A stretch of 64,000 bases of DNA from Burkholderiales bacterium (GTDB lineage: Bacteria > Pseudomonadota > Gammaproteobacteria > Burkholderiales > Burkholderiaceae_E): positions 1 to 64,000 of the forward strand of contig JAPOKJ010000004.1 in NCBI GenBank assembly GCA_029977705.1. Direction: 5' to 3'. Shown piece after piece: positions 1 to 64,000 of the stretch. The position numbers and the translations under genes were made by a program. Under the pieces are notes generated by a model, which was given only the letters and a program-made list of their open reading frames with translations, had not been told where the DNA came from and did not search any database. Positions within the stretch are counted from its first letter, which is position 1; each line of letters opens with the position of its first letter.

Positions 1-348
1 GAACAGCACCTGATCCTCGGCATGGTCGGCGATATAGACCACCTGATCGGGATGCAGGCGCGGGTTCAGGGTGTGCAGCACCGAGCCCAGCCCGGAGACC
101 GCGTAGTACAGCTCCATGTGGCGGTGGCCGTTCCAGGCCAGGGTACCGACGCGGTCCGAGAACTTGATGCCCATCTTGAGCAGGGCGTTGGCCATCTGGC
201 GCGAACGACGCCCCAGATCCCGGTAGGTCATGCGATGGATGTCGCCCTCGACACGCCGGGAAACGATTTCCTGGTCGGGAAAGTTGATCTCGGCATGACG
301 CAGCAGGGCGGAAATCTGCAGCGGCATGTTCATCATCAGGCCGTTCAT
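1..348 (-). CDS. Fatty-acyl-CoA ligase, N-terminal part (cut by window edge)
   Basis: Only the first 116 codons are present. The gene runs off the left edge, so the AMP-binding signature and catalytic lysine are not visible. The visible part begins MNGLMMNMPLQISALL, then reads through a TYRDLG segment and a helix of the kind found at the start of the ANL adenylate-forming superfamily, close to medium/long-chain fatty-acid-CoA ligases. The expected product is an acyl-CoA for beta-oxidation. It lies 58 bp downstream of the DUF3237 gene on the same strand, so it may be the last gene of the box operon or the start of another unit. The family call is fairly secure; the substrate is not. Confidence 0.75.
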   Translation of the reverse strand, partial: MNGLMMNMPLQISALLRHAEINFPDQEIVSRRVEGDIHRMTYRDLGRRSRQMANALLKMGIKFSDRVGTLAWNGHRHMELYYAVSGLGSVLHTLNPRLHPDQVVYIADHAEDQVLF

Positions 349-406
349 TTGTCTACTCCAATGGGGGAAGGGTTTCGCCCAAGAATAGCATCAAGAACGG
401 CGCGTG

Positions 407-901
407 TCAGAGCACCTCGAAGACCGACAGCAGCACGCAGTCAGGCAGCCGCGTACCGACCCCGACAAACAGCTTTTGCCCCATCCACGCCAGCGCGGGG
501 CTGGAGGTTTCAAAGCGGATCGCTTCCCGGAAGTAGTACTGGGACGGATCGACCGCCTCACCCGCTGAAATTTTCGCAGTCACCTCGGGCGATGCAGAGC
601 GCACACCGGCCACTTTCATGTACAGCGTCTGGCCCTCATCGGTCTTCAACGCCAGACGTACATCCAGTTCGGCCGTGCCATCGGGCTGGATCCACTGGTG
701 ATCGGCGCCGCCCGGCTCAATGCGCCCGCTCAGGCGTTCGCCCTCGAATCGTCCGCCCAGCACCGGTACGATGCGGCGTATTCCCCAGGCCGCCTGATGC
801 GCCTGGATCGGGGTGCCCACCTCGGCCTTGAGCTCAAACAGATGCCGAAGGCCGGGGGCTGCAGGCACTGGCATCGAATCGATCGGCATGTTCCCGCTCA
901 C
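407..901 (-). CDS. DUF3237 domain protein downstream of boxA
   Basis: A small protein of 164 residues matching the DUF3237 family, a beta-barrel-like domain of unknown function often found in catabolic operons. No signal peptide is seen, so it should be cytoplasmic. I chose the GTG start at 901 because AGGGAAGG lies just upstream. An in-frame ATG at 889 is the alternative. It starts 10 bp after the boxA stop, which puts it in the boxCBA transcription unit. Its position suggests a role in benzoyl-CoA breakdown, for example on a reactive epoxide, dihydrodiol or lactone intermediate, but this is inference only. Confidence 0.75.
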   Translation of the reverse strand: MSGNMPIDSMPVPAAPGLRHLFELKAEVGTPIQAHQAAWGIRRIVPVLGGRFEGERLSGRIEPGGADHQWIQPDGTAELDVRLALKTDEGQTLYMKVAGVRSASPEVTAKISAGEAVDPSQYYFREAIRFETSSPALAWMGQKLFVGVGTRLPDCVLLSVFEVL

Positions 902-911
902 AGGACCTTCC

Positions 912-2189
912 CTAGTAAGTTTCCAGATGCAGTCGGCCGTCCCGCTTGAGGGAAGTCGCCACCTGCTCCCAGGAAAGGCCTGCATTGGCCACGATATCCT
1001 TCAGCGCCAGCACCACACCTTCTTCCATGGCCTTCAGGCCGCACACGTAGAAGTAGCTGTTCGCATCGTTCAGCAGGGCGGCCAGATCGGCAGCGCGCTC
1101 GCGCATCAGATCCTGCACATAGCGCTTGGGCTTGCCGGCCTCGCGCGAGAAGGCAAAGTTGATGTCGATGAAATCCTTGGGCAGGCTTTGCAGCGGGCCG
1201 AAGTAAGGCAACTCTTCCTTGGTACGTGCCCCGAAGAACAGCATCAGCTTGCCGCCCTCGAACTTGCCCGACTGACGCAGGCGCCGGCGCCACTCGGTCA
1301 TCGCCCGCATCGGCGCCGAACCGGTGCCGGTGCAGATCATCACGATGTTCGAGCGCGGATGGTTCGGCATCAGGAAGCTGGCGCCGAAAGGACCGATCAC
1401 CTGTACCTGGTCGCCCACCTGCAGGTCGCACATGTAGTTGGAGGCAACGCCCCGAACCGGGTTGCCCTGGTGGTCCTGGAGCACCCGCTTGATGGTGAGC
1501 GACAGGTTGTTGTAGCCAGGACGCTCGCCGTTGCGCGGGCTGGCAATCGAGTACTGGCGCGCGTGATGCGGCTTGCCCTTGCCGTCCGTGCCCGGGGGGA
1601 TGATGCCGATCGACTGGCCTTCCAGCACCGGGAAGGGCATGCTGCCGAAGTCGAGCATCACATGGTGGGTATCGTATTCCTTGCCGACCTCGGTCACCCG
1701 CACATTGCCCACCACCGTCGCAGTAATGGTCTTCTCGGCCGCCTTGGGGCCGTACAGGTTGGTATAGGCATGGGCTGCCGACCAGGGCGGCAGGGTGGCA
1801 CCGACCTGCGCGCTGTTGAAGTCCTCCTCACCGGTGAGGCTGGCGGGCGCCGCCGATTGCGCAGGCTCGGGCTCGGCTGCCCCGGCACCCCCTCCTGCAG
1901 CGGCGATCTCCTCGGCGCTCAACTCGGGGGGCAACTCGCCCCAGCCCAATTGCTCCTCGATGCTGTAGGCCCGCACCCGTGGCATGCTGCGCCAATTGTC
2001 AATCGATCCGGTGGGGCAGGGCGGCACACAGGCCATGCACAAGTTGCACTTGTCGGCATCGACCACATAGTTGTTCGAATCATGGGTGATTGCACCGACC
2101 GGGCAGGTCGCCTCGCAGGTATTGCAGCGAATGCAGATCTCGGGGTCGATCAGGTGCTGCTTGATCACTTGGGCGTCGGACGCGTCCAT
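912..2189 (-). CDS. boxA: Benzoyl-CoA oxygenase component A (ferredoxin/NADPH reductase)
   Basis: BoxA passes electrons from NADPH through FAD and two [4Fe-4S] clusters to BoxB, which epoxidises benzoyl-CoA. The 425-residue protein has two ferredoxin motifs at the N-terminus (Cys19, 22, 25, 29 and Cys48, 51, 54, 58). A low-complexity Ala/Glu linker follows (about 95-118), then a ferredoxin-NADP reductase module with RQYS at 211-214 for FAD and GTGSAP at 288-293 for the nucleotide. The ATG at 2189 is preceded by AGGAGA. Longer in-frame extensions upstream lack that site. The gene lies 88 bp after boxB and 10 bp before the DUF3237 gene. Domain order and neighbourhood are diagnostic. Confidence 0.95.
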
Positions 2190-2277
2190 CTCGGGTCTCC
2201 TGGGGGCTCGGTGAAGGCTCACCTGCGAATCGAAAAGAGCCCGTCGCCGGGCTCCTCTCGGATCAGTGCAGGGCAGT

Positions 2278-3702
<1,425 letters not shown>

Positions 3703-3736
3703 GTCAGTCCTTTGGGTGTTGTCTTGCGGGAGGCGG

Positions 3737-5395
<1,659 letters not shown>

Positions 5396-5443
5396 GAATG
5401 TCCTCGATCAGGCAGAAAAGTGCATTGTTCGGAATCGATGAGA

Positions 5444-5457
5444 AGCATCATAGTGCT
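5444..5457. promoter_or_regulatory. Candidate BoxR operator, boxC promoter-proximal
   Basis: AGCATCATAGTGCT, an inverted repeat AGCA-N6-TGCT. It matches the pattern of three other sites in the window (5492-5505, 6463-6476, 6512-6525). It lies just upstream of boxC and covers the predicted transcription start. BzdR/BoxR regulators are reported to recognise TGCA-containing sites; assignment here is inference from sequence and position. Confidence 0.55.
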
Positions 5458-5458
5458 T

Positions 5459-5487
5459 GATTCAGGGGCCCGCAAGCACAGCTTCAA
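5459..5487 (-). promoter_or_regulatory. Possible boxC promoter
   Basis: Reading on the minus strand, TTGAAG (5487-5482) is separated by 17 bp from TGAATC (5464-5459). The -10 is weak. The element lies between the two operator-like palindromes, as expected of a repressed promoter for the boxCBA unit. Confidence 0.35.
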
Positions 5488-5491
5488 CATC

Positions 5492-5505
5492 TGCACTATT
5501 TTGCA
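5492..5505. promoter_or_regulatory. Candidate BoxR operator overlapping the boxR stop
   Basis: TGCACTATTTTGCA, a TGCA-N6-TGCA inverted repeat. It overlaps the last codons of boxR, just upstream of the predicted boxC -35 element. It starts 48 bp from its partner at 5444. Confidence 0.6.
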
Positions 5506-6482
5506 TTTTGCGCCGCAATCATGGACTGCACCATGCTGCGCAACAGCAGGAAACTGTCCTCCAGCGACTGGGCACTGGTGTTCAGTCGGGCATCCGCCTT
5601 GGCATAGAACGGCGTACGCCCGGCCAGGATGCCCTTGAGGTCCTCCATGGCCTCCTTGCTGGCCGCCATCGGGCGCAGGTCACCCTGCGCGATGACCCGC
5701 TTCATATGGTCCTCGGGACTGGCCTCGAGCCAGATGGTGGTGCAGTGGGCGAGCAACAGGTTGAAGGTGGCGGGATCCGCCACCACGCCACCCGGGGTGG
5801 CAATGATGGCCTCCGGATAGATCTGTATCGCCTCTTCAACAGCCCGACGCTCGTAGCGGCGATAGGCGTTCACTCCGTACAGGCTCTGGATTTCGGAAAT
5901 ATTGCAGCCGGCGAACTTCTCGATCTCGCGGCTCAGTTCCACGAAAGGAAAACCCAGGCTGTCCGCCAGCATATGCCCTAGTGTGGACTTACCTGCACCC
6001 CGAAGCCCGATCAGGGCGATGCGGGCGCTGCGGGCGTCCTGCCGCCCCCCGGAACCCAGGGCATCGACCACCGCCAGACGAACCCGGCGCAGCGTCGCCT
6101 CGTCCTTGTTTCCGAGCAGGTCGCGCAGCAGCAGCCACTCGGCGGAACTGGTGGTGACATCCCCCAGCAGTTCGGCCAGCGAGCAGTGCAGGGCCTGGGC
6201 CACCTGAAGCAGCACCAGGATCGAGGCATTGCCGACGCCGTACTCCAGGTTGGCCAGGTGCCGCTCCGACACCTCGGCCGACTGGGCCAGGGCCTTGCGG
6301 GCCATGCCGCGGCGCGAGCGGAGGGTCCGTACCCGCTCGCCCAGCGCGACCAGGAACTGGTTCTTCTCGTCGCTCCCTGCCTCTCCACCTCGGCTGCGCG
6401 TCGAAACCGTCTGCCCTGCGTCCACCTCAAGGGCGGCGGGCGCCTCAATTTCTTCGGGATTATGCAGTATAGTGCTTGACAT
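5496..6482 (-). CDS. boxR: BoxR, transcriptional regulator with shikimate-kinase-like domain
   Basis: BoxR family proteins repress box genes and respond to benzoyl-CoA. The 328-residue protein has an N-terminal tail (1-40), an XRE-type helix-turn-helix (about 45-108), a short linker, and a shikimate-kinase-like domain. That domain has the Walker A motif GLRGAGKST at 159-167, and it serves as the effector-sensing module in this family. The gene sits between the divergent bclA gene and boxC. Palindromes of the same type lie in its own promoter, in its first codons and at its 3' end, which suggests autoregulation. The start at 6482 has no strong ribosome site. A TATTAT -10 lies about 33 bp upstream of it. 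Confidence 0.94.
   Translation of the reverse strand: MSSTILHNPEEIEAPAALEVDAGQTVSTRSRGGEAGSDEKNQFLVALGERVRTLRSRRGMARKALAQSAEVSERHLANLEYGVGNASILVLLQVAQALHCSLAELLGDVTTSSAEWLLLRDLLGNKDEATLRRVRLAVVDALGSGGRQDARSARIALIGLRGAGKSTLGHMLADSLGFPFVELSREIEKFAGCNISEIQSLYGVNAYRRYERRAVEEAIQIYPEAIIATPGGVVADPATFNLLLAHCTTIWLEASPEDHMKRVIAQGDLRPMAASKEAMEDLKGILAGRTPFYAKADARLNTSAQSLEDSFLLLRSMVQSMIAAQNAK
6463..6476. promoter_or_regulatory. Candidate BoxR operator overlapping the bclA -35
   Basis: TGCAGTATAGTGCT, a TGCA-N6-TGCT near-palindrome. It overlaps the first base of the bclA -35 hexamer and lies within the first codons of boxR. Its partner starts 49 bp away at 6512, nearly the same spacing as the boxC pair. 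Confidence 0.6.
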
Positions 6483-6504
6483 TTTTAGGACATCGCTTTA
6501 AACT
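6476..6504 (+). promoter_or_regulatory. Promoter of bclA
   Basis: A perfect TTGACA -35 (6476-6481), a 17-bp spacer and TAAACT as -10 (6499-6504). Transcription would start near 6511, about 78 bp ahead of the bclA ATG. Operator-like palindromes flank the promoter at the -35 and the start site. Confidence 0.65.
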
Positions 6505-6511
6505 TCATTCA

Positions 6512-6525
6512 TGCATAATACTGCG
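6512..6525. promoter_or_regulatory. Candidate BoxR operator shared by the divergent promoters
   Basis: TGCATAATACTGCG, a TGCA-N6-TGCG near-palindrome. It covers the -10 of the boxR promoter on the minus strand and the start point of the bclA promoter on the plus strand. One bound repressor here could control both directions. Confidence 0.55.
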
Positions 6526-6543
6526 TCCTGACCGGCTGCACAA
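6515..6543 (-). promoter_or_regulatory. Promoter of boxR
   Basis: On the minus strand TTGTGC (6543-6538) is followed after 17 bp by TATTAT (6520-6515), a good sigma-70 match. The predicted start near 6508 gives a leader of about 25 bases. It overlaps the divergent bclA promoter region face to face. Confidence 0.6.
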
Positions 6544-6588
6544 GTCGAGCCCCGGACCCCATGCCCCCGCACTTTCTGGAGACCGTGC

Positions 6589-8166
6589 ATGAGCAGACCC
6601 CTGGCCCCCGCCAACGGCGGACCCTTCAATTTCGCGCACCACCTGATGACCCTGAACCAAGGGCGGGAAGGCAAGAAGGCTTTCATCGACGACCAGGGCT
6701 CGATCACCTATGGCGAACTGGCCGAACGGGTACGCCGCATGGCGGGGGCCCTGCAGGCCAGCGGCGTGCGCCGGGACGAACGGGTGTTGTTGCTGATGCT
6801 CGACTGCAACGACTGGCCGGTGACCTTCCTGGGCGCCTTGTATGCCGGCATCGTCCCGGTGGCCGTGAACACGCTGCTGACCGCGGATGACTACGCCTAC
6901 ATGCTCGAGCACAGCCGAGCCCAGGCCGTGGTGGTCTCGGGCAGCCTGTTGCCCACCGTGCAGGCGGCCATGGCGCGCAGCCAGCACGAGGTCCGGCAGA
7001 TCGTGGTCTCGCAGCCCGACTCCCCGCTCGGCGAGGGCCAGGTCGACCTGCAGGATTTCCTGCGCCAGGCAGACCCGATGGCGCAACCGGCCCATACCGG
7101 CGGCGATGACCCGGCCTTCTGGCTTTACTCCTCGGGCTCGACCGGCCGCCCCAAGGGCACGGTGCACACCCAGTCCAACCTTTACTGGACCTGCGAGCTG
7201 TACGGCAAGGGCGTGCTCGGCCTGCACGACAGCGACGTCTGCTTCTCGGCCGCCAAGCTGTACTTTGCCTATGGGCTGGGCAATGCACTGAGCTTTCCGC
7301 TGTATGCCGGCGCCACCGTGATCCTGATGGCCGAGCGTCCGACACCGGATGCCACCTTCCGGCGCTGGCGCGGCGATGTTGGCGGCGTCCGGCCCACCGT
7401 GTTCTACGGCGCCCCCACCGGCTTTGCCGGCATGCTGGCCTCGCCGAACTTGCCGCGCCGCGACCAGGTGTCCCTGCGCCTGGCGTCCTCGGCAGGCGAG
7501 GCCCTGCCTGCTGAAATCGGACAGCGCTTCGGCGAGCACTATGGCATCGAACTGATCGATGGCATCGGTTCGACCGAGATGCTGCACATCTTCCTGTCCA
7601 ACGCCCCGGGCAAGGTGCGTTACGGCAGCACCGGCTGGCCGGTGCCCGGTTACAGCGTCGAGCTGCGTGGCGACGACGGCAAGGCTGTGCCGCAAGGCGA
7701 GACCGGTGACCTCTACATCCAGGGCCCGAGCGCCGCGCTGATGTACTGGGGCAACCGCGACAAGTCGCGCGAGACCTTCCAGGGGGCATTGACCAAGAGC
7801 GGTGACAAGTACGTCTGCAACGAGGACGGCAGCTACACCTACGCCGGACGCAGCGATGACATGCTCAAGGTGAGCGGCATCTATGTCAGCCCCTTCGAGG
7901 TCGAGTCCACCCTGATGCTGCATCCCGCCGTGCTCGAAGCCGCGGTCATCGGCGTGCCCGATGCCGAAGGCCTGACCAAGACCAAGGCCTTCGTCGTCTT
8001 CAAGAGCGGGCAGCAGGCCAGCGAGGACGAGTTGAAGGCCTTCGTCAAGGAACGCCTGGCCCCCTACAAGTATCCGCGCGCCTTTGAATTCGTCCCCGAA
8101 CTGCCCAAGACCGCGACAGGAAAGATCCAGCGCTTCAAGCTGCGCGACCTGGAAAGGCAGCGCTGA
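6589..8166 (+). CDS. bclA: Benzoate-CoA ligase
   Basis: Activates benzoate with ATP and CoA to benzoyl-CoA, the entry step of the box pathway. The 525-residue protein is a full-length ANL-superfamily ligase. It has the P-loop YSSGSTGRPKGTVH at 180-193, the YGSTGWPVPG segment, and the C-terminal TGKIQR containing the catalytic Lys512. MSRPLAPANGGPFNFAHHLM resembles other benzoate-CoA ligases. A GGAG site precedes the ATG. It diverges from boxR under a promoter flanked by BoxR-type palindromes. Related ligases also take 2-fluoro- or 2-aminobenzoate, so exact specificity is inferred from context. Confidence 0.93.
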   Translation: MSRPLAPANGGPFNFAHHLMTLNQGREGKKAFIDDQGSITYGELAERVRRMAGALQASGVRRDERVLLLMLDCNDWPVTFLGALYAGIVPVAVNTLLTADDYAYMLEHSRAQAVVVSGSLLPTVQAAMARSQHEVRQIVVSQPDSPLGEGQVDLQDFLRQADPMAQPAHTGGDDPAFWLYSSGSTGRPKGTVHTQSNLYWTCELYGKGVLGLHDSDVCFSAAKLYFAYGLGNALSFPLYAGATVILMAERPTPDATFRRWRGDVGGVRPTVFYGAPTGFAGMLASPNLPRRDQVSLRLASSAGEALPAEIGQRFGEHYGIELIDGIGSTEMLHIFLSNAPGKVRYGSTGWPVPGYSVELRGDDGKAVPQGETGDLYIQGPSAALMYWGNRDKSRETFQGALTKSGDKYVCNEDGSYTYAGRSDDMLKVSGIYVSPFEVESTLMLHPAVLEAAVIGVPDAEGLTKTKAFVVFKSGQQASEDELKAFVKERLAPYKYPRAFEFVPELPKTATGKIQRFKLRDLERQR

Positions 8167-8182
8167 AGCGCGCATTCGCGCT
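8167..8182. terminator. Short hairpin between convergent genes
   Basis: AGCGCG-CATT-CGCGCT forms a perfect 6-bp stem with a 4-base loop immediately after the bclA stop. It precedes the convergent dioxygenase beta-subunit gene. No T-run follows, so termination is only a possibility. Confidence 0.3.
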
Positions 8183-8196
8183 CGCGCAGGGCCCGC

Positions 8197-8736
8197 TCAG
8201 AGGCTGTAGATATCGACCATGGTGGGGATCAAGTCGTTCTTGAGAACGATCTTCTTCATGGCGATGCGCCAACGCCCCTGATCCTGGCGCAGGTGATGCT
8301 CGTAATGCCCGAAGAACACCTGCGTCTGCTGGCTGCGCAGGTCAAGCTGGTGAACAGTGAACACACTGCGCAGGGCGCAAGACCCGGCCGTGTTGCCGGA
8401 TGGGGCCGGATCCGATCCCGGCAGGCGGTGGCTTGTGGCCTCGATCGGCATCACGTTGTGGATCGCATGCACCGTGCGAGGCAACACCCTGCTGGCCGCT
8501 GACAATCCGGAGCGGATCCGCGCAATGCGGTCCTCGAGGCCGGCACGGCCCTGGCACCAGATCAGGGACAGTTCGCGCATCGGATCCGTGGACAGTTGGT
8601 GACCCTCGATCCAGGTCGGCACCCAGAACAGCGCGTCCTCGGTATAGAGGGCCAGCCAGTCGGCCCAGCGCTGCTCATCGAGCGCCAGGGCCTCGGCGTA
8701 TAGCACTTGGGTGGCATCGGCCAGGGTCGCACTCAT
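8197..8736 (-). CDS. Aromatic-ring-hydroxylating dioxygenase, beta subunit
   Basis: A 179-residue small subunit with the NTF2-like fold typical of BenB/AntB-type dioxygenases. Visible features are an acidic N-terminal helix with DEQRWADWLALYTEDALFW, the conserved RELSL-type segment and a C-terminal KKIVLKNDL strand. It gives structural support to the alpha subunit. The ATG overlaps the alpha-subunit stop by 4 bp (ATGA), indicating translational coupling. An upstream in-frame extension was discarded because it lies inside the alpha gene. Confidence 0.88.
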   Translation of the reverse strand: MSATLADATQVLYAEALALDEQRWADWLALYTEDALFWVPTWIEGHQLSTDPMRELSLIWCQGRAGLEDRIARIRSGLSAASRVLPRTVHAIHNVMPIEATSHRLPGSDPAPSGNTAGSCALRSVFTVHQLDLRSQQTQVFFGHYEHHLRQDQGRWRIAMKKIVLKNDLIPTMVDIYSL

Positions 8737-10061
8737 CGGCCCGCCTCCATGACCTGCCGCCAATGGCGGTAAAAGCCGTGAAAGACCGTCTCGTCGGCAA
8801 AGTCGAACGAGCCCTCGGTGCTGGTCATCGGCGTGATGCCCAGCTCGCGGGCGTGGGCATCGGCACCGGCCTGCAACCGCGTCATGCCACGCGCATGGCC
8901 CTGCAGCCAGACCACGCTGCCGGCGGCCATGCCGCGCTGGCAATCCTCGAAATTGACGGTGTCATCGGGTGTGGCCAGTCCGCTCGGATTGTAGAAGTCC
9001 TCGTACTGGCGGATACGCAGCTGACGCTGTGCCGGTGACTCGCCGACACCGACCACGCAAAAGCTCTGGATCTCGGTCAGGTCCGGTGCCAGTGGCCGAA
9101 GGATGCGCAGCTGCACCGCGGCACTCGAGCCGATCTGCAGGTTCGGATAGATGTCCAGCTGACGGGTGCGCAGCATCCAGGTGCTGCGCGTCTGGCCGAT
9201 GCGCGCGACCAACTCGGGCAGTTGCGGATAAAGCGGATGGCGCTGCGGCGGAGAGGTGGTCCACACCATCGCATGCCCTCTCGGGAAGGTGAAGGCGCCC
9301 ATCCAGTCCTCGAGCTGGACCTTGCCGTCCTCGCCCTCCCAGACGGCCGCCACAGCAGCCGCTCCCCCGCGCTGCGCACGACGGGCCATCAGGCCGATGT
9401 AGGAAGCATGGGTCGAGGCAAAGTGGTAGGCATCGACCGTGTTCTCGATCTGCAGCTTCCAGTTGGCGCGAAAACGATAGCGCACCTCGCCGGGGACGAA
9501 CTCGATGCCCTGCGGTGACTGGTCGATGACCAGATCGAGCATGCGCGCCGCATCGCCCAGGTGCGTGGCCAGCGGGCAGCCCGGATCGTGAATGGCGCCG
9601 AACAGGAAGCCCCGGTAATCCTCGAAGGCGGCCAGCGGCAGCAGGCCATGCGCATCATTGTCGAAGCAGGGCGCATAGGCGCCCTCCCCCTTGGCCTTGA
9701 TCGCGATGCTGCGGCCGCCGCTGTCATAGGACCAGCCGTGATACTGGCAGACATGGATGCGGGCGTTGCCGCGCGGTTGGTGGCAGACGAGCGCGCCCTT
9801 GTGACGACAGGAGTTGAGGAAGGCCCCCAACTGTCCCGAGCCATCGCGCATCAGCACGACGGCATGACGGCCCACCTGACGGGTCAGGTAGTCGTGGGGT
9901 CTGGGCAACTGGCTCGCATGACCCAGGAATACCCAGCCGCGCTCGAAGAAGACCTCCTGCTCGCGATCGAAGATGTCCTGACGAAGAAAGACATCACGGT
10001 GGACGCGGAACTGGGCGTCCTGCGGACGGTCATCGATCAGCGCAGCCAGGTCCAGGCTCAT
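8733..10061 (-). CDS. Aromatic-ring-hydroxylating dioxygenase, alpha subunit (benzoate/anthranilate type)
   Basis: The catalytic subunit adds both atoms of O2 to an aromatic ring. The 442-residue protein has a Rieske [2Fe-2S] motif at Cys85-x-His87 and Cys105-x2-His108. Its mononuclear-iron motif is Asp210-x2-His213-x4-His218. Overall it resembles the BenA/AntA group, suggesting an aromatic carboxylate as substrate. No reductase gene lies next to it, so electrons must come from elsewhere. It overlaps the M20 amidohydrolase stop by 4 bp and the beta subunit by 4 bp. Substrate specificity cannot be read from sequence alone. Confidence 0.88.
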   Translation of the reverse strand: MSLDLAALIDDRPQDAQFRVHRDVFLRQDIFDREQEVFFERGWVFLGHASQLPRPHDYLTRQVGRHAVVLMRDGSGQLGAFLNSCRHKGALVCHQPRGNARIHVCQYHGWSYDSGGRSIAIKAKGEGAYAPCFDNDAHGLLPLAAFEDYRGFLFGAIHDPGCPLATHLGDAARMLDLVIDQSPQGIEFVPGEVRYRFRANWKLQIENTVDAYHFASTHASYIGLMARRAQRGGAAAVAAVWEGEDGKVQLEDWMGAFTFPRGHAMVWTTSPPQRHPLYPQLPELVARIGQTRSTWMLRTRQLDIYPNLQIGSSAAVQLRILRPLAPDLTEIQSFCVVGVGESPAQRQLRIRQYEDFYNPSGLATPDDTVNFEDCQRGMAAGSVVWLQGHARGMTRLQAGADAHARELGITPMTSTEGSFDFADETVFHGFYRHWRQVMEAGR

Positions 10062-11254
10062 GCCACCAGGAAGCGCTGCGTCAGCAGGGCCCAGTAGGCG
10101 GCACCGGTCGACAGGATGTTGTCGTTGAAGTCATAGCCCGGGTTGTGCACCATGCACGAGCCCTGGCTGTCACCATCCCCATTGCCGATCATCAGGTAGC
10201 AGCCTGGCACTTCCTCGAGCATGAAGGCAAAATCTTCGCTGCCGGTGAGCGGCTTGCCCTGGCGGACGACCCGCTCCGGACCGACCAGCTCATCGCCAAC
10301 CGCACGGGCGAACTCGGTTTCCGGCACCGTGTTGACCAGCACCGAATAGCCCGGCTTCCAGTCGATCTCGGCCTTGACGCCAAAGCTTTCCGCCTGCGCG
10401 GTGATCACGGCCTTGACGCGCTCCTCGATCTTCTTGCGAACGGCACGGTCGAGCGAGCGCACGCTGATCTCGAGCGTGGCTACACCGGGAATCACATTGT
10501 TGGCGCGGCCCGAATGAATCGCACCCACGGTGACCACGCTCATGTCGAGCGGGTCGATGTTGCGCGAGACCACCGTCTGCAAGGCCATGATGATGCTGGC
10601 CGCCGCCACGATGGGATCAGCCGTACGGTGCGGCAGGGCACCATGACCGCCGACGCCCACCAGGTTGACGGTGACGTAATCGGACGAGGCCATCGTTGCA
10701 CCGTCACGGAAATACAGCTGCCCCTGCGGCAGGCCGGGCATGTTGTGCATGGCAAAGACCGCGTCGCAAGGGTACTTGCTGAACAGGCCCTCCTTCATCA
10801 TGCGCGGCGCACCGCCGCCGCCTTCCTCGGCCGGCTGGAAGATCAGGTTGAGCGTGCCGTCGAATTGAACGTTTTCGGCAATATGCCTGGCCGCCGCCAG
10901 CAGCATCGCGGTATGGCCATCATGGCCGCAGGCATGCATCAGGCCCGGCTTGGTGCTGGCCCAGGCCACGCCCGAGGTTTCGGGAATCGGCAGGGCGTCC
11001 ATGTCGGCACGGATGCCCAGGCGCTTGCCGCCCTTGCCGCGCACCAGTTGTCCGACCACGCCGGTGCCGCCGATGCCGCGCTCCACCTTGTAGCCCCAGG
11101 CCTCCAGGCGCTCGGCCACGATGGCGGCGGTACGATGTTCTTCGAAGGCGAGTTCGGGATTGCTGTGGATGTCGCGTCGCAGGCTGATGAATTCGCCGAC
11201 GCGGGCATTCAAGGCATTGAGCAGATAGGTTCCGACCTGTTCTCCAGCACCCAT
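10058..11254 (-). CDS. M20D amidohydrolase, hippurate hydrolase-like
   Basis: Cleaves N-acyl amino acids. The family includes hippurate hydrolase (benzoyl-glycine to benzoate plus glycine), aminoacylases and indoleacetyl-amino-acid hydrolases. The 398-residue protein shows the metal-binding Cys109 and His111 in HACGHDGH, the PAEEGGGG motif with Glu143/Glu144, and the dimerisation lid with GVGGHGALPHRTADPI. No signal peptide is present. It is the first gene of a tight operon with the dioxygenase subunits. Release of an aromatic carboxylate that is then hydroxylated, or activated by BclA, is the natural reading. Hippurate as substrate is inferred from the neighbouring box genes. Confidence 0.85.
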   Translation of the reverse strand: MGAGEQVGTYLLNALNARVGEFISLRRDIHSNPELAFEEHRTAAIVAERLEAWGYKVERGIGGTGVVGQLVRGKGGKRLGIRADMDALPIPETSGVAWASTKPGLMHACGHDGHTAMLLAAARHIAENVQFDGTLNLIFQPAEEGGGGAPRMMKEGLFSKYPCDAVFAMHNMPGLPQGQLYFRDGATMASSDYVTVNLVGVGGHGALPHRTADPIVAAASIIMALQTVVSRNIDPLDMSVVTVGAIHSGRANNVIPGVATLEISVRSLDRAVRKKIEERVKAVITAQAESFGVKAEIDWKPGYSVLVNTVPETEFARAVGDELVGPERVVRQGKPLTGSEDFAFMLEEVPGCYLMIGNGDGDSQGSCMVHNPGYDFNDNILSTGAAYWALLTQRFLVA

Positions 11255-11288
11255 GGTGTGGTCTCCGGCTGATGGCTAAAACCGCAGC

Positions 11289-11933
11289 TTAATCGCTTTG
11301 CGATCCCGGTCCAAGTGCCCATCCCGGCATGACAGTGCGGCCATAGCGGAAAAACTGCCATTCCTGGTAGCGCTGGCCACTGGCCTTCAGGACCACCTGG
11401 GGTGGCTTGCCGGGCCGGCTCAGGGCGCGGGTATAGGCCATCTGAGGCCCGTCGATGTGGGCCTGCAGCGGCAGGCCGCTGTCATGTGCAATCCACAGGC
11501 GGATGCGGGCGCGGCTGCGGCCGACAAAAGCCTCGTAGTCGTAGGCACGAGTGGGCTGGCCATCCAATGCTTCCTCGCCAACGAGTTCGCAGTCCTGGGC
11601 TGGCAGCAGCGGCAATGCGCCGCTGGCCAGATCCCGCGCCTCGGGCTCCGGGCCCAGAGGATGCGGGCCGAAGCGATCGCCATCGAGCACCCGGGCCTGC
11701 AGTCGGCCCCGCAACACGTAGGTCTGCATCCTGGTGTAGCTTTCGGGGTGACGGCCCTGGCGGACCTCGCCCTGGACCGATACCCAAGGCTGCCGTCGCA
11801 AGGCCTGCAATGCCGACTCCACCACGGCACACCCGCTGCAGTGCGCCCTGACCGGTGGGGCCGCCGCCAGCAGCAACGACGACCAGGCCAACACCCATGG
11901 AGACCGCCGAGAAAAGGTGAGGAATGAGGGCAT
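11289..11933 (-). CDS. Exported protein of unknown function
   Basis: About 214 residues with a signal peptide (LAWSSLLLAAAPPVRA, cleavage probably before HCSG). The mature part is rich in beta-strand-like segments with several arginine/tyrosine stretches (MQTYVLRGRL, RIRLWIAHDSGLPLQAHI). This layout resembles LolA/DUF1571-type periplasmic proteins that bind hydrophobic ligands, but the resemblance is weak. Two cysteines (CSGC) sit at the mature N-terminus and another later. The ATG at 11933 was chosen because it places the signal peptide correctly. It lies between two catabolic genes and shares their strand. No function assigned. Confidence 0.6.
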   Translation of the reverse strand: MPSFLTFSRRSPWVLAWSSLLLAAAPPVRAHCSGCAVVESALQALRRQPWVSVQGEVRQGRHPESYTRMQTYVLRGRLQARVLDGDRFGPHPLGPEPEARDLASGALPLLPAQDCELVGEEALDGQPTRAYDYEAFVGRSRARIRLWIAHDSGLPLQAHIDGPQMAYTRALSRPGKPPQVVLKASGQRYQEWQFFRYGRTVMPGWALGPGSQSD

Positions 11934-12028
11934 GGCGAAACGTCGCTTTCGCCCAAGCGACCTGACAGGGCGGCGGGTCGGTGAGCACGGCATGGCAAAG
12001 CTGGCGCAGTTTTCTGCGCAGGCCTGGA

Positions 12029-12082
12029 GGCGCTTGCGACCTGGCGCTTGCGACCTGGCGCTTGCGACCTGGCGCTAGCGCC
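12029..12082. repeat. 14-bp tandem repeat, nearly four copies
   Basis: Three exact copies of GGCGCTTGCGACCT followed by a partial fourth (GGCGCTAGCGCC). The last copy overlaps the stop codon of the enoyl-CoA hydratase gene; the rest is intergenic. It is probably a slippage product. I see no other copy in the window. Confidence 0.9.
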
Positions 12083-12866
12083 CCGTGAATGCCGCCGGAC
12101 GCTTCTCGAGAAACGCCCTCGGTCCTTCCGCCGCATCCGCCGTGGCCTTGGCCCGGATCTGATACGCCACTTCGTTGGCGATCTGCTCGCTCCACCCGGA
12201 TTCAAGCCCTTCCCAGATCAGGCGTCGCGTCAGGCCGATGGAGGCGGGGCCTTGCGCCAGGCGCCGCGCCAGGTCCATCGCGGTGCCCATCAAATCCGCG
12301 TCAGATGTGCAGCGATTGATCAAGCCCCACTCATAGGCCTGACGGGCCGGCAGCTTGTCGGCCAGCAGCATCATCTCGGCGGCGCGCGCCTTGCCGATCA
12401 GACGCGGCAGCAGATAGCTCGAACCGCAGTCGGGCACCAGACCGATGCGGGTGAAGGCCTGCAGGAAATAGGCGCTGTCCGAGGCGACAATCAGGTCACC
12501 CATCAGAGCCAGGGCACAGCCCCCGCCTGCCGCCACCCCATTGACCGCTGTCACGATCGGAATGGACAATTGCTGGATGGCATGCACCATCGGATTGAAG
12601 GCGGTCTCGTGCCAATGGCTTGGATCGTAGGGATCGCTGCCGGCGGCAACGCTCTTGTCGCCGACCGCAGCCAGATTGGCCCCCGAGCAAAAGCCTCGGC
12701 CGGCACCGGTCAGCACGACCGCCCGCGCCTTGGCCTGCGCTTGTCGAAGGGCACGCTTGATGGCCAGCGTCATCGCCGGGCTCAAGGCATTGAGGGCGCC
12801 GGGATCATTGAGTGTGATCAGGGCGATGCCTTGATCGATCTGAAGCGTGACTTTGTCTTCGTTCAT
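12075..12866 (-). CDS. Enoyl-CoA hydratase/isomerase family protein
   Basis: A 263-residue crotonase. The oxyanion-hole segments are GRGFCSGANL (about 57-66) and NGVAAGGGCALALMGD, followed by the RIGLVPDCGSSYLLPRLIG active-site loop with Asp in the second catalytic position. That loop resembles PaaG/PaaB-type isomerases and hydratases of aromatic catabolism. It shares the strand of the liv genes and lies 64 bp downstream of livM, so it may be cotranscribed with the transporter. A role in ring-opened CoA-thioester metabolism is inferred. The stop codon is embedded in a 14-bp tandem repeat. Confidence 0.88.
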   Translation of the reverse strand: MNEDKVTLQIDQGIALITLNDPGALNALSPAMTLAIKRALRQAQAKARAVVLTGAGRGFCSGANLAAVGDKSVAAGSDPYDPSHWHETAFNPMVHAIQQLSIPIVTAVNGVAAGGGCALALMGDLIVASDSAYFLQAFTRIGLVPDCGSSYLLPRLIGKARAAEMMLLADKLPARQAYEWGLINRCTSDADLMGTAMDLARRLAQGPASIGLTRRLIWEGLESGWSEQIANEVAYQIRAKATADAAEGPRAFLEKRPAAFTGR

Positions 12867-12930
12867 GGCGAACCTCTTCTGGAATGACGGAACCCGGGCT
12901 CAGGGCTGCGGGCACATCCGGCTGCGGCGC

Positions 12931-14025
12931 TCAGCGCCCCAGGCGCACCTTGGCAGCTTCGCGTAGCCGCCCCACGATGCCGCTCGGAAAGTAATACACC
13001 GACAGCACGAAGAGCAGCCCCAGCCAAAGCAGCCAGCGATCCGGCGAGAGCAGCTTGGCCAGCAGCGGGATCGCCTCGAGACTGCCTGAGACCAGCTTCA
13101 TCAGGTCCTGCAGATAGCTTTGCGCCAGCAGGAACAGGGCACTGCCCACCGCCGCGCCGTACAAGGTGCCCATGCCGCCAATGACGACGATCAGCAGGAT
13201 GTCGAGCATGACCTCGAAGGACAGAGAGGTATCCGGCCCGTTGTAGCGCAGCCAGATGGCCAGCAAGGCACCTGCGAGGGTGGCAAACACGGCGGCCAGC
13301 ACGCTCGACCAGGTCCGGTACAGCACCGGACGGAAGCCGATGGCATCGGCACGGAACTCGTTCTCGCGGATGGCCTGCAGCGCACGCCCGAAAGGCGAGT
13401 TGACGATGCGCAGCAGCACCAGGAAAAGCACCAGCACCGAACAGAAGATCAGGTAATAGCTGAGCAGCTTGCCATCGAGCGACACGCCCAGGAAGGGCTC
13501 TTCCCGCAAGGAGAATCCTGGCTGCAGCCATTCAGGCAGCTTGAAGGTCAGGCCGTCCTCACCGCCAGTGAATTCAGACAATTGCGAGGCCAAGGTCTGG
13601 AAGGCCGAGGCCACGGCCAGCGTGATCATCGCGAAAAAGATCGCACGCACGCGCAGGCTGAACAGGCCGATCACCAGCGCCAGTACCACCGACGCGGCCA
13701 GCGCGCCGGCCACGCCCAGGGCCAGGCTCGACCACGCCGGCCCCAGCCGCGTGCTGGCAATGGCCACGCCATAGGCACCGATGCCAAAGAACATGGTGTG
13801 GGCAAACGAGACGATGCCGGTGTAGCCGAGCAACAGATCGAAACTGCCCACCAGCAGGATGAAGACGAGGATCTTGGCCGCCACGCTCATCGCCTTGGCG
13901 CCCGGAAAAAGGAAAGGCGCGAAGGCCAGCCCCACGAAAATCACCAGCAGCAGGGCCGCCACGATGCGGCTGCGCGGCAGGTCATCGGAGAGCAGGCTGC
14001 GCAGCAAGGGGGGCGTGGGTTTCAT
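12931..14025 (-). CDS. livM: ABC transporter permease, LivM type
   Basis: A 364-residue inner-membrane permease with about 8-10 hydrophobic segments. It has the LivM landmarks LLLGYTGIVSFAHTMFFGIGAYG near the N-terminus and the EAA-like loop FGRALQAIRENEFRADAIGF. It belongs to the branched-chain amino acid (HAAT) family, whose members near aromatic gene clusters often import aromatic acids. ATG at 14025, 23 bp after the livH stop. Confidence 0.92.
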   Translation of the reverse strand: MKPTPPLLRSLLSDDLPRSRIVAALLLVIFVGLAFAPFLFPGAKAMSVAAKILVFILLVGSFDLLLGYTGIVSFAHTMFFGIGAYGVAIASTRLGPAWSSLALGVAGALAASVVLALVIGLFSLRVRAIFFAMITLAVASAFQTLASQLSEFTGGEDGLTFKLPEWLQPGFSLREEPFLGVSLDGKLLSYYLIFCSVLVLFLVLLRIVNSPFGRALQAIRENEFRADAIGFRPVLYRTWSSVLAAVFATLAGALLAIWLRYNGPDTSLSFEVMLDILLIVVIGGMGTLYGAAVGSALFLLAQSYLQDLMKLVSGSLEAIPLLAKLLSPDRWLLWLGLLFVLSVYYFPSGIVGRLREAAKVRLGR

Positions 14026-14048
14026 GGGAGCGGGATTGTGCGAAGGGC

Positions 14049-15050
14049 TCAACGCTTGGCCACCGGATACAGCCCCTGCGGCCGCCACATCAGGATCGCC
14101 ACCATCAGCAGGATGTTGGAGAACAAGGCCATCTTGGGGGCGAGAAAACCGGTGTAATTCGCAAACAAGCCCACCAGCATCGCACCCACGAAGCAGCCGA
14201 GGGTCGAGCCCAGGCCACCGATGATGATCACGATGAACAGCAGGATGTTGACCTGCCCACCCATCTGCGGCACCACATTCTGCTGATACAGGCCCCACAT
14301 CACACCGCCCAGCCCGGCCAGTGCCGAGCCGGCCACGAACAGCCCGATGAACAGGCGCCGGATGCGATAGCCCAGACTCTCGACCATCTCGGTGTCCTGC
14401 ACGCCGGCGCGGATCAGCAGGCCGAGCTTGGTGCGGTTGAGCACCCACAGCAATGCCGCCAGCACGGCCAGACCCGTCACCACGCAGATGATGCGGTACT
14501 TCTCGACCGCGGCGTCACCGAACATCACCGAACCGCGGATCGCCTCGGGCAATGGCAGCGGTACCTGCTCCGGGCCCCAGATCACCTTGATCAGTTCTTC
14601 GCCGATGATCATGCCCCCCATGGTGATCAGGATCTGCTTCAGGTGCTGGCCATACACCGGCCGCACCAGTACGCGCTCGAACACGTAACCGAGCACGGCG
14701 CACACCGCCATCGCCACCAGCACGGCCAGCCCGATCGCCCCCAGGTTGCTGAGCAGATCGGTGGACTGGGTCATGGCCGACAAGGGCGCCAGCACCGCGA
14801 CCGCCACGAAGGCGCCATAGGCAATGAACACACCATGGCCGAAATTGAGGATGTCCATCAGGCCGAACACCAGGGTCAGGCCGGACGCAATCACGAAGAT
14901 GATCATGCCCATCGCCAGGCCTGCCACCGTCAGCGTGATCCAGGTCGGCAGGCTGCCCACCAGGGGCAAGGCCAGCAGCATCAGGCCCGCCAGCAAGGCC
15001 AGGGGGATCAGGTCCAGACGGGGTGCGCGGATGAGGTGCTCGTCAGTCAT
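14049..15050 (-). CDS. livH: ABC transporter permease, LivH type
   Basis: A 333-residue inner-membrane permease with LVFGLMDILNFGHGVFIAYGAF typical of LivH near residue 70, and a C-terminal GGLGSTLGCFVGAMLVGL segment. It pairs with LivM to form the translocation pore. The ATG at 15050 is used. An in-frame TTG at 15062 would overlap the livF stop and is possible, since neither start has a clear ribosome site. Confidence 0.92.
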   Translation of the reverse strand: MTDEHLIRAPRLDLIPLALLAGLMLLALPLVGSLPTWITLTVAGLAMGMIIFVIASGLTLVFGLMDILNFGHGVFIAYGAFVAVAVLAPLSAMTQSTDLLSNLGAIGLAVLVAMAVCAVLGYVFERVLVRPVYGQHLKQILITMGGMIIGEELIKVIWGPEQVPLPLPEAIRGSVMFGDAAVEKYRIICVVTGLAVLAALLWVLNRTKLGLLIRAGVQDTEMVESLGYRIRRLFIGLFVAGSALAGLGGVMWGLYQQNVVPQMGGQVNILLFIVIIIGGLGSTLGCFVGAMLVGLFANYTGFLAPKMALFSNILLMVAILMWRPQGLYPVAKR

Positions 15051-15058
15051 CGCTGTGC

Positions 15059-15778
15059 TCAATGGGCCAGGCTCAGGCCGAGCAGGCGTTTTTGCAGGAC
15101 TTCATCGGCCGCCAGCGCCTGCATGTCGCCCTGATGCACGATACGGCCATCGTCCATCACCGCCACATGGTCGCCCAGGCGCTGCGCAAAGGCGAAGTTC
15201 TGCTCGACCAGCAAAAGGGTGACGCCCCCCTGCTTCAATTGCTGGAAGGCGGCGATCATGTTCTCGATGATGGCCGGAGCCAGGCCCTTGGACGGTTCGT
15301 CGATCAGGATGAGCTGGCGCGGCTCGATGATCGCGCGCGACACCGCCAGCATCTGCTTCTGTCCGCCTGACAACAGGCCCGCCGGATGGTTCCAGAACTT
15401 TTTCATGGCCGGGAACAACTCGAAGATCCAGCGCAGGCGGTCATCGTCGAGTTCGTCGTCACGACGCGCGGCGCGTGCGGCCAGCAGCAGGTTCTCGCGC
15501 ACGGTCAGGTCGGAGAAGATGCCCATGTTCTCCGGCACATAGGCAATGCCGGCCTGGGCGATCAGGGGCGTGTCAGCGCCGCCAATGGAGCTGCCCTTGA
15601 AGCGGATGCTGCCCTGCGAGGGCTTCCACAAACCCATGATGGTGCGCAGCGTGGTGGTCTTGCCGGCACCGTTGCGACCCAGCAGCAGCGTGGTCTTGCC
15701 GGCCGGCACGGTGAAGTCCACACCGTGCAGGATGTGATACGCGCCGATATGGGTATGCACGCCTTCCAATTGAAGCAT
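15059..15778 (-). CDS. livF: ABC transporter ATPase, LivF type
   Basis: A 239-residue ATPase with Walker A GRNGAGKTT, signature LSGGQKQML, Walker B LILIDEPSKGLAP and a C-terminal LLVEQNF switch, all typical of LivF. The ATG at 15778 follows the livG stop by one base (TGAAATG), so translation is coupled. A start at 15802 inside livG is less likely. Confidence 0.92.
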   Translation of the reverse strand: MLQLEGVHTHIGAYHILHGVDFTVPAGKTTLLLGRNGAGKTTTLRTIMGLWKPSQGSIRFKGSSIGGADTPLIAQAGIAYVPENMGIFSDLTVRENLLLAARAARRDDELDDDRLRWIFELFPAMKKFWNHPAGLLSGGQKQMLAVSRAIIEPRQLILIDEPSKGLAPAIIENMIAAFQQLKQGGVTLLLVEQNFAFAQRLGDHVAVMDDGRIVHQGDMQALAADEVLQKRLLGLSLAH

Positions 15779-15779
15779 T

Positions 15780-16553
15780 TCAGTGCGCCCCCACTGAAGC
15801 ATCTGCCTTGGGACTGATGCCCAGGTAGGCCTGCTGCACGATCGGCGAGGCGATCACCGCGGCGGGTTCGCCATCGGCCACCAGTTGCCCGTTGTGCAGC
15901 ACGATGATGCGGTCGGACAGTTCGCGCACCACATCCATCTTGTGCTCGACCAGCAGCACCACCTTGCTGCGATCCTTGCGGATGTTGCGGATCAGCTCAA
16001 GAATGACTGGCACCTCGTCGACACTCATGCCGGCGGTCGGCTCATCGAACATGAACACCTTGGGCTTGAGCGCCAGCAGGATCCCGACTTCGAGCTTGCG
16101 CTGGTCGCCGTGAGGCAGGCTGGCCGCCTTCTCGTCGCGGCGTGCGCCCAGGGCCACCTGATCCAGCACCGCATCGGCCTCCTCGACCCAGTGACGGTGG
16201 TTCGACCAGATCGACCAGACATTGATGCGGTTGCCCGAGTCGCGGGCCTGGATCGCCAGGCGTACGTTCTCGTGCACGCTCAGTTGCGGAAACAGGTTGG
16301 TGAGCTGGAAGGCGCGGCCCAGGCCCAGCGCCGTACGGCGCGCCGCAGGAAGCCCGGAGAGGTCCTGACCCTCGAGCAGCACCTTGCCGGCGCTGGCCTT
16401 GAGCTGGCCCGAGATCAGGTTGAAGTAGGTCGTCTTGCCGGCCCCGTTGGGACCGACAATCGCGGTCAGGGTACCGGGCAGGAATTCGCAGCTGACCTGG
16501 TCTACGGCGACATGTCCGCCGAAACGGACGGTCAGCCCTTCAGTGCGCAGCAC
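15780..16553 (-). CDS. livG: ABC transporter ATPase, LivG type
   Basis: A 257-residue ATPase with Walker A GPNGAGKTTYFN, the LivG-type GRAFQLTNLFPQLSVHEN segment and Walker B KVFMFDEPTAGMS. The helical segment before the signature is altered: the usual LSxGxQ reads SLPHGDQRKLE, a common LivG variant. The GTG start at 16553 lies 7 bp after the binding-protein stop. The operon order is binding protein, livG, livF, livH, livM. Confidence 0.92.
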   Translation of the reverse strand: MLRTEGLTVRFGGHVAVDQVSCEFLPGTLTAIVGPNGAGKTTYFNLISGQLKASAGKVLLEGQDLSGLPAARRTALGLGRAFQLTNLFPQLSVHENVRLAIQARDSGNRINVWSIWSNHRHWVEEADAVLDQVALGARRDEKAASLPHGDQRKLEVGILLALKPKVFMFDEPTAGMSVDEVPVILELIRNIRKDRSKVVLLVEHKMDVVRELSDRIIVLHNGQLVADGEPAAVIASPIVQQAYLGISPKADASVGAH

Positions 16554-16560
16554 GGCGACA

Positions 16561-17757
16561 TCAACGCTTGTTGCGGATCGGCACCTGCATTTCCTCGGCC
16601 TTGATCTCGCGCACCAGTTCGGGCACGCCCCAGGGGAAGGCAGGATCGACCTTGATCTTGAAGTGGTACATGCTCTGCATCGCCTGATGGTCTTCCTTGC
16701 GGAAGGTCATCTTGCCCTTGGGTGTCTCGAAGCTCATGCCCTCCATGGCGGTGATCAGCTTCTCGGTGTTGGTGCCACCAGCCTTCTTGATCGCCTCGAC
16801 CACGGCAATGCCGGCGGCCATGCCACCGGCGGTAAAGAAGTCCGGCGGGGTCTTGAAGCGCTTGTAGTGCTCGGTGATGAGCCAGTTGTTGGCCGGGCTC
16901 TTGGAGTTGGCGAAATAGTAGTAGGTGGCCCCTTCCATGCCCGGGAACTGCTTGTAGGCGGCCATGGCGGGCAGGATGTTGCCACCGGTGGCGATCTCGA
17001 TGCCCAGGCGCTGCGGATTCAGGTCGGCAATCTTGAAGGGATTGCCGGCGCCGGCCCAATTGATGAAGATGATCTTGCGGCCCGGCTTGTCCTTCAGGGC
17101 ATCAAAGATGCGCTGCGCCCCCGCGGTGAAGTCGGTGGTGTTGGTGGGCAGGTATTCCTCATGGACGATCTTGGCCTTCTTGATCGACTCCTTGAAGGCC
17201 TTGGCAAAGTCGCGGCCAAAGGCATAGTCCTGCGCGAGGATGGCGATCGACACGCCTGCCTTGTCCAGGGCCACCGCGTTGGAGATGGCATCCTGCGAAG
17301 AATTTCGGCCGGTGCGGAAGATGTACTTGTTCCACTTGTCACCGGTGATCGAGTCGGCCACGGCTGGCTCGACCAGCAGGATCTTCTTGTACTCCTCGGC
17401 CACCGGCAGCAGGGCCAGGGCCACGCCGGAGGAGGTCGGACCGACCGCAATGTCGGCCTTGTCATCGCCATAGGCGGCCGACAGCAGGGACTTGCCCACG
17501 TCGGGCTTGCCCTGGTCATCTTTCTCGATCACCACCAGCTTCTTGCCATTGACGGTCATCGTGCCACCGGTCGCATAGTCCAGGCCCAGCATCAGGCCGA
17601 CGGCGGTCTGCTTGCCATAGGCCTCGAGCGGACCGGTCTTGCTGAAAACATGCGCGATACGGATCTCGCTGGCCGACTGGGCCAGGGCACTGGAGGCCGG
17701 GACCAGGGTCGCGGCGAGGGCAAAAAATGCGGCAGCGGTAAAGGCCTGCTTGCTCAT
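16561..17757 (-). CDS. ABC transporter substrate-binding protein (LivJ-like, type I)
   Basis: A 398-residue periplasmic receptor with signal peptide MSKQAFTAAAFFALAATLVP ending near SSALAQ. The mature part begins SEIRIAHVFSKTGPLEAYGKQ, the standard start of the Peripla_BP_6 fold. It captures ligand for LivGFHM. Genes of this kind beside box clusters probably recognise benzoate-like acids rather than leucine; that is inference from context. AGGAA precedes the ATG. Confidence 0.9.
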   Translation of the reverse strand: MSKQAFTAAAFFALAATLVPASSALAQSASEIRIAHVFSKTGPLEAYGKQTAVGLMLGLDYATGGTMTVNGKKLVVIEKDDQGKPDVGKSLLSAAYGDDKADIAVGPTSSGVALALLPVAEEYKKILLVEPAVADSITGDKWNKYIFRTGRNSSQDAISNAVALDKAGVSIAILAQDYAFGRDFAKAFKESIKKAKIVHEEYLPTNTTDFTAGAQRIFDALKDKPGRKIIFINWAGAGNPFKIADLNPQRLGIEIATGGNILPAMAAYKQFPGMEGATYYYFANSKSPANNWLITEHYKRFKTPPDFFTAGGMAAGIAVVEAIKKAGGTNTEKLITAMEGMSFETPKGKMTFRKEDHQAMQSMYHFKIKVDPAFPWGVPELVREIKAEEMQVPIRNKR

Positions 17758-17895
17758 GAAAATTCCTGGGAAGTGCAAAGAAAAAGACAAATCCATGGTA
17801 GCACAGGGGTCTTGCGATTTTGGGCCGCCGATGGCCGCGCAGACCGGCTCCCGGCATGGCCTAAACTTTCAGCTCCACGCTCCCCAGGAATCCCC

Positions 17896-18699
17896 ATGAC
17901 CGCAACCCCGCCGCTTCACCATGTCTTTGTCACCGGTGCCGGATCTGGCATCGGACTGGCCACGGCCACCCGCTTTGCGCAGGCCGGCTGGGCTGTCACC
18001 TTCAATGTCTTTGACGATGCGAACGATCACGGCGCGCGCACGCGGATCGCCGAACTGGAGCGCGCCGCCCCCGGAACAGCCGCCCGCAGCCTGGTGCTGC
18101 GCGGCGATGTGGCCGACGATGCCCAGTGCCGCAGCATGGCGGCCCAGGCGCAGCAGCACTTCGGGCGCACCGACGCCCTGATCAATGCCGCCGGCATCAC
18201 CGTCTTTTGCGACGAGAACGATCTGGAAGGTCTGAGCGCGGCCGACTTCCACAAGATCTATGCGGTCAACACCATCGGTACCTTCCAGATGGCGCGTGCC
18301 TGCGGGCCCTTCCTCAGGCAGGCGGCTGGCGGGGGCCTGACCTCCTCGATCGTGAACCTGTCCAGTTATGCCGGGATCCATGGCGGCGGCTCCTCACTGG
18401 CCTATGGGGCCTCCAAGGCGGCGGTCAATGCGGTAACGATGAGCCTGGCACGGGCAATGGCGCCCCAGGTGCGGGTCAATGCGGTATGCCCGGCCCTGAT
18501 CGCCGAAGGCTTCGTGCACCGCCTGCAACCGGAAAGCTTCACGCAACGCGCCGCGCGCCAGGTCGAGCGCACCCCGCTGCAACGCGTCGGCGTGCCCGCC
18601 GAGATCGCCGAAACCCTTTACTGGCTGTGCGTCGGTGCGCCCCTGATGACCGGCGAGATCATCCAGCTCGATGCCGGGCTGCACCTGCAGGCCCGCTGA
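17896..18699 (+). CDS. Short-chain dehydrogenase/reductase
   Basis: A 267-residue classical SDR. The cofactor loop is TGAGSGIG (about 14-21), NAAG occurs near 99, and the catalytic Ser lies in NLSSYAG with Tyr-x3-Lys in YGASK. It ends with GEIIQLDAGLHL, as in 3-oxoacyl-ACP reductase-like SDRs. It diverges from the aromatic ABC operon. Preferred cofactor and substrate cannot be stated. Start chosen by the upstream CCAGGAA. Confidence 0.88.
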   Translation: MTATPPLHHVFVTGAGSGIGLATATRFAQAGWAVTFNVFDDANDHGARTRIAELERAAPGTAARSLVLRGDVADDAQCRSMAAQAQQHFGRTDALINAAGITVFCDENDLEGLSAADFHKIYAVNTIGTFQMARACGPFLRQAAGGGLTSSIVNLSSYAGIHGGGSSLAYGASKAAVNAVTMSLARAMAPQVRVNAVCPALIAEGFVHRLQPESFTQRAARQVERTPLQRVGVPAEIAETLYWLCVGAPLMTGEIIQLDAGLHLQAR

Positions 18700-18768
18700 G
18701 GACGTCCCGGGGGTGGGCGCAGCCCTCAGGACGCTGGCAGGCCGGGCATGCCAGGGCGGCGCGAGAAC

Positions 18769-19770
18769 TCAGTCGAGCTGGACGCCGGTCGCCTTTATCG
18801 GCTTTTCCCAGCGCAGCAGGTCGGCCCGCTGCGCCTCGGCCAGGCCGGCCGGATTGGAGGCCACCACGTCCAGGCCCAGGGCTTTCATCTTCTCGACATT
18901 GGCGGGACGGCGCACGGCGCCCGCCACCAGGCTGCTCAGGCGCTGCGCCTGCTCGGCGCTCATGCCGGGCGGTGCGTAGACTGCGAACCAGCCGGTCGCC
19001 ACCATGTCGATGCCGGACTCCTTGAGGGTCGGTACCTCGGGCACCTGTGCATCGCGGCTGGCGCCGGTGACCGCAATCAACCGTGCCTTGCCGGCGCGGT
19101 GAAGCTCCACCGACTCGGACACCACGTCGATCTTGTAGCCGATATGGCCGCCCAGCAGGGCCACATTGGCCGGCGCCCCGCCCTGGAACGGCACATGGAT
19201 CAGCGGCGTCCCGGAAATCTGCTCCAGCATCACGCCCAGGAAGTGCGGCAAGGTCCCCTGGCCCGATGAACCATAGGTGCCCGTCTTGGGATCCGCCTTG
19301 GCCTTGGCCATCATCTCCCCAACGGTCCTGACATTGCTGCCAGGCCCGGAGGCAATGCCGAACTGGAAGGTGCCGAGCAGGCTGATCGGCGTGAAGTCCT
19401 TGACCGGGTCGTACTCGAGTTTCTTGTAGACATGCGGAAAGATCACCATCGGGCCGCTCGGCGCCACGATCAGGGTCTGGCCGTCAGGCTTGGCCGCGCG
19501 CGCCATGCCCAGGGCGATGCGCCCGGCCGCACCCGGCTTGTTGTCGACGATGACACTGGCGAAATCGTCCCGCACCGCCTCGGCAATCAGCCGCGCCAGC
19601 ACATCCACCGAGCCGCCCGGCGGGTAGCCGACCAGGATGCGCAGCGGCGCCTTGTCCTGGGCCTGGACAGGTGCCGCCGGTGTCACGAGCAGCAAGGCGG
19701 CAGCAACCGCGCCGCCATGCGCCAGGCGGGCCAGCAGGCGGCGCCTCAGGGTGGGAAGGTTCATCGACAT
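18769..19770 (-). CDS. Bug-type tripartite tricarboxylate receptor
   Basis: A 333-residue periplasmic binding protein with an export signal (RRRLLARLAHGGAVAAALLL, ending near VQAQ). The mature part has LRILVGYPPGGSVDVLARLIAE, VDNKPGAAGRIA and PDGQTLIVAP, hallmarks of the TctC/Bug family that binds carboxylates. No TctA/TctB membrane genes are nearby. AGGAGA precedes the ATG at 19770. It diverges from an N-formylglutamate amidohydrolase-like gene, with a GGTCAGACC palindrome between them. Confidence 0.9.
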   Translation of the reverse strand: MSMNLPTLRRRLLARLAHGGAVAAALLLVTPAAPVQAQDKAPLRILVGYPPGGSVDVLARLIAEAVRDDFASVIVDNKPGAAGRIALGMARAAKPDGQTLIVAPSGPMVIFPHVYKKLEYDPVKDFTPISLLGTFQFGIASGPGSNVRTVGEMMAKAKADPKTGTYGSSGQGTLPHFLGVMLEQISGTPLIHVPFQGGAPANVALLGGHIGYKIDVVSESVELHRAGKARLIAVTGASRDAQVPEVPTLKESGIDMVATGWFAVYAPPGMSAEQAQRLSSLVAGAVRRPANVEKMKALGLDVVASNPAGLAEAQRADLLRWEKPIKATGVQLD

Positions 19771-19888
19771 GCGGGTTTCTCCTGGGTAGGGGTGTCGCCC
19801 TCGTGGCGCACCTTGACCGGACCCCAATGTCGCAGGCCTGGGCCGACATGCGCCAGCGGCGGTCCGTTTTTTGGAAAGCCGCGAAATT

Positions 19889-19897
19889 GGTCAGACC
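19889..19897. promoter_or_regulatory. Candidate GntR-type operator GGTCAGACC
   Basis: An odd palindrome GGTC-A-GACC within TTGGTCAGACCC, of the kind bound by FadR/FCD-subfamily GntR regulators (GT-N-AC core). It lies 32 bp before the start at 19929, in the divergent promoter region. A near-identical site occurs at 58812. Confidence 0.4.
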
Positions 19898-19928
19898 CGC
19901 GTAAGTTTCCCCGCTGAAGATCGCTGCC

Positions 19929-20810
19929 ATGAGCGCCCATTTCGCACCGCCCCGCAAGACCTTCGCTGCCGATCATCCGGCGGTGATCGTCCAGCGGCCG
20001 GCCGACCAGGCCTTGCCGATCGTGCTGGATTCGCCGCACAGCGGATCGTTCTATCCCGAGGATTTCGGCCACTGCGCACCTTTCGAACTGGTCCGCATGG
20101 GCGAAGACCTTTTCGTCGACGCGCTGTACGAGCATGCCCCCAGCCTGGGCGCCACCCTCATCGCCGCGCAGTTTCCGCGCGCCTATATCGATCCCAACCG
20201 CATGCTCGCCGATCTCGATGCCGACATGCTGGCCGGCCGCTGGCCCGACCCTGTCCAGCCCGGGCCCAAGACCCGCCTGGGCATCGGCCTGATCTGGAGC
20301 AAGGTGGGGCAGGTGCCGATGTACGACCGCAAGCTCGGTGTGGCCGAGGTGCGGCAACGCATCGACCGCTACTGGCGTCCCTATCATGAGGCCCTCGAGC
20401 AGGCGATCGAGACCGCCTACGACCGCTTCGGTGGCGTCTGGCACATGAACGTTCACTCGATGCCGGATGATTCCTACAAGTGGCTGGGGCGTACCGAAAA
20501 GCCGCTGGCCGATTTCGTGCTCGGCAATCTGGATGGTCGCACCTGCGGACCCGAGGTCATGCGCCTGATCGACAACGTGATCCAGGACCATGGTTTCTCG
20601 GTGGCCCGCAACGAGCCCTTCAAGGGCGTCGAGATCATCGCTGTCCATGGTCGCCCGGTCGAGAACCGCCACTCGCTGCAGATCGAGATCAAGCGCTCGT
20701 GCTATGCCGACGTCGATCGCTATGAGCCCAACGACGGCTTCGACAAGGTGCAGGCCGCCCTCGATGCCATGCTGCGCGCACTGGGGGAGCATTCGCGCCG
20801 CCACGCCTGA
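19929..20810 (+). CDS. N-formylglutamate amidohydrolase family protein
   Basis: A 293-residue cytoplasmic hydrolase of the HutG/FGase family. Visible features are LDSPHSGSFYPEDF near 33-46, FPRAYIDPNRMLADLDADML, WHMNVHSMPDD with metal-type His residues, and a C-terminal QIEIKRSCYAD strand. Family members release formate from N-formyl-L-glutamate at the end of histidine degradation, but many have other N-acyl substrates. No other hut genes are present, so histidine degradation is not supported here. The divergent Bug receptor suggests an imported carboxylate or N-acyl compound. Confidence 0.85.
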   Translation: MSAHFAPPRKTFAADHPAVIVQRPADQALPIVLDSPHSGSFYPEDFGHCAPFELVRMGEDLFVDALYEHAPSLGATLIAAQFPRAYIDPNRMLADLDADMLAGRWPDPVQPGPKTRLGIGLIWSKVGQVPMYDRKLGVAEVRQRIDRYWRPYHEALEQAIETAYDRFGGVWHMNVHSMPDDSYKWLGRTEKPLADFVLGNLDGRTCGPEVMRLIDNVIQDHGFSVARNEPFKGVEIIAVHGRPVENRHSLQIEIKRSCYADVDRYEPNDGFDKVQAALDAMLRALGEHSRRHA

Positions 20811-20848
20811 GCGCCTCGAGCGCGCCCCTCACTACACCGGAGTTTCCA

Positions 20849-20986
20849 ATGGTTCACGAAATCGCCCTCATCACCATCAAGCCTGGTACGGAGGCCGACT
20901 TCCAGCAATGGCGTGCCCTGGTCGGACCGTACTTCGCGTCGCCGCCCCAGGTGGAACATACGCAGACGGTGATCCAGGGCTTCTGA
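20849..20986 (+). pseudogene. Internally deleted ABM-domain (monooxygenase-like) gene
   Basis: An open frame of 45 codons reads MVHEIALITIKPGTEADFQQ and then WRALVGPYFASPPQVEHTQT, ending VIQGF. The first half matches the N-terminus, and the second half the C-terminus, of antibiotic-biosynthesis-monooxygenase (ABM) proteins, which normally have about 100 residues. The central 50 to 60 residues are missing in frame. In intact relatives both joints carry similar Glu/Ala-x-Phe words, which suggests deletion by short homology. The remainder lacks most of the barrel and is probably inactive. It begins 38 bp after the hydrolase gene and ends just before the porin terminator. Confidence 0.7.
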
Positions 20987-20993
20987 AGCGACC

Positions 20994-21023
20994 AAAAAAA
21001 AACGCCGCACAAAGTGCGGCGTT
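20994..21023 (-). terminator. Rho-independent terminator of the porin gene
   Basis: A perfect 10-bp stem AACGCCGCAC / GTGCGGCGTT with a 3-base loop. On the minus strand it is followed by a run of nine Ts (plus-strand A-run 20994-21002). It lies 43 bp beyond the porin stop and may also limit readthrough from the plus strand. Confidence 0.9.
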
Positions 21024-21066
21024 CTTGTTGGCCGGTACGCTTTGAAGGCCGGCCTGCCGGGTCCGG

Positions 21067-22134
21067 TCAGAAGCTGTGACGGACGCCAAACTCCAGGCCG
21101 CTCGAGCTGCCACCGGCGGCGGTCGGTGCATAGCCACCCCCGACGCTGAACTGCTTGCCCGTGCCCTTGTTGTTGACACGCGAGTAGTTGGTGTACAACG
21201 CGGTCCGCTTGGACAGGTCATAGACATAACCGATGGCGATCTGGTCGGCATCGTTGGCCACGCCGGTCGCCTTCAGGTTGGTGTAGGCAAAGCGCAGTTG
21301 GCCGGGACCGACGTTCCACTGGGTACCGATCATGTTGATCGAGGTCTTGGTCACACCGACCTTGTTCTCACCCCACAGATACATGATCTTGGCCGGGCCG
21401 AACTGGTAGTTGATGCCGGCGTTGGACTGGGTGTAATCACCGGTCGCGTAGTTGGTCTTGCCGGTGGCGGCCGCAACGGTCAGGGGGCCGGCCGAATAGG
21501 CCAGGCGCAGGCCCATGTAGTTGCCATCCTTGTCGGTGGCGCCGCCGCCCAGGTTTTCACCGGTGGCATACATCACGGTGCCGCTGAAGCCGCCCAGGTC
21601 AGGCGTCCAGTAGGCGATCGAGTTGGAGGCACGCACGTTGGTGCGGGCGGTGGTTCCACCGGTGTTGACCTGATAGAACAGCTGGCCGGCATTGCCCACG
21701 CCATTGGTGCCAAACGGGTGCATCGCCACGGTCAGGTTGGTGAAGGTCGGGGTGTAGTCGCGACCCATGCGGATCTCACCCCAGCTGCCTTGCAGGCCCA
21801 GCGTGGAGCGACGACCGAAGGTCAGCGAACCACCGCCAACCGAGTCCTTGTTGTTGGTGCTGGTGTTGCCACCGGCGCCGGTATCAGGGCTGACGGCCGC
21901 TTCCAGCCAGAAGTTGACCTTCAGGCCTCCGCCGAGGTCCTCGGTCCCGCGGATGCCGAGACGGCTGGAGGTGTTGCCATCGGTCGTCAGCAGTTGGGTC
22001 GAGCCCACGCCGCTGGCATTGGCGAACAGGACACCGGCGTCCATCACGCCAAACAGGGTCACCGAGGTCTGGGCCTGGACAGCAGTGCCCGCCAGGGCGG
22101 CCACGGCGGCCGCGATGTATTTGATCTTGCTCAC
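21067..22134 (-). CDS. Gram-negative trimeric porin
   Basis: A 355-residue outer-membrane porin of the betaproteobacterial Porin_4/OmpC-like family. The signal peptide is SKIKYIAAAVAALAGTAVQAQ, followed by SVTLFGVMDAGVLF, the first strand. The protein ends LEFGVRHSF with the C-terminal phenylalanine needed for barrel assembly. Loop-3-type acidic/aromatic segments and RNSIAYWTPDLGGFSG-like motifs are present. The GTG at 22134 is chosen because GGAAGATACCC lies just upstream and gives a proper signal peptide. A strong terminator follows. It allows passive entry of small anionic substrates. Confidence 0.93.
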   Translation of the reverse strand: MSKIKYIAAAVAALAGTAVQAQTSVTLFGVMDAGVLFANASGVGSTQLLTTDGNTSSRLGIRGTEDLGGGLKVNFWLEAAVSPDTGAGGNTSTNNKDSVGGGSLTFGRRSTLGLQGSWGEIRMGRDYTPTFTNLTVAMHPFGTNGVGNAGQLFYQVNTGGTTARTNVRASNSIAYWTPDLGGFSGTVMYATGENLGGGATDKDGNYMGLRLAYSAGPLTVAAATGKTNYATGDYTQSNAGINYQFGPAKIMYLWGENKVGVTKTSINMIGTQWNVGPGQLRFAYTNLKATGVANDADQIAIGYVYDLSKRTALYTNYSRVNNKGTGKQFSVGGGYAPTAAGGSSSGLEFGVRHSF

Positions 22135-22236
22135 GGGTATCTTCCTTGCGATTGGATTTTTTGAATGTGGACGGATTTTAGGCACGCCAGATGTCGGCGC
22201 CATGACTATGGGGGCTAAGAACCCGTGCAAATCCCC

Positions 22237-22264
22237 AAAAAATAACATGCTGCATCGCAGCATG
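22237..22264 (-). terminator. Rho-independent terminator of the SDR gene
   Basis: CATGCTG and CAGCATG form a perfect 7-bp stem with a 5-base loop (22246-22264). On the minus strand it is followed by TTATTTTTT (22245-22237). It lies 15 bp downstream of the SDR stop and upstream of the porin. Confidence 0.85.
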
Positions 22265-22278
22265 GCGATCGGTACCCA

Positions 22279-23043
22279 TCAGAGCTTGCCGAGCACGGCG
22301 CCCGCCTCCACCGGCACCAGGTGGCCGGTTGTCTTGTCGGCCTCATTGGCCAGCCACCAGATCGCCTTGGCCACATCCACCGGCTGGATCAGGTCCTCGA
22401 GAATGGCCCGGCCGCGGTAGCGCTCGGCGCCGCGTGCAAAGCCCTCGGCGCCCATGCCCTTGCGCAACCAGACCCCGTCGACCATCCCGGGCAGGACCGC
22501 ATTGACCCGGATCGCGGGACCGAGCGCACGGGCCAGTGACAGGGTCAGCGTATTGACCGCGCCCTTGGACGCGGCATAGGCGATCGATGAACCCGCGCCG
22601 GTAAGGGAGGCGATCGAGGACACGTTGGTCACGCTGGCCTTGGGAGAGGCCTGCAGCAGGGGTACGAAGGCACGGGTCAGCTGGAAGATGCCGGCGACAT
22701 TGAGCCGGCAGATGTCCACGAAGTCCTCGGCGCTCAGGGCCTCGAGATCCCGGGCCGCCGCAAACTTGGTGCGCCCGGCATTGTTGACCAGGGCATCGGC
22801 ACGCCCCCAGCGCTTTTGGACCTGTGCCGCCATGTCGCGGCAGGAGGCGTCGTCGCCAATGTCGGCCTGCAGGACCAGCACATCCGCCCCCGCAGCCCGG
22901 CATTGCGCCGCTACTTCGTCGGCCTGTGCCTTGTCCCGGGAATAATTGACGACCACGTCATAGCCGCGCTCGGCAAAGAGCAGGGCGGTGGCCGCGCCAA
23001 TGCCAGAAGATGAGCCCGAGGTGATGCAGACCGGTTTGGACAT
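22279..23043 (-). CDS. Short-chain dehydrogenase/reductase
   Basis: A 254-residue classical SDR with the cofactor loop TSGSSSGIG (8-16), NNAG near 91, catalytic Ser in VSSIAS, and Tyr-x3-Lys in YAASK. The terminal segment TGHLVPVEAGAVLGKL is typical. The first residue of the glycine loop is Ser rather than Gly (TSGSSSG), a tolerated variant. It is followed by its own terminator, so it is probably a single-gene or last-gene unit. Substrate unknown. Confidence 0.88.
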   Translation of the reverse strand: MSKPVCITSGSSSGIGAATALLFAERGYDVVVNYSRDKAQADEVAAQCRAAGADVLVLQADIGDDASCRDMAAQVQKRWGRADALVNNAGRTKFAAARDLEALSAEDFVDICRLNVAGIFQLTRAFVPLLQASPKASVTNVSSIASLTGAGSSIAYAASKGAVNTLTLSLARALGPAIRVNAVLPGMVDGVWLRKGMGAEGFARGAERYRGRAILEDLIQPVDVAKAIWWLANEADKTTGHLVPVEAGAVLGKL

Positions 23044-23091
23044 GATGAATGCTCGCTTGGATGATCAGGAGTGGTGGCAAGGGCCGCGGCC

Positions 23092-24147
23092 TCAGCGGGC
23101 CGGCTGGTGGACTTCGTCCAGGAACAGCTGGACCTCGCGGAACAGGTTCATGCGATTCTTTTCCATGATGATGGTGTGCGTGCCCTCACCCAGTTCGACA
23201 TAGCGCTTGTAGGGGGCACCGGTCAGGCGGGGCAGCAGGTTTTGCGCCATGTAGGCAGGGGTGTCGGCATCCCACTCGGCCTTGATCAGGAGGACCGGGA
23301 CCTTGATGTCCTCGGGCTTCCAGGGAATCTTGCCGGCACCCCAGTACTTCAGGCCGTCCTCGACCACCCCGTTGGGTGCGCGCAGCACCGGCGGGTTCTG
23401 CCGGGCGCCGACCGGGTCGGTGGCAAAGGTGGCATCGGCCCAGGCATCAAACCAGCCCCGCGGAATCAGGTCCGCCTGCTTGTCCGCGGGCACGCCGGTG
23501 AGCCAGCGCTGCAGGGCCTGGTCACGACGCACCTCGCGGTAGGCGGGCATCGGTCCGGGACCCGCCTGCACCAGGGAGGCACTTTGACGGATCCAGACCG
23601 GCGCGAACAACACCAGCTTGTGGGTCTTGTGGCTGTTCAGGCTGACGTACCACTGCATGATCGCGGTGCCCCACGACCATCCGATCAGGTTGACCTTGTC
23701 GATGCCATTGCGTTTGCGGACGAAATCAACGACGGCGTCGACATCGCGCATGGCCTCCACCGTCCCGGCAAACGGCGCGCTGTCCTTGGCCGGGCGGTCC
23801 ATCTGGGGAGGACGCGTCGACTGGCCATAGCCGCGCACATCGAGAAGGTATACGTCGTAGCCGCGCTGGGCGATGTAGTCCATCCAGGACAGGCCGTCGA
23901 GCTTCAGATCGAAGGCGGTTTCGGCCGGGTAGGTCGCACCATGGACATAGACCAGGGTCTTGTCGGGGGCGAAGCGGGTCACCCCGGCCGGGCGCTTGTT
24001 GCGGACATAAATCTGGATGCCGGGGTCGCTGCTGACACGGAATTCCTCCATCACCACTGCCGGTGCAGTTCCGCCCCCGGGGCCGGAAACGGCGCAACCG
24101 CCGAGCATCAACAAGGCCCCGCACCACATCATCCATTGCCGCAACAT
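23092..24147 (-). CDS. Alpha/beta-hydrolase lipoprotein
   Basis: A 351-residue protein with a lipoprotein signal (MMWCGALLMLGGC, lipobox LGGC). The mature part has VYVHGATYPAETAFD with an oxyanion-type HG, the nucleophile elbow GWSWG (Ser in GxSxG), LIKAEWDADTP for the acid and GEGTHTIIMEKNR for the catalytic His. It resembles secreted esterases or lactonases anchored to the cell envelope. GGAGAAA precedes the ATG. It stands head-to-head with another lipoprotein hydrolase at 24314. Confidence 0.85.
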   Translation of the reverse strand: MLRQWMMWCGALLMLGGCAVSGPGGGTAPAVVMEEFRVSSDPGIQIYVRNKRPAGVTRFAPDKTLVYVHGATYPAETAFDLKLDGLSWMDYIAQRGYDVYLLDVRGYGQSTRPPQMDRPAKDSAPFAGTVEAMRDVDAVVDFVRKRNGIDKVNLIGWSWGTAIMQWYVSLNSHKTHKLVLFAPVWIRQSASLVQAGPGPMPAYREVRRDQALQRWLTGVPADKQADLIPRGWFDAWADATFATDPVGARQNPPVLRAPNGVVEDGLKYWGAGKIPWKPEDIKVPVLLIKAEWDADTPAYMAQNLLPRLTGAPYKRYVELGEGTHTIIMEKNRMNLFREVQLFLDEVHQPAR

Positions 24148-24313
24148 GAGTTTCTCCCGGGTTGGAATTGTCGCCCCAATATAGCCCTGCGCCACTCGTG
24201 CCGCGCCAGACCATTCCAATCGCCGCGAGCCGTCCGGCGCAGACCCGTGCGCCACCGGTGTAGAGTGCTGCGCCATCAAGCGAATGATCCTGAACCTTCA
24301 ACCGGTGCGGCCC

Positions 24314-25795
24314 ATGCCCCATTCATTCTCCAAATACCCAAGTGTTCCAACCCATCCCGCCCCGACCGGCGGCCCGGCACGGCGACGCCTCATCCTGGTC
24401 GGCATGACCGTGCTGCTGACGGCCTGCCAGGCTGGAACCCTGACGAACCCGTTTAGCGGCGACACAGGCGTGGCCATCGCGGCCGGGGCGGCGCTCAAGC
24501 CGGGCCAGCCCCTTCCAGTCATCGTCTTCGTGCACGGCAATGGAGATGCAGCCTCGATCTGGCAGACCAGCTTGTGGCGCTTCGAGAGCAATGGCTGGCC
24601 ACGGGATCGCCTGCACGCGATCGACATGCCCTTGCCGCTTGCCCGCAATGACGATGCCCGACCGCAGCCGGGTCGTTCCGGCACCGAAGACCAGTTGCGT
24701 GAACTGTCCGCCAGGGTCGATCAAGTGCGCAAGGCCACTGGGGTTGACAAGGTGGTGCTGATCGGCAATTCACGCGGCGGCTATGCGATCCGCAACTACA
24801 TCCGCAACGGTGGCGGGACGGCCACCGTGGCAGCGGCCATCCTGGGCGGCGTTCCCAACCACGGCGTGTGGGCGGGCAGCTTCAACCCGGGCAGCGAGTT
24901 CAACGGCAGCGGCCCCTTCCTGCGTGCGCTCAACAGCCCGCAGGGCCCCGAGGGACTGGAAGTCACCCCCGGGGTGCCGGTGCTGACCCTGCGCTCGGAC
25001 AACAACGACAAGTATGCCCAGCCCCTGGGTACCTGGCTGGGTCAGCCCACGATGCAGACCGGCGTCACCTATGAGGGGCCCGCCCTGAAGGGCGCCACCA
25101 ATGTGGTCCTGCCTGGGCGCGATCACCGGGAGGTCTCCTTCCACGCGCAAGCCTTCGAGCAGTCCTGGCGTTTCCTCACCGGGACGGCACCGAAGCGGCT
25201 CGATTTCGCCCCCGAGCCACGCATTGTGCTCAATGGCAAGGTGGCCAGCCTGCACGAACAAGGCGGCACCGCCGGCGAGCCCAGCAACCTGCCCATGCCC
25301 GGCGCCACGGTCAGTGTCTACGAGGTGGACCCCGCCACCGGCGTGCGCAAGGGCCCTGCCGTGCATCGCAGGACGGTTGCTGCCGATGGCCTGTGGGGGC
25401 CCTTCGAAGCCCGGCCACAGGCCCCCTACGAGTTCGTCATCGAGGCGCCCGGCTTTGCCGTCACGCACATCTATCGGTCAGCGTTTCCGCGCAGCAGCGG
25501 GGTAGTCCACCTGCGCCCTGCCCGCGTCCAGCCCGGCGACCGTGAGGCGCAGGCCATCGTCACCATGAGCCGGCCGCGTGGCTATTTCGGACTGGGGCGC
25601 GACACCATGTCAATGGACGGCCTGAGCCCGCCGCCGGGCGTGGGTCCCGGAGTGGCGGGTGTCTCCAGTGCCAAGCTGCGCATTGGAGACAGCGCGATGC
25701 GGCCGATCGTGGCCGCCTTCAATAGCGAGCGCATCGTCGTCCAGTCCTGGCCGCTATCGGGCAATCATCTGGTGATTGCCGAATTCACGGACTAG
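24314..25795 (+). CDS. Lipase-like alpha/beta-hydrolase lipoprotein with C-terminal beta domain
   Basis: About 493 residues. The N-terminus has an Arg-rich stretch and a hydrophobic segment ending in LTAC, a probable lipobox. The hydrolase core contains FVHGNGDAASIWQ, the nucleophile elbow IGNSRGGYAIRNYI (GNSRG in place of the usual GxSxG pattern) and GRDHREVSFH for the catalytic His. After about residue 300 a second part with VSVYEVDPATGVR and RRTVAADGLWGPF looks like a carboxypeptidase-regulatory or beta-sandwich domain. ATG at 24284 or 24404 are alternative starts. The substrate is probably an ester or polymer outside the inner membrane. Confidence 0.75.
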   Translation: MPHSFSKYPSVPTHPAPTGGPARRRLILVGMTVLLTACQAGTLTNPFSGDTGVAIAAGAALKPGQPLPVIVFVHGNGDAASIWQTSLWRFESNGWPRDRLHAIDMPLPLARNDDARPQPGRSGTEDQLRELSARVDQVRKATGVDKVVLIGNSRGGYAIRNYIRNGGGTATVAAAILGGVPNHGVWAGSFNPGSEFNGSGPFLRALNSPQGPEGLEVTPGVPVLTLRSDNNDKYAQPLGTWLGQPTMQTGVTYEGPALKGATNVVLPGRDHREVSFHAQAFEQSWRFLTGTAPKRLDFAPEPRIVLNGKVASLHEQGGTAGEPSNLPMPGATVSVYEVDPATGVRKGPAVHRRTVAADGLWGPFEARPQAPYEFVIEAPGFAVTHIYRSAFPRSSGVVHLRPARVQPGDREAQAIVTMSRPRGYFGLGRDTMSMDGLSPPPGVGPGVAGVSSAKLRIGDSAMRPIVAAFNSERIVVQSWPLSGNHLVIAEFTD

Positions 25796-25837
25796 GGAAG
25801 GTCCGCCGCGGGCGCGAGAGGTGTTGCGGACCTTCCC
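25795..25837. terminator. Long hairpin between convergent genes
   Basis: GGGAAGGTCCGC (25795-25806) pairs perfectly with GCGGACCTTCCC (25826-25837) around a 19-base loop. It starts at the last base of the lipoprotein gene's stop and ends 10 bp before the nicotinamidase stop. No T-run is present; it would serve both directions. Confidence 0.55.
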
Positions 25838-25846
25838 TGGGCCCGA

Positions 25847-26590
25847 TCAGGCGAAGTCCTTCGATTGCATGCGCTTGACGCCGGCCTTGGTCATGTCTTT
25901 CCAGGCGGCGGCCAGCGAGCCGTTCAGGTCGATGCCACGGCAGGCATCCTCGACCACCGCCACGGTGAAGCCCTGCTTGCGTGCATCCAGGGCTGACCAG
26001 GCGACGCAGAAGTCGGTGGCCAGGCCGCAGAGGTAGACATTGCGGATGCCGCGCTGCTTCAGGTAGCCGCCCAGGCCGGTGGAGGTCTTGCGATCGGCCT
26101 CGAGGAAGGCCGAATACGAATCGACCCCTTTGCGGAAACCCTTGCGGATGACCAGTTCGGCATGGGGAATGTTCAGGTCCTTGTGCAGGGCGGCACCATC
26201 GGTGCCCTGCACGCAGTGGTCCGGCCACAGCACCTGGTTGCCGTAGGGCAGCTTGACCGCCTCGAAGGGCTTCTTGCCCCCGTGCTGCGAAGCGAAGGAC
26301 ACATGGTCGGCGGTGTGCCAGTCCTGGGTGAGCACCACGTGCGGGAATTTCTTGGCCATGGCATTGATGACAGGGACGATGGCATCGCCTTCCTTGACCG
26401 CCAGCGAGCCGCCGGGGATGAAGCAGTTCTGGACATCGATGACGATCAGGGCATCGGTATCGCCCAGCTTGGGTGCGGCGGCAAAAGCCGGACGCAGCAG
26501 GCTGGCGCCGGCCAGGCCGGAGACCCCCAGGGCCGAGAAGGCCTGCAGGGCGGTACGACGCGAGATCATGGTGGATTCATTCAGCTTCAT
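25847..26590 (-). CDS. Nicotinamidase/isochorismatase-family protein with Tat signal
   Basis: A 247-residue cysteine hydrolase. The catalytic triad is visible as Asp52 in IDVQNCF, a Lys in IRKGFRKG (about 150) and Cys195 in ATDFCV. Metal ligands resemble those of PncA (Asp90, His92 and His103 region). This set is typical of nicotinamidase, which turns nicotinamide into nicotinate. Unusually, the N-terminus holds a twin-arginine signal (SRRTALQAFSALGVSGLAGA, ending near AFAA), implying folded export to the periplasm. AAGGAA precedes the ATG at 26590. Confidence 0.88.
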   Translation of the reverse strand: MKLNESTMISRRTALQAFSALGVSGLAGASLLRPAFAAAPKLGDTDALIVIDVQNCFIPGGSLAVKEGDAIVPVINAMAKKFPHVVLTQDWHTADHVSFASQHGGKKPFEAVKLPYGNQVLWPDHCVQGTDGAALHKDLNIPHAELVIRKGFRKGVDSYSAFLEADRKTSTGLGGYLKQRGIRNVYLCGLATDFCVAWSALDARKQGFTVAVVEDACRGIDLNGSLAAAWKDMTKAGVKRMQSKDFA

Positions 26591-26748
26591 CTTGGTTCCT
26601 TGGTCAGGTTTTGGAGCGAGCGGGCGCGCAACTGCAGGGGCCGCAAGGCCTGTGCCAGTGGATCGGGCCTGTCGACACAATGTAATCCCATCACCCCCCG
26701 GCCCGCAAGCGGCAAGGCACCTGGCCTGGGTGGGCGCACAATCCGTCC

Positions 26749-27594
26749 ATGAAACCCAACAAACGACTGCAAGCCCTGATCGACGAAGGCCTGATTGAAT
26801 CCGTGTCCCGGCAGCTGATGAGTGGCAAGGAGGCCACCGTGTTCGTGGTGCGTGCCGGAGGTGAAGTCCGCTGCGCCAAGGTCTACAAGGGGGCAACCGA
26901 GCGCAGCTTTCGCCGCGCCGTCGATTACACCGAGAACCGCAAGGTCAAGAACTCGCGCGAGGCCCGTGCCATCGCCAAGGGCAGTCGCTACGGTCGCCAG
27001 GCCCAGGAAAATGCCTGGCAAAGCTTCGAGGTCGAAGCCTTGTACCGACTGGCGGCGGCCGGGGTTCGCGTGCCCAGGCCCTGGAATTTTCATGACGGTG
27101 TCCTGCTGATGGAACTGGTGGTGGACACCCAGGGCAATGCCGCCCCGCGCCTGAACGACGTGCTGTTCAGCCCCGCGCAGGCGAGCGCCCATCACGCCAC
27201 GCTGATCCGAGAGGTGGTGCGCATGCTGTGTGCCGGCATCGTCCACGGCGACCTGTCGGAGTTCAACATCCTGCTGGCCGCCGACGGGCCGGTGATCATC
27301 GACCTGCCCCAGGCCGTCGATGCGGCCGGCAACAACCATGCGCCGGCGATGCTGGCGCGCGACGTCAACAACCTGCGCGACTTCTTTGGGCGCTTCGCGC
27401 CCGAGTTGCTGCTCACGCGTCATGCCGGCGAGATCTGGGATCTGTATGCCAAGGGCCTGCTGCGCCCGGACAGTGTCCTGACCGGCCGCCATCAACCGGT
27501 CGAGGGCGAGGTCGACCTGGACGGGATCCTTTCCGAGATCGAGGACGCGCGCCTTTCCGAGCAGGCCCGCCAGCTGCGGCTCAACGCCGGCTGA
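26749..27594 (+). CDS. RIO-type protein kinase
   Basis: A 281-residue cytoplasmic atypical kinase. The nucleotide loop SGKEATVFVV is at 25-34, the ATP-anchoring Lys44 is in CAKVYKG, and the catalytic loop HGDLSEFN has Asp168 and Asn173. The metal-binding Asp185 lies in IDLPQ. A KVKNSREARAIAKGSRYGRQ insert before the hinge is typical of bacterial RioB-like proteins. The role is unknown; ribosome or stress-linked phosphorylation is suggested for the family. It overlaps the convergent multicopper oxidase gene by 14 bp at the 3' end. Confidence 0.9.
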   Translation: MKPNKRLQALIDEGLIESVSRQLMSGKEATVFVVRAGGEVRCAKVYKGATERSFRRAVDYTENRKVKNSREARAIAKGSRYGRQAQENAWQSFEVEALYRLAAAGVRVPRPWNFHDGVLLMELVVDTQGNAAPRLNDVLFSPAQASAHHATLIREVVRMLCAGIVHGDLSEFNILLAADGPVIIDLPQAVDAAGNNHAPAMLARDVNNLRDFFGRFAPELLLTRHAGEIWDLYAKGLLRPDSVLTGRHQPVEGEVDLDGILSEIEDARLSEQARQLRLNAG

Positions 27595-29773
27595 GGACGT
27601 CTGCCATGACCGGCTCGGTGCGGCACAAGGCCTGGCTCATCCAGGGGGGTGCCGATGCCAGGTAGCGGGCAAAGGCATCGCCTGGCGACCCTGCCGGGCG
27701 GGAAGCCTGGGCGTCGGAGAGGCCCGGGGCCCTGGAGCCGGCGCCCGGGAAACGCTGTGCGGCCTGCGCCTGGGAAGGTCGGCGCGCGGTGTCGACCACC
27801 TGGATCATCGCCATCATGCCTTTGTCCTCATGCTCGAGGATGTGGCAGTGGTACATGTAACGGCCCGCCTGTTCGGGCTGGTCGAAGCGCACCCGCAGCA
27901 GGATCCAGCCGCCCGGATTGATCGGGAAATTGTCATGCCAGATGCCGGCCCCGCTGGCCTTGCCCGCGTGCAGCGGGCGCGGGCCGTCGCGGTGGTCGAG
28001 CACCTCGAAGCGGGCCTGGTGCAAATGGAAGTTGTGGACCTCATCGGAGTCGTTGCGCACCACCCAGCGCTCCTCATAGCCACGGGCCAGGTCGGCATGG
28101 ATGCACAGGTCGATCCGTGACGGATCGAAGGCCCGGTAGGCCTTGCGCGGCAGGTCGATCACCGCAGGCTGCCCCCCGACCAGGGCATGCGGTCCGGAGA
28201 CGGCCATCCCGAAGCGTTCCTTGCCCGCCACCATGTCATTGCGCAAGCCGATCAGCCGATACTGGCCCTCGGCGATTCGGGTGGGTCCGTTGCTGCAGGG
28301 AGGCTCCACCGGTACCGGCGTCGCTGCAGCACGGGCCTGCGGCGCCTGTCTCACCGAAACCCCGAGCGGGCCCGGATCATGCTCGGACCGGTAGGTCTCG
28401 ATCGACTCGATGCGTACCCGCATCAGGTCGGCCTGGGGCCATTGATCCGCCCCCAGGTTGGGGCCGGCCGTCTCCAGCACCGCCTCGATGCCGGGCATGG
28501 TGCAAGGCGTACCCGGACGATCGGGCAGGCGCTGCAGCACGCGGCAGACATGCAGCGGATCGACATGCACATCGACCCGGGCACTGGGCAGCAGCATCAT
28601 CTCGTGCTGGTAGTTGGCCTGTGCCTTCGACTGATGGAAGGCCACGCCATCACCGCCAACCACCTGCAGGGGCACCACCTGACCGGCATGCTGACGGGGC
28701 GCGGTGATGCGCAACTGCAGCTCGTAACTCACGGTGCCGCTCACATTCGCGATCCGCCAGACCTGACGCTGCCCGCGCCCGATCTGAAGCTCGGGCTGCA
28801 ACTGGCCGTTGACCGTGAAGAGCCAGACACCACCGCCCTTGCCGGCACGACACCAGGCTTGCGGCGCACGGGCCTGCCCGCCGCACAGGTCCGGCGTGAA
28901 CGAAGGGTTGTAGCGATAGGCATTGGCGCGCCCTGGAATCGCCGCGAGCTGCAGGTCCTTGAGCATCAGGTGGACCTGCTGCGTCTGGCGGCGCAGGGCA
29001 CGTTCCTCTTCCGCCCTTTGCGGATCCTGTCCGATCCTGTCGCTCTCAGGCACCTGCGCCTGGTCGGCGGCCGTACCCGTCAACGCCGAGTAGCGCGCAT
29101 AGGCGGTGCTCCAGATGTCGCCCACCGAAATCAGGCCGCTCATGCCGGCGCCCACCTGGGCGCCAGCCACCTCATGCACATGCGGGTGATACCAGGACAT
29201 GCCATAAGGGTGCGAGGCCGGCAGGCTCACCCTGAAGCCGGCCAGCCCACTTTCGCGGGCATGGGGATCGTTGCTGTCCGGACGGCCCGGGCGGGCACAC
29301 GGGCCGCCGCCACGGACAGACGAGGCCCGACGCCCCGACTCGAGGACGAGCATCGAATGGTCCCCATACTGGCCGAGGGCATCCTTGCTGTTGGGGTGGA
29401 CCAGCAGCCCATGCACATGCAGGTTGGTCTGGTCGGCACGCATGTGCTTGCCGGCCTCGGGCGCAGCACAAGGCAGATCGTTGATCAGGGTGAAGGCCAG
29501 GCTGCGGCCGGGCTCGGTGCGCCAGGTGGCAGGCCGAAGGGTCGGGGTCTCGCCGTTGATGCCGTACAGCATCAAGCCGTCGACCCGGCCCTTGAAACCT
29601 TCGATCACCACCGGCTCGCGCGGCACCGTCGCCAACACCCGGATCGGCTGGTCGCCATCGACGATGCGCGGCTGCTGCAGGGCCGGGCCTGCAAGGCTTG
29701 CCGCCGCCATCAGGGACAGGCTGGCACCGGTCACCCGGCGGATGAATCGGGACAGGAGACGGTGGACGGGCAT
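27581..29773 (-). CDS. Multicopper oxidase
   Basis: A 730-residue exported oxidase with a signal-like N-terminus. All four copper motifs are seen: HVHG at 119-122, WYHPHVH at 194-200, HNFHLHQARF, and HCHILEHEDKGMM with His642, Cys643, His644, His648 and the axial Met653. It is longer than laccase/CopA proteins (about 500-600) because of inserts around 130-180 and 215-330 and a proline-rich C-terminal tail after 665. Substrate may be metal ions or phenolics. It diverges from an AraC regulator 17 bp away, a plausible control partner. Confidence 0.88.
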   Translation of the reverse strand: MPVHRLLSRFIRRVTGASLSLMAAASLAGPALQQPRIVDGDQPIRVLATVPREPVVIEGFKGRVDGLMLYGINGETPTLRPATWRTEPGRSLAFTLINDLPCAAPEAGKHMRADQTNLHVHGLLVHPNSKDALGQYGDHSMLVLESGRRASSVRGGGPCARPGRPDSNDPHARESGLAGFRVSLPASHPYGMSWYHPHVHEVAGAQVGAGMSGLISVGDIWSTAYARYSALTGTAADQAQVPESDRIGQDPQRAEEERALRRQTQQVHLMLKDLQLAAIPGRANAYRYNPSFTPDLCGGQARAPQAWCRAGKGGGVWLFTVNGQLQPELQIGRGQRQVWRIANVSGTVSYELQLRITAPRQHAGQVVPLQVVGGDGVAFHQSKAQANYQHEMMLLPSARVDVHVDPLHVCRVLQRLPDRPGTPCTMPGIEAVLETAGPNLGADQWPQADLMRVRIESIETYRSEHDPGPLGVSVRQAPQARAAATPVPVEPPCSNGPTRIAEGQYRLIGLRNDMVAGKERFGMAVSGPHALVGGQPAVIDLPRKAYRAFDPSRIDLCIHADLARGYEERWVVRNDSDEVHNFHLHQARFEVLDHRDGPRPLHAGKASGAGIWHDNFPINPGGWILLRVRFDQPEQAGRYMYHCHILEHEDKGMMAMIQVVDTARRPSQAQAAQRFPGAGSRAPGLSDAQASRPAGSPGDAFARYLASAPPWMSQALCRTEPVMADVLSRR

Positions 29774-29790
29774 GCTGCCATGATAGCGCC

Positions 29791-30798
29791 ATGTCTTTGC
29801 TGGTCAGAAGCGCTTCCCTTACCGACTATGGGGCTGTTGCCCGCGACCTCGGGCTGGATCCTGAGCCCCTGGTCCTGGCCGCGCGCCTGCCCCTTGCGGC
29901 GCTCAGCAATCCGGACCAGCGCGTGCCCGGCGGCGCCGTCAGGCGGTTGCTCGAGGCCTCGGCGGAACGGGCCGACGCGCAGGACTTCGGCCTGCGCATG
30001 GCGGCGCGCCGCCAGCTGGACAACCTGGGACCGGTTGGGCTGCTGGTCCAGGAGGCCAGCGACCTGGGAACGGCCCTGGCGGCCCTGGTGCGCTATGTCC
30101 GGTTCCAGAATGAATCGTTGCGGCTGGCACTGATGGACATGGACGATTCGGTATTGGTGCGCACCGAAATCCTGATGAAGCGGGCGCATCCGATCCGTCA
30201 ATCCGTCGAACTGTCGATTGGTGTGCAGCACCGCATCATGCAGGGGCTGCTGGGTCGCCACTGGCGGCCCTTGCAGGTCTGCTTCCGGCATGGCGCACCG
30301 CGCCAGTTGCGCACCCATCGCAGCGTCTTCGCCCAGGTACCCCTGGTCTTCGGCGCCGACTATGACGGGATCGCCGTGCGTCGCACCGACCTGGCCAAGC
30401 CCATCGGTCGTGGCGGCACGGCCTTGTCCGAGATGACGCGTCGCTACCTGGACAGTCTGAACCTGCAGACCGAAGACCCCTGGGTGGATCGCACTGCCCT
30501 GCTGATCAAGGCCTTGCTGCCGGCCGGGCTTTGCAGCAGCGAAGCGGTGGCGACGCAGATGGGCATCGACCGCCGCACCCTGCACCGGCGGCTGGCGCGC
30601 GAAGGCAGCCATTTTGGACAGGTACTGGACCAGGTGCGGCGCGAGCTGGCGCCACGTTACCTGGCCGCCGCCGACCGCAGCCTGGCCGATGTGGCGCAAA
30701 TGCTTGGATTCTCGGCGGGCAGCGCCTTGTCACGCTGGTTCAGCGCGGCTTTCGGCTGCAGTCTGAGCCAGTGGCGGCGCGCTCACTCCGGCTTGTAG
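29791..30798 (+). CDS. AraC-family transcriptional regulator
   Basis: A 335-residue regulator. The N-terminal ligand domain (about 20-205) resembles the arabinose-binding-like domain (PF12625) of OruR/ArgR-type regulators. The C-terminal AraC double helix-turn-helix (about 245-330) includes GIDRRTLHRRLAREGSHFGQVLDQVRRELA and LADVAQMLGFSAGSALSRWFSAAFG. It diverges from the multicopper oxidase and converges on a Bug-receptor gene with a 16-bp overlap. It may regulate either the oxidase or the Bug/TauD operon. Confidence 0.9.
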   Translation: MSLLVRSASLTDYGAVARDLGLDPEPLVLAARLPLAALSNPDQRVPGGAVRRLLEASAERADAQDFGLRMAARRQLDNLGPVGLLVQEASDLGTALAALVRYVRFQNESLRLALMDMDDSVLVRTEILMKRAHPIRQSVELSIGVQHRIMQGLLGRHWRPLQVCFRHGAPRQLRTHRSVFAQVPLVFGADYDGIAVRRTDLAKPIGRGGTALSEMTRRYLDSLNLQTEDPWVDRTALLIKALLPAGLCSSEAVATQMGIDRRTLHRRLAREGSHFGQVLDQVRRELAPRYLAAADRSLADVAQMLGFSAGSALSRWFSAAFGCSLSQWRRAHSGL

Positions 30799-31775
30799 CC
30801 CACCGACTTGAGCAGGGTCCCCATCTGTTCGTATTCCCTCGCCAGCAGCTGTGACAAGGCCTCGGGCGACAGACCCCGGGGCGCAGACGCGCCCTGGCTG
30901 CGAAATTTCTCCGCGACATCGGGGCGCTTGAGTACCTTGTCGACCTCGGCCCGGATGCGCATGAGGATCGTCGAGGGCACCTGGGCCGAAGCCCACAGAC
31001 CCATCCAGGTGAGTCCCTCCACCTTGGGGTAGCCCTGCTCGGCGAAGGTCGGCACGTCCGGCAGGAATTCCGAGCGCGTCGGCGCTGCCAGTGCGATGGC
31101 CTTGAACTTGCCCGCCTTGAGGGGCTGGATCGAGGTCGACACGCCGGAAAACATCAAGGGCACCTGGCCGCCCATCAGGTCGGTGACCGCCGGTGGAATC
31201 CCTTTGTAGCCGACATGGATCAGCTCGATGCCAGCCTCACGGGCCAGCACCACGCCCAGGGTGTGCGAGGCGGTGCCCGGGCTGTAGGAGGCATAGGGCA
31301 CGCCCTTGGGTTGAGTCTTGATCCACTTGATCAGCTCGGCCAAGGTGCGGGCCGGTACCTCGTTGTTGGCAATCAGCAGCAAGGCCCCCTGGTACAGCTC
31401 GGCAATCGGCTTGATGTCGTTGAGCGGGTGGAAGGGCATCTTGACCGAGTGAGGCACCTCGCTCATCGCCGAATTGACCGACACCAGAAGGGTGTGACCA
31501 TCGGGCGCCGCGCGCAGGACCTCGGACGTTCCGATCGTACCCGAGCCACCGGCCCTGACGTCCACGATGAACGGCTTGCCAAGGGTCGTGGCCAGCGCGT
31601 CGCCGACGATGCGCGCAGACACATCAGCCGCACCGCCTGCGACGCCATTGACCACGATGCGCACGGTCTTTTCGGGCCATGCGGCCTGGGCCTGACTCAG
31701 TCGCGGTGCGGCAATAGAGGCCGCAACGCCGAGGAGGGATTGGCTGAAACGGCGTCGTTGTGAGGGCAATCTCAT
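30783..31775 (-). CDS. Bug-type tripartite tricarboxylate receptor
   Basis: A 330-residue periplasmic receptor with an Arg-rich signal (RRRFSQSLLGVAASIAAPRL, ending near SQAQA). Family motifs are PEKTVRIVVNGVAGGAADVSAR, VDVRAGGSGTIG and APDGHTLL. The start codon directly follows the TAA of the upstream dioxygenase gene (TAAATG), so the two are translationally coupled. The coupling suggests that the receptor imports the substrate of the neighbouring dioxygenases. Confidence 0.9.
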   Translation of the reverse strand: MRLPSQRRRFSQSLLGVAASIAAPRLSQAQAAWPEKTVRIVVNGVAGGAADVSARIVGDALATTLGKPFIVDVRAGGSGTIGTSEVLRAAPDGHTLLVSVNSAMSEVPHSVKMPFHPLNDIKPIAELYQGALLLIANNEVPARTLAELIKWIKTQPKGVPYASYSPGTASHTLGVVLAREAGIELIHVGYKGIPPAVTDLMGGQVPLMFSGVSTSIQPLKAGKFKAIALAAPTRSEFLPDVPTFAEQGYPKVEGLTWMGLWASAQVPSTILMRIRAEVDKVLKRPDVAEKFRSQGASAPRGLSPEALSQLLAREYEQMGTLLKSVGYKPE

Positions 31776-32840
31776 TTAGCTGTGTACCAGTTCGTTGCGT
31801 CGTGCCGACAGATCGAAGATCGGCGGCTTGGGGTTGGCCTGCCAGCGCTCGGTATCCTCGAAGCGCTCACGATACGAGGCCGGCAGGCGGGTGATGCGGC
31901 CCGTGTCGAGCCACAACCGCAGCAAGTAGCGGCGCCGTTCGTGCTCGGGCCAGTCCTCGTAGGCCGTGCGCGAATGCAGCGTACTGTAATTGCACAGGAA
32001 CTGCATTTCGCCGCGCTGAAAATCGACCTCGACAAAGTACTGGGGGTCGTTGCAAAGGCGGTCCATCAGGTCGAAGGCCTCGATCTGCTGCGCCGTCAGG
32101 CGAGGTACCTGCTCGAAGCGCTGCGCCGATTTCATGAAGGTGCGGTTGTAGCGCACGAACAGGCGCTCGCCCTCCCACTCGAAGATCGATCCGGTGTACC
32201 AGGGCAACTTGCCTTCAGGCTCCTCGCCACGCCGGTCCAGGTAGAAGGGTGAACAGAACACCGGCATCAGGTCGGGGCGCTGCGCCAGCACCGCGTTGTA
32301 CAGGGCGGTGGAGCTGACAAAGCGCGACTGGCCGCCGGACTTGGCGGTCTGCAGGCACAGCAGGCCGACCACATCAAGGGCATCGTTGTGGAAGGGCAGC
32401 AGCAGCTTGGTCTGGTAGCCGCGGGCACCGTTGTTGTTGCGGTAGTCCACGCCCAGGTCGGTGACATGGCCGAGCAGGTCGCCCTGCATGTTCTGGGCCT
32501 TGCCCTTGCCCAGGTAGCTGCCAATCCCCCAGTAGATCAGTGCTGCATCCTCGACCGACAAGGCGTCGATGTTGAAGCCACGGACCACGGCCAGACCCTT
32601 GCCATTGACCAGTTGCTCGCACATCGCCGCCAGTCGCGGCGCCAGGCCTGGCAAGGGAAAGTCCTCACGGCCCAGTTCAGGAATGTGCCGGCCCTTGGCG
32701 CGGGCATGGGCCAGCGCGGCCATCAGTTCACGGTTGTCGGCAGCGTCAAGATGGACGATCCAGTCGTCGGTGGCCAGCAATTGCTCGCGCGTCCAGGCGC
32801 TCGGGTGATGGTAGGGCCGGGGAGCGAAGGGGGCGTTCAT
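31776..32840 (-). CDS. TauD/TfdA-family 2-oxoglutarate-dependent dioxygenase
   Basis: A 354-residue Fe(II) and 2-oxoglutarate dioxygenase. The metal site is His151-x-Asp153 (FHNDALDV) with the distal His in YSTLHSRTAYEDW, followed by an Arg-rich strand RRRYLLRLWLDTGR for 2-oxoglutarate. Relatives hydroxylate or cleave sulfonates, phenoxyacetates and diverse carboxylates. It is about 25-30% longer than TauD. The second gene of this family lies 30 bp upstream on the same strand, and the Bug receptor is coupled downstream. Confidence 0.88.
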   Translation of the reverse strand: MNAPFAPRPYHHPSAWTREQLLATDDWIVHLDAADNRELMAALAHARAKGRHIPELGREDFPLPGLAPRLAAMCEQLVNGKGLAVVRGFNIDALSVEDAALIYWGIGSYLGKGKAQNMQGDLLGHVTDLGVDYRNNNGARGYQTKLLLPFHNDALDVVGLLCLQTAKSGGQSRFVSSTALYNAVLAQRPDLMPVFCSPFYLDRRGEEPEGKLPWYTGSIFEWEGERLFVRYNRTFMKSAQRFEQVPRLTAQQIEAFDLMDRLCNDPQYFVEVDFQRGEMQFLCNYSTLHSRTAYEDWPEHERRRYLLRLWLDTGRITRLPASYRERFEDTERWQANPKPPIFDLSARRNELVHS

Positions 32841-32870
32841 GAGGGAACTCCTGGGTGATGGGGTTGAAGC

Positions 32871-33959
32871 TCAACAGGCATCGAGCGGTGCCACCAGGGG
32901 CACCCCTGGCACGTTGATGCCATTGGGGCGGCCACTGGCGGTCGGGCCCTGGAAGGCCTGGGTCGAATGGGGCGGCAGGGCCGGGCCCCGGTCACTGCTC
33001 AGCCACAGGCGCAGCAGGTGCCGCTTGTCCTCGAACCTGTCCCAGTCCTCGTACTCGGTACGCGAATGCATGATGCTGTGGTTGGAGACAATCTGCATGT
33101 CACCCACGCGGAATTCCATGTCCAGGCGAATGCCATCCTCATCGGCAATCGCATTGACCCATTCCATCGCCTCGCGCTGCTGCGCGGTGAGCTTGGGCAC
33201 GCCCGGCAGGTCCTGCCCCTTGTTGATGGCACTGGCCACGAACCAGGCGATCATGCGCCCGCCCCAGGGCGTGAACAGCGGACTGGCAACCCAGGGCTTT
33301 TCGCCCGGGCCGACCTCGCCCCAGCGCGACAGGTAATAGGGTTGCTGCAGCACCTCGGCCAGATCGGGGCGCCGTCGGACGATCTCGTTCCAGACCGTCG
33401 TGGAACTGGCGATGCGCGATTTGCCACCGCTTCGGGCAGGCCGCAGGCACAGCAGGGCGACGCTGTCACCGCCATCGGTATGAAACTTCAACTCGGCCGT
33501 GGTCTGGTAGCCGCGCGTGGTCGGCGCCGCATAATCCAGGCCCAGATCCTTCACGTGGCCAAGCACATGGCCCTTGCCGTTCTGCGAGACTGCCTGCCCG
33601 AAATAGGCCCCGATGCCGCGAAAGGCAATGGCGGCTTCTTCGATCGTATGACGCTGCGCCTCGAACCCGCGCAGCAGCACGAAACCGCGGCCGCTGTGCA
33701 CCTCGTCATGCAGCCGTGCCAGCACCGGGGCCAGCCGCGGCAAGGGAAAGTCGGCGGTGGTCATGTGGACCAGGCTGGCACCCCTGGCCTTGGCATGGGG
33801 GATCGCGGCCTCGATGTCGGCCAGTTCGTCAGCGCTGAAATGATGGATCCACTCGCTGCTCGAGGCCATCGCGCGGGCATCCCAGGCCTGGGCGTTGTTG
33901 AAGGTTGGCAGGGCTGCTGCGGTCGTGGCGCGGGCCTCGGGGACCAGGGCAGTGCTCAT
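32871..33959 (-). CDS. TauD/TfdA-family 2-oxoglutarate-dependent dioxygenase
   Basis: A 362-residue paralogue of the next gene in the operon, with His160-x-Asp162 (KFHTDGGDSV), the distal His in HSIMHSRTEYEDW and the Arg strand KRHLLRLWLSSDRG. The shared architecture (LPRLAP, GKGxxLGHVxDLGLDY) points to an old tandem duplication. GGAAGGAAG precedes the ATG at 33959. It is the first gene of the dioxygenase/dioxygenase/Bug operon, with about 250 bp of promoter region upstream. Confidence 0.88.
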   Translation of the reverse strand: MSTALVPEARATTAAALPTFNNAQAWDARAMASSSEWIHHFSADELADIEAAIPHAKARGASLVHMTTADFPLPRLAPVLARLHDEVHSGRGFVLLRGFEAQRHTIEEAAIAFRGIGAYFGQAVSQNGKGHVLGHVKDLGLDYAAPTTRGYQTTAELKFHTDGGDSVALLCLRPARSGGKSRIASSTTVWNEIVRRRPDLAEVLQQPYYLSRWGEVGPGEKPWVASPLFTPWGGRMIAWFVASAINKGQDLPGVPKLTAQQREAMEWVNAIADEDGIRLDMEFRVGDMQIVSNHSIMHSRTEYEDWDRFEDKRHLLRLWLSSDRGPALPPHSTQAFQGPTASGRPNGINVPGVPLVAPLDAC

Positions 33960-34211
33960 CGGATGCTTCCTTCCATGATGCGGGCGACAGGCCCGGGCGG
34001 CCCGAAGGGCTCCCCGGAACGGGATGGGCCCAAGATAGGGCAAGCCCAGCCTGCCTGCATGACATTTTGGGACAGGATCGTTCCATTTGGAGCCCCGGAC
34101 CAGATTCCGGAACAGCGCCCTGGCTTCAGAACAGCGGCTGCGCCAAAGTCCTGCCATCGGCTATCTTGCAGAGGGCGCACCCTTCGCCGCGCCTACCCTG
34201 ACAGGACTGCC

Positions 34212-35198
34212 ATGACCTCACGAAGCCGCGCCCTGCGCTGTGACACCCTCGCCCCGGACCTGCAAGGCCTGGCCCTGACCGAGATCGACGTGCCGCCTCC
34301 GGGACCGAAACAGATCCTGCTGAGGGTTCGGGCCGCCGCCCTGAACTTTCCGGACGTGCTGATGACCGAAGGCAAGTACCAGTACAAGCCGCCCATGCCC
34401 TTCATTCCGGGAACCGAGGGCGCAGGGGAGGTCATCGCCTGCGGCGCTGAGGTCAGCACCTGCAAGCCGGGCGACCATCTGGCCTTTCATCGCCGCTCCG
34501 GTGCCATCGCCGAACAGGTGTTGCTGGATGAGGCCGATGTGGCGCCGATGCCGCGGGGCTTCAGCTACGCGCAAGCCGCCGGCTGGCATGTGGGTGCCAT
34601 CACCGCCTACACGGGGCTGGTGATCCGCGGCCAGTTGCAGCCCGGCGAAACCGCCCTGATCCATGGCGCGAGCGGCGGCATGGGCATCCCGGCGGTACAA
34701 CTGGCGGCCCATCTGGGCGCCCAGGTGATCGCGACCGGGACCTCGGACGAGAAACTCGAGGTGGTCAAGGCTGCCGGCGCCCACCATGTCCTGAATCTTC
34801 GTCACGGCTTTCGCGAACAGGTCAAGGCGCTGACCAGCGGGCACGGGGCCGACGTGATCTATGACCCGGTGGGCGGCGATGTCTTCGACGAATCCGTGCG
34901 CTGCATCAACTGGGGTGGACGTCTGGTGATCATCGGCTTTGCCGGCGGCCGCATCCCGACGGTGCCGGTGAACATGCCCCTGATCAAGGGCTTCTCGGTG
35001 GTGGGCTGCCGCGCCGGCGAAGAAGTCCGGCGCAATCCGGTACGCGGCGCCCAGACCCTGCGCACGCTCAAGCAACTGGCCGATGACGGGCTGTTCAAGC
35101 CGCATGTCGGCGCCACCTACTCGCTGGATCAATCGATCGATGCCCTGCGCTCACTGATCGAGCGGCGCCATGCCGGAAAGGTGGTGGTACTGCTGTGA
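34212..35198 (+). CDS. Zinc-independent MDR oxidoreductase (quinone oxidoreductase-like)
   Basis: A 328-residue medium-chain dehydrogenase/reductase. It begins with the MDR-type ALRCDTLAPDLQGLALTEI and GPKQILLRVRAAALNFPDVLMTEGKYQ, followed by a GroES-like fold. The NADPH-binding loop is HGASGGMGIPAVQLA near 155-170. The Zn-binding cysteines of alcohol dehydrogenases are absent, so it belongs to the quinone oxidoreductase/enoyl reductase group. It diverges from the dioxygenase operon and overlaps the next gene by 4 bp (GTGA). Confidence 0.88.
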   Translation: MTSRSRALRCDTLAPDLQGLALTEIDVPPPGPKQILLRVRAAALNFPDVLMTEGKYQYKPPMPFIPGTEGAGEVIACGAEVSTCKPGDHLAFHRRSGAIAEQVLLDEADVAPMPRGFSYAQAAGWHVGAITAYTGLVIRGQLQPGETALIHGASGGMGIPAVQLAAHLGAQVIATGTSDEKLEVVKAAGAHHVLNLRHGFREQVKALTSGHGADVIYDPVGGDVFDESVRCINWGGRLVIIGFAGGRIPTVPVNMPLIKGFSVVGCRAGEEVRRNPVRGAQTLRTLKQLADDGLFKPHVGATYSLDQSIDALRSLIERRHAGKVVVLL

Positions 35199-36562
35199 GA
35201 CCCTTCCTGCGCTCCCTCGCTGGCCTTCTGTTGTGCGGTCTGGGCCTGGGCCTGTCCAACCCTGCGTCGGCCCAGGCCACGCCCTCACCCGGCATGCGTG
35301 AAGCCTTCCTGGCCTTTTTCCCGATGTACGAGATGGCGCGCCTGCGCCAGCAGGCCCTGTCCAATGCACCAGGCCGCCGCGTGGCAGCCCTCAATCAGTT
35401 CGGACATGCGCGCAAGCTGCTGGATCACCGCGACCGCAGCGTGACGGCGCCAAACAACGACACCCTCTACTCCTCAGCCTGGCTGGACCTGTCCCTGGGT
35501 CCGGTGATCGTCGAAGTGCCCGACATGGGCAAGCGGTATTACTCGCTGCACTTCATGAACATCCATACCGACAACATCGCCATCCTCGGGCAGCGCAATG
35601 CCGGGGGCGGACCGCTGCGCGTGGCCCTGGTGCCGCCGGGATGGACAGGACCGGTGCCGGTCCACAGCCATCGCATCGATGCCGACAGCAACGACCTGTG
35701 GCTGCTGATCCGTACCCTGGTCGATGACCAGGACGATGTCGCTGTCGTGACGCGCCTGCAGGATGCCATGCGCCTGCTGCCCCCGCGGGACGAGGTGCAT
35801 TACACGCGCCAGAAGGAGGCGACCCCGATCGCCCCGACTGCCGAACAGTTTGTCGCGGTGGTCGATGAATTCCTGCAGCGCAACCCGCCTCGCGGCCGGG
35901 CCGCCCAGTGGGCGCAGCGTGCACAGGCGCTGGGCATCGGGCCGCAGACGGATCCGACACGCTGGTCCGGCCTGGGCGAGGAGACACGCAAGGCCTGGAA
36001 CGATGCCTGGCCGACACTGCGGGCCGAATTGCTGCGTCCGCAAGCCATTGCCTTCAATCGCAAGGACGGCTGGAATCTGCCGCCTCCCGGTGTGGGTCAG
36101 TGGGGTGATCGCATCGCGATGCGCGCCACGGTGGCACTGCGCGGCATTGGCGCGCTGGATTCCGACGAGGCCATGTACCTGAACACCCTGACCGACAAGG
36201 CGCAACAGCCACTCGATGGCCAGCAGCGCTACCGGATGCGCATACCGGCTGGCGGCATCCCGGTGCAGGGCTTCTGGAGCGTGACCATGTACCAGATCGA
36301 GCCCGATGGGCGCTTCTTCTTCGCCGCCAACCCGATCGGCCGCTACTCGATCGGCAATCGCACCAGGGGCCTGGTGGCCAATGGCGATGGCAGCATCGAC
36401 ATCCTGATGCAGGCCGATGCCCCCGACAACGAGAAGGACAGGGCCAACTGGCTGCCGACACCACGCGGGCCCTTCAGACTGTCCCTGCGCGCCTACCTGC
36501 CCTCGCCCGCATTTGTGCAGGGGCAGGTGGCGCTGCCTGATATCGAACGCATCGGCCGGTAA
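35195..36562 (+). CDS. DUF1254/DUF1214 exported protein
   Basis: A 455-residue protein with a signal peptide (LRSLAGLLLCGLGLGLSNPASAQ). It has an N-terminal DUF1254 part (FPMYEMARLRQQA, NNDTLYSSAWLDLSLGPVIVEVPDM, YYSLHFMNIHTDNIAILG) and a C-terminal DUF1214 part (GFWSVTMYQIEPDGRFF, YSIGNRTRGL, NWLPTPRGPFRLSLRAYLP). This pair is common in periplasmic proteins of unknown activity, often near catabolic operons. The GTG start overlaps the preceding stop (GTGA), so it is coupled to the oxidoreductase. No catalytic residues can be named. Confidence 0.85.
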   Translation: MRPFLRSLAGLLLCGLGLGLSNPASAQATPSPGMREAFLAFFPMYEMARLRQQALSNAPGRRVAALNQFGHARKLLDHRDRSVTAPNNDTLYSSAWLDLSLGPVIVEVPDMGKRYYSLHFMNIHTDNIAILGQRNAGGGPLRVALVPPGWTGPVPVHSHRIDADSNDLWLLIRTLVDDQDDVAVVTRLQDAMRLLPPRDEVHYTRQKEATPIAPTAEQFVAVVDEFLQRNPPRGRAAQWAQRAQALGIGPQTDPTRWSGLGEETRKAWNDAWPTLRAELLRPQAIAFNRKDGWNLPPPGVGQWGDRIAMRATVALRGIGALDSDEAMYLNTLTDKAQQPLDGQQRYRMRIPAGGIPVQGFWSVTMYQIEPDGRFFFAANPIGRYSIGNRTRGLVANGDGSIDILMQADAPDNEKDRANWLPTPRGPFRLSLRAYLPSPAFVQGQVALPDIERIGR

Positions 36563-36584
36563 AGGCTGAGGCCCCGCCTGGGGG

Positions 36585-37811
36585 TCAGATCCGCTCGAAG
36601 ATCCCGGCCGCGCCCATGCCGGTGCCCACGCACATGGTGACCATGCCATAGCGGCGTTGCCTGCGGCGCAGGGCATGCACCACGGTCGCGGCGCGGATGG
36701 CGCCGGTGGCACCGAGCGGATGGCCCAGTGCGATCGCACCGCCCATCGGGTTGACCACGGCCGGGTCCAGCCCGAGGTCCTGCATCACGGCCAGTGACTG
36801 GGCCGCAAAGGCCTCGTTCAGTTCGATCCAGCCCATGTCGGCCAGGGACAGTCTGGCATTTTTCAGGGCGGCAGGGATGGCTTCCTTGGGCCCGATGCCC
36901 ATGATCTGGGGCGGCACGCCACGCACCGCGAAGGACACGAAGCGGGCCAGCGGCACCAGGTTGAACTGCCTGAGGATCTTCTCGCTGACCAGGATCAGCG
37001 CACCGGCGCCGTCCGAGGTCTGCGAACTGTTGCCGGCGGTGACCGAGCCCAGGCCGGTCGGCTTGCCGCCCGCATCGCGCGGCGCGGCAAAGGCCGGGCG
37101 CAGTCTGGCCAGGGCCTCCAGCGTCGAGTCGGCACGCGGGCCTTCATCGAGTGAGACCGTGCGGGTCTTGATGATCAGTTCGCCCGAGGACAGATCGGGC
37201 AGCTTTTCCACCACCTCGACCGGACAGATCTCCTGCGCAAATTCACCCGCCTGCTGGGCCGCCATCGCCTTCTGGTGGGACTGCAGCGCGAAGGCATCCT
37301 GGGCCTCGCGGCTGATCTTCCATTGCTGGGCAACCTTCTCGGCGGTCATGCCCATGCCGTAGGCGATGCCGATGTTCTCATTGTTGTCGAAGACATGCAT
37401 GTTGATGCTGGGCTTGTTGCCCATCATCGGCACCAGGCTCATCGACTCGGCGCCAGCGGCGATCATGACATCGGCCTCACCGACCCGGATGCGGTCGGCC
37501 GCCATCGCAATCGCGGTCAGGCCGGAGGCGCAGAAACGGTTGACGGTCACGCCGCCCACGGTATTGGGCAGTCCCGACAGCAGCGCAGCGATGCGCGCCA
37601 CGTTCAGGCCCTGCTCGCCTTCCGGAATGGCGCAACCGACGATCGCATCCTCGATGCTTGCGGGGTCGAGGTTGGGCACCTGGGCCAGCGCCGCACGCAG
37701 CGCCACCACCAGCAGGTCATCAGGCCGGGTGTTGCGGAATACGCCCTTGGGGGCCTTGCCGATCGGTGTCCGGCTGGCCGCCACGATATAGGCGTCTTGA
37801 ACTTGCTTCAT
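36585..37811 (-). CDS. Acetyl-CoA acyltransferase (thiolase)
   Basis: A 408-residue thiolase that cleaves 3-ketoacyl-CoA with CoA in the last beta-oxidation step. Catalytic residues are visible: Cys94 in NRFCASGLT, His364 in GHPLGATG and Cys394 in CVGTGMGAAG. The ATG at 37811 follows the FadN-type gene by 32 bp. The operon order TetR, acyl-CoA dehydrogenase, DUF2147, FadN-type enzyme, thiolase supports fatty-acid oxidation. Chain-length preference is unknown. Confidence 0.93.
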   Translation of the reverse strand: MKQVQDAYIVAASRTPIGKAPKGVFRNTRPDDLLVVALRAALAQVPNLDPASIEDAIVGCAIPEGEQGLNVARIAALLSGLPNTVGGVTVNRFCASGLTAIAMAADRIRVGEADVMIAAGAESMSLVPMMGNKPSINMHVFDNNENIGIAYGMGMTAEKVAQQWKISREAQDAFALQSHQKAMAAQQAGEFAQEICPVEVVEKLPDLSSGELIIKTRTVSLDEGPRADSTLEALARLRPAFAAPRDAGGKPTGLGSVTAGNSSQTSDGAGALILVSEKILRQFNLVPLARFVSFAVRGVPPQIMGIGPKEAIPAALKNARLSLADMGWIELNEAFAAQSLAVMQDLGLDPAVVNPMGGAIALGHPLGATGAIRAATVVHALRRRQRRYGMVTMCVGTGMGAAGIFERI

Positions 37812-37843
37812 GGATAAATCCTTCGATGCGGTGAAGACGCGGT

Positions 37844-40294
37844 TCAGTTGCGCACCGGCTTGCCGGTCTGCAACAAGCCCATGACCCGCTCCTGGGTCTT
37901 GGGGTGGGTGAGCAGGCCACAGAAGGCCTTGCGCTCGAGCGTCATCAGGTACTCCTCGCTGACCAGGGTGCCGGCCTCGATATCGCCACCGCACATCACC
38001 TCGGCAATGGTCTTGCCGAGGTGGAAGTCGTGGCCGGTGATCAGCGCCCCGTCGCGCATGTTGACCAGCTGGGCCATGATCGTCGCGATACCCGGACGAC
38101 CGGCCACCGGGAACATCGCCCTGAGCGGCGGCCGGTAGCCGGCGTCATGCATCGCCTTGGCCTCGCGGATCGCCACGTAAAGCAATTCGTAGGGATTGAA
38201 GACAATGGCATCGCTCTCGAGGAGGTACCCCATCTTCCGGGCCTCGATGGCACTCTTGGCCACGTTCGCGGTGGCCGCGTTCATGAAGTAGCGGGTCAGG
38301 AACTGCAGCAGGTAGGCCTCGGGCGCTGCGGCCCGCTCTTCGGCCGCGCGGCGGGCACCATAGGTCAGACCACCCCCGCCCGGGATCAAGCCGACACCGA
38401 CCTCGACAAGACCGACATAGCTTTCCAGATGGGCTACCCGCTTACTGCAATGGACCGCCAGTTCGCAGCCGCCGCCAAGCGCCAGGCCGCTGATCGCTGC
38501 CACCGTCGGCACACTGGCGTAGCGCAGGGCCAGCATGGCTTCCTGCAGTTTCTTTTCTTCCGGCTCCACAGCCTTGGCGCCGCCCTTCATGAAGGTGGGC
38601 AGCATGGCCTCGAGATTGGCTCCCGCGGAGAACGGCCCCCCGCTCAGGGCGCTCGGACTCCAGATCACCAGGCCCTTGTAGCCGGCTTCGGCCAGCTCGA
38701 GGCCCTTGGCCAGGGCTTCGCCGACGCCCGGGCCAATGGTATTCATCTTGCCGTGCAGGCTCAGCACGATCACGTCATCCAGACCGCGCTCGGACAGCGT
38801 CCACAGGCGCGCCTCGTCATTGCGCAGCAAGGTGGTGCCATACGCCAAGGGATCACGGGAGGTCTGACCATGCACCGAGGCGCGAAAGACCTGACGCTGG
38901 TACACCGGCAGATCCGATACCGGCACATAGGCCTTCCTGGCCGGACTCCATGAACCCTCGGCCTTGTGCACGCCGTCGCGGCCATCGCTAACCCAGTCGG
39001 GCAGCGGTGTATCGCACAGCGCCTTGCCGGCCGCGATATCCTCGCTGATCCAGGCAGCAACCTGTTGCCAACCCGCCGCCTGCCATAGTTCGAACGGCCC
39101 CTGGTTCTGTCCGAAGCCAAAGCGCATCGCCAGATCCAGGTCGCGCGCGTTGTCGGCAATCGTCTCCAGATGTACCGCGACGTAGTGGAAGGTGTCGCGC
39201 AGGATCGCCCACAGGAACCGGGCCTGCGGGTTGGTCGATTCGCGCAGCAGTTTCAGGCGCTCGGCCGGGTCCTTCTTTTTCAGGATGCGGGCCACGGTCT
39301 CGTCGGCCTTGCCGCCCCCCGCCAGATACTGGCCGGTCGCCAGATCCAGGCGCTGGATATCACGGCCAACCTTCTTGTAGAAGCCCGCGCCGCTCTTCTG
39401 ACCCAGCGCACCGGCGGCCAGCAGGCCGGCAATCGGCGCCGGGGTTGCAAAATGCATGGCAAAGGGATCACGGGCGGGGCCTTCGCCATCGACCTTCAGG
39501 TTGTCCTGCATGGTCTTGATGACGTGGCCCATCACATCCAGCCCGACCACATCGGCGGTACGGAAGGTGGCCGACCTGGCACGGCCCATCTTCTCGCCGG
39601 TCAGATCATCGACGACATCGATCGGCAGATTGAACTTCTGCGCCTCGATCACCGTGGCCAGGATGCCGAAGATGCCCACCCGATTGGCGATGAAATTGGG
39701 CGTGTCCCTGGCTCGGATCACACCCTTGCCCAGCACCCGGGTCAGGAAGGACTCGAGCTGGTCGAGGATCACCGGCCGGGTGGCAGCGGTCGGAATGAGC
39801 TCGGCCAGGTGCATGTAGCGCGGCGGGTTGAAGAAATGCACGCCGCAAAAACGCGCCTTCAGGTGGGCATCCGTGAGTCCCTCGGACAGGCTTGTGATCG
39901 ACAGGCCCGAGGTATTGGTGGCGAAGAGGGCATGCGGCGCGATGAAGGGCGCAACCTTGCGGTAGAGGTCGTGCTTCCAGTCCATGCGCTCGGCGATCGC
40001 CTCGATCACCAGGTCGCAGCCCTTGAGCAGTTCCAGGTCGGTGTCGTAATTGGCAGGCTGGATCGCAGAGGCCAGATCGGCATGGCCAAGCGGCGCCGGG
40101 TTGAGCTTTTTCAGGCCCTCGATCGCGCGCAGCGCAATCGCGTTGCGGTCAGGGGCTGGCTCCCCTTCCCGGGGCTGGGCCGCCAAATCGAACAACAGCA
40201 CCGGCACCCGGGCATTGATGCAATGGGCTGCGATCTGCGCCCCCATCACGCCGGCGCCCAGCACTGCCACTTTCTTCACATTGAATGCAGACAT
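37844..40294 (-). CDS. 3-Hydroxyacyl-CoA dehydrogenase/enoyl-CoA hydratase, FadN-type
   Basis: An 816-residue bifunctional enzyme. The dehydrogenase part comes first (NAD loop VAVLGAGVMGAQIA near 9-22, with ATNTSGLSITSLS and FCGVHFFNPPRYM). The crotonase part lies at the C-terminus (about 500-700, with GGPFSAGANLEAML and SGLALGGGCELAVHCSKRVAHLES). This order is the reverse of E. coli FadB and matches the FadN type. Its length, about 100 residues more than FadB, is normal for that type. It performs hydration and oxidation on acyl-CoA and is coupled to the thiolase. Confidence 0.92.
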   Translation of the reverse strand: MSAFNVKKVAVLGAGVMGAQIAAHCINARVPVLLFDLAAQPREGEPAPDRNAIALRAIEGLKKLNPAPLGHADLASAIQPANYDTDLELLKGCDLVIEAIAERMDWKHDLYRKVAPFIAPHALFATNTSGLSITSLSEGLTDAHLKARFCGVHFFNPPRYMHLAELIPTAATRPVILDQLESFLTRVLGKGVIRARDTPNFIANRVGIFGILATVIEAQKFNLPIDVVDDLTGEKMGRARSATFRTADVVGLDVMGHVIKTMQDNLKVDGEGPARDPFAMHFATPAPIAGLLAAGALGQKSGAGFYKKVGRDIQRLDLATGQYLAGGGKADETVARILKKKDPAERLKLLRESTNPQARFLWAILRDTFHYVAVHLETIADNARDLDLAMRFGFGQNQGPFELWQAAGWQQVAAWISEDIAAGKALCDTPLPDWVSDGRDGVHKAEGSWSPARKAYVPVSDLPVYQRQVFRASVHGQTSRDPLAYGTTLLRNDEARLWTLSERGLDDVIVLSLHGKMNTIGPGVGEALAKGLELAEAGYKGLVIWSPSALSGGPFSAGANLEAMLPTFMKGGAKAVEPEEKKLQEAMLALRYASVPTVAAISGLALGGGCELAVHCSKRVAHLESYVGLVEVGVGLIPGGGGLTYGARRAAEERAAAPEAYLLQFLTRYFMNAATANVAKSAIEARKMGYLLESDAIVFNPYELLYVAIREAKAMHDAGYRPPLRAMFPVAGRPGIATIMAQLVNMRDGALITGHDFHLGKTIAEVMCGGDIEAGTLVSEEYLMTLERKAFCGLLTHPKTQERVMGLLQTGKPVRN

Positions 40295-40315
40295 CTCGTT
40301 TTCCAGTCAGGGTAC

Positions 40316-40768
40316 TTACTCGCGGATCCAGGTCTGGGTACGGCCCAGCAGGGGGGTTCCGATATAGCCCCGCAGCTCGAGCTTCTTGCCGCCTTCGATG
40401 AGCTTGAGGCGCGCCTTGTAGAACTTGCCGTTGTTGGGGTCGAGGACCGTGCCGCCATCCCAGTGGTCCTTGTCCTTGCGCAGGCCCTGCAGGATGGTCA
40501 TGCCCTTGACCGGCTTGTCCTTCAGATCCCCTTCGCAATGCTCGCAGCGGGCGTCCTCCTGACCCTTGGTCAGGATCGCTTCAATGCGACCGGTCAGCGC
40601 GCCGCCATTTTCGGTAATGCGGATCAGGCCCTTGGACTCACCCGTCTTGTCATCAATGTTTCGCCAAAGGCCGACCGGCGAATCGGCCTGGGCCTGCGCC
40701 GCAACAGTGATCAGGGCAAGGCCCAGCCCCAGGGAAAGGCGGGACATCCAGCGTTTGAACAGGCTCAT
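40316..40768 (-). CDS. DUF2147 exported protein
   Basis: A 150-residue small protein with a signal peptide (LSLGLGLALITVAAQAQA) and the DUF2147 signature GLWRNIDDKTGESKGLIRI, ENGGALTGRIEAILTKG, and GYIGTPLLGRTQTWIR at the end. The domain is a beta-barrel-like fold of unknown role. It occurs widely in Burkholderiales beside beta-oxidation genes. It is on the operon strand, 21 bp upstream of the FadN-type gene. Confidence 0.88.
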   Translation of the reverse strand: MSLFKRWMSRLSLGLGLALITVAAQAQADSPVGLWRNIDDKTGESKGLIRITENGGALTGRIEAILTKGQEDARCEHCEGDLKDKPVKGMTILQGLRKDKDHWDGGTVLDPNNGKFYKARLKLIEGGKKLELRGYIGTPLLGRTQTWIRE

Positions 40769-40836
40769 CAAGGCTTCCTCTTTCGTGACAGGGTGGGGGG
40801 AAAAGTCCCGGGACAGGGCGAACGGGGCGGCGGGCT

Positions 40837-42624
40837 TCAGAACAGGGCCTCTTCCATTGCCATGATCGGCGCCGCGCCACTGCGGGCCACACGGATCAAG
40901 GAGGCCGTCTCGGGTTGCAGCTTGGCAAAGTAAAAGCGCGCCGTGATCAGCTTGGCCTTGTAGAAGTCATCGCCACTGTTCTGCTTGTCCAGCGCAATGC
41001 GGGCCATGCGCGCCCACAGGTAGGAGAGCACCAGGTGACCGACCACGCGCAGGTAAGGCACAGCCGCAGCGCCCGCCTCGTCCTGGTTGCCGAAGGCCTT
41101 CATACCGATCTCGGTGGTCAGCTTCTCGAGCTTCTGGCCCAGGTCGGCGAGCGGGTTGATGAACTCGGCCATGTCCTCACGGGTGCCTTCCTTCTCGATC
41201 AGGTCGTAGACGAGCTTGCCGAATGCCTTGAGCGTCGCGCCATTGTTCTGCAGCACCTTGCGGCCAAGCAGATCGAGCGACTGGATGGTGTTGGTGCCCT
41301 CGTAGATCATGTTGATGCGAGCATCGCGGACCAATTGCTCCATGCCGTTCTCACGGATGTAGCCATGGCCCCCGAAGACCTGCATGCCCAGGCTGGTGCA
41401 TTCAAAGCCGGCATCGGTGAGGAAGGCTTTCACGATCGGGGTGAGCAGGGCCACCATGGCCTCGATGCGTTTGCGCTCATCGGCATCGGGGTGGTTTTCA
41501 TACTCGTCGATCATCAGGCTGACCCAGTAGGCCAGCGCCCGGCAACCCTCGGTGTAAGCGCGCTGCGTCAGCAGCATGCGGCGAACGTCAGGATGCACGA
41601 TGATCGGGTCAGCCGGCTTGTCCGGCGCCTTGGGGCCGGTCAGCGAACGGCTCTGGATGCGGTCCCGGGCATAGGCCACCGAGTTCTGGTAGGCCATCTC
41701 CATCAGGCCCAGCGACTGCATGCCCACACCCAGGCGGGCGGCGTTCATCATCACGAACATCGCGGCCAGTCCACGGTTGGGCTCGCCGACCATCCAGCCG
41801 GCGGCGCCCTCGATGGTCATTTCGCAGGTGGCACTGCCATGGATGCCCATCTTGTTTTCCAGACGGGTACATTTGATGCCATTGCGCGGGCCCAGGCTGT
41901 TGTCGGCATTGGGAATGAACTTGGGCACCAGGAACAGCGAGATGCCCTTGACGCCAGCAGGTGCATCGGGCAGGCGCGCCAGCACCAGATGAATGATGTT
42001 CTCGGTCAGGTCGTGTTCGCCCGCCGAAATGAAGATCTTGGTGCCGGTGAGGCGGAAGGATCCATCGGCCTGTGGCTCGGCCCGGGAGCGGAGCATGCCC
42101 AGGTCGGTGCCGCAATGCGGCTCGGTCAGGCACATCGTGCCCAGCCACCTGCCGGAAACCAGCATCGGCAGGTACCTGGCCTTGAGCGTGTCGCTGCCAT
42201 GATGCGCGATGGCGGCGTAGGCGCCATGGGTCAGCCCTGGATACATGGTCCAGGCCTGGTTGGTGGCATTCATCATTTCCTGCATCGTCGTCTGCATCAC
42301 ATGGGGCAGACCCTGGCCTCCCCAGGTGTCGGCACAGGCCAGGCCCGGCCAGCCCCCTTCGACAAACTTGGCATAGGCCTGCTTGAAGCCCTTGGGGGTG
42401 GTGACCACGCCGTCAGCACTCAGCTTGCAGCCCTCGACATCACCGACCAGGTTGATCGGCAGCAGTTCTTCAGCGCAGAACTTGCCACCTTCTTCCATGA
42501 CCTGGTCCATCAGTTCGCGGTTGACCTCGGCATGACGTGGCAGCGTCTTGAGGACGCCGGCGGCGTCCAGCAATTCATGCATGACGAACTGCATGTCACG
42601 AAGCGGGGGCGTGTAGTGGGGCAT
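40837..42624 (-). CDS. Acyl-CoA dehydrogenase
   Basis: A 595-residue flavoenzyme of the long (about 600) acyl-CoA dehydrogenase class. It has an N-terminal helical part, MCLTEPHCGTDLGML and TGTKIFISAGEHDL in the substrate/FAD region, and the C-terminal helix segment QVFGGHGYIRENGMEQLVRDARINMIYEGT that includes the catalytic region. A C-terminal extension (about 450-595) is typical of DmdC/FadE-like members. It oxidises an acyl-CoA to the 2-enoyl-CoA, passing electrons to ETF. The TetR gene ends 12 bp upstream, so they share an operon. Confidence 0.93.
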   Translation of the reverse strand: MPHYTPPLRDMQFVMHELLDAAGVLKTLPRHAEVNRELMDQVMEEGGKFCAEELLPINLVGDVEGCKLSADGVVTTPKGFKQAYAKFVEGGWPGLACADTWGGQGLPHVMQTTMQEMMNATNQAWTMYPGLTHGAYAAIAHHGSDTLKARYLPMLVSGRWLGTMCLTEPHCGTDLGMLRSRAEPQADGSFRLTGTKIFISAGEHDLTENIIHLVLARLPDAPAGVKGISLFLVPKFIPNADNSLGPRNGIKCTRLENKMGIHGSATCEMTIEGAAGWMVGEPNRGLAAMFVMMNAARLGVGMQSLGLMEMAYQNSVAYARDRIQSRSLTGPKAPDKPADPIIVHPDVRRMLLTQRAYTEGCRALAYWVSLMIDEYENHPDADERKRIEAMVALLTPIVKAFLTDAGFECTSLGMQVFGGHGYIRENGMEQLVRDARINMIYEGTNTIQSLDLLGRKVLQNNGATLKAFGKLVYDLIEKEGTREDMAEFINPLADLGQKLEKLTTEIGMKAFGNQDEAGAAAVPYLRVVGHLVLSYLWARMARIALDKQNSGDDFYKAKLITARFYFAKLQPETASLIRVARSGAAPIMAMEEALF

Positions 42625-42635
42625 GACGATTCCTG

Positions 42636-43319
42636 TTACTGAAGGAGGGTTTGGAGGGAAGATGCGGCGGGCCGTGGCCGGGCCGCGAGGAGTTTCTTGC
42701 GCCCGCTCGCACTCAGGGCGGGGTTCATGCGTGCCGTCATGACACGCTCGAAGGCGCGGCGGGCGCGGTTGATCGCATCAGGCGTGTTGAGCAGGCGCGC
42801 ATCGTGGTGCAGGGCCAGCACAATGCCGTAGAGATCGAAGACAAGGTCCGATACCGTACCGGCCTCGTCGCCCGAAGGTTTCAGATGGCCCTCGGCGATG
42901 GCCTGACGCACCGCCTTGATCAATTCGCGCTGCCATGACTTGACGATCGCCACCAGGGTGTCGCGCACCGGCCCGGGCCGGTCGTCATATTCGGCAGCAC
43001 CCGAGATCCAGATGCAGCCATGCTCCCGGTTGGTTGCGGTATTGGCCATCCAGTGCTCGAAGATGCCCCTGAGCCGTGGCAGGCCGCGCGGCGCTTCCAG
43101 GCCCGGCTTGAGCACCTCTTCGACGAAACGTCGCTCGTACTCCTTGAGCACCGCGATCTGCAAGTCTTCCCGGGAGCCGAAATGCGAGAACACGCCACTC
43201 TTGCTCATCTGCATCAGGTCGGCCAGCGTGCCGATGGTGATGCCCTCCAGCCCCTGACGTGCGGCCAGGCCGACGGCAGAGGTGAGGATGGCAGCACGGG
43301 TTTGCTCGCCTTTGCGCAT
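42636..43319 (-). CDS. TetR-family regulator of the beta-oxidation operon
   Basis: A 227-residue TetR protein with an N-terminal helix-turn-helix (about 10-55: ILTSAVGLAARQGLEGITIGTLADLMQMSKSGVFSHFGSREDL) and an acyl-ligand-type C-terminal domain (TetR_C of the FadR/PsrA-like kind). GGAGAA precedes the ATG at 43319. Its promoter at 43436-43407 overlaps a palindrome ACGGTCGTTCGT, so it probably represses itself and the downstream genes. The inducer may be an acyl-CoA. A longer in-frame start upstream lies in the promoter and is rejected. Confidence 0.9.
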   Translation of the reverse strand: MRKGEQTRAAILTSAVGLAARQGLEGITIGTLADLMQMSKSGVFSHFGSREDLQIAVLKEYERRFVEEVLKPGLEAPRGLPRLRGIFEHWMANTATNREHGCIWISGAAEYDDRPGPVRDTLVAIVKSWQRELIKAVRQAIAEGHLKPSGDEAGTVSDLVFDLYGIVLALHHDARLLNTPDAINRARRAFERVMTARMNPALSASGRKKLLAARPRPAASSLQTLLQ

Positions 43320-43394
43320 GGTTCTCCGGAAAAGGCAGGGATCGGGGGCCTGGCGATCCAAAAAAGCGGCTTGCGGTGCCAGGACGCCAAAAGC

Positions 43395-43406
43395 ACGAAC
43401 GACCGT
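43395..43406. promoter_or_regulatory. Candidate operator of the TetR regulator
   Basis: ACGAACGACCGT is an imperfect palindrome of the kind many TetR regulators of fatty-acid genes use. It overlaps the predicted transcription start of the TetR operon. Inference from position. Confidence 0.4.
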
Positions 43407-43436
43407 ACTATTTTCCGGTGCGCCCAACCCTGTCAA
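43407..43436 (-). promoter_or_regulatory. Promoter of the TetR/beta-oxidation operon
   Basis: On the minus strand TTGACA (43436-43431) is followed after 18 bp by AATAGT (43412-43407). The -35 is perfect and the -10 matches at four positions. The start point would lie near 43400, inside the operator-like palindrome. Confidence 0.55.
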
Positions 43437-43548
43437 ACGACGGGGTGACGAACGGCGGGGGTTTTAGGGCAGCCGCTCTATTGGTGCGGCGCACCAGAGG
43501 GCGTGCCCGCAAGCACAGGGGCAATGGCGCGCTGCGGCGCGCCCCGCA

Positions 43549-44526
43549 TCAGTCCGGCTTGATGTTCTTGGCCTTGATCAGGCGCGCCCACTTGTCGGTG
43601 TCCTGCCTGAGGATGGTGGCCAGTTCGCGAGGGCTCGAGGGGGCTGGCTCGGCGCCCCCTTTCAGCAGCTTGTCCTTGAGCACGGGATCGTTCATGGTCT
43701 GGCGCACCGCCTTGTTCAGCGCCTCGATGAGCGGGGCCGGGGTCTTGATCGACGCGAACAAGGCGTACCAGTTGTTGGTGTCGACATTCCTGATGCCCTG
43801 CTCATCCAGGGTCTTGACCTCGGGCAGGGCGGGGTGGCGTTTGCCCGCTGCAATGCCCAGGGGCTTGAGCTTGCCGCTGCGGACATGGCCGATCAGCCCC
43901 GGGATGTCCCCGAAGAAGCCGCCGATCTGCCCGCCCATCAGGTCGGTGATCGCCGGAGCCGCCCCCTTGTAGGGGATGTGCTGGACATTGGCCCCCGAGG
44001 CATCGGCGAATTGTTCGATGGCCATGTGCGGGATGCTGCCATTGCCGGTCGAACCCATCGTCACCGGATCCTTGCGCTTCTTGCTGTTGGCCACGAACTC
44101 GGCCGCATCCCGGGCCGGGTCGTTCGGATGCACCACCAGCAACTCGACATTGTTGGCCACCATCGACACCGGTGCGAAATCGCGCACCATGTCATAGGCG
44201 AGCTTTTCATAGAGCGCCGGGTTGATGGCCACGGCGCCCACGCTGGTAAACCACAGGGTGTGGCCATCGGGCTCCGAGCGCAGGACCTCGGCCGCCGCAA
44301 TGGCACCATTGCCGCCCGGCTTGTTCTCGATGACCACGGGCCGGCCCAGCTCCTTGCCCAGCTGCTCAGCGACCGCGCGCGCAACGATGTCCACCGGACC
44401 GCCGGGCGGAAAGGCCACCAGCAGGCGGGTGGCCTTGCCTTGCGCCTGGACGGGCCGCAGGGCGGGCAGGAGACTGGCAAGGGTCCAGGCGGTTGCCCGG
44501 GCCAGGGCGCTGCGACGATGGGTCAT
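43549..44526 (-). CDS. Bug-type tripartite tricarboxylate receptor
   Basis: A 325-residue receptor with signal peptide (HRRSALARATAWTLASLLPALRPVQAQ). Family motifs are LLVAFPPGGPVDIVARAVAEQLG, ENKPGGNGAIAAA and EPDGHTL. An AGGAG site precedes the ATG. It diverges from the next Bug gene over a 192-bp promoter region containing TTCCA-N5-TGGAA (44640-44654), a possible operator. No membrane partners are nearby. Confidence 0.9.
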   Translation of the reverse strand: MTHRRSALARATAWTLASLLPALRPVQAQGKATRLLVAFPPGGPVDIVARAVAEQLGKELGRPVVIENKPGGNGAIAAAEVLRSEPDGHTLWFTSVGAVAINPALYEKLAYDMVRDFAPVSMVANNVELLVVHPNDPARDAAEFVANSKKRKDPVTMGSTGNGSIPHMAIEQFADASGANVQHIPYKGAAPAITDLMGGQIGGFFGDIPGLIGHVRSGKLKPLGIAAGKRHPALPEVKTLDEQGIRNVDTNNWYALFASIKTPAPLIEALNKAVRQTMNDPVLKDKLLKGGAEPAPSSPRELATILRQDTDKWARLIKAKNIKPD

Positions 44527-44639
44527 GTGTTGTCTCCTGAGGGTGCGACGGGCCGCCCGCGGCATCGGTCAATGCAATGCCAGATTGTGTCATGGTCGGG
44601 CCTGGCGGTCGGGTCCGGCGACCGCAGCCGGTGGCCCTT

Positions 44640-44654
44640 TTCCAAAGAGTGGAA
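44640..44654. promoter_or_regulatory. Inverted repeat between divergent Bug genes
   Basis: TTCCA-AAGAG-TGGAA, a 5-bp inverted repeat with 5-bp spacer about 65 bp before the second Bug start. The TGGAA/TTCCA arms resemble IclR-family sites. No regulator gene is adjacent, so assignment is weak. Confidence 0.3.
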
Positions 44655-44718
44655 TCGGCCAACGCCCGGCCAGCCCGGTGCCCCGTAGACTGCCGGCCAG
44701 CAAGCCAAGGAACGCATC

Positions 44719-45753
44719 GTGCCCCCAGTGTCGTCAGTCTCGCGGATTCGGCAACAGGCCCTGGCCCTGGCCAGCCTGTTTCTTGCACCCCTGTCCCTTG
44801 GAAACCTCATTCTCATCGCCAGCGGGGCCTTGTGGTCCTCAAGTCCTGTCCATGCCGCCTTCCCGGACAAGCCGGTGCGCATCGTCGTTCCCTTTGCGCC
44901 CGGCGGAGGCACCGACCTGATTGCCCGGACCCTGGGTCAAGGCATGGCGGCCGAACTCGGCCAGCCTGTGGTGATCGACAACAAGCCCGGCGCCGGTACC
45001 CTGATTGGCACGGATCTGGTAGCCAAGAGTACCCCCGATGGCTACACCCTGGTCATCGCCACCTTTGCCCATGCGGTCAATCCGGCCCTGCTGCCCAGGC
45101 TGCCCTATGCGCAGGACAAAGCCTTCGCCCCGGTCATCCTGATCGGCCGGTCGCCCAATGTCCTGGTGGTGCGCGCCGACAGTCCCCTCAAGTCGGTACG
45201 TGACCTGCTCACAGTGGCGCGCGCGCAGCCGAAGAAGCTCAGTTTTGCCTCGCAGGGCAATGGCACCTCGGCCCACCTGGCCGGCGAGTTGTTCAAGACC
45301 CTGGGAAAGGTCGAGATGACGCATATCGCCTATCGCGGCGCAGGCCCTGCGCTGACCGACCTGCTCGGGGGCCAAGTCGACATGATGTTCGCCACGTCCT
45401 CGGCGGTGGGTGCATTGCTCGATGGTGGCAAGCTTCGCGCCCTGGGGGTAACGACCGCAGAGCGATCGCCCGCGATGAAGGACGTTCCCAGCATTGCCGA
45501 GGCCGGCCTGGGCGGCTATGTGATGGAAAGCTGGTACGGTCTGTATGTCCCGGCCGGCACGCCAGCGGAGGTCATCGCACGCCTGAATGCCGCCGCCCGC
45601 AAGGCGGTGCAGACCGAGGTGTTCCGCAAGAAGGTGGCCGAGGAAGGCCTGACCATCAGTGCCGGAACGCCCGCCGAACTGGACCAGTATGTACGCGCCG
45701 AGGAGAGCCGCTGGCGCAAGATCATCAAAGACAACCACATCACTTCGGACTGA
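44719..45753 (+). CDS. Bug-type tripartite tricarboxylate receptor
   Basis: A 344-residue receptor with a long N-terminal segment (hydrophobic 14-40) ending near HAA. Motifs include KPVRIVVPFAPGGGTDLIARTLGQ, DNKPGAGTLIGTDL and TPDGYTLVIATFAHAVNP. The GTG start at 44719 has AAGGAA upstream. Enoyl-CoA hydratase and acyl-CoA synthetase genes follow with gaps of 3 bp or overlap, so it opens a plus-strand operon for uptake and activation of a carboxylate. It is the reference used here to size the deletion in the short Bug gene at 48667. Confidence 0.9.
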   Translation: MPPVSSVSRIRQQALALASLFLAPLSLGNLILIASGALWSSSPVHAAFPDKPVRIVVPFAPGGGTDLIARTLGQGMAAELGQPVVIDNKPGAGTLIGTDLVAKSTPDGYTLVIATFAHAVNPALLPRLPYAQDKAFAPVILIGRSPNVLVVRADSPLKSVRDLLTVARAQPKKLSFASQGNGTSAHLAGELFKTLGKVEMTHIAYRGAGPALTDLLGGQVDMMFATSSAVGALLDGGKLRALGVTTAERSPAMKDVPSIAEAGLGGYVMESWYGLYVPAGTPAEVIARLNAAARKAVQTEVFRKKVAEEGLTISAGTPAELDQYVRAEESRWRKIIKDNHITSD

Positions 45754-45756
45754 ACC

Positions 45757-46548
45757 ATGAGCCAAGACCTGATCGAACTGGACGTGCACGGTGGCATCGC
45801 AACGCTGAGCTTCAACCGGCCCGACAAGCGCAACGCGATGAGCGATGACATGCGTGCGCAATTCGTGGTCCACCTGGAGCGGATCACCGCTGACAAGTCG
45901 ATTCGCGCACTGGTGATCACCGGGCGTGGCAAGGGCTTTTGTGCCGGCGGTGATGTGGCCGGCATGGAACGGCGCATGAAGGCCCCGCAAGGCGAGATCG
46001 CCTTCAACGGCTGGGCCCGCCAGCAGCGCGTGCACTATGTGCAGTCGCTGTTGCATACCATGCCCAAACCGGTGGTGGCGGCAGTCAATGGCGCCGCCTC
46101 GGGCCTGGGTGCGGATACCGCCCTGGCCTGTGACTTCATCATCGCCAGCGAGCAGGCCAGCTTCACCTGGTCCTACATCCAGCGCGGCCTGATTCCCGAT
46201 GGCGGCGGCATGTATTTCCTGCCGCGCCGCGTGGGCCTGTCACGCGCCAAGCAGCTGATCTTCAGCGGGCGCAAGGTCGAGGCGGGCGAGGCCCTGCAGT
46301 TGGGCATCGCCGACCAGCTCGTGCCGCATGACGAACTCCTGGCTCGTGCCCAGGCCTTCGCAGACGAGATGAGCCGGGGCTCGGCCACGGCCCTGGCACT
46401 GGGCAAGACCATCATCAACCAGAGCTTCGAGCTGCCCGCCGAACAGGTGTTCGCCCGGGGCAGTCAGGCGCAAGGCATCTGCTACACCAGCAGCGAGCAC
46501 CGCGAATCGGTCATGGCCTTTCTGGCCAAGACCGCCAAGGCATCGTGA
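45757..46548 (+). CDS. Enoyl-CoA hydratase/isomerase family protein
   Basis: A 263-residue crotonase with GRGKGFCAGGDVAGM and NGAASGLGADTALACDF as oxyanion-hole elements and RGLIPDGGGMYFLPRRVG as the active-site loop. The loop carries Asp but not the usual Glu of hydratases, so isomerase or atypical hydratase activity is possible. It begins 3 bp after the Bug gene and overlaps the acyl-CoA synthetase start by 4 bp, indicating coupled translation. Confidence 0.88.
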   Translation: MSQDLIELDVHGGIATLSFNRPDKRNAMSDDMRAQFVVHLERITADKSIRALVITGRGKGFCAGGDVAGMERRMKAPQGEIAFNGWARQQRVHYVQSLLHTMPKPVVAAVNGAASGLGADTALACDFIIASEQASFTWSYIQRGLIPDGGGMYFLPRRVGLSRAKQLIFSGRKVEAGEALQLGIADQLVPHDELLARAQAFADEMSRGSATALALGKTIINQSFELPAEQVFARGSQAQGICYTSSEHRESVMAFLAKTAKAS

Positions 46549-48680
46549 ACATGCGTCTGCAACCCCTGCTTCAGCCGCGCAGTGTCGCGATCATCGGCGC
46601 CTCGGTCGATGCCGGCAAGACCTCGGGGCGACCGGTCGCCTACCTGCAAAAGCACGGCTTTGCGGGAGCGATCTATCCGGTCAATCCACGGGTGGCGCGC
46701 ATCGGGGACCTGACCTGTTTCCCGGATGTCGCCTCGCTGCCCGAGGTACCCGATGTGGCCATCGTCCTGCTGGGCGCCAGCCAGGCGCATCTGGCGGTCG
46801 GCGAACTGGCCGCCAAGGGCTGCGGCGCCGCCATCGTGCTGGCCAGCGGCTACAGCGAAACCGGGGAGCAGGGTGCGCATCGCCAGGCGGAGCTGGCCCG
46901 CGCCCGCGGCACGATGCGTCTGCTGGGGCCGAATACCATCGGCCTGGTCAACCTCACCGACCGCATCGTGCTCTCGGCCAGCAGCGCACTGGAGATGGAC
47001 CACTTTCCCACTGGCAACCTGGCCGTGATCTCGCAAAGCGGAGGCATCCTGGGCTCGCTGCTGTCACGGGCCTCGGCACGCGGCATCGGTCTGTCCAAGC
47101 TGGTGTCGACGAGCAACGAGCTGGACATCGATCTGGCCGATGTCATGGAGGATCTGGTGGACGATCCGGCCACGGCGGTCATCGCGCTGTACATCGAAAG
47201 CGTGCGACACCCGGAGCGCTTTCGCGCCGCAGCGCAGCGCGCCCGCGAGGCGGGCAAGCCGGTCGTGGCGTACAAGATCGGCCGCTCGGAGGCCGGTGCC
47301 CGGGCCGCAGCCTCGCACACCGGCGCGATGGCGGGCGAGGACCGGATGTACGACGCCTTCTTCAGCTCGCTGGGCATCCAGCGCGCCCAGACCTTCTCCG
47401 AACTGCTCGACATCCCCTGTGCCCTGGCCACCGGGCGACGCTTGCGCGGCAAGCGGGTGGCGATCCTCACCTCGACGGGCGGCGCCGGCACCCTGGTCTC
47501 GGATGCGCTGGGCGTGGCTGGATTCGAAACCCCTGCGCCTGACTCGAAGACCGGAGAGCGCCTGCGTGCGCTGCAACCCGGCGATCACGCCGCGATGGAC
47601 CGCAATCCGATCGATGTGACGCTGGCAGGCCTGCAGCCGGCGTTGCTGCGTGGCGCGATCCAGACCTTGCTGGACAGCCCGGGCTATGACGCCCTGGCCC
47701 TGATCGTCGGTTCATCGGGCTTGTCGCAACCTGAATTGATGGCGGGAGCAATCGGCGCCTGCCTGCCCGGCAGCGACAAACCGGTCGTGGCCTATGTCAG
47801 CCCGAGCGCACCGACCGTTGCAGCGGTCCTCACGCAGCGCGGCGTGCCAGCCTTCATGGCCCCGGAATCCTGTGCCGTGGCCATCGGGGCACTCTGGCAT
47901 CGTGAAGGCCCCGCGCTTGAGCGAGGGGCACCCCTCTATGAGGCCCCCGCCGTGCCGCTGCCGACCAACGAAGCGCTGCTCGCCAGCCTGCCAACAGGCA
48001 CGCTCGATGAGGCCCAGTCCAAGCGGCTGTTTTCACGCGCGGCGATCACCTGCACGCCGGAAGAGGTGGTCAGCGATGCCGGCCAGGCAGAAGCGGCAGC
48101 GCGGCGCCTCGGAGAACCGGTCGTGCTCAAGCTGCTGTCCTCGACCATCACCCACAAGAGCGACATGGGCGGCGTCGCGCTCGGACAGACGGCAAGCTCG
48201 ATCGGCGCGCGTCTGGAGCAGATGCGACAGGCAATCCAGACCCAGGGGACAGCCATCGAAAAATTTCTGGTGCAGGCCCAGGTCAGGGGAGGTACCGAGA
48301 TGATCCTGGGCATGCATCGCGATGCCCTGGGAACAGCGATACTGCTCGGCATGGGCGGCATTACGGCCGAATTGTTCGAGGACACCACCTTGCAGATGCT
48401 GCCCCCCGGCCAGGCGCAGGGCAGCCTTCGTCCCCTGACCCGCGCCGAGGCGATGGCGATGGCGCGCCGCCTCAAGACCTGGCCCCTGCTTGCCGGTTAC
48501 CGCGGACGTCCCCCGGCCGATCAGGAGGCCCTTGTCTCGGCCATCGTCCAGTTCTCGGCACTGGTGGCACAACTGGGCGATCGACTCGCCGAGGCCGAGA
48601 TCAATCCCCTGTTTGTGCTGGACGGCGGGCAAGGCGTCGTAGCTGCCGACGGCGTCGTGCGTCTGGCTATTCCGGCTTGA
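46545..48680 (+). CDS. NDP-forming acyl-CoA synthetase
   Basis: A 711-residue single-chain ADP-forming synthetase (acetyl-CoA synthetase/pimeloyl-CoA type). Domain order is CoA-binding (about 8-140, SVAIIGASVDAGKTSGRP), ligase with the phospho-His segment AASHTGAMAGEDRM, and an ATP-grasp domain at the C-terminus (LGEPVVLKLLSSTITHKSDMGGVALG, GTEMILGMHRD). It makes an acyl-CoA from a free acid with ATP. A GTG start at 46545 overlaps the preceding stop; an ATG at 46551 is equally possible. Together with the hydratase and Bug gene it forms an uptake/activation unit. Confidence 0.9.
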   Translation: MNMRLQPLLQPRSVAIIGASVDAGKTSGRPVAYLQKHGFAGAIYPVNPRVARIGDLTCFPDVASLPEVPDVAIVLLGASQAHLAVGELAAKGCGAAIVLASGYSETGEQGAHRQAELARARGTMRLLGPNTIGLVNLTDRIVLSASSALEMDHFPTGNLAVISQSGGILGSLLSRASARGIGLSKLVSTSNELDIDLADVMEDLVDDPATAVIALYIESVRHPERFRAAAQRAREAGKPVVAYKIGRSEAGARAAASHTGAMAGEDRMYDAFFSSLGIQRAQTFSELLDIPCALATGRRLRGKRVAILTSTGGAGTLVSDALGVAGFETPAPDSKTGERLRALQPGDHAAMDRNPIDVTLAGLQPALLRGAIQTLLDSPGYDALALIVGSSGLSQPELMAGAIGACLPGSDKPVVAYVSPSAPTVAAVLTQRGVPAFMAPESCAVAIGALWHREGPALERGAPLYEAPAVPLPTNEALLASLPTGTLDEAQSKRLFSRAAITCTPEEVVSDAGQAEAAARRLGEPVVLKLLSSTITHKSDMGGVALGQTASSIGARLEQMRQAIQTQGTAIEKFLVQAQVRGGTEMILGMHRDALGTAILLGMGGITAELFEDTTLQMLPPGQAQGSLRPLTRAEAMAMARRLKTWPLLAGYRGRPPADQEALVSAIVQFSALVAQLGDRLAEAEINPLFVLDGGQGVVAADGVVRLAIPA

Positions 48681-49239
48681 TGCCCAGGCGTCCCACCACG
48701 CTGCGCCAGACGCCGATCTCGCGCCGGATGATCGCCTGGAACTGCGCCGCACTGCCGCCGGCCGGCGATGCGCCATCGATCTCGAGCTTGGCCGCCGTCT
48801 CGCGGGTCTGCAGGATCTTGTTGACCTCGCTGTTGATGCGCTGGACGATCTCGGCGGGCAGGCCCTTGGGGCCGATCAGCCCATACCAGAGGGTGACCTC
48901 ATAGTCCTTGTAGCCCGACTCGGCCACTGTCGGCACCTGGGGCAAGGCCGCAATGCGTTCCCGCGTGGTCCCCGCCAGGGCCCGGAGCTTGCCGGCCTTG
49001 TTCTCCACCAGTACAGGCTGGCCCAGGGCTTGGGTCAGACCCTGGGCGATGTAGCGGGCAATGATATCGGCGCCCCCGCCGGGCACGAAGGTGACGATCA
49101 GCCGGATCGGCTTGTCGGGGTACTCACCCGCCTGCACAGGGGTCGGAACGGCGATCGTGCCAAGCGCCAGCAAGGCCAGGCCGAGACGGACCCGTGTCCC
49201 GAGGGCACGAACCCGCCGGCGCCCTTCAGTGGGCCACAT
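48667..49239 (-). pseudogene. Bug receptor with internal in-frame deletion
   Basis: A 190-residue open frame with a proper signal peptide (LGLALLALGTIAVPTPVQAG) and the Bug N-terminus (PDKPIRLIVTFVPGGGADII). After PVLVENKAG it continues directly with KLRALAGTTRERIAALPQ, the C-terminal part. Aligned with the intact Bug at 44719, about 146 central residues are absent, exactly in frame, with the shared Gly at the joint (codon 83, about 48991). Most of the ligand-binding cleft is lost, so it is unlikely to bind substrate. It shares its 3' end with the acyl-CoA synthetase gene and overlaps the upstream CMD-like gene. Confidence 0.75.
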
Positions 49240-49753
49240 TCAGGGCCACCAGCAAGCGCGACACCATGTTGTAGGCCGCCACCGTCGCCACCACCTCGAC
49301 CACCGCCCTGGCATCGAAGTGCTGTTGCAGCCGATCCATCAGGGCCTCGGGGACCTGAACCTCGCGCGTCATGGCATCGGTCAGTTCCAGTACCAGGCGC
49401 TCCAGCGGCTCGAAGGGAAAAGAGAGCGCCGCTTCACGGACGGCGTCGATCTTCAGTTGCGACACCCCCGCCTGCAGGGCATGGGGAACATGGGCGTCGA
49501 ATTCGAAGGCCGCCCGGTTGAGCACGGCCACGCGCAGGATCATCAACTCGCGCAAGTCAGCCGGCACGCTGGTCTGGTTGCGGACAGCCGTGAGCATGCG
49601 CTCCCAGCCCGAGGCAATCGGGCCGCTGTTGAGCAGCACCTGGTACAGCAGCGAGACACGGCCACGCTCGGCCATGATGCGCTGCTCGATGTCGGCCAGT
49701 TCCGGGCGGGTGCCCGGCTGCACCAGGGGAACGCGGGTCCTGGCGTGGCTCAT
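49226..49753 (-). CDS. Carboxymuconolactone decarboxylase-family protein without CxxC
   Basis: A 175-residue all-helical AhpD/CMD-like protein with the segments RELMILRVAVLNRAAFEFDAHVPHALQAGV and LVLELTDAMTREVQVP. The redox pair CxxC of AhpD is absent: the position reads EFDAHVPH. Members of this kind include decarboxylases or lactonases, and proteins of unknown role in catabolic operons. It overlaps the deleted Bug gene by 14 bp. The start at 49753 is the natural ATG. Confidence 0.8.
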   Translation of the reverse strand: MSHARTRVPLVQPGTRPELADIEQRIMAERGRVSLLYQVLLNSGPIASGWERMLTAVRNQTSVPADLRELMILRVAVLNRAAFEFDAHVPHALQAGVSQLKIDAVREAALSFPFEPLERLVLELTDAMTREVQVPEALMDRLQQHFDARAVVEVVATVAAYNMVSRLLVALNVAH

Positions 49754-49813
49754 CAGGCCTCCCTGCAGGCGTTAGGAAGGGGCTGTGCAAGATGGAAAGA
49801 CGACGCCATGGCT

Positions 49814-50614
49814 TCAATCACAACGGGCCGTCATGCCACCATCGACCACGATTTCGGTGCCGGTGATGAAGCGCGCCTCATCGCTGGCCAGAAACAGCAC
49901 GGCCGACGCCGTATCACGTCCATCTCCCATGAAGCCCAGGGGAATGCGCTTCTGGCGTGCGGCCAGCAAGGCCTCGACATCACCGCCGGTGCGCTGCCTG
50001 GCAAGGCGGGTCTCCACCATCGGGGTATGCAACTGCCCTGGCACCACGCAATTGACGCGTACCCCGAGTGGCGCATGCTGGACCGCGACCACCTTGGACA
50101 GATGGATCACGCCCGCCTTGGTGGCGGCATAGGCCACCTGGGCGCTGCCCGTCCAGCGCTGGCCCGAGGTGGACGCGATATTGACGATGGCGCCGGACTT
50201 CTTCGCGATCATCACCGGCAGGACATGCTTGCAACTGAGGAAGACGCTCTTGAGGTTGAAGTCCACCTGAGTGTCCCAGACCTCCTCGTCCATTTCCACC
50301 GGTCCGCCGGCCGCGGAGCCCCCGACGTTGTTGACCAGCACATCCACGGTTCCGAAGGCCTCGATGCAGGCCTGCACCATCGCCTTGACGTCCGCGTTTT
50401 TCGTGACATCGCAGATGTGGGTGCGGATCGACGTACGCAGCGGTCCGACCCGTTCGAGCGTTTCCTCGAGTCGCGCCGGATCACGATCCACGGCCAGTAC
50501 GCGAGCGCCCTCTTCCGCCAGCCGTACCGTGATGGCGCGGCCATTGCCCCATCCGGGACCGACACAGCCGGCACCCGTGACAATCGCCACCTTGTTTTCG
50601 AATCGCTTGTTCAT
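49814..50614 (-). CDS. Short-chain dehydrogenase/reductase
   Basis: A 266-residue SDR. The cofactor loop is extended (TGAGCVGPGWGNGRA instead of TGxxxGIG). NNVGG lies near 93, catalytic Ser in ASTSGQ, and Tyr-x3-Lys in YAATK. It ends GTEIVVDGGMTARCD. It is on the same strand as the CMD-like and LigI-like genes and 60 bp upstream of the former. It could oxidise a hydroxyacid or diol intermediate. Confidence 0.87.
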   Translation of the reverse strand: MNKRFENKVAIVTGAGCVGPGWGNGRAITVRLAEEGARVLAVDRDPARLEETLERVGPLRTSIRTHICDVTKNADVKAMVQACIEAFGTVDVLVNNVGGSAAGGPVEMDEEVWDTQVDFNLKSVFLSCKHVLPVMIAKKSGAIVNIASTSGQRWTGSAQVAYAATKAGVIHLSKVVAVQHAPLGVRVNCVVPGQLHTPMVETRLARQRTGGDVEALLAARQKRIPLGFMGDGRDTASAVLFLASDEARFITGTEIVVDGGMTARCD

Positions 50615-50643
50615 CCTGTGTCCTGCTTCGGTTGCCGGGGCGC

Positions 50644-51474
50644 TCAGCCAAACCGGTAAAGGCGTGCCGGGTTGTCGACCAGCAGGGCCTGCAATTCGGC
50701 GGGCGTGGGCGCGATGCTGTGCGCAAGGCCCAGCAGCGCCTGCTCATCGGGCACTGGACCGGCATGGTTGGGATGAGGCCAGTCATTGCCCCACAGCACG
50801 CGGTCCCCATGATCGAGCAGCAGTCGCCGCGCAAACGGCAGCGCATCGGCATACGGCGGCCCCGCGCGGGTGATACGGTCCATGCCGCTGAGCTTGACCC
50901 AGAAACGGGTATCGCGCATCAGCCGCTGCAGGGCCACGAAATCAGCTTGCCCGGCACCCAGGCCGGCATCGATGCGGCCGATATGATCGATGACCACGGG
51001 CACCGGCGAACGGCTCAGTGCGGGCCCGAGATCCGTCAACAGGGCGGGATCGCCGTGGATCTGCAGGTGCCAGCCCAGCGGGGCCATGCGCGCCGCCAGC
51101 GTCAGCACCGCCTCGATGGAGACGCGCTTGCCCAGGTGGCCCATGAAGTTGAAGCGCACACCGCGAAATCCCGCCTTGTTCAGTCGCCGCAATTCTTCTT
51201 CCGCGACGTCGATCGGCAGCAGGGCGATGCCACGGTAGTCGCGCGGCCGCGCTGCAATCGCATCTTCGGTGACGCTGTTGTCAAACCCATGGCAGGTCGA
51301 TTGCACCACGACACAGCGCTGCAGGCCGAGCCGGTCGTTGAGCGCAAACAGCGCCTCCTTGGGGGCGTCGGTACCCGGCACGAAAGGAGCGTCTTCGGCA
51401 TAGGGAAAGCGGTCTCGGGGACCGAAGACATGGCAATGGGCGTTGCAGGCGCCGGGCGGCAGTGAAGCAGTCAT
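50644..51474 (-). CDS. Amidohydrolase-family protein, LigI-like
   Basis: A 276-residue TIM-barrel hydrolase of the group containing 2-pyrone-4,6-dicarboxylate lactonase (LigI). The N-terminus GACNAHCHVFGPRDRFPYAE matches LigI closely. VVQSTCHGFDNS, GVRFNFMGHLGKRVS, VIDHIGRIDAG and the conserved GNDWPHPN (catalytic-type Asp and His) follow. It may hydrolyse a lactone of a dicarboxylate. The start at 51474 was chosen by the motif position; a longer upstream extension reads into the promoter region. Confidence 0.88.
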   Translation of the reverse strand: MTASLPPGACNAHCHVFGPRDRFPYAEDAPFVPGTDAPKEALFALNDRLGLQRCVVVQSTCHGFDNSVTEDAIAARPRDYRGIALLPIDVAEEELRRLNKAGFRGVRFNFMGHLGKRVSIEAVLTLAARMAPLGWHLQIHGDPALLTDLGPALSRSPVPVVIDHIGRIDAGLGAGQADFVALQRLMRDTRFWVKLSGMDRITRAGPPYADALPFARRLLLDHGDRVLWGNDWPHPNHAGPVPDEQALLGLAHSIAPTPAELQALLVDNPARLYRFG

Positions 51475-51601
51475 GCCGGGACGATACACGAGGGACCTGT
51501 CCAGAGACGCGATCCCGGTTCGCCGCGCGGACCGTGCTATCGTCTTTTCCCCATCGGCGCCACGCTGTGCGCGCCCCGCTTCTGCCGTACAGGACGAGAC
51601 C

Positions 51602-52483
51602 ATGAGCACCGCCACCCACACCCAGGACAATCCCGATCTGCAGCAATGGATCGGCCGCCAGGAGACCCTTCACGACGAGATCGTCGCCGCGCCGGTCAAG
51701 GCGATGACTGCCACCATGGACTATCCGGACATCGATGCCGCCGCCGTGCCAGGCACTCCCCTGCCCTACCTGTGGCACTGGCTGTATTTCCTGCCGGTGT
51801 ACCGCCAATCGATCCTCAGTCTGGATGGCCACCCGGTCAAGGGCGGGTTTCTGCCCCCGGTCCCGCTGCCGCGTCGCATGTGGGCTGGCAGCCAGTTCGA
51901 ATTCCACTCGCCGGTACGGGTCGGTGACAAGGTGTCACGCACCTCGACGATCGTCGATGTCAGTGAAAAGAGCGGTCGCACCGGACGCCTGGTCTTCGTC
52001 AAGGTCAAGCACGAGGTTCGCTGCAACGGCGCGACGGCCCCTGCCATCACCGAGTTCCATGACATCGTCTATCGCGACCTGGCCCAGCCCGGCGATGTTC
52101 CCCCGCCGCCGCAGGCCGCCCCCCGGGAGGCCACCTGGCGACGCGAGATCCATGGCGATCCGGTGCTGCTGTTCCGCTACTCGGCGCTCACCTTCAATGG
52201 CCACCGCATCCATTACGACCGCAGCTATGTCACCGAAGTCGAGGGCTACCCCGGCCTGATCGTGCACGGCCCGCTGATCTCGACCCTGCTGATGGACCTG
52301 CTGCGCCGGCAGATGCCGGGCGCCGATGTGGCCACCTTCAAGTTCAAGGCGGTACGCCCGACCTTCGACCTGAATCCGTTTACCGTGCAGGGCGTACCCT
52401 CGGCCGATGGCAAGAGCGTGCACCTGTGGGCGGCCGACCATGAGGGCTGGCTGACCATGGATGCCAGCGTGACGCTGCGCTGA
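51602..52483 (+). CDS. MaoC/HTD2-type acyl-CoA hydratase
   Basis: A 293-residue double-hotdog protein. The N-terminal half has a FAS1-type dehydratase-like fold; the C-terminal half carries FNGHRIHYD and YPGLIVHGPL, typical of mesaconyl-C4-CoA or itaconyl-CoA hydratase. The family hydrates short branched enoyl-CoA. It diverges from the LigI-like gene, and the next gene, a fumarase-superfamily lyase, starts 45 bp later on the same strand. Confidence 0.87.
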   Translation: MSTATHTQDNPDLQQWIGRQETLHDEIVAAPVKAMTATMDYPDIDAAAVPGTPLPYLWHWLYFLPVYRQSILSLDGHPVKGGFLPPVPLPRRMWAGSQFEFHSPVRVGDKVSRTSTIVDVSEKSGRTGRLVFVKVKHEVRCNGATAPAITEFHDIVYRDLAQPGDVPPPPQAAPREATWRREIHGDPVLLFRYSALTFNGHRIHYDRSYVTEVEGYPGLIVHGPLISTLLMDLLRRQMPGADVATFKFKAVRPTFDLNPFTVQGVPSADGKSVHLWAADHEGWLTMDASVTLR

Positions 52484-52528
52484 CCCCGCCTTCCCCCTTC
52501 CCCCGAACCGCAGCACAGGAACTCCGGC

Positions 52529-53899
52529 ATGGCCGCCAGCATCATCGACTCGATCATCTTCCAGGGCATCTTCACGACCGACGCGATGCGTCAGGTCTGG
52601 TCCGATGAGAACCGAACCCAGAAATACCTCGACATCGAGTGCGCGCTGGCCAAGGTGCAGGGCCGCCTGGGCCTGATCCCCCAGGAGGCTGCCGACGAAA
52701 TCGTCAGCCATTGCCACCTGGACCAGATCGACATGGTCAAGCTGCGCGCCCAGACCGAACGCATCGGCTATCCCATCCTGGGCGTGGTCTCGCAACTCAA
52801 TGCCCTGTGCCGCGACAAGCTGGGCGAGTTCTGTCACTGGGGTGCCACCACCCAGGACATCACCGACACCGCCACCGCCCTGCTGATCCGCGAGGGCCTG
52901 GCCCTGGTGGAAGCCGACCTGCAGGCCATCGCCGATGCGCTGGCCAAGCTGTGCCGCGAGCACCGCGACACGCCGATGATCGGCCGCAGCAATCTGCAGC
53001 AGGCCATTCCGGTCACCTTCGGCTACAAGATGGCCGGACTGCTGTCGGCCGTGCTGCGTCACCAGGAACGCCTGCAGCAGCTCAAGCCGCGCGTGCTGGT
53101 GGGTGAATTTGCAGGTGCTGCCGGTACGCTGGCCTCGCTCGAGACCGGTGCGATGGAGACCCAGGCCGGCGTATGCGCCGAGCTGGGCCTGGGCCAGCCG
53201 GTGATCGCCTGGCACACCATTCGCGATTGCATCGCCGAGGTCGGCACCTTCCTGGGTCTGGTCGGTGGCACGCTGGGCAAGCTGTCGATGGATGTCAAGC
53301 TGATGATGCAGACTGAGGTCGGCGAGGTCTACGAGCCCTATCACCATGGCCGCGGCTCCTCGAGCACGATGCCGCAAAAACGCAATCCGATTGCCAGCTG
53401 CTACATCCATGCCGGCATCTCCACCGTGCGCCAGCATGCCGCGGCCTTGATGGATGCCATGGTGGCCGACCATGAGCGCTCGACCGGCCCCTGGGAAATC
53501 GAATGGATCGTGCTGCCCGAGGCCTTCTGCCTGATGGCTGGCGCCCTCAAACAGTCGCGCGCCGTGCTCGAAGGGCTGGAGGTGGATGTCGCGCGCATGC
53601 GTGCAAACCTGGACATCACCAAGGGCCTGGTCATGTCCGAGGCGGTGATGATGGGCCTGGGGCCCTACATCGGCCGCGAATACGCCCACGACCTGGTCTA
53701 TGACATCTGCCGCGAGGCCATCCGCAGCGACCGCCACCTGCTTGACCTGCTTTGCGAGCATCCCGAGATCAACAAGCACCTGGACCGCCCCGCACTGGCC
53801 CGCCTGTGCGATCCCGCCCACTATCTCGGCCAGTCCGGCGTGATGGTCGATCGTGTGCTGGCCGCCAAGGCCAGGCAGGACGCCAGCCGCCAGGCCTGA
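52529..53899 (+). CDS. Fumarase/aspartase-superfamily lyase (CMLE/ASL-like)
   Basis: A 456-residue homotetrameric-type lyase resembling adenylosuccinate lyase and 3-carboxy-cis,cis-muconate cycloisomerase. Signature loop GSSSTMPQKRNP is at 276-287 with the catalytic Ser region. CHWGATTQDITDT lies at about 102-114. The position usually occupied by His in the GRTHxQ motif is Asn154 (IGRSNLQQAIP). The context (LigI-like, CMD-like, HpaI aldolase) suggests a carboxymuconate-type or aspartate-type dicarboxylate substrate. It starts 45 bp after the MaoC gene. Confidence 0.87.
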   Translation: MAASIIDSIIFQGIFTTDAMRQVWSDENRTQKYLDIECALAKVQGRLGLIPQEAADEIVSHCHLDQIDMVKLRAQTERIGYPILGVVSQLNALCRDKLGEFCHWGATTQDITDTATALLIREGLALVEADLQAIADALAKLCREHRDTPMIGRSNLQQAIPVTFGYKMAGLLSAVLRHQERLQQLKPRVLVGEFAGAAGTLASLETGAMETQAGVCAELGLGQPVIAWHTIRDCIAEVGTFLGLVGGTLGKLSMDVKLMMQTEVGEVYEPYHHGRGSSSTMPQKRNPIASCYIHAGISTVRQHAAALMDAMVADHERSTGPWEIEWIVLPEAFCLMAGALKQSRAVLEGLEVDVARMRANLDITKGLVMSEAVMMGLGPYIGREYAHDLVYDICREAIRSDRHLLDLLCEHPEINKHLDRPALARLCDPAHYLGQSGVMVDRVLAAKARQDASRQA

Positions 53900-53922
53900 A
53901 GCATTCCCGAGGACCCATCGAC

Positions 53923-54684
53923 ATGCGCAGAAACAAGCTCAAGGACCTGTTCGCCGCCGGCCAACCCGCCCTGGGCGGCTGGATGGGCTTTTCCAGCCCC
54001 TTCGCTGCCGAGGTGATGGGCCACGCCGACATGGACGTGGTGGTCGTGGACCTGCAGCATGGTCCGATCTATCTGGATGCGGCAGTACCGATGCTGCAGG
54101 CGATCTCGGCCACCCCGGCAGTGCCGATGGCACGTGTATCGGTGAACCAGTTCTTCGAGATCAACAAGCTGCTCGATGCCGGCGCCTACGGCCTGATCTG
54201 CCCGCTGGTCAACAGCGCGGCCGATGCGCAGAGCTTCGTCAGCGCCTGCTGCTACCCGCCGCAGGGTACGCGTTCCTTCGGTCCGTCAAGGGGCGTGCTC
54301 TATGGCGGACCAGATTATTTCGAGCATGCCAACGACACCATCACCAAGCTGGCGATGATCGAGACCACCGACGGCCTGAAGAACCTGGACAAGATCCTGG
54401 CAGTCAAGGGCCTGGATGGCGTATTCGTAGGCCCGAGCGACCTGAGCCTGGCCCTGGGCCTGCCACCGACGCCCGACTTCCGGGCCGATCCGCTCAGGAA
54501 GACGCTCGCGAGGATCCTGAAGGCCGCGCGCAAGCACAAGAAGATGATCGGCATCTTCTGCTCCACGCTCGAGTTCGCGCAGGAGATGAAGCGCCAGGGC
54601 TGGGATTTCATCGTGCTGGCCAATGACGCCTATCTGCTGCGCCACGTCACGACGCAGTGGGCGGCAGCGGTCAGGAAGGGTTGA
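53923..54684 (+). CDS. HpcH/HpaI-family class II (metal-dependent) aldolase
   Basis: A 253-residue aldolase related to 4-hydroxy-2-oxoheptanedioate aldolase. Visible features are VVVDLQHGP with the catalytic-type His (about 47), AMIETTDGLKNLDKILAVKGLDGVFVGPSDLSLALGL with the metal Glu, and the Arg in MARVSV. It would split a hydroxy-oxoacid into pyruvate or oxaloacetate and an aldehyde. It begins 23 bp after the lyase gene and overlaps the convergent membrane-protein gene by 14 bp. Confidence 0.9.
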   Translation: MRRNKLKDLFAAGQPALGGWMGFSSPFAAEVMGHADMDVVVVDLQHGPIYLDAAVPMLQAISATPAVPMARVSVNQFFEINKLLDAGAYGLICPLVNSAADAQSFVSACCYPPQGTRSFGPSRGVLYGGPDYFEHANDTITKLAMIETTDGLKNLDKILAVKGLDGVFVGPSDLSLALGLPPTPDFRADPLRKTLARILKAARKHKKMIGIFCSTLEFAQEMKRQGWDFIVLANDAYLLRHVTTQWAAAVRKG

Positions 54685-55183
54685 GTGAGCGGCGCCGCCT
54701 GATCCAGCGCCGCAGGCACAGGATCAGGAACAGCAGCGCAAGCGTCCATTTGCAGCTGGCTGCCACGCCCGCAAGGGTGTAAGCCTCATCGGGCATGGCA
54801 CTGGCGGCGGGCGAGAGAAAGCGCAGATGCAGCACATTCTCGATCACATCGAGACCTCCTGCCGCTGGCAGCAGCCAGGGCAGCAGCCGCGCGCCGATAT
54901 CGGGCCTGGGCTCCTGCCCGAGCCAGCGTCTTCCATACAGCAAACCCGCCGTCGAGAAGCACAGCACGAAGGCGAAGTCGATCGGGAAGTGATCCCGCAC
55001 CTGCTGCAGCGCCAGGGGAGACCAGCGGGCCAGCACCGCCTCGAAGCCCGAGCGGCTGAAACTGAGCTGGGCGCGCACGACGCTGGGCACGACATCGCGG
55101 GTCATCCACACCAGGTCGATGAAGAGCAGGACCGCCAGCAGCGCAGAGATCGGGCCCAGATGCTGTCGCAAGGAAAGCTTCAT
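54671..55183 (-). CDS. Small membrane protein of unknown function
   Basis: A 170-residue inner-membrane protein with hydrophobic segments at about 10-28, 68-86, 98-116 and 145-162, and a basic C-terminal tail (RRWIRRRRSLNPS). No known domain recognised. Its ATG overlaps the TGA of the Bug receptor upstream (TGATG), so it is translationally coupled to it. It is too small to be TctA and does not resemble TctB, so it is not obviously the missing transporter subunit, although the coupling is suggestive. Confidence 0.7.
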   Translation of the reverse strand: MKLSLRQHLGPISALLAVLLFIDLVWMTRDVVPSVVRAQLSFSRSGFEAVLARWSPLALQQVRDHFPIDFAFVLCFSTAGLLYGRRWLGQEPRPDIGARLLPWLLPAAGGLDVIENVLHLRFLSPAASAMPDEAYTLAGVAASCKWTLALLFLILCLRRWIRRRRSLNPS

Positions 55184-56148
55184 CAATCGACCTTTGCACC
55201 CGACTGCTTGATCACCGCCTGCCAGGCCGCTGCATCGCGCCGGATCATGTCATTGAACTCAGCCTGCGTCATGGGATTGGCATCGACGCCCATCTGCGCC
55301 AATTGCTGGCGGAACTCGGGGGTCGCCAGGGCCTTGTTGATCTCGCCATGCAGGCGCGCCTGGATCTCGGCGGGCAGGCCATTGGGCGCGGCCACCGACT
55401 GCCAGGCCTGGGTATCGAGCCCCTTGAAGACTTCGGCCACCGCCGGCACCTCGGGCGCCAGCGCACTGCGCTTGCTGCCGGTGACCGCCAGCGCCTTGAC
55501 CTTGCCGGCGCGCATCTGGGGCACGGCGACGCTGGCATCGATGAACATGAAGTCCAGGCGACCCGCGATGACATCGGTCAGGGCGGGAATGCTGCCCTGA
55601 TAGGGAATGTGCACCGCGGAGACCCGCTCACGGGCCTTGATCATTTCCATCACCAGGTGATGGACTGTGCCATTGCCCGGGGAACCGAAGTTGTAGCGCC
55701 CCGGCGACTTGCGCAGCAAGGCCACCAGCTCCTGCAAGGACTTGACCGGAAAGTCGGGCCGGGTGACCAGGAACAGGGTGACATTGCCCAGCATCGCGAT
55801 GCCGGTCAGATCGGTGATCCTGATCGGCGCGTTCTGGAAAAGGAAGGGAGCGATGCCCAGGGTAGTGCTGGTCGCCACCATCAGGGTGTAGCCATCGGGC
55901 GGCGACTTGGCCACCTGGGCGGCACCGACCAGGGTGCCGGCGCCCGGGCGGTTCTCGATGACCACGGCCTGGTTGAAGGCTGCACGCAGGCGCTCGGCAA
56001 CGGCACGGCCCAGGTTGTCGGTCAGTGCCCCGGGAGGGAAAGGCACGACCATCCTGATCGGTCGGTCCGGGTAGGCGCTCTGGGCGCGAAGCAGCCCGGG
56101 CAGGGCAGTGGCGGCGAGGCCGGCGGCCAGCAGGTGTCGTCGTTGCAT
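55183..56148 (-). CDS. Bug-type tripartite tricarboxylate receptor
   Basis: A 321-residue receptor with a short signal (RRHLLAAGLAATALPGLL, ending near RAQSA). The motifs are YPDRPIRMVVPFPPGALTDNLGRAVAE, IENRPGAGTLVGAAQVA and PPDGYTLMVATSTTLG. The usual GG in PGG is changed to PGA. It lies 11 bp downstream of the dioxygenase gene and is coupled to a small membrane protein. The cluster suggests uptake of a substrate processed by the TauD and aldolase genes. Confidence 0.9.
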   Translation of the reverse strand: MQRRHLLAAGLAATALPGLLRAQSAYPDRPIRMVVPFPPGALTDNLGRAVAERLRAAFNQAVVIENRPGAGTLVGAAQVAKSPPDGYTLMVATSTTLGIAPFLFQNAPIRITDLTGIAMLGNVTLFLVTRPDFPVKSLQELVALLRKSPGRYNFGSPGNGTVHHLVMEMIKARERVSAVHIPYQGSIPALTDVIAGRLDFMFIDASVAVPQMRAGKVKALAVTGSKRSALAPEVPAVAEVFKGLDTQAWQSVAAPNGLPAEIQARLHGEINKALATPEFRQQLAQMGVDANPMTQAEFNDMIRRDAAAWQAVIKQSGAKVD

Positions 56149-56159
56149 GGTCGGCGGAA

Positions 56160-57107
56160 CTAGCTGCGCTCGAATTCGCGGATCGGGCGCTTGCCGTCCA
56201 CCGGCTTGAAGCCCTTGCCATCGGGCAGGCGCGTTGCCCCCTCCTCCGGCGCGTAATCGCCCGCCACGCCCACCGGTTCGGTGCCCGTGATGGTGACCCG
56301 TTCCATGGTGCGGCGCTGCGGGTAGTAATCATGCGCGGCGTAATGCTGCACGGCGCGGTTGTCCCACATCACCAGCATGTCCGGCTCCCAGCGCACCCGG
56401 CACTGATACTCGGGCACGGTGGCCTGGCGATACAGGTATTGCAGCACCATGTCGCTCTCGTCAGGCTTGAGGTCCTTGATGCGGAGGGTGAACTGCGCAT
56501 TGACATTGATCAGGCGCCGGCCCGATTCGGGGTGCACCCGCACCACTGGATGCCAGGGGTTTGGATATTGCCGTTCCAGTTCGCGCAGCTTGGCCTGGTG
56601 CTTTTCGCTGGAACTGAACAGGGGTCGCCAGGGTTTGAAATCATGCTGGGCGACCATGCCGTGGATGTAGCGCTTCATGCGCTCGGACAAGCCGGTATAG
56701 GCTGCCGTCATGCTGGCGAACAGGGTATCGCCGCCATGTTCGGGCACCACCCGCGAGCGCAGCAGGGTGGCCATCGGCGGATTGATGCGGAAGGTTTCGT
56801 CCGCATGCCACTGGTCGGTAAGCGCCGGCGGGTTGTCGGCCGAGTAATCGAGCACGATCACTTCACGCTTGTCATCGAGGTTGGGCGAAAAAGGGTGGAT
56901 CGAGAGCGGACCGAAACGCTGGCCGAAGGCCATCTGCTGCTCGAGCGTAAGCGCCGCCTGATTGCGAAAGACCAGCACCTGGTGGGTCACCCAGGCCTGA
57001 CGCAACTGCGTCTGGACCGCATCATCGAGCGGGCGTGACAGATCAAGGCCGAGGATTTCGGCGCCGATATTGCCGCTCAGGCGGCGGACTTGAAAGGCGG
57101 ATGACAT
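56160..57107 (-). CDS. TauD/TfdA-family 2-oxoglutarate-dependent dioxygenase
   Basis: A 315-residue dioxygenase of the typical TauD length. The iron site is His101-x-Asp103 (QWHADETF), with distal His in DNRAVQHYAAHDYY and Arg in RTMERVTITG. The N-terminus VRRLSGNIGAEILGLDLSRPL is classical for TauD/TfdA. It is the third member of this family in the window and is more canonical than the pair at 31.8-34 kb. It may cleave a sulfonate, ether or quaternary amine; context does not decide. Confidence 0.9.
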   Translation of the reverse strand: MSSAFQVRRLSGNIGAEILGLDLSRPLDDAVQTQLRQAWVTHQVLVFRNQAALTLEQQMAFGQRFGPLSIHPFSPNLDDKREVIVLDYSADNPPALTDQWHADETFRINPPMATLLRSRVVPEHGGDTLFASMTAAYTGLSERMKRYIHGMVAQHDFKPWRPLFSSSEKHQAKLRELERQYPNPWHPVVRVHPESGRRLINVNAQFTLRIKDLKPDESDMVLQYLYRQATVPEYQCRVRWEPDMLVMWDNRAVQHYAAHDYYPQRRTMERVTITGTEPVGVAGDYAPEEGATRLPDGKGFKPVDGKRPIREFERS

Positions 57108-57121
57108 GGGACTCCTGCGCT

Positions 57122-57958
57122 TCAGACGAGGTCGGGGTAACGGATGCCGGCCCGCTGCAACATGCCGTCGAACAACACCTGCCCGGGGCGCGACTGCATC
57201 TGCATCGGACGCCGCTGTTCGAGGATGACGCCGAACACCTTGGGATCGATCGGATGGTTCGCTCCGGCCATGCTGTCGGCCGCCATCTGGATCTCGCAGC
57301 CGCGCTGCGCCGTCCACATCGTCTGCAAGGTAACGGGGATGTCTTCGCCGCAGACCAGCAGGCCGTGGTTGCGCAGCACCAGCACGTTGCGCTGGCCCAG
57401 GCTTGCGATCAGGCGTGGCCCCTCGCCCAGGTGTGTGGTGATGCCTTCGAACTCGTGGTAGGCCACCTGGCCATGCAGCATCGCGGTGTAGAAGTTGTCG
57501 TGACGCATGCCCTCCTGCTTGCAGGCCACTGCCATGCCGGCCGTGGTGTGGGTATGCATGATGCAGTGGGCATCCGCGCGGGCCGCATGAATGACACTGT
57601 GGATGGTGAAGCCGGCAGGGTTGACAGGGAAGTCGGAATGCCCGACCACCGCACCGCGGGCATCGATCTTCACCAGATTGCTGGCGGTGACGAAGGCATA
57701 GTGCAGGCCGAAGGGATTGATCAGGTAATGCGGATTGTCGGCAGCGCCGCCCGGTACCCGCAGCGTGATGTGGTTGTAGATCATCTCGGTCCAGCCGAGG
57801 TAATCAAACAGGCGGTAACAAGCCGCCAGTTCCAGGCGCAAGGCCCATTCCTCGGCAGCCATGCCGGCCGGCCGCAGGCCCTGCATGTCTGCCAGCGAGG
57901 GGCTGCGGCCGGCGCTGCTGGCGGGCAAGGCGGCGGCGCCGTTCATGGGTGCGTTCAT
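57122..57958 (-). CDS. Class II aldolase/adducin-family protein
   Basis: A 278-residue protein with the fuculose-phosphate aldolase/adducin fold. CIMHTHTTAGMAVACKQEGM supplies the metal-binding His pair (HxH), with VLRNHGLLVCGEDIP later giving another His. It may catalyse retro-aldol cleavage or act as a non-catalytic adducin-like protein. A second member follows upstream at 58002 with a 43-bp gap. The TauD gene ends 14 bp downstream. Confidence 0.88.
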   Translation of the reverse strand: MNAPMNGAAALPASSAGRSPSLADMQGLRPAGMAAEEWALRLELAACYRLFDYLGWTEMIYNHITLRVPGGAADNPHYLINPFGLHYAFVTASNLVKIDARGAVVGHSDFPVNPAGFTIHSVIHAARADAHCIMHTHTTAGMAVACKQEGMRHDNFYTAMLHGQVAYHEFEGITTHLGEGPRLIASLGQRNVLVLRNHGLLVCGEDIPVTLQTMWTAQRGCEIQMAADSMAGANHPIDPKVFGVILEQRRPMQMQSRPGQVLFDGMLQRAGIRYPDLV

Positions 57959-58001
57959 CGCGGATGTCCTGTGCAAACCTGTGGAGACGGCGGGCGACGG
58001 A

Positions 58002-58763
58002 TCACACCCGGTAGGGCGTGCCGCGCTGGTCGATCTTGCGCAGCAGGGCCTTCCAGTTGTAGACGCCGTAATCCGGCTTGGCGCGGGCCTTCTGCATTGC
58101 CTTGGCAATGCCCTCGACCACGGCCGGTTCGACCATCACCGGTGGCTCGCCGAGCGTACGGGCGATCAACTCGAGTTCACAGGCCCGCTCGAGCATGTAC
58201 ATGCGGGCCAGCGTGCCGGGAACGGTCTCGCCCAGGGTCAGCAGGCCATGATTGAGCAGGATGACGCAATTGCCGGTCTTGCAGCTGACGCCCAGCGCCT
58301 CGCATTCTTCCTTCGAGGAAGGCAGGCCATACTCGTGGTAGACGACCTCGTCATAGATGATGAGGGCATCCTGGCTGATCGGACGCAGGCCATTGCGGAT
58401 CATGGACAGACCCGCGCCGGCGCGGGTATGGGTATGCATCACGCAATTGACGTCCGGCCGCGCCTTGTAGACCCCGCTGTGAATGGTCAGCCCGGCGGTG
58501 TTGAAACGCCCCTGGCGGCCGATGACATTGCCCTCCAAGTCCATCTTGATCAGGCTCGAGGCCGTGATCTCGTCGAACATTTCCTCGTAGTGATTGATCA
58601 GGAAGGTATTGGGCTCGCCGGGCACGCGCACCGACATGTGCGTGGCCAGGATGTCGGTCCATCCGAAGTAATCGCAGATGCGGTAAAGCGCGGCCAGGTC
58701 GCAACGCGCCTGCCATTCCGCATCGGTCATCGCCAAGCTGCCTTGGGGTTCTGTCGCGCCCAT
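58002..58763 (-). CDS. Class II aldolase/adducin-family protein
   Basis: A 253-residue relative of the neighbouring gene, with CVMHTHTRAGAGLSMIRNGL and ILLNHGLLTLGETVPGT giving metal-binding His residues, and NTAGLTIHSGVYKARPDV. The tandem arrangement probably arose by duplication. An AGGAGA site precedes the ATG. It is the first gene of the aldolase, aldolase, TauD, Bug, membrane-protein operon and diverges from a CitE-like gene. A GGTCCGACC palindrome lies 49 bp upstream. Confidence 0.88.
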   Translation of the reverse strand: MGATEPQGSLAMTDAEWQARCDLAALYRICDYFGWTDILATHMSVRVPGEPNTFLINHYEEMFDEITASSLIKMDLEGNVIGRQGRFNTAGLTIHSGVYKARPDVNCVMHTHTRAGAGLSMIRNGLRPISQDALIIYDEVVYHEYGLPSSKEECEALGVSCKTGNCVILLNHGLLTLGETVPGTLARMYMLERACELELIARTLGEPPVMVEPAVVEGIAKAMQKARAKPDYGVYNWKALLRKIDQRGTPYRV

Positions 58764-58811
58764 GTCCGTCTCCTGGTGAGCGTCAGGGGCTGGCCTCGGC
58801 GAGGTCTTGCA

Positions 58812-58820
58812 GGTCCGACC
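58812..58820. promoter_or_regulatory. Candidate GntR-type operator GGTCCGACC
   Basis: GGTC-C-GACC, extended to AGGTCCGACCT. It has the same 9-bp odd-palindrome pattern as the site at 19889. It lies between divergent catabolic genes, next to the aldolase start. Confidence 0.4.
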
Positions 58821-58856
58821 TGACCGGGCCACTTTACCACCGGCCCCCCGGTTTGG

Positions 58857-58870
58857 GGACCGATCGGTCC
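58857..58870. promoter_or_regulatory. 14-bp perfect palindrome in divergent promoter region
   Basis: GGACCGATCGGTCC, a perfect even palindrome about 70 bp before the CitE-like gene. It is a likely regulator-binding site, but no motif or regulator can be named. Confidence 0.4.
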
Positions 58871-58940
58871 GGTGTCACAGCCGGTGGCAACGGACCTTGT
58901 CATAAACTTCCCAGCCTGTCCGTTGCTCCGAGAAAGTCCC

Positions 58941-59795
58941 ATGACCGCTGCCGCCCGCCTCGCCCGTTCCCTGCTCTTCGTGCCGGGCGACCGCCCCGAA
59001 CGCTTCGACAAGGCCGCCGCTTCGGGCGCCGACGCGGTGATCCTCGATCTCGAGGATGCCGTGGGTACGAGCGCCAAAGGATCGGCCCGTCAGGCGATCC
59101 TGGACTGGCTGCCCGGCCATCACGGCAATGGCCTGTGGGTGCGCATCAATGCCGTGGGCAGCGCGGCCCATGACGATGATGTCGCCTTCCTGAAGCGCCT
59201 GTCGGCCTCACTGGCCGGCGCCGGCATCGCCGATGCGGTTCGCATCATGCTGCCCAAGGTGGAATCCAGGGCCTCGGTCGATGCCCTGGCCGGCAGCGTC
59301 GGCCATGGCCAGGGCCTGGAGATCATCGCGCAGATCGAATCGGCACTCGGCCTGGATCAGGCCCGTGACTTTGCACAAAGCGCCAGCATCACCCGCCTGG
59401 CCTTCGGCTCGATCGACTACAGCCTGGATCTGGGCCTGGCCCCCGATGAAGACCTCGCCCTGTTGCACGCCCGCTCGCACCTGGTCTGGGTGTCGCGCCT
59501 GGCCGAACTGCCGGCGCCGATCGACACGGTCACAGTAAACCTGAAGGACGCCAGCGTCATCGAGCACGATGCCCGGCTGGCCCGGCGCTTGGGCTTCGGA
59601 GGCAAGCTGTGCATCCATCCCTCGCAGGTGACGGCCGTCAATGCCGCCTTTTCGCCGAGCGAGAAGGACATTGCCTGGGCGCATGAGGTAGTCCGCGTCA
59701 GCCATGCGGCAGGCGACGGTGCCGTGAAGCTGGGCGACCAGATGATCGACAAGCCGGTGCTGTTGCGGGCGCAACGGATTCTGGCCTCGATCTGA
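58941..59795 (+). CDS. HpcH/HpaI aldolase, CitE-like lyase
   Basis: A 284-residue member of the citrate-lyase beta/malyl-CoA lyase group. RSLLFVPGDRPERFDKAAASGADAVILDLEDAV at the N-terminus and IAQIESALGLDQARDFAQS supply Arg and Glu ligands, and GKLCIHPSQVTAVNAAFSP closes the barrel. Relatives cleave citramalyl-CoA, malyl-CoA or similar thioesters. It diverges from the aldolase/TauD operon. With the MaoC-type hydratase and the NDP-forming synthetase it would make a plausible CoA-thioester route. Confidence 0.9.
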   Translation: MTAAARLARSLLFVPGDRPERFDKAAASGADAVILDLEDAVGTSAKGSARQAILDWLPGHHGNGLWVRINAVGSAAHDDDVAFLKRLSASLAGAGIADAVRIMLPKVESRASVDALAGSVGHGQGLEIIAQIESALGLDQARDFAQSASITRLAFGSIDYSLDLGLAPDEDLALLHARSHLVWVSRLAELPAPIDTVTVNLKDASVIEHDARLARRLGFGGKLCIHPSQVTAVNAAFSPSEKDIAWAHEVVRVSHAAGDGAVKLGDQMIDKPVLLRAQRILASI

Positions 59796-59799
59796 ACAA

Positions 59800-60090
59800 T
59801 CAAGGCGCGGTCTGCTGCTCCAGGCGGGTGAGCCAGCGCAAGGCATGGCTGCGGTCATCGCCACACATCGCCACTGACGGCTGCAGCGACCGGCACACCA
59901 GGGGTCTGGCGGGATCGCCGAACAGCCGGCAACGCAGGGCCTCGTCGAGCTGGACGCAGGGTACGCCCGCCGCCTTGCCCTCGGGCATGCCGGGGATGGC
60001 GCTGCTGATCGAAGGCGCGATGCAGCACGCGGCGCAACCCGGACGGCAGGCCGGGGCTACTGGCGCGGTGGCACCGACCACAGCCTTCAT
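59800..60090 (-). CDS. YkgJ-family cysteine-cluster protein
   Basis: A 96-residue small protein with the Cys cluster C-x3-C-x2-CC (CRPGCAACC), a second Cys pair in VCRSLQP and a later Cys, as in the YkgJ/zinc- or iron-cysteine-cluster family. No signal peptide is evident. The ATG overlaps the stop of the ABC ATPase gene by 4 bp (ATGA), which makes it the last gene of the iron-type ABC operon. A metal-handling role is inferred from context. Confidence 0.87.
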
Positions 60091-61169
60091 GACCGGGCCG
60101 CCCCCGCACCAGGCTCATCGGACAACACCGCCACCCCCTGCGCCGCGAGCCGCAGCAGCACGGCCGAGCCGGGCAGCGGCGCTCCGGCCTGAAGCGGCGT
60201 ATTCATGAAGACCTCGCCCAGCACGGTATCGACGGTGACCTCATGGCTGCCCCCCAGGTAGGTCACGCGGCGCACTGTCCCCGGCAGACCCGGGGCCGCC
60301 GCATCGAGGGGGCCGGCAGGCAGGATCTGCCAGGCCTCGGGGCGGATGGCCAGCGTGATCTGCCCGGCCTGCTGGCCATCGGTCAGCTGCGCCGGCACGG
60401 GCAGGCGATCGAGCCAGTAGTCGGCCCCCCTGCGATGGGCCCTGAGCAACAAGGCCTCGCCCATGAAACCGGCCACGAAGGCCGAGGCAGGCTGCTCATA
60501 CAACTGGCGCGGAGCCCCATGCTGGGCGATGCGGCCTTCGTTCATCACGATGATGCGGTCGCTGACGGCCAGGGCTTCGGCCTGATCGTGGGTCACATAC
60601 ACGACCGTCAGCCCAAGACGCTGCTGCAGGGACCGTATTTCCTCGCGCATCTGGCGCCGCAGGCGCGCATCGAGATTGGACAGCGGCTCATCGAGCAGCA
60701 GCACCGAGGGCTTGAGCACCAGCGCCCGGGCCAATGCGACGCGCTGTTGCTGGCCACCGGACAGGGCCGCCGGCATGCGCGACTCGTAGCCCTGCAGGCC
60801 CACCAGGGCCAGCGCCTGTGCGGCCTGGGCATGGGCGGCCTCGCGTGGCGCCCCGGCCACCGAGGGGCCATAGGCCACGTTCTCGAGCACGCTCATGTGC
60901 GGGAACAGGGCATAGCTCTGGAACACCAGACTGACACTGCGCTGGGCCGGACCGAGCGGCGTGACATCCCGGCCATCGATCAGGATGCGGCCGGCCGTGG
61001 GCGTCTCGAGGCCCGCGATCATGCGCAAGGTGGTGGTCTTGCCGCAGCCGGACGGACCGAGCAGGGTGGTGAGGCTGCCCTTGGCCACCTCGAAGCTGAT
61101 GTCATCCACCGCGGGCTTGCCGCGGGTGTCATAGCGCTTGCTGACGGATTGAAAGCGGATGCCGGTCAT
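60087..61169 (-). CDS. ABC transporter ATPase, Fe(III)/polyamine type
   Basis: A 360-residue ATPase with Walker [14 protein letters not shown], signature [15 protein letters not shown], Walker [14 protein letters not shown] and a C-terminal TOBE-type domain (about 240-350). It energises the fused permease at 61166 and is closest to the FbpC/PotA group. It overlaps both neighbours by 4 bp. The substrate may be iron, a polyamine, or phosphonate-like. Confidence 0.92.
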
Positions 61170-63322
61170 CGCAGGCCCAGTTCACGTTCGCCCACCAGCC
61201 GCTGGATCAGCCAGGTGGCCAGCGACATGAGCACAATCAGCACCGTGCAATAGGCCAGGGCCAGACCGTAGTCACCATTGCCGATGCGCCCGATGATATA
61301 GGTGGTGGACAATTCGTATTCAGCCGTAACCAGGAAGATGACCGCCGACACCGTCGTCATGGCACGCACGAAGCTGTACACCAGGGCGGCCACCAGGGCG
61401 GGCTTGAGCAGGGGCAGCAGCACACGACGCAGGGTGGTCAGGCTCGAGGCGCGCAGCATCAACGAGGCCTCGTCGAGGCTGGCATCGATCTGCTTGAAGG
61501 CCGCGGTGCCTGCGCGCACGCCCACTGGCAGGTTTCGGAACAGGAAGCACAGGACGATGATGATACCGGTCCCGGTCAGCTCGAGGGGCGGCACATTGAA
61601 GGCCAGTACATAGCTGACGCCGAGCACGGTGCCGGGAATCGCGAACGAGAGCAGGGCCCCGAACTCGAAGATCCTGCGTCCCCTGAACGGCACCCTGGCC
61701 ACCAGGAAAGCGATCAACAGGCCCAGCAGCGCCGTCAGGGGCGCGGCAATGGCGGCCAGCTTGACCGTGGTGAACAGCGAATTCCAGGCGCTTCCGGCCC
61801 AGAGCAGTCCCGAGGTCCCCCATTGCACCTCGAAGGCTGCGCGGAAATGCTCCAGCGTGAACCGGTAGTCGCGCCCCCAGGTCCGTACCATGCCGGCGGT
61901 CAGCGCAAAGCCATAGATCACCAGGGTGAACAGCAGCCAGGGATAGACCAGCGTACGCGCCAGGCGCCGCAGGCCATCGGGCAGGGCCAGTGGCAGGCCG
62001 CCGTCACCCTTGCCTGCCAGGGTGGTGTACGAGCGTCGCCCGAGAAAGGCCTGCTGCAGCACGAACACCGCCAGCGCGAACAGGGTCAGCAGCCAGGCCA
62101 GCGATGCGGCCCGGCCCTGGTCGAACTGTGCCCCGACGATGGCAAAGAAGATCTCGGTCGACAGCACGCTGTACTGGCCGCCGACCACGATCGGATTGCC
62201 AAAGTCGGCCATGCTCTCGATAAAGCCAACCAGGAAGGCGTTGGCCAGGCCCGGCTTGAGCAGCGGCAGGGACACGCTGCGGAAGGTCCGCCCGCGATCG
62301 GCGCCCAGGGTCTGGGCGGCTTCTTCCAGGGTCGGGCTCAGACCCTGGACCACGCCGCGCATGATCATGAAGGCAATCGGCGTGAAGGCGAACATCTGCG
62401 CCAGCCACAGGCCCGGCAGGCCGTAGAACCAGCGTCCCGGCGGGATACCGAAGGCCCAGTCCAGGGCCTGATTGACGATGCCGGCACGGCCAAACAGCAG
62501 GATCAACCCCAGACCCACCACGAAGGGTGGCGTGATGATCGGCAGCAGGCCCAGCACGCGCAGCAGACGGTCCACCGCACTGCCCCTGCCGCCGCCTCGC
62601 TGTGCGGCGCTGCCGCGCTCGCAGAGCAAGGCCATCAGCGTGCCCAGGACCGTGGTGCCCGCCGCGGTCAGCAGGGCCAGGAACAAGGTGTTCCAGGCCA
62701 CGCCGCAGCGCGAGGGGCCGACCAGACATTCAAGCCCCCACACCCGGTCAGTGGCCAGACGCGCCGCGAAGGCGGCGCCGGAGAGCTGGCCCTGATCATC
62801 CAGGAAGGCCGTCACCAGCATGCGCAGCACCGGCCAGCCGATGAACAGGCCCAGGGCCGCACCGCACAGCAACACCACCGAGGCCACAAACACATCGGAC
62901 TTGAACAGGCCCTGACGCGCCAGACCGATGGCCAGCAACACCAGCAGGGACGGAAGCGCCAGGGCAGCACCCCAGCCCAGGGCCGGCTGCGGCAGGATGA
63001 AAGCGGCCAGCCCCAGCACCAGCAGCGCGCAGGCGCCCACCCCGCTCAGCCAGCGACCTTGGGCACGGGACGGCGGCAAAAAGCCACCGGCCAGCGCAAA
63101 CAGCAGGGCCAGCGGTGCGCACCACAACCAGGGACGGGCCGCAATCGCTGCAGAGGCATCCGCGCCCGGATTGGGGGTGATGCTTCGCCCCAGCGCTTCG
63201 GCGGGCACGGCGGCGGCCTGCCAAAGACTGCGGCCCTCGGGGATCGCAAACCAGGGCAGACACAGGACCGCGGTCAGGCCCAGTGCGGCCCAGATCAGGA
63301 TCGCTGCATTGGGTTTGTGCAT
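61166..63322 (-). CDS. ABC transporter permease, fused double (FbpB-like)
   Basis: A 718-residue inner-membrane protein with two permease units, about 12 membrane spans. The first unit carries the EAA loop EEAAQTLGADRGRTFRSVSLPLLKPGL, the second DEASLMLRASSLTTLRRVLLPLLKPAL. N-terminal spans before the first unit add some 100 residues beyond the usual FbpB. It forms the pore for the ATPase downstream and overlaps it by 4 bp. The first gene of the operon is the binding protein, 6 bp upstream. Confidence 0.92.
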   Translation of the reverse strand: MHKPNAAILIWAALGLTAVLCLPWFAIPEGRSLWQAAAVPAEALGRSITPNPGADASAAIAARPWLWCAPLALLFALAGGFLPPSRAQGRWLSGVGACALLVLGLAAFILPQPALGWGAALALPSLLVLLAIGLARQGLFKSDVFVASVVLLCGAALGLFIGWPVLRMLVTAFLDDQGQLSGAAFAARLATDRVWGLECLVGPSRCGVAWNTLFLALLTAAGTTVLGTLMALLCERGSAAQRGGGRGSAVDRLLRVLGLLPIITPPFVVGLGLILLFGRAGIVNQALDWAFGIPPGRWFYGLPGLWLAQMFAFTPIAFMIMRGVVQGLSPTLEEAAQTLGADRGRTFRSVSLPLLKPGLANAFLVGFIESMADFGNPIVVGGQYSVLSTEIFFAIVGAQFDQGRAASLAWLLTLFALAVFVLQQAFLGRRSYTTLAGKGDGGLPLALPDGLRRLARTLVYPWLLFTLVIYGFALTAGMVRTWGRDYRFTLEHFRAAFEVQWGTSGLLWAGSAWNSLFTTVKLAAIAAPLTALLGLLIAFLVARVPFRGRRIFEFGALLSFAIPGTVLGVSYVLAFNVPPLELTGTGIIIVLCFLFRNLPVGVRAGTAAFKQIDASLDEASLMLRASSLTTLRRVLLPLLKPALVAALVYSFVRAMTTVSAVIFLVTAEYELSTTYIIGRIGNGDYGLALAYCTVLIVLMSLATWLIQRLVGERELGLR

Positions 63323-63328
63323 GGACGG

Positions 63329-64000
63329 TCAGCGCGGCAGGCTGCCGACCTCTTTTTCCCAGCGCTCGATCAGGCGCTTGCGCTCGGCGCTGCGGCCGTA
63401 ACGCGCATAGTCGTAGGCGATGAAGCGGATGGTCTTGAAGTCTGGCACGCGCGGATCGACCTGGGCAGAACGGTTCGAGGGCAGCTGGAACTGGCGCGTC
63501 GCCGCAGCGATCTGTTGCGCAGGTGCGGTCAGCGCCCACTCGTAGAAGCGCTTGGCAGCCTCGGGGTTGCGCGCCCCCTTGATGATCGACATCGATCCGA
63601 TCTCGGCACCGGTGCCCTCGGCGGGGGTAATGGTGCGCACTGGAAAGCCCTGCATCGCCTCGCCCGGCCCGTCGTGCACGAAACTGATCGAGACGGCGGT
63701 TTCACCGCGCGCGACGTTCTTGATCGGCCCGGTGCCCGAGCGCGGGTATTGGCTGATGTTGGCATGCAAGGCCTTCATGTAGGCGAAGGCCTTGTCCTCA
63801 CCCATCAACTGGACGAGGGTCGCAATCATCGTGTAGGCGGTGCCGCTGGAGGCCGGGTTGGCCACCTGGATCTCCCCCTTGTACTGCGGCTTGAGCAGGT
63901 CGGCCCAGCTTTTCGGGACCTCGAGCTTCTTGCGGGCGATCAGCTCGGTGTTGTAGCCAAAGCCCAGCGGCCCGGAGTAGATGCCCACCGTCCTGTAGCC
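63329..64000 (-). CDS. Iron-type ABC substrate-binding protein (N-terminus cut by window edge)
   Basis: The C-terminal 223 residues of a periplasmic binding protein of the FbpA/putrescine-type fold (SBP_bac). Visible features are TVGIYSGPLGFGYNTELI, KSWADLLKPQYKGEIQVANPASSGTAYTMIATLVQLMG and a long C-terminal helix rich in Arg. The signal peptide and N-terminal lobe lie outside the window. It directly precedes the fused permease, so the operon order is binding protein, permease, ATPase, Cys-cluster protein. Confidence 0.88.
   Translation of the reverse strand, partial: GYRTVGIYSGPLGFGYNTELIARKKLEVPKSWADLLKPQYKGEIQVANPASSGTAYTMIATLVQLMGEDKAFAYMKALHANISQYPRSGTGPIKNVARGETAVSISFVHDGPGEAMQGFPVRTITPAEGTGAEIGSMSIIKGARNPEAAKRFYEWALTAPAQQIAAATRQFQLPSNRSAQVDPRVPDFKTIRFIAYDYARYGRSAERKRLIERWEKEVGSLPR

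Follow-up and report, generated by a model that had tools for sequence, protein, structure and literature searches.

In Ustilago maydis, the PrpF-family isomerase Adi1 and the enzyme Tad1 turn cis-aconitate into itaconate by way of trans-aconitate, and itaconate is exported as the product (PMC4720413). The itaconate degradation cluster of Pseudomonas includes a MaoC hydratase and a CitE-type lyase and yields pyruvate and acetyl-CoA. The TcuAB enzymes of tricarballylate utilisation are known to make cis-aconitate only. Trans-aconitate, which reaches several per cent of dry weight in some plants, is taken up and used by Bacillus velezensis, whose TarRAB system isomerises it to cis-aconitate; the words "itaconate" and "decarboxylase" each occur zero times in the main text of that report (PMC11495376). 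A second cluster of C. necator, comprising MaoC, a CoA-transferase and an "adenylosuccinate lyase family" gene, led its authors in 2025 to suggest "a different pathway", and the available portions of their report assign it no function (PMC12290011).

We analysed a 15-kb island (44719-59795) in a 64,000-nucleotide stretch of Burkholderiales DNA, the whole of which we call the window. With a probability that we put at roughly 0.7, positions 51602-53899 of the island encode the first committed steps of trans-aconitate catabolism, which would run via itaconate, itaconyl-CoA and citramalyl-CoA to pyruvate and acetyl-CoA. As in U. maydis, an isomerase of the PrpF family accompanies a lyase of the Tad1 type in the clusters of relatives, and the window's lyase is 56% identical to Tad1 with S320 and R360 kept; unlike the fungal genes, the bacterial ones accompany itaconate-degrading enzymes and importers (PMC4720413). 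Compared with the Pseudomonas cluster, whose MaoC hydratase, CitE-type lyase and products would be shared, a decarboxylase would be added upstream, the clusters of relatives contain a class III CoA-transferase, the window's CitE falls below the RipC cut-off, and Pfam located no MmgE/PrpD gene in the island. The gene set of the second C. necator cluster, compared by description only, matches that of the lyase clusters, for which we propose a trans-aconitate role (PMC12290011). TcuA and TcuB are absent from the island; among 80 loci from relatives, 17 have both next to the lyase, and in this genome they accompany a Bug gene at another site.

Organization of the island

The earlier note on this DNA suggested that all 15 kb may serve a single pathway, its substrate being a dicarboxylate or lactone taken up by the cell. 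Domain scans (Pfam and NCBIfam) bore out its gene list, to which an SDR gene at 49814-50614 has to be added, and two of the Bug receptors that it called intact are so, while the third (48667-49239) lacks about 145 internal residues. The features are as follows, the start codons of the LigI-like, MaoC, TauD and CitE genes having been chosen among alternatives.

44719-48680, +, separate block: Bug, enoyl-CoA hydratase, NDP-forming acyl-CoA synthetase
44719-45753, +, Bug/TctC receptor (Pfam/NCBIfam)
45757-46548, +, enoyl-CoA hydratase (Pfam/NCBIfam)
46545-48680, +, NDP-forming acyl-CoA synthetase (Pfam/NCBIfam)
48667-51474, -, separate block: deleted Bug, CMD-like, SDR, LigI-like
48667-49239, -, third Bug, internally deleted
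49226-49753, -, CMD-like protein (Pfam)
49814-50614, -, SDR (Pfam)
50644-51474, -, LigI-like amidohydrolase (Pfam)
51602-52483, +, MaoC/HTD2-type hydratase, probable itaconyl-CoA hydratase (ATG at 51602; search query began at 51593)
52529-53899, +, fumarase/CMLE-superfamily lyase, probable trans-aconitate decarboxylase (Tad1 similarity)
53357-53359, +, codon of S277 (Tad1 S320), within the lyase gene
53477-53479, +, codon of R317 (Tad1 R360), within the lyase gene
53923-54684, +, HpaI/GarL-type aldolase (Pfam HpcH_HpaI), third gene of the MaoC-lyase strand block
54671-58832, -, separate block: small ORF, Bug, TauD, two class II aldolases
54671-55186, -, small ORF, no Pfam or NCBIfam match
55183-56148, -, Bug receptor (Pfam)
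56160-57110, -, TauD dioxygenase (Pfam)
57122-58108, -, first class II aldolase (Pfam)
58002-58832, -, second class II aldolase (Pfam)
58941-59795, +, CitE/RipC-type lyase, candidate (S)-citramalyl-CoA lyase (RipC_Ccl match below cut-off)

The stretch thus falls into five blocks on strands +, -, +, -, +, and four changes of strand rule out a single operon; the island is five separate blocks and not a single pathway. A promoter and terminator scan returned no promoters; it returned nine terminator-like sites, where shuffled sequence gave 5.7 (sd 2.7).

Relationship of the lyase to Tad1

Among 177,635 solved sequences, the closest to the lyase is Tad1 at 523 bits, a likeness that the earlier note overlooked, with P. 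putida CMLE at 384 bits. The alignment with U. maydis Tad1 is free of gaps and spans the full catalytic region, 244 of 435 aligned residues being identical, and Foldseek ranks 1 to 12 are all Tad1 chains. This likeness suggests that the substrate is trans-aconitate, and the lyase is probably a trans-aconitate decarboxylase.

Tad1 Ser320 and Arg360, retained in the window's lyase as S277 and R317, are the positions altered in the crystal structures of PDB entries 9h4h (title Tad1_S320A) and 9h4g (Tad1-R360A with trans-aconitate). We scored them in 89 clade lyases (the 80 loci described below, the window, four relatives and 4 of the 7 plasmid matches of at least 73% identity) and in 10 comparison lyases (8 of 9 genome matches at 40-52% identity and 2 of 30 plasmid matches below 60%, leaving out G022:C56, whose score equals that of G022:C6). 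The Ser320 equivalent is present in 89/89 clade lyases versus 1/10 comparison lyases; the Arg360 equivalent occurs in 89/89 and also in 10/10, and R317 is therefore not specific. Tad1 N198, K300, S320, H337 and T155 are all present in every one of the 89 clade lyases, those other than S320 having been selected once the alignment had been seen. In a tree that took in 24 of the 80 loci, Tad1 and 29 clade lyases (30 rows) share a 100/100 branch separate from 8 other lyases; the tree has long branches, that of Tad1 itself among them, and support for the 29 clade lyases minus Tad1 is just 73/50. In the predicted structure of the lyase, residues 269-284, the active-site loop, have pLDDT below 50, too low for geometry to be read from the model.

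A homologue 80% identical to the lyase carries the public annotation pcaB, and one alternative was that the window's lyase might itself be a genuine PcaB (3-carboxy-cis,cis-muconate cycloisomerase), or some similar enzyme of an aromatic pathway, with the CMD- and LigI-like genes serving the same ring-cleavage pathway. The lyase's score against TIGR02426 (PcaB), 348.8 bits, is near the cut-off of 355.75, which the clade member L032 narrowly passes (358.7), and the PrpF family adjoining the lyase in relatives passes the cut-off for 4-oxalomesaconate tautomerase. The window's lyase nevertheless lies under that cut-off and under the one of NF006554 (PcaB; 504.7 of 595 bits), and of three other Tad1-like lyases scanned, the two besides L032 are under TIGR02426 and none is over NF006554. 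The lyase of G101, in contrast, whose gene has one for protocatechuate 3,4-dioxygenase alpha as its neighbour, is over both (420 and 642) yet lacks S277, N155, K257 and H294 (window numbering). The beta subunit of that dioxygenase finds no match over its cut-off in the window's own genome (95.94% complete), the best reaching 57 of 296.4 bits, and Tad1 is nearer to the lyase than CMLE is. To our knowledge, MaoC, CoA-transferase and CitE have no role in that ring-cleavage pathway. We thus rejected the PcaB assignment, which we regard as very unlikely.

Gene neighbourhoods in relatives

The lyase loci examined are the best 80 of 255 relatives, taken with flanks of up to 10 kb; given this choice, the neighbourhood counts favour close kin. 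With score floors applied, MaoC lies near the lyase in 64 of these 80 loci, a class III CoA-transferase in 62, CitE in 54, PrpF in 48, TcuA in 19 and TcuB in 18 (both in 17). MaoC and the CoA-transferase occur together in 58 loci, in 47 with CitE and in 36 with PrpF; five loci have none of MaoC, CoA-transferase, CitE and PrpF, or seven under the score floors. Ten other lyase loci, used as a control, contained neither MaoC nor CitE, their CoA-transferase scores were at most 314 against a clade median of 766, and their one PrpF scored 266, below the floor of 300. Domain scans of five proteins in Pfam and five in NCBIfam confirmed the MmgE/PrpD label of a gene in locus L149, the protocatechuate dioxygenase alpha label beside the G101 lyase and the PEP-mutase label on contig C129.

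The other blocks behave differently. In searches of the 80 loci, repeated as tblastn, homologues of the acyl-CoA synthetase, CMD, LigI-like and TauD proteins at E<=1e-12 appear in none, and weak homologues of the HpaI protein, the hydratase, the SDR and the class II aldolases in 1 to 3 of them. Such markers sit on contigs other than the lyase's in G026, G070 and G124: CMD and SDR are together on G026:C58, LigI-like and SDR on G070:C409, and TauD, Bug and a class II aldolase on G026:C65 with different neighbours. None of 149 relatives had two of lyase, SDR, TauD and CitE on one contig at strict cut-offs, many contigs being short, and when the complete stretch was searched as DNA against 40 relatives, the matches listed outside the window's own genome reached about 2.2 kb at most. 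The scattering in other genomes that the earlier note named as grounds for refutation is seen for most of the island's gene set, but MaoC and the lyase stay together, and a CitE-type gene joins them in relatives' clusters.

That the genes stand close together in this genome, with three TctC-type receptors (one deleted) and several carboxylate-type enzymes among them, would fit a single 15-kb pathway. Given the absence of co-occurrence in the 80 loci, the separate contigs in relatives and the four strand switches, we rejected this reading, which we consider extremely improbable, and the remaining blocks are probably unrelated to the MaoC-lyase route. The best solved match of the LigI-like protein is 2-pyrone-4,6-dicarboxylate hydrolase (LigI; 231 bits), and its sole NCBIfam match, NF042924 (4-sulfomuconolactone hydrolase), scores 208.9 of 500 bits; we found nothing that ties this amidohydrolase to the lyase, and a pyrone-dicarboxylate link was set aside.

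Partner enzymes in the genome

The best solved match of the MaoC/HTD2-type protein, whose own gene is the only match in the genome, is an itaconyl-CoA hydratase (8khg, 250 bits); the only other, 8huc (249 bits), is named by domain and has a chain almost identical to 8khg. The protein is a probable itaconyl-CoA hydratase.

The set of MaoC, lyase, CitE and CoA-transferase is dispersed in this genome. The absence of a CoA-transferase reported earlier holds for the island, none adjoining the hydratase and lyase there, but not for the genome, in which a query with a class III CoA-transferase found 29 matches. One of them, on contig C18, is 71-74% identical to the enzyme of relatives' clusters, and the NDP-forming synthetase, proposed in the earlier note as a substitute, is consequently not needed; with no homologue in the 80 lyase loci, it was rejected as the itaconate activator.

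The CitE-type protein, which is encoded beside a class II aldolase, its gene beginning 4.3 kb downstream from that for HpaI, is the best of three CitE-like places in the genome (45% identity to a cluster CitE, the next place 29%). It is divergent, at 283 bits versus 290-465 for cluster members (290 being a truncated one), and it scores 156.9 of 375 bits against RipC_Ccl (NF038242), a cut-off that the one relatives' cluster CitE scanned likewise misses (143.4 of 375). In G024 and G055, relatives of the window's CitE belong to MaoC-CoA-transferase-CitE clusters, and it is the genome's best candidate for an (S)-citramalyl-CoA lyase.

PrpF members of relatives' clusters pass the NCBI cut-off for 4-oxalomesaconate tautomerase, as does the best PrpF of this genome (499 of 440). 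Since the latter, on contig C129, also has a class II aldolase gene and a gene of the PEP-mutase family close by, it may not be an aconitate isomerase. Contig C129 (LysR, PrpF, Bug, porin) was considered as the cluster's missing front half; with the class II aldolase and PEP-mutase-family genes following, we are unsure of it. A Bug-TcuA-TcuB gene group also lies outside the island.

The HpaI gene is outside the conserved cluster, a homologue occurring in 1 of the 80 lyase loci. Its product is under the cut-offs of all four NCBIfam models matched, including TIGR02311 (4-hydroxy-2-oxoheptanedioate aldolase HpaI; 167.6 of 368.8 bits).

Proposed trans-aconitate route

Sequence relationships, gene neighbourhoods and residue conservation are what we observed, and from them we infer each reaction of the following route. 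Tricarboxylate would be imported by Bug/TTT, TRAP or DctA, depending on species. By analogy with Tad1, the lyase would protonate trans-aconitate and expel CO2 to give itaconate, which a class III CoA-transferase, in this genome probably the contig C18 enzyme, would convert to itaconyl-CoA. MaoC would hydrate this to citramalyl-CoA, and the CitE-type lyase (58941-59795) would cleave the latter to pyruvate and acetyl-CoA. Other species may supply the route further, through a PrpF-type isomerase acting between cis- and trans-aconitate and through TcuAB, which would turn tricarballylate into cis-aconitate. The earlier suggestions of MaoC plus a CitE-type lyase as an itaconyl-CoA degradation core, of a carboxylate substrate, and of pyruvate and an acyl-CoA as products are all supported.

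Several observations count against the trans-aconitate route: the window's operon lacks a CoA-transferase and contains an HpaI aldolase rare near the lyase (1/80), the CitE is divergent, some loci are without the partners, and PrpF passes the tautomerase cut-off.

The divergent CitE and the extra aldolase would suit a MaoC-lyase pair acting on an aconitate homologue, such as 2-methylaconitate or another alkenyl tricarboxylate, to give a substituted itaconate for a relaxed hydratase and CitE lyase, and PrpF-family isomerases are described as using 2-methylaconitate too (PMC5690661). We judge this unlikely: the residues held in common with Tad1, Ser320 included, argue for trans-aconitate, and TcuA with TcuB in 17/80 loci points to unsubstituted aconitate.

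Extending the trans-aconitate route beyond this genome, we think it fairly probable that many Pseudomonadota own an unrecognised pathway in which trans-aconitate, imported or derived from tricarballylate or cis-aconitate via TcuAB and a PrpF isomerase, is converted through itaconate to pyruvate and acetyl-CoA without entering the TCA cycle, and that its key enzyme, which carries the annotation PcaB or adenylosuccinate lyase family, is the bacterial equivalent of Tad1 in fungi. If so, this would be a second bacterial use of trans-aconitate besides isomerisation to cis-aconitate, the only route that our literature search found, and a possible way for soil bacteria to consume this plant acid. It would also account for the C. 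necator genes to which the 2025 report, in its available portions, gave no function (PMC12290011), correct the pcaB misannotation, and make bacterial decarboxylases available for itaconate production. With the lyase a counterpart of Tad1, the fungal itaconate pathway may derive from a bacterial degradation cluster, a hint at the origin of the fungal gene pair.

A Komagataeibacter lyase, 55% identical and still counted among the ten comparison lyases, shares the majority of the Tad1 residues and is probably to be grouped with Tad1. Annotated plasmids carry such operons as well, and a Cupriavidus oxalaticus plasmid of the lyase clade has the order MaoC-CaiB-lyase without CitE.

Organization of the island

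The genes that the earlier note had assigned to a single di- or tricarboxylate or lactone pathway are all present in the 15-kb island at 44719-59795, as judged from Pfam and NCBIfam matches, together with an SDR gene that it had omitted. The island consists of five blocks on alternating strands.

Gene blocks of the island
Block 1 (+): Bug, enoyl-CoA hydratase, NDP-forming acyl-CoA synthetase
Block 2 (-): Bug with internal deletion, CMD-like, SDR, LigI-like
Block 3 (+): MaoC (51602-52483), fumarase/CMLE-superfamily lyase (52529-53899), HpaI
Block 4 (-): small ORF, Bug, TauD, two class II aldolases
Block 5 (+): CitE (58941-59795)

Because only 45 and 23 bases separate its genes, the MaoC-lyase-HpaI block reads as an operon. 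The TctC/Bug gene at 48667-49239 (-) carries an in-frame internal deletion of ~145 residues, its two ends aligning to intact Bug, and from its sequence is likely a decayed copy. Bug/TctC receptors are numerous, both in the window (30786-31775, 43549-44565, 44719-45753 and 55183-56148) and on other contigs, and a 2-kb query whose first gene is a Bug yielded 48 DNA matches within the genome itself, mainly inside the Bug part. Tandem TauD-family dioxygenase genes adjoin a Bug receptor at 31776-34157 (-), a second TauD-Bug pairing besides that at 55183-57110.

Distribution of the island genes in relatives

A DNA search with the whole stretch gave matches in 34 of 41 genomes, the source genome counted, and outside that genome the pieces among the matches listed were no longer than ~2.2 kb. 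In one relative (G026) MaoC-lyase, CMD-SDR, LigI-like with Bug, and TauD-Bug-aldolase lie on four contigs (C39, C58, C25 and C65, respectively) with different neighbours on each; several of these matches are close to contig ends and assembly breaks are possible in part, yet the neighbours differ. Strict marker searches of 150 genomes, the source included, found the lyase at ≥73% identity in 4 other genomes (11 genomes at an E-value limit of 1e-100), SDR in 4, TauD in 4 and CitE in 5, and no genome besides the source carried two of these four on one contig. Among 80 lyase loci (the best 80 of 255 relatives, with up to 10 kb of flank on each side), homologues of the synthetase, CMD, LigI-like and TauD genes at E ≤ 1e-12 occurred in 0/80, while those of HpaI (1 locus), enoyl-CoA hydratase (2 loci), SDR (3) and the two aldolases (2 and 3) were at most 46% identical. 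The earlier reading survives in part: its idea of itaconyl-CoA degradation appears correct, but the island is not a unit, its pieces being dispersed in relatives.

Identity of the lyase

The top solved-structure match of the lyase is Tad1, the trans-aconitate decarboxylase of Ustilago maydis (523 bits), followed by a 'fumarate lyase' (3c8t, 463 bits) and 3-carboxy-cis,cis-muconate cycloisomerase (1re5, 384 bits); its alignment with Tad1 spans 435 columns with 244 identities and zero gaps. When an AlphaFold2 model of the lyase (mean pLDDT 81) was searched with Foldseek, Tad1 chains were the first 12 matches, the first at a TM score of 0.86 by query length, and CMLE came next at 0.85. Given such similar scores the fold does not decide between Tad1 and CMLE, and the residues are more telling.

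Tad1 Ser320 and Arg360, mutated in PDB entries 9h4h and 9h4g according to their titles, correspond to S277 and R317 of the window lyase. We compared 89 lyases of its clade (the 80 loci, the window, 4 relatives and 4 plasmids) with 10 lyases 40-55% identical to it. S277, N155, K257, H294 and T112 were each found in 89/89 clade lyases, S320 having been singled out by the PDB mutant and the other signature residues picked once the alignment had been viewed. Only one of the ten comparison lyases has S277, that of Komagataeibacter, in which N155, K257 and T112 are kept but H294 is not. Arg360, common to all 99 lyases, is uninformative on specificity. A 38-row tree groups Tad1 with 29 clade members at 100/100 support and leaves 8 others outside; it carries a long-branch warning, and the 29 members without Tad1 reach only 73/50.

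The curated PcaB models help only to a limited degree: the window lyase misses one cut-off narrowly (348.8 against 355.75) and the other clearly (504.7 against 595), the lyase of locus L032 is 3 bits over the former, and one adjoining a protocatechuate 3,4-dioxygenase alpha gene is well over both (420 and 642). Protocatechuate 3,4-dioxygenase beta had no match at cut-off in the source genome, a 143-contig assembly that is 95.94% complete. From sequence, the substrate of the lyase route is probably trans-aconitate.

Among the loci fetched, CMLE-family lyases at L137-L144 and L167 (40-54% identity) are without the Tad1 serine and have no MaoC nearby; that of L143, which adjoins a gene for protocatechuate 3,4-dioxygenase alpha, is PcaB. 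The Komagataeibacter oboediens gene (L166, 5001-6422, plasmid pKOB1 of this acetic acid bacterium) stands alone next to an IS6 transposase and encodes a Tad1-like lyase that shares 55% identity with that of the window and has most Tad1 residues.

Gene neighbourhood of the lyase

Neighbour HMMs were built from the 80 loci, the window excluded, and run on the same loci, so the counts describe this set. Above score floors MaoC was found at 64 loci, a class III CoA-transferase at 62, CitE at 54, PrpF at 48, TcuA at 19 and TcuB at 18 (both at 17); without floors the numbers were 65, 65, 54, 50, 19 and 19. MaoC and CoA-transferase co-occurred at 58 loci, plus CitE at 47, and plus PrpF at 36. Where 6 kb or more of upstream sequence was available (62 loci), MaoC occurred at 57, CoA-transferase at 54, CitE at 44 and PrpF at 46, and 5/80 loci (7/80 with floors) had none of the four. 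The ten comparison loci, which serve as the control, held no MaoC and no CitE, one PrpF (266 bits), and CoA-transferase at ≤314 bits, where the clade median is 766. To name the families, we scanned one or two members of each in NCBIfam and Pfam; the CoA-transferase matched CoA-transferase III, PrpF passed the 4-oxalomesaconate tautomerase cut-off, and TcuA and TcuB passed their own.

Plasmid loci, from public annotation
Bradyrhizobium CB82: consecutive DctA, MaoC, CaiB, CoA ester lyase, 'adenylosuccinate lyase family protein'; LysR divergent
Variovorax SRS16: MaoC, CaiB, CoA ester lyase, lyase, DctA, LysR, TTT receptor, '4-oxalomesaconate tautomerase'
A. brasilense: LysR, '4-oxalomesaconate tautomerase', DctA, MaoC, lyase named pcaB

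A C. oxalaticus plasmid, its lyase in the Tad1-like clade, has MaoC-CaiB-lyase and no CitE inside 8 kb flanks.

Partners in the source genome and a proposed route

The window MaoC is the sole match of its kind in the source genome. Two solved structures match it, one bearing the name itaconyl-CoA hydratase (8khg) and the other (8huc) near-identical to that one. The window CitE, the best of three CitE-like places there (45% vs 29% and 27%), reaches 283 with the CitE HMM of the clusters (members 290-465). Its closest relatives at a strict cut-off are in genomes G024, G055, G075, G082 and G088; those of G024 and G055 sit in MaoC-CoA-transferase-CitE clusters, as does a CitE of G015, and the G024 cluster also has an MmgE/PrpD gene, like the itaconate cluster described in PMC12290011.

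Contig C18 encodes a class III CoA-transferase that shares 71-74% identity with that of the clusters; it lies close to a contig end, next to genes for an acyl-CoA dehydrogenase and another class III enzyme. The tandem genes span 74993-77266, and the second has one in-frame TGA within the match. Bug-TcuA-TcuB lies on C121. On C129 are LysR, PrpF, Bug and a porin, and since a class II aldolase and a PEP-mutase-family gene come next, this PrpF may serve another pathway.

By homology, a tricarboxylate would be taken up, trans-aconitate would undergo Tad1-type decarboxylation to itaconate by the lyase, CoA transfer would give itaconyl-CoA, MaoC would hydrate this to citramalyl-CoA, and CitE would cleave the latter to pyruvate and acetyl-CoA. 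An itaconate pathway was reportedly set out by Sasikaran et al. in 2014. In searches of open-access literature we found neither a proposal of bacterial trans-aconitate breakdown via itaconate nor a paper on the Tad1 structures. PMC4720413 gives trans-aconitate, not cis-aconitate, as the substrate of Tad1, proposes protonation of the double bond with loss of the carboxyl group, and places the isomerase Adi1 in the PrpF family. PMC11495376 describes trans-aconitate use via isomerisation to cis-aconitate; its genome analysis of 12 TAA-using strains showed 2 to lack a TarA homologue.

At three loci PrpF and TctC (Bug) share one reading frame (L038 3925-6387, L165 12850-14871 and L164 11450-13489), as judged from Pfam matches to PrpF and then TctC or, for L164, from blast and HMM matches; this is perhaps an isomerase-receptor fusion.
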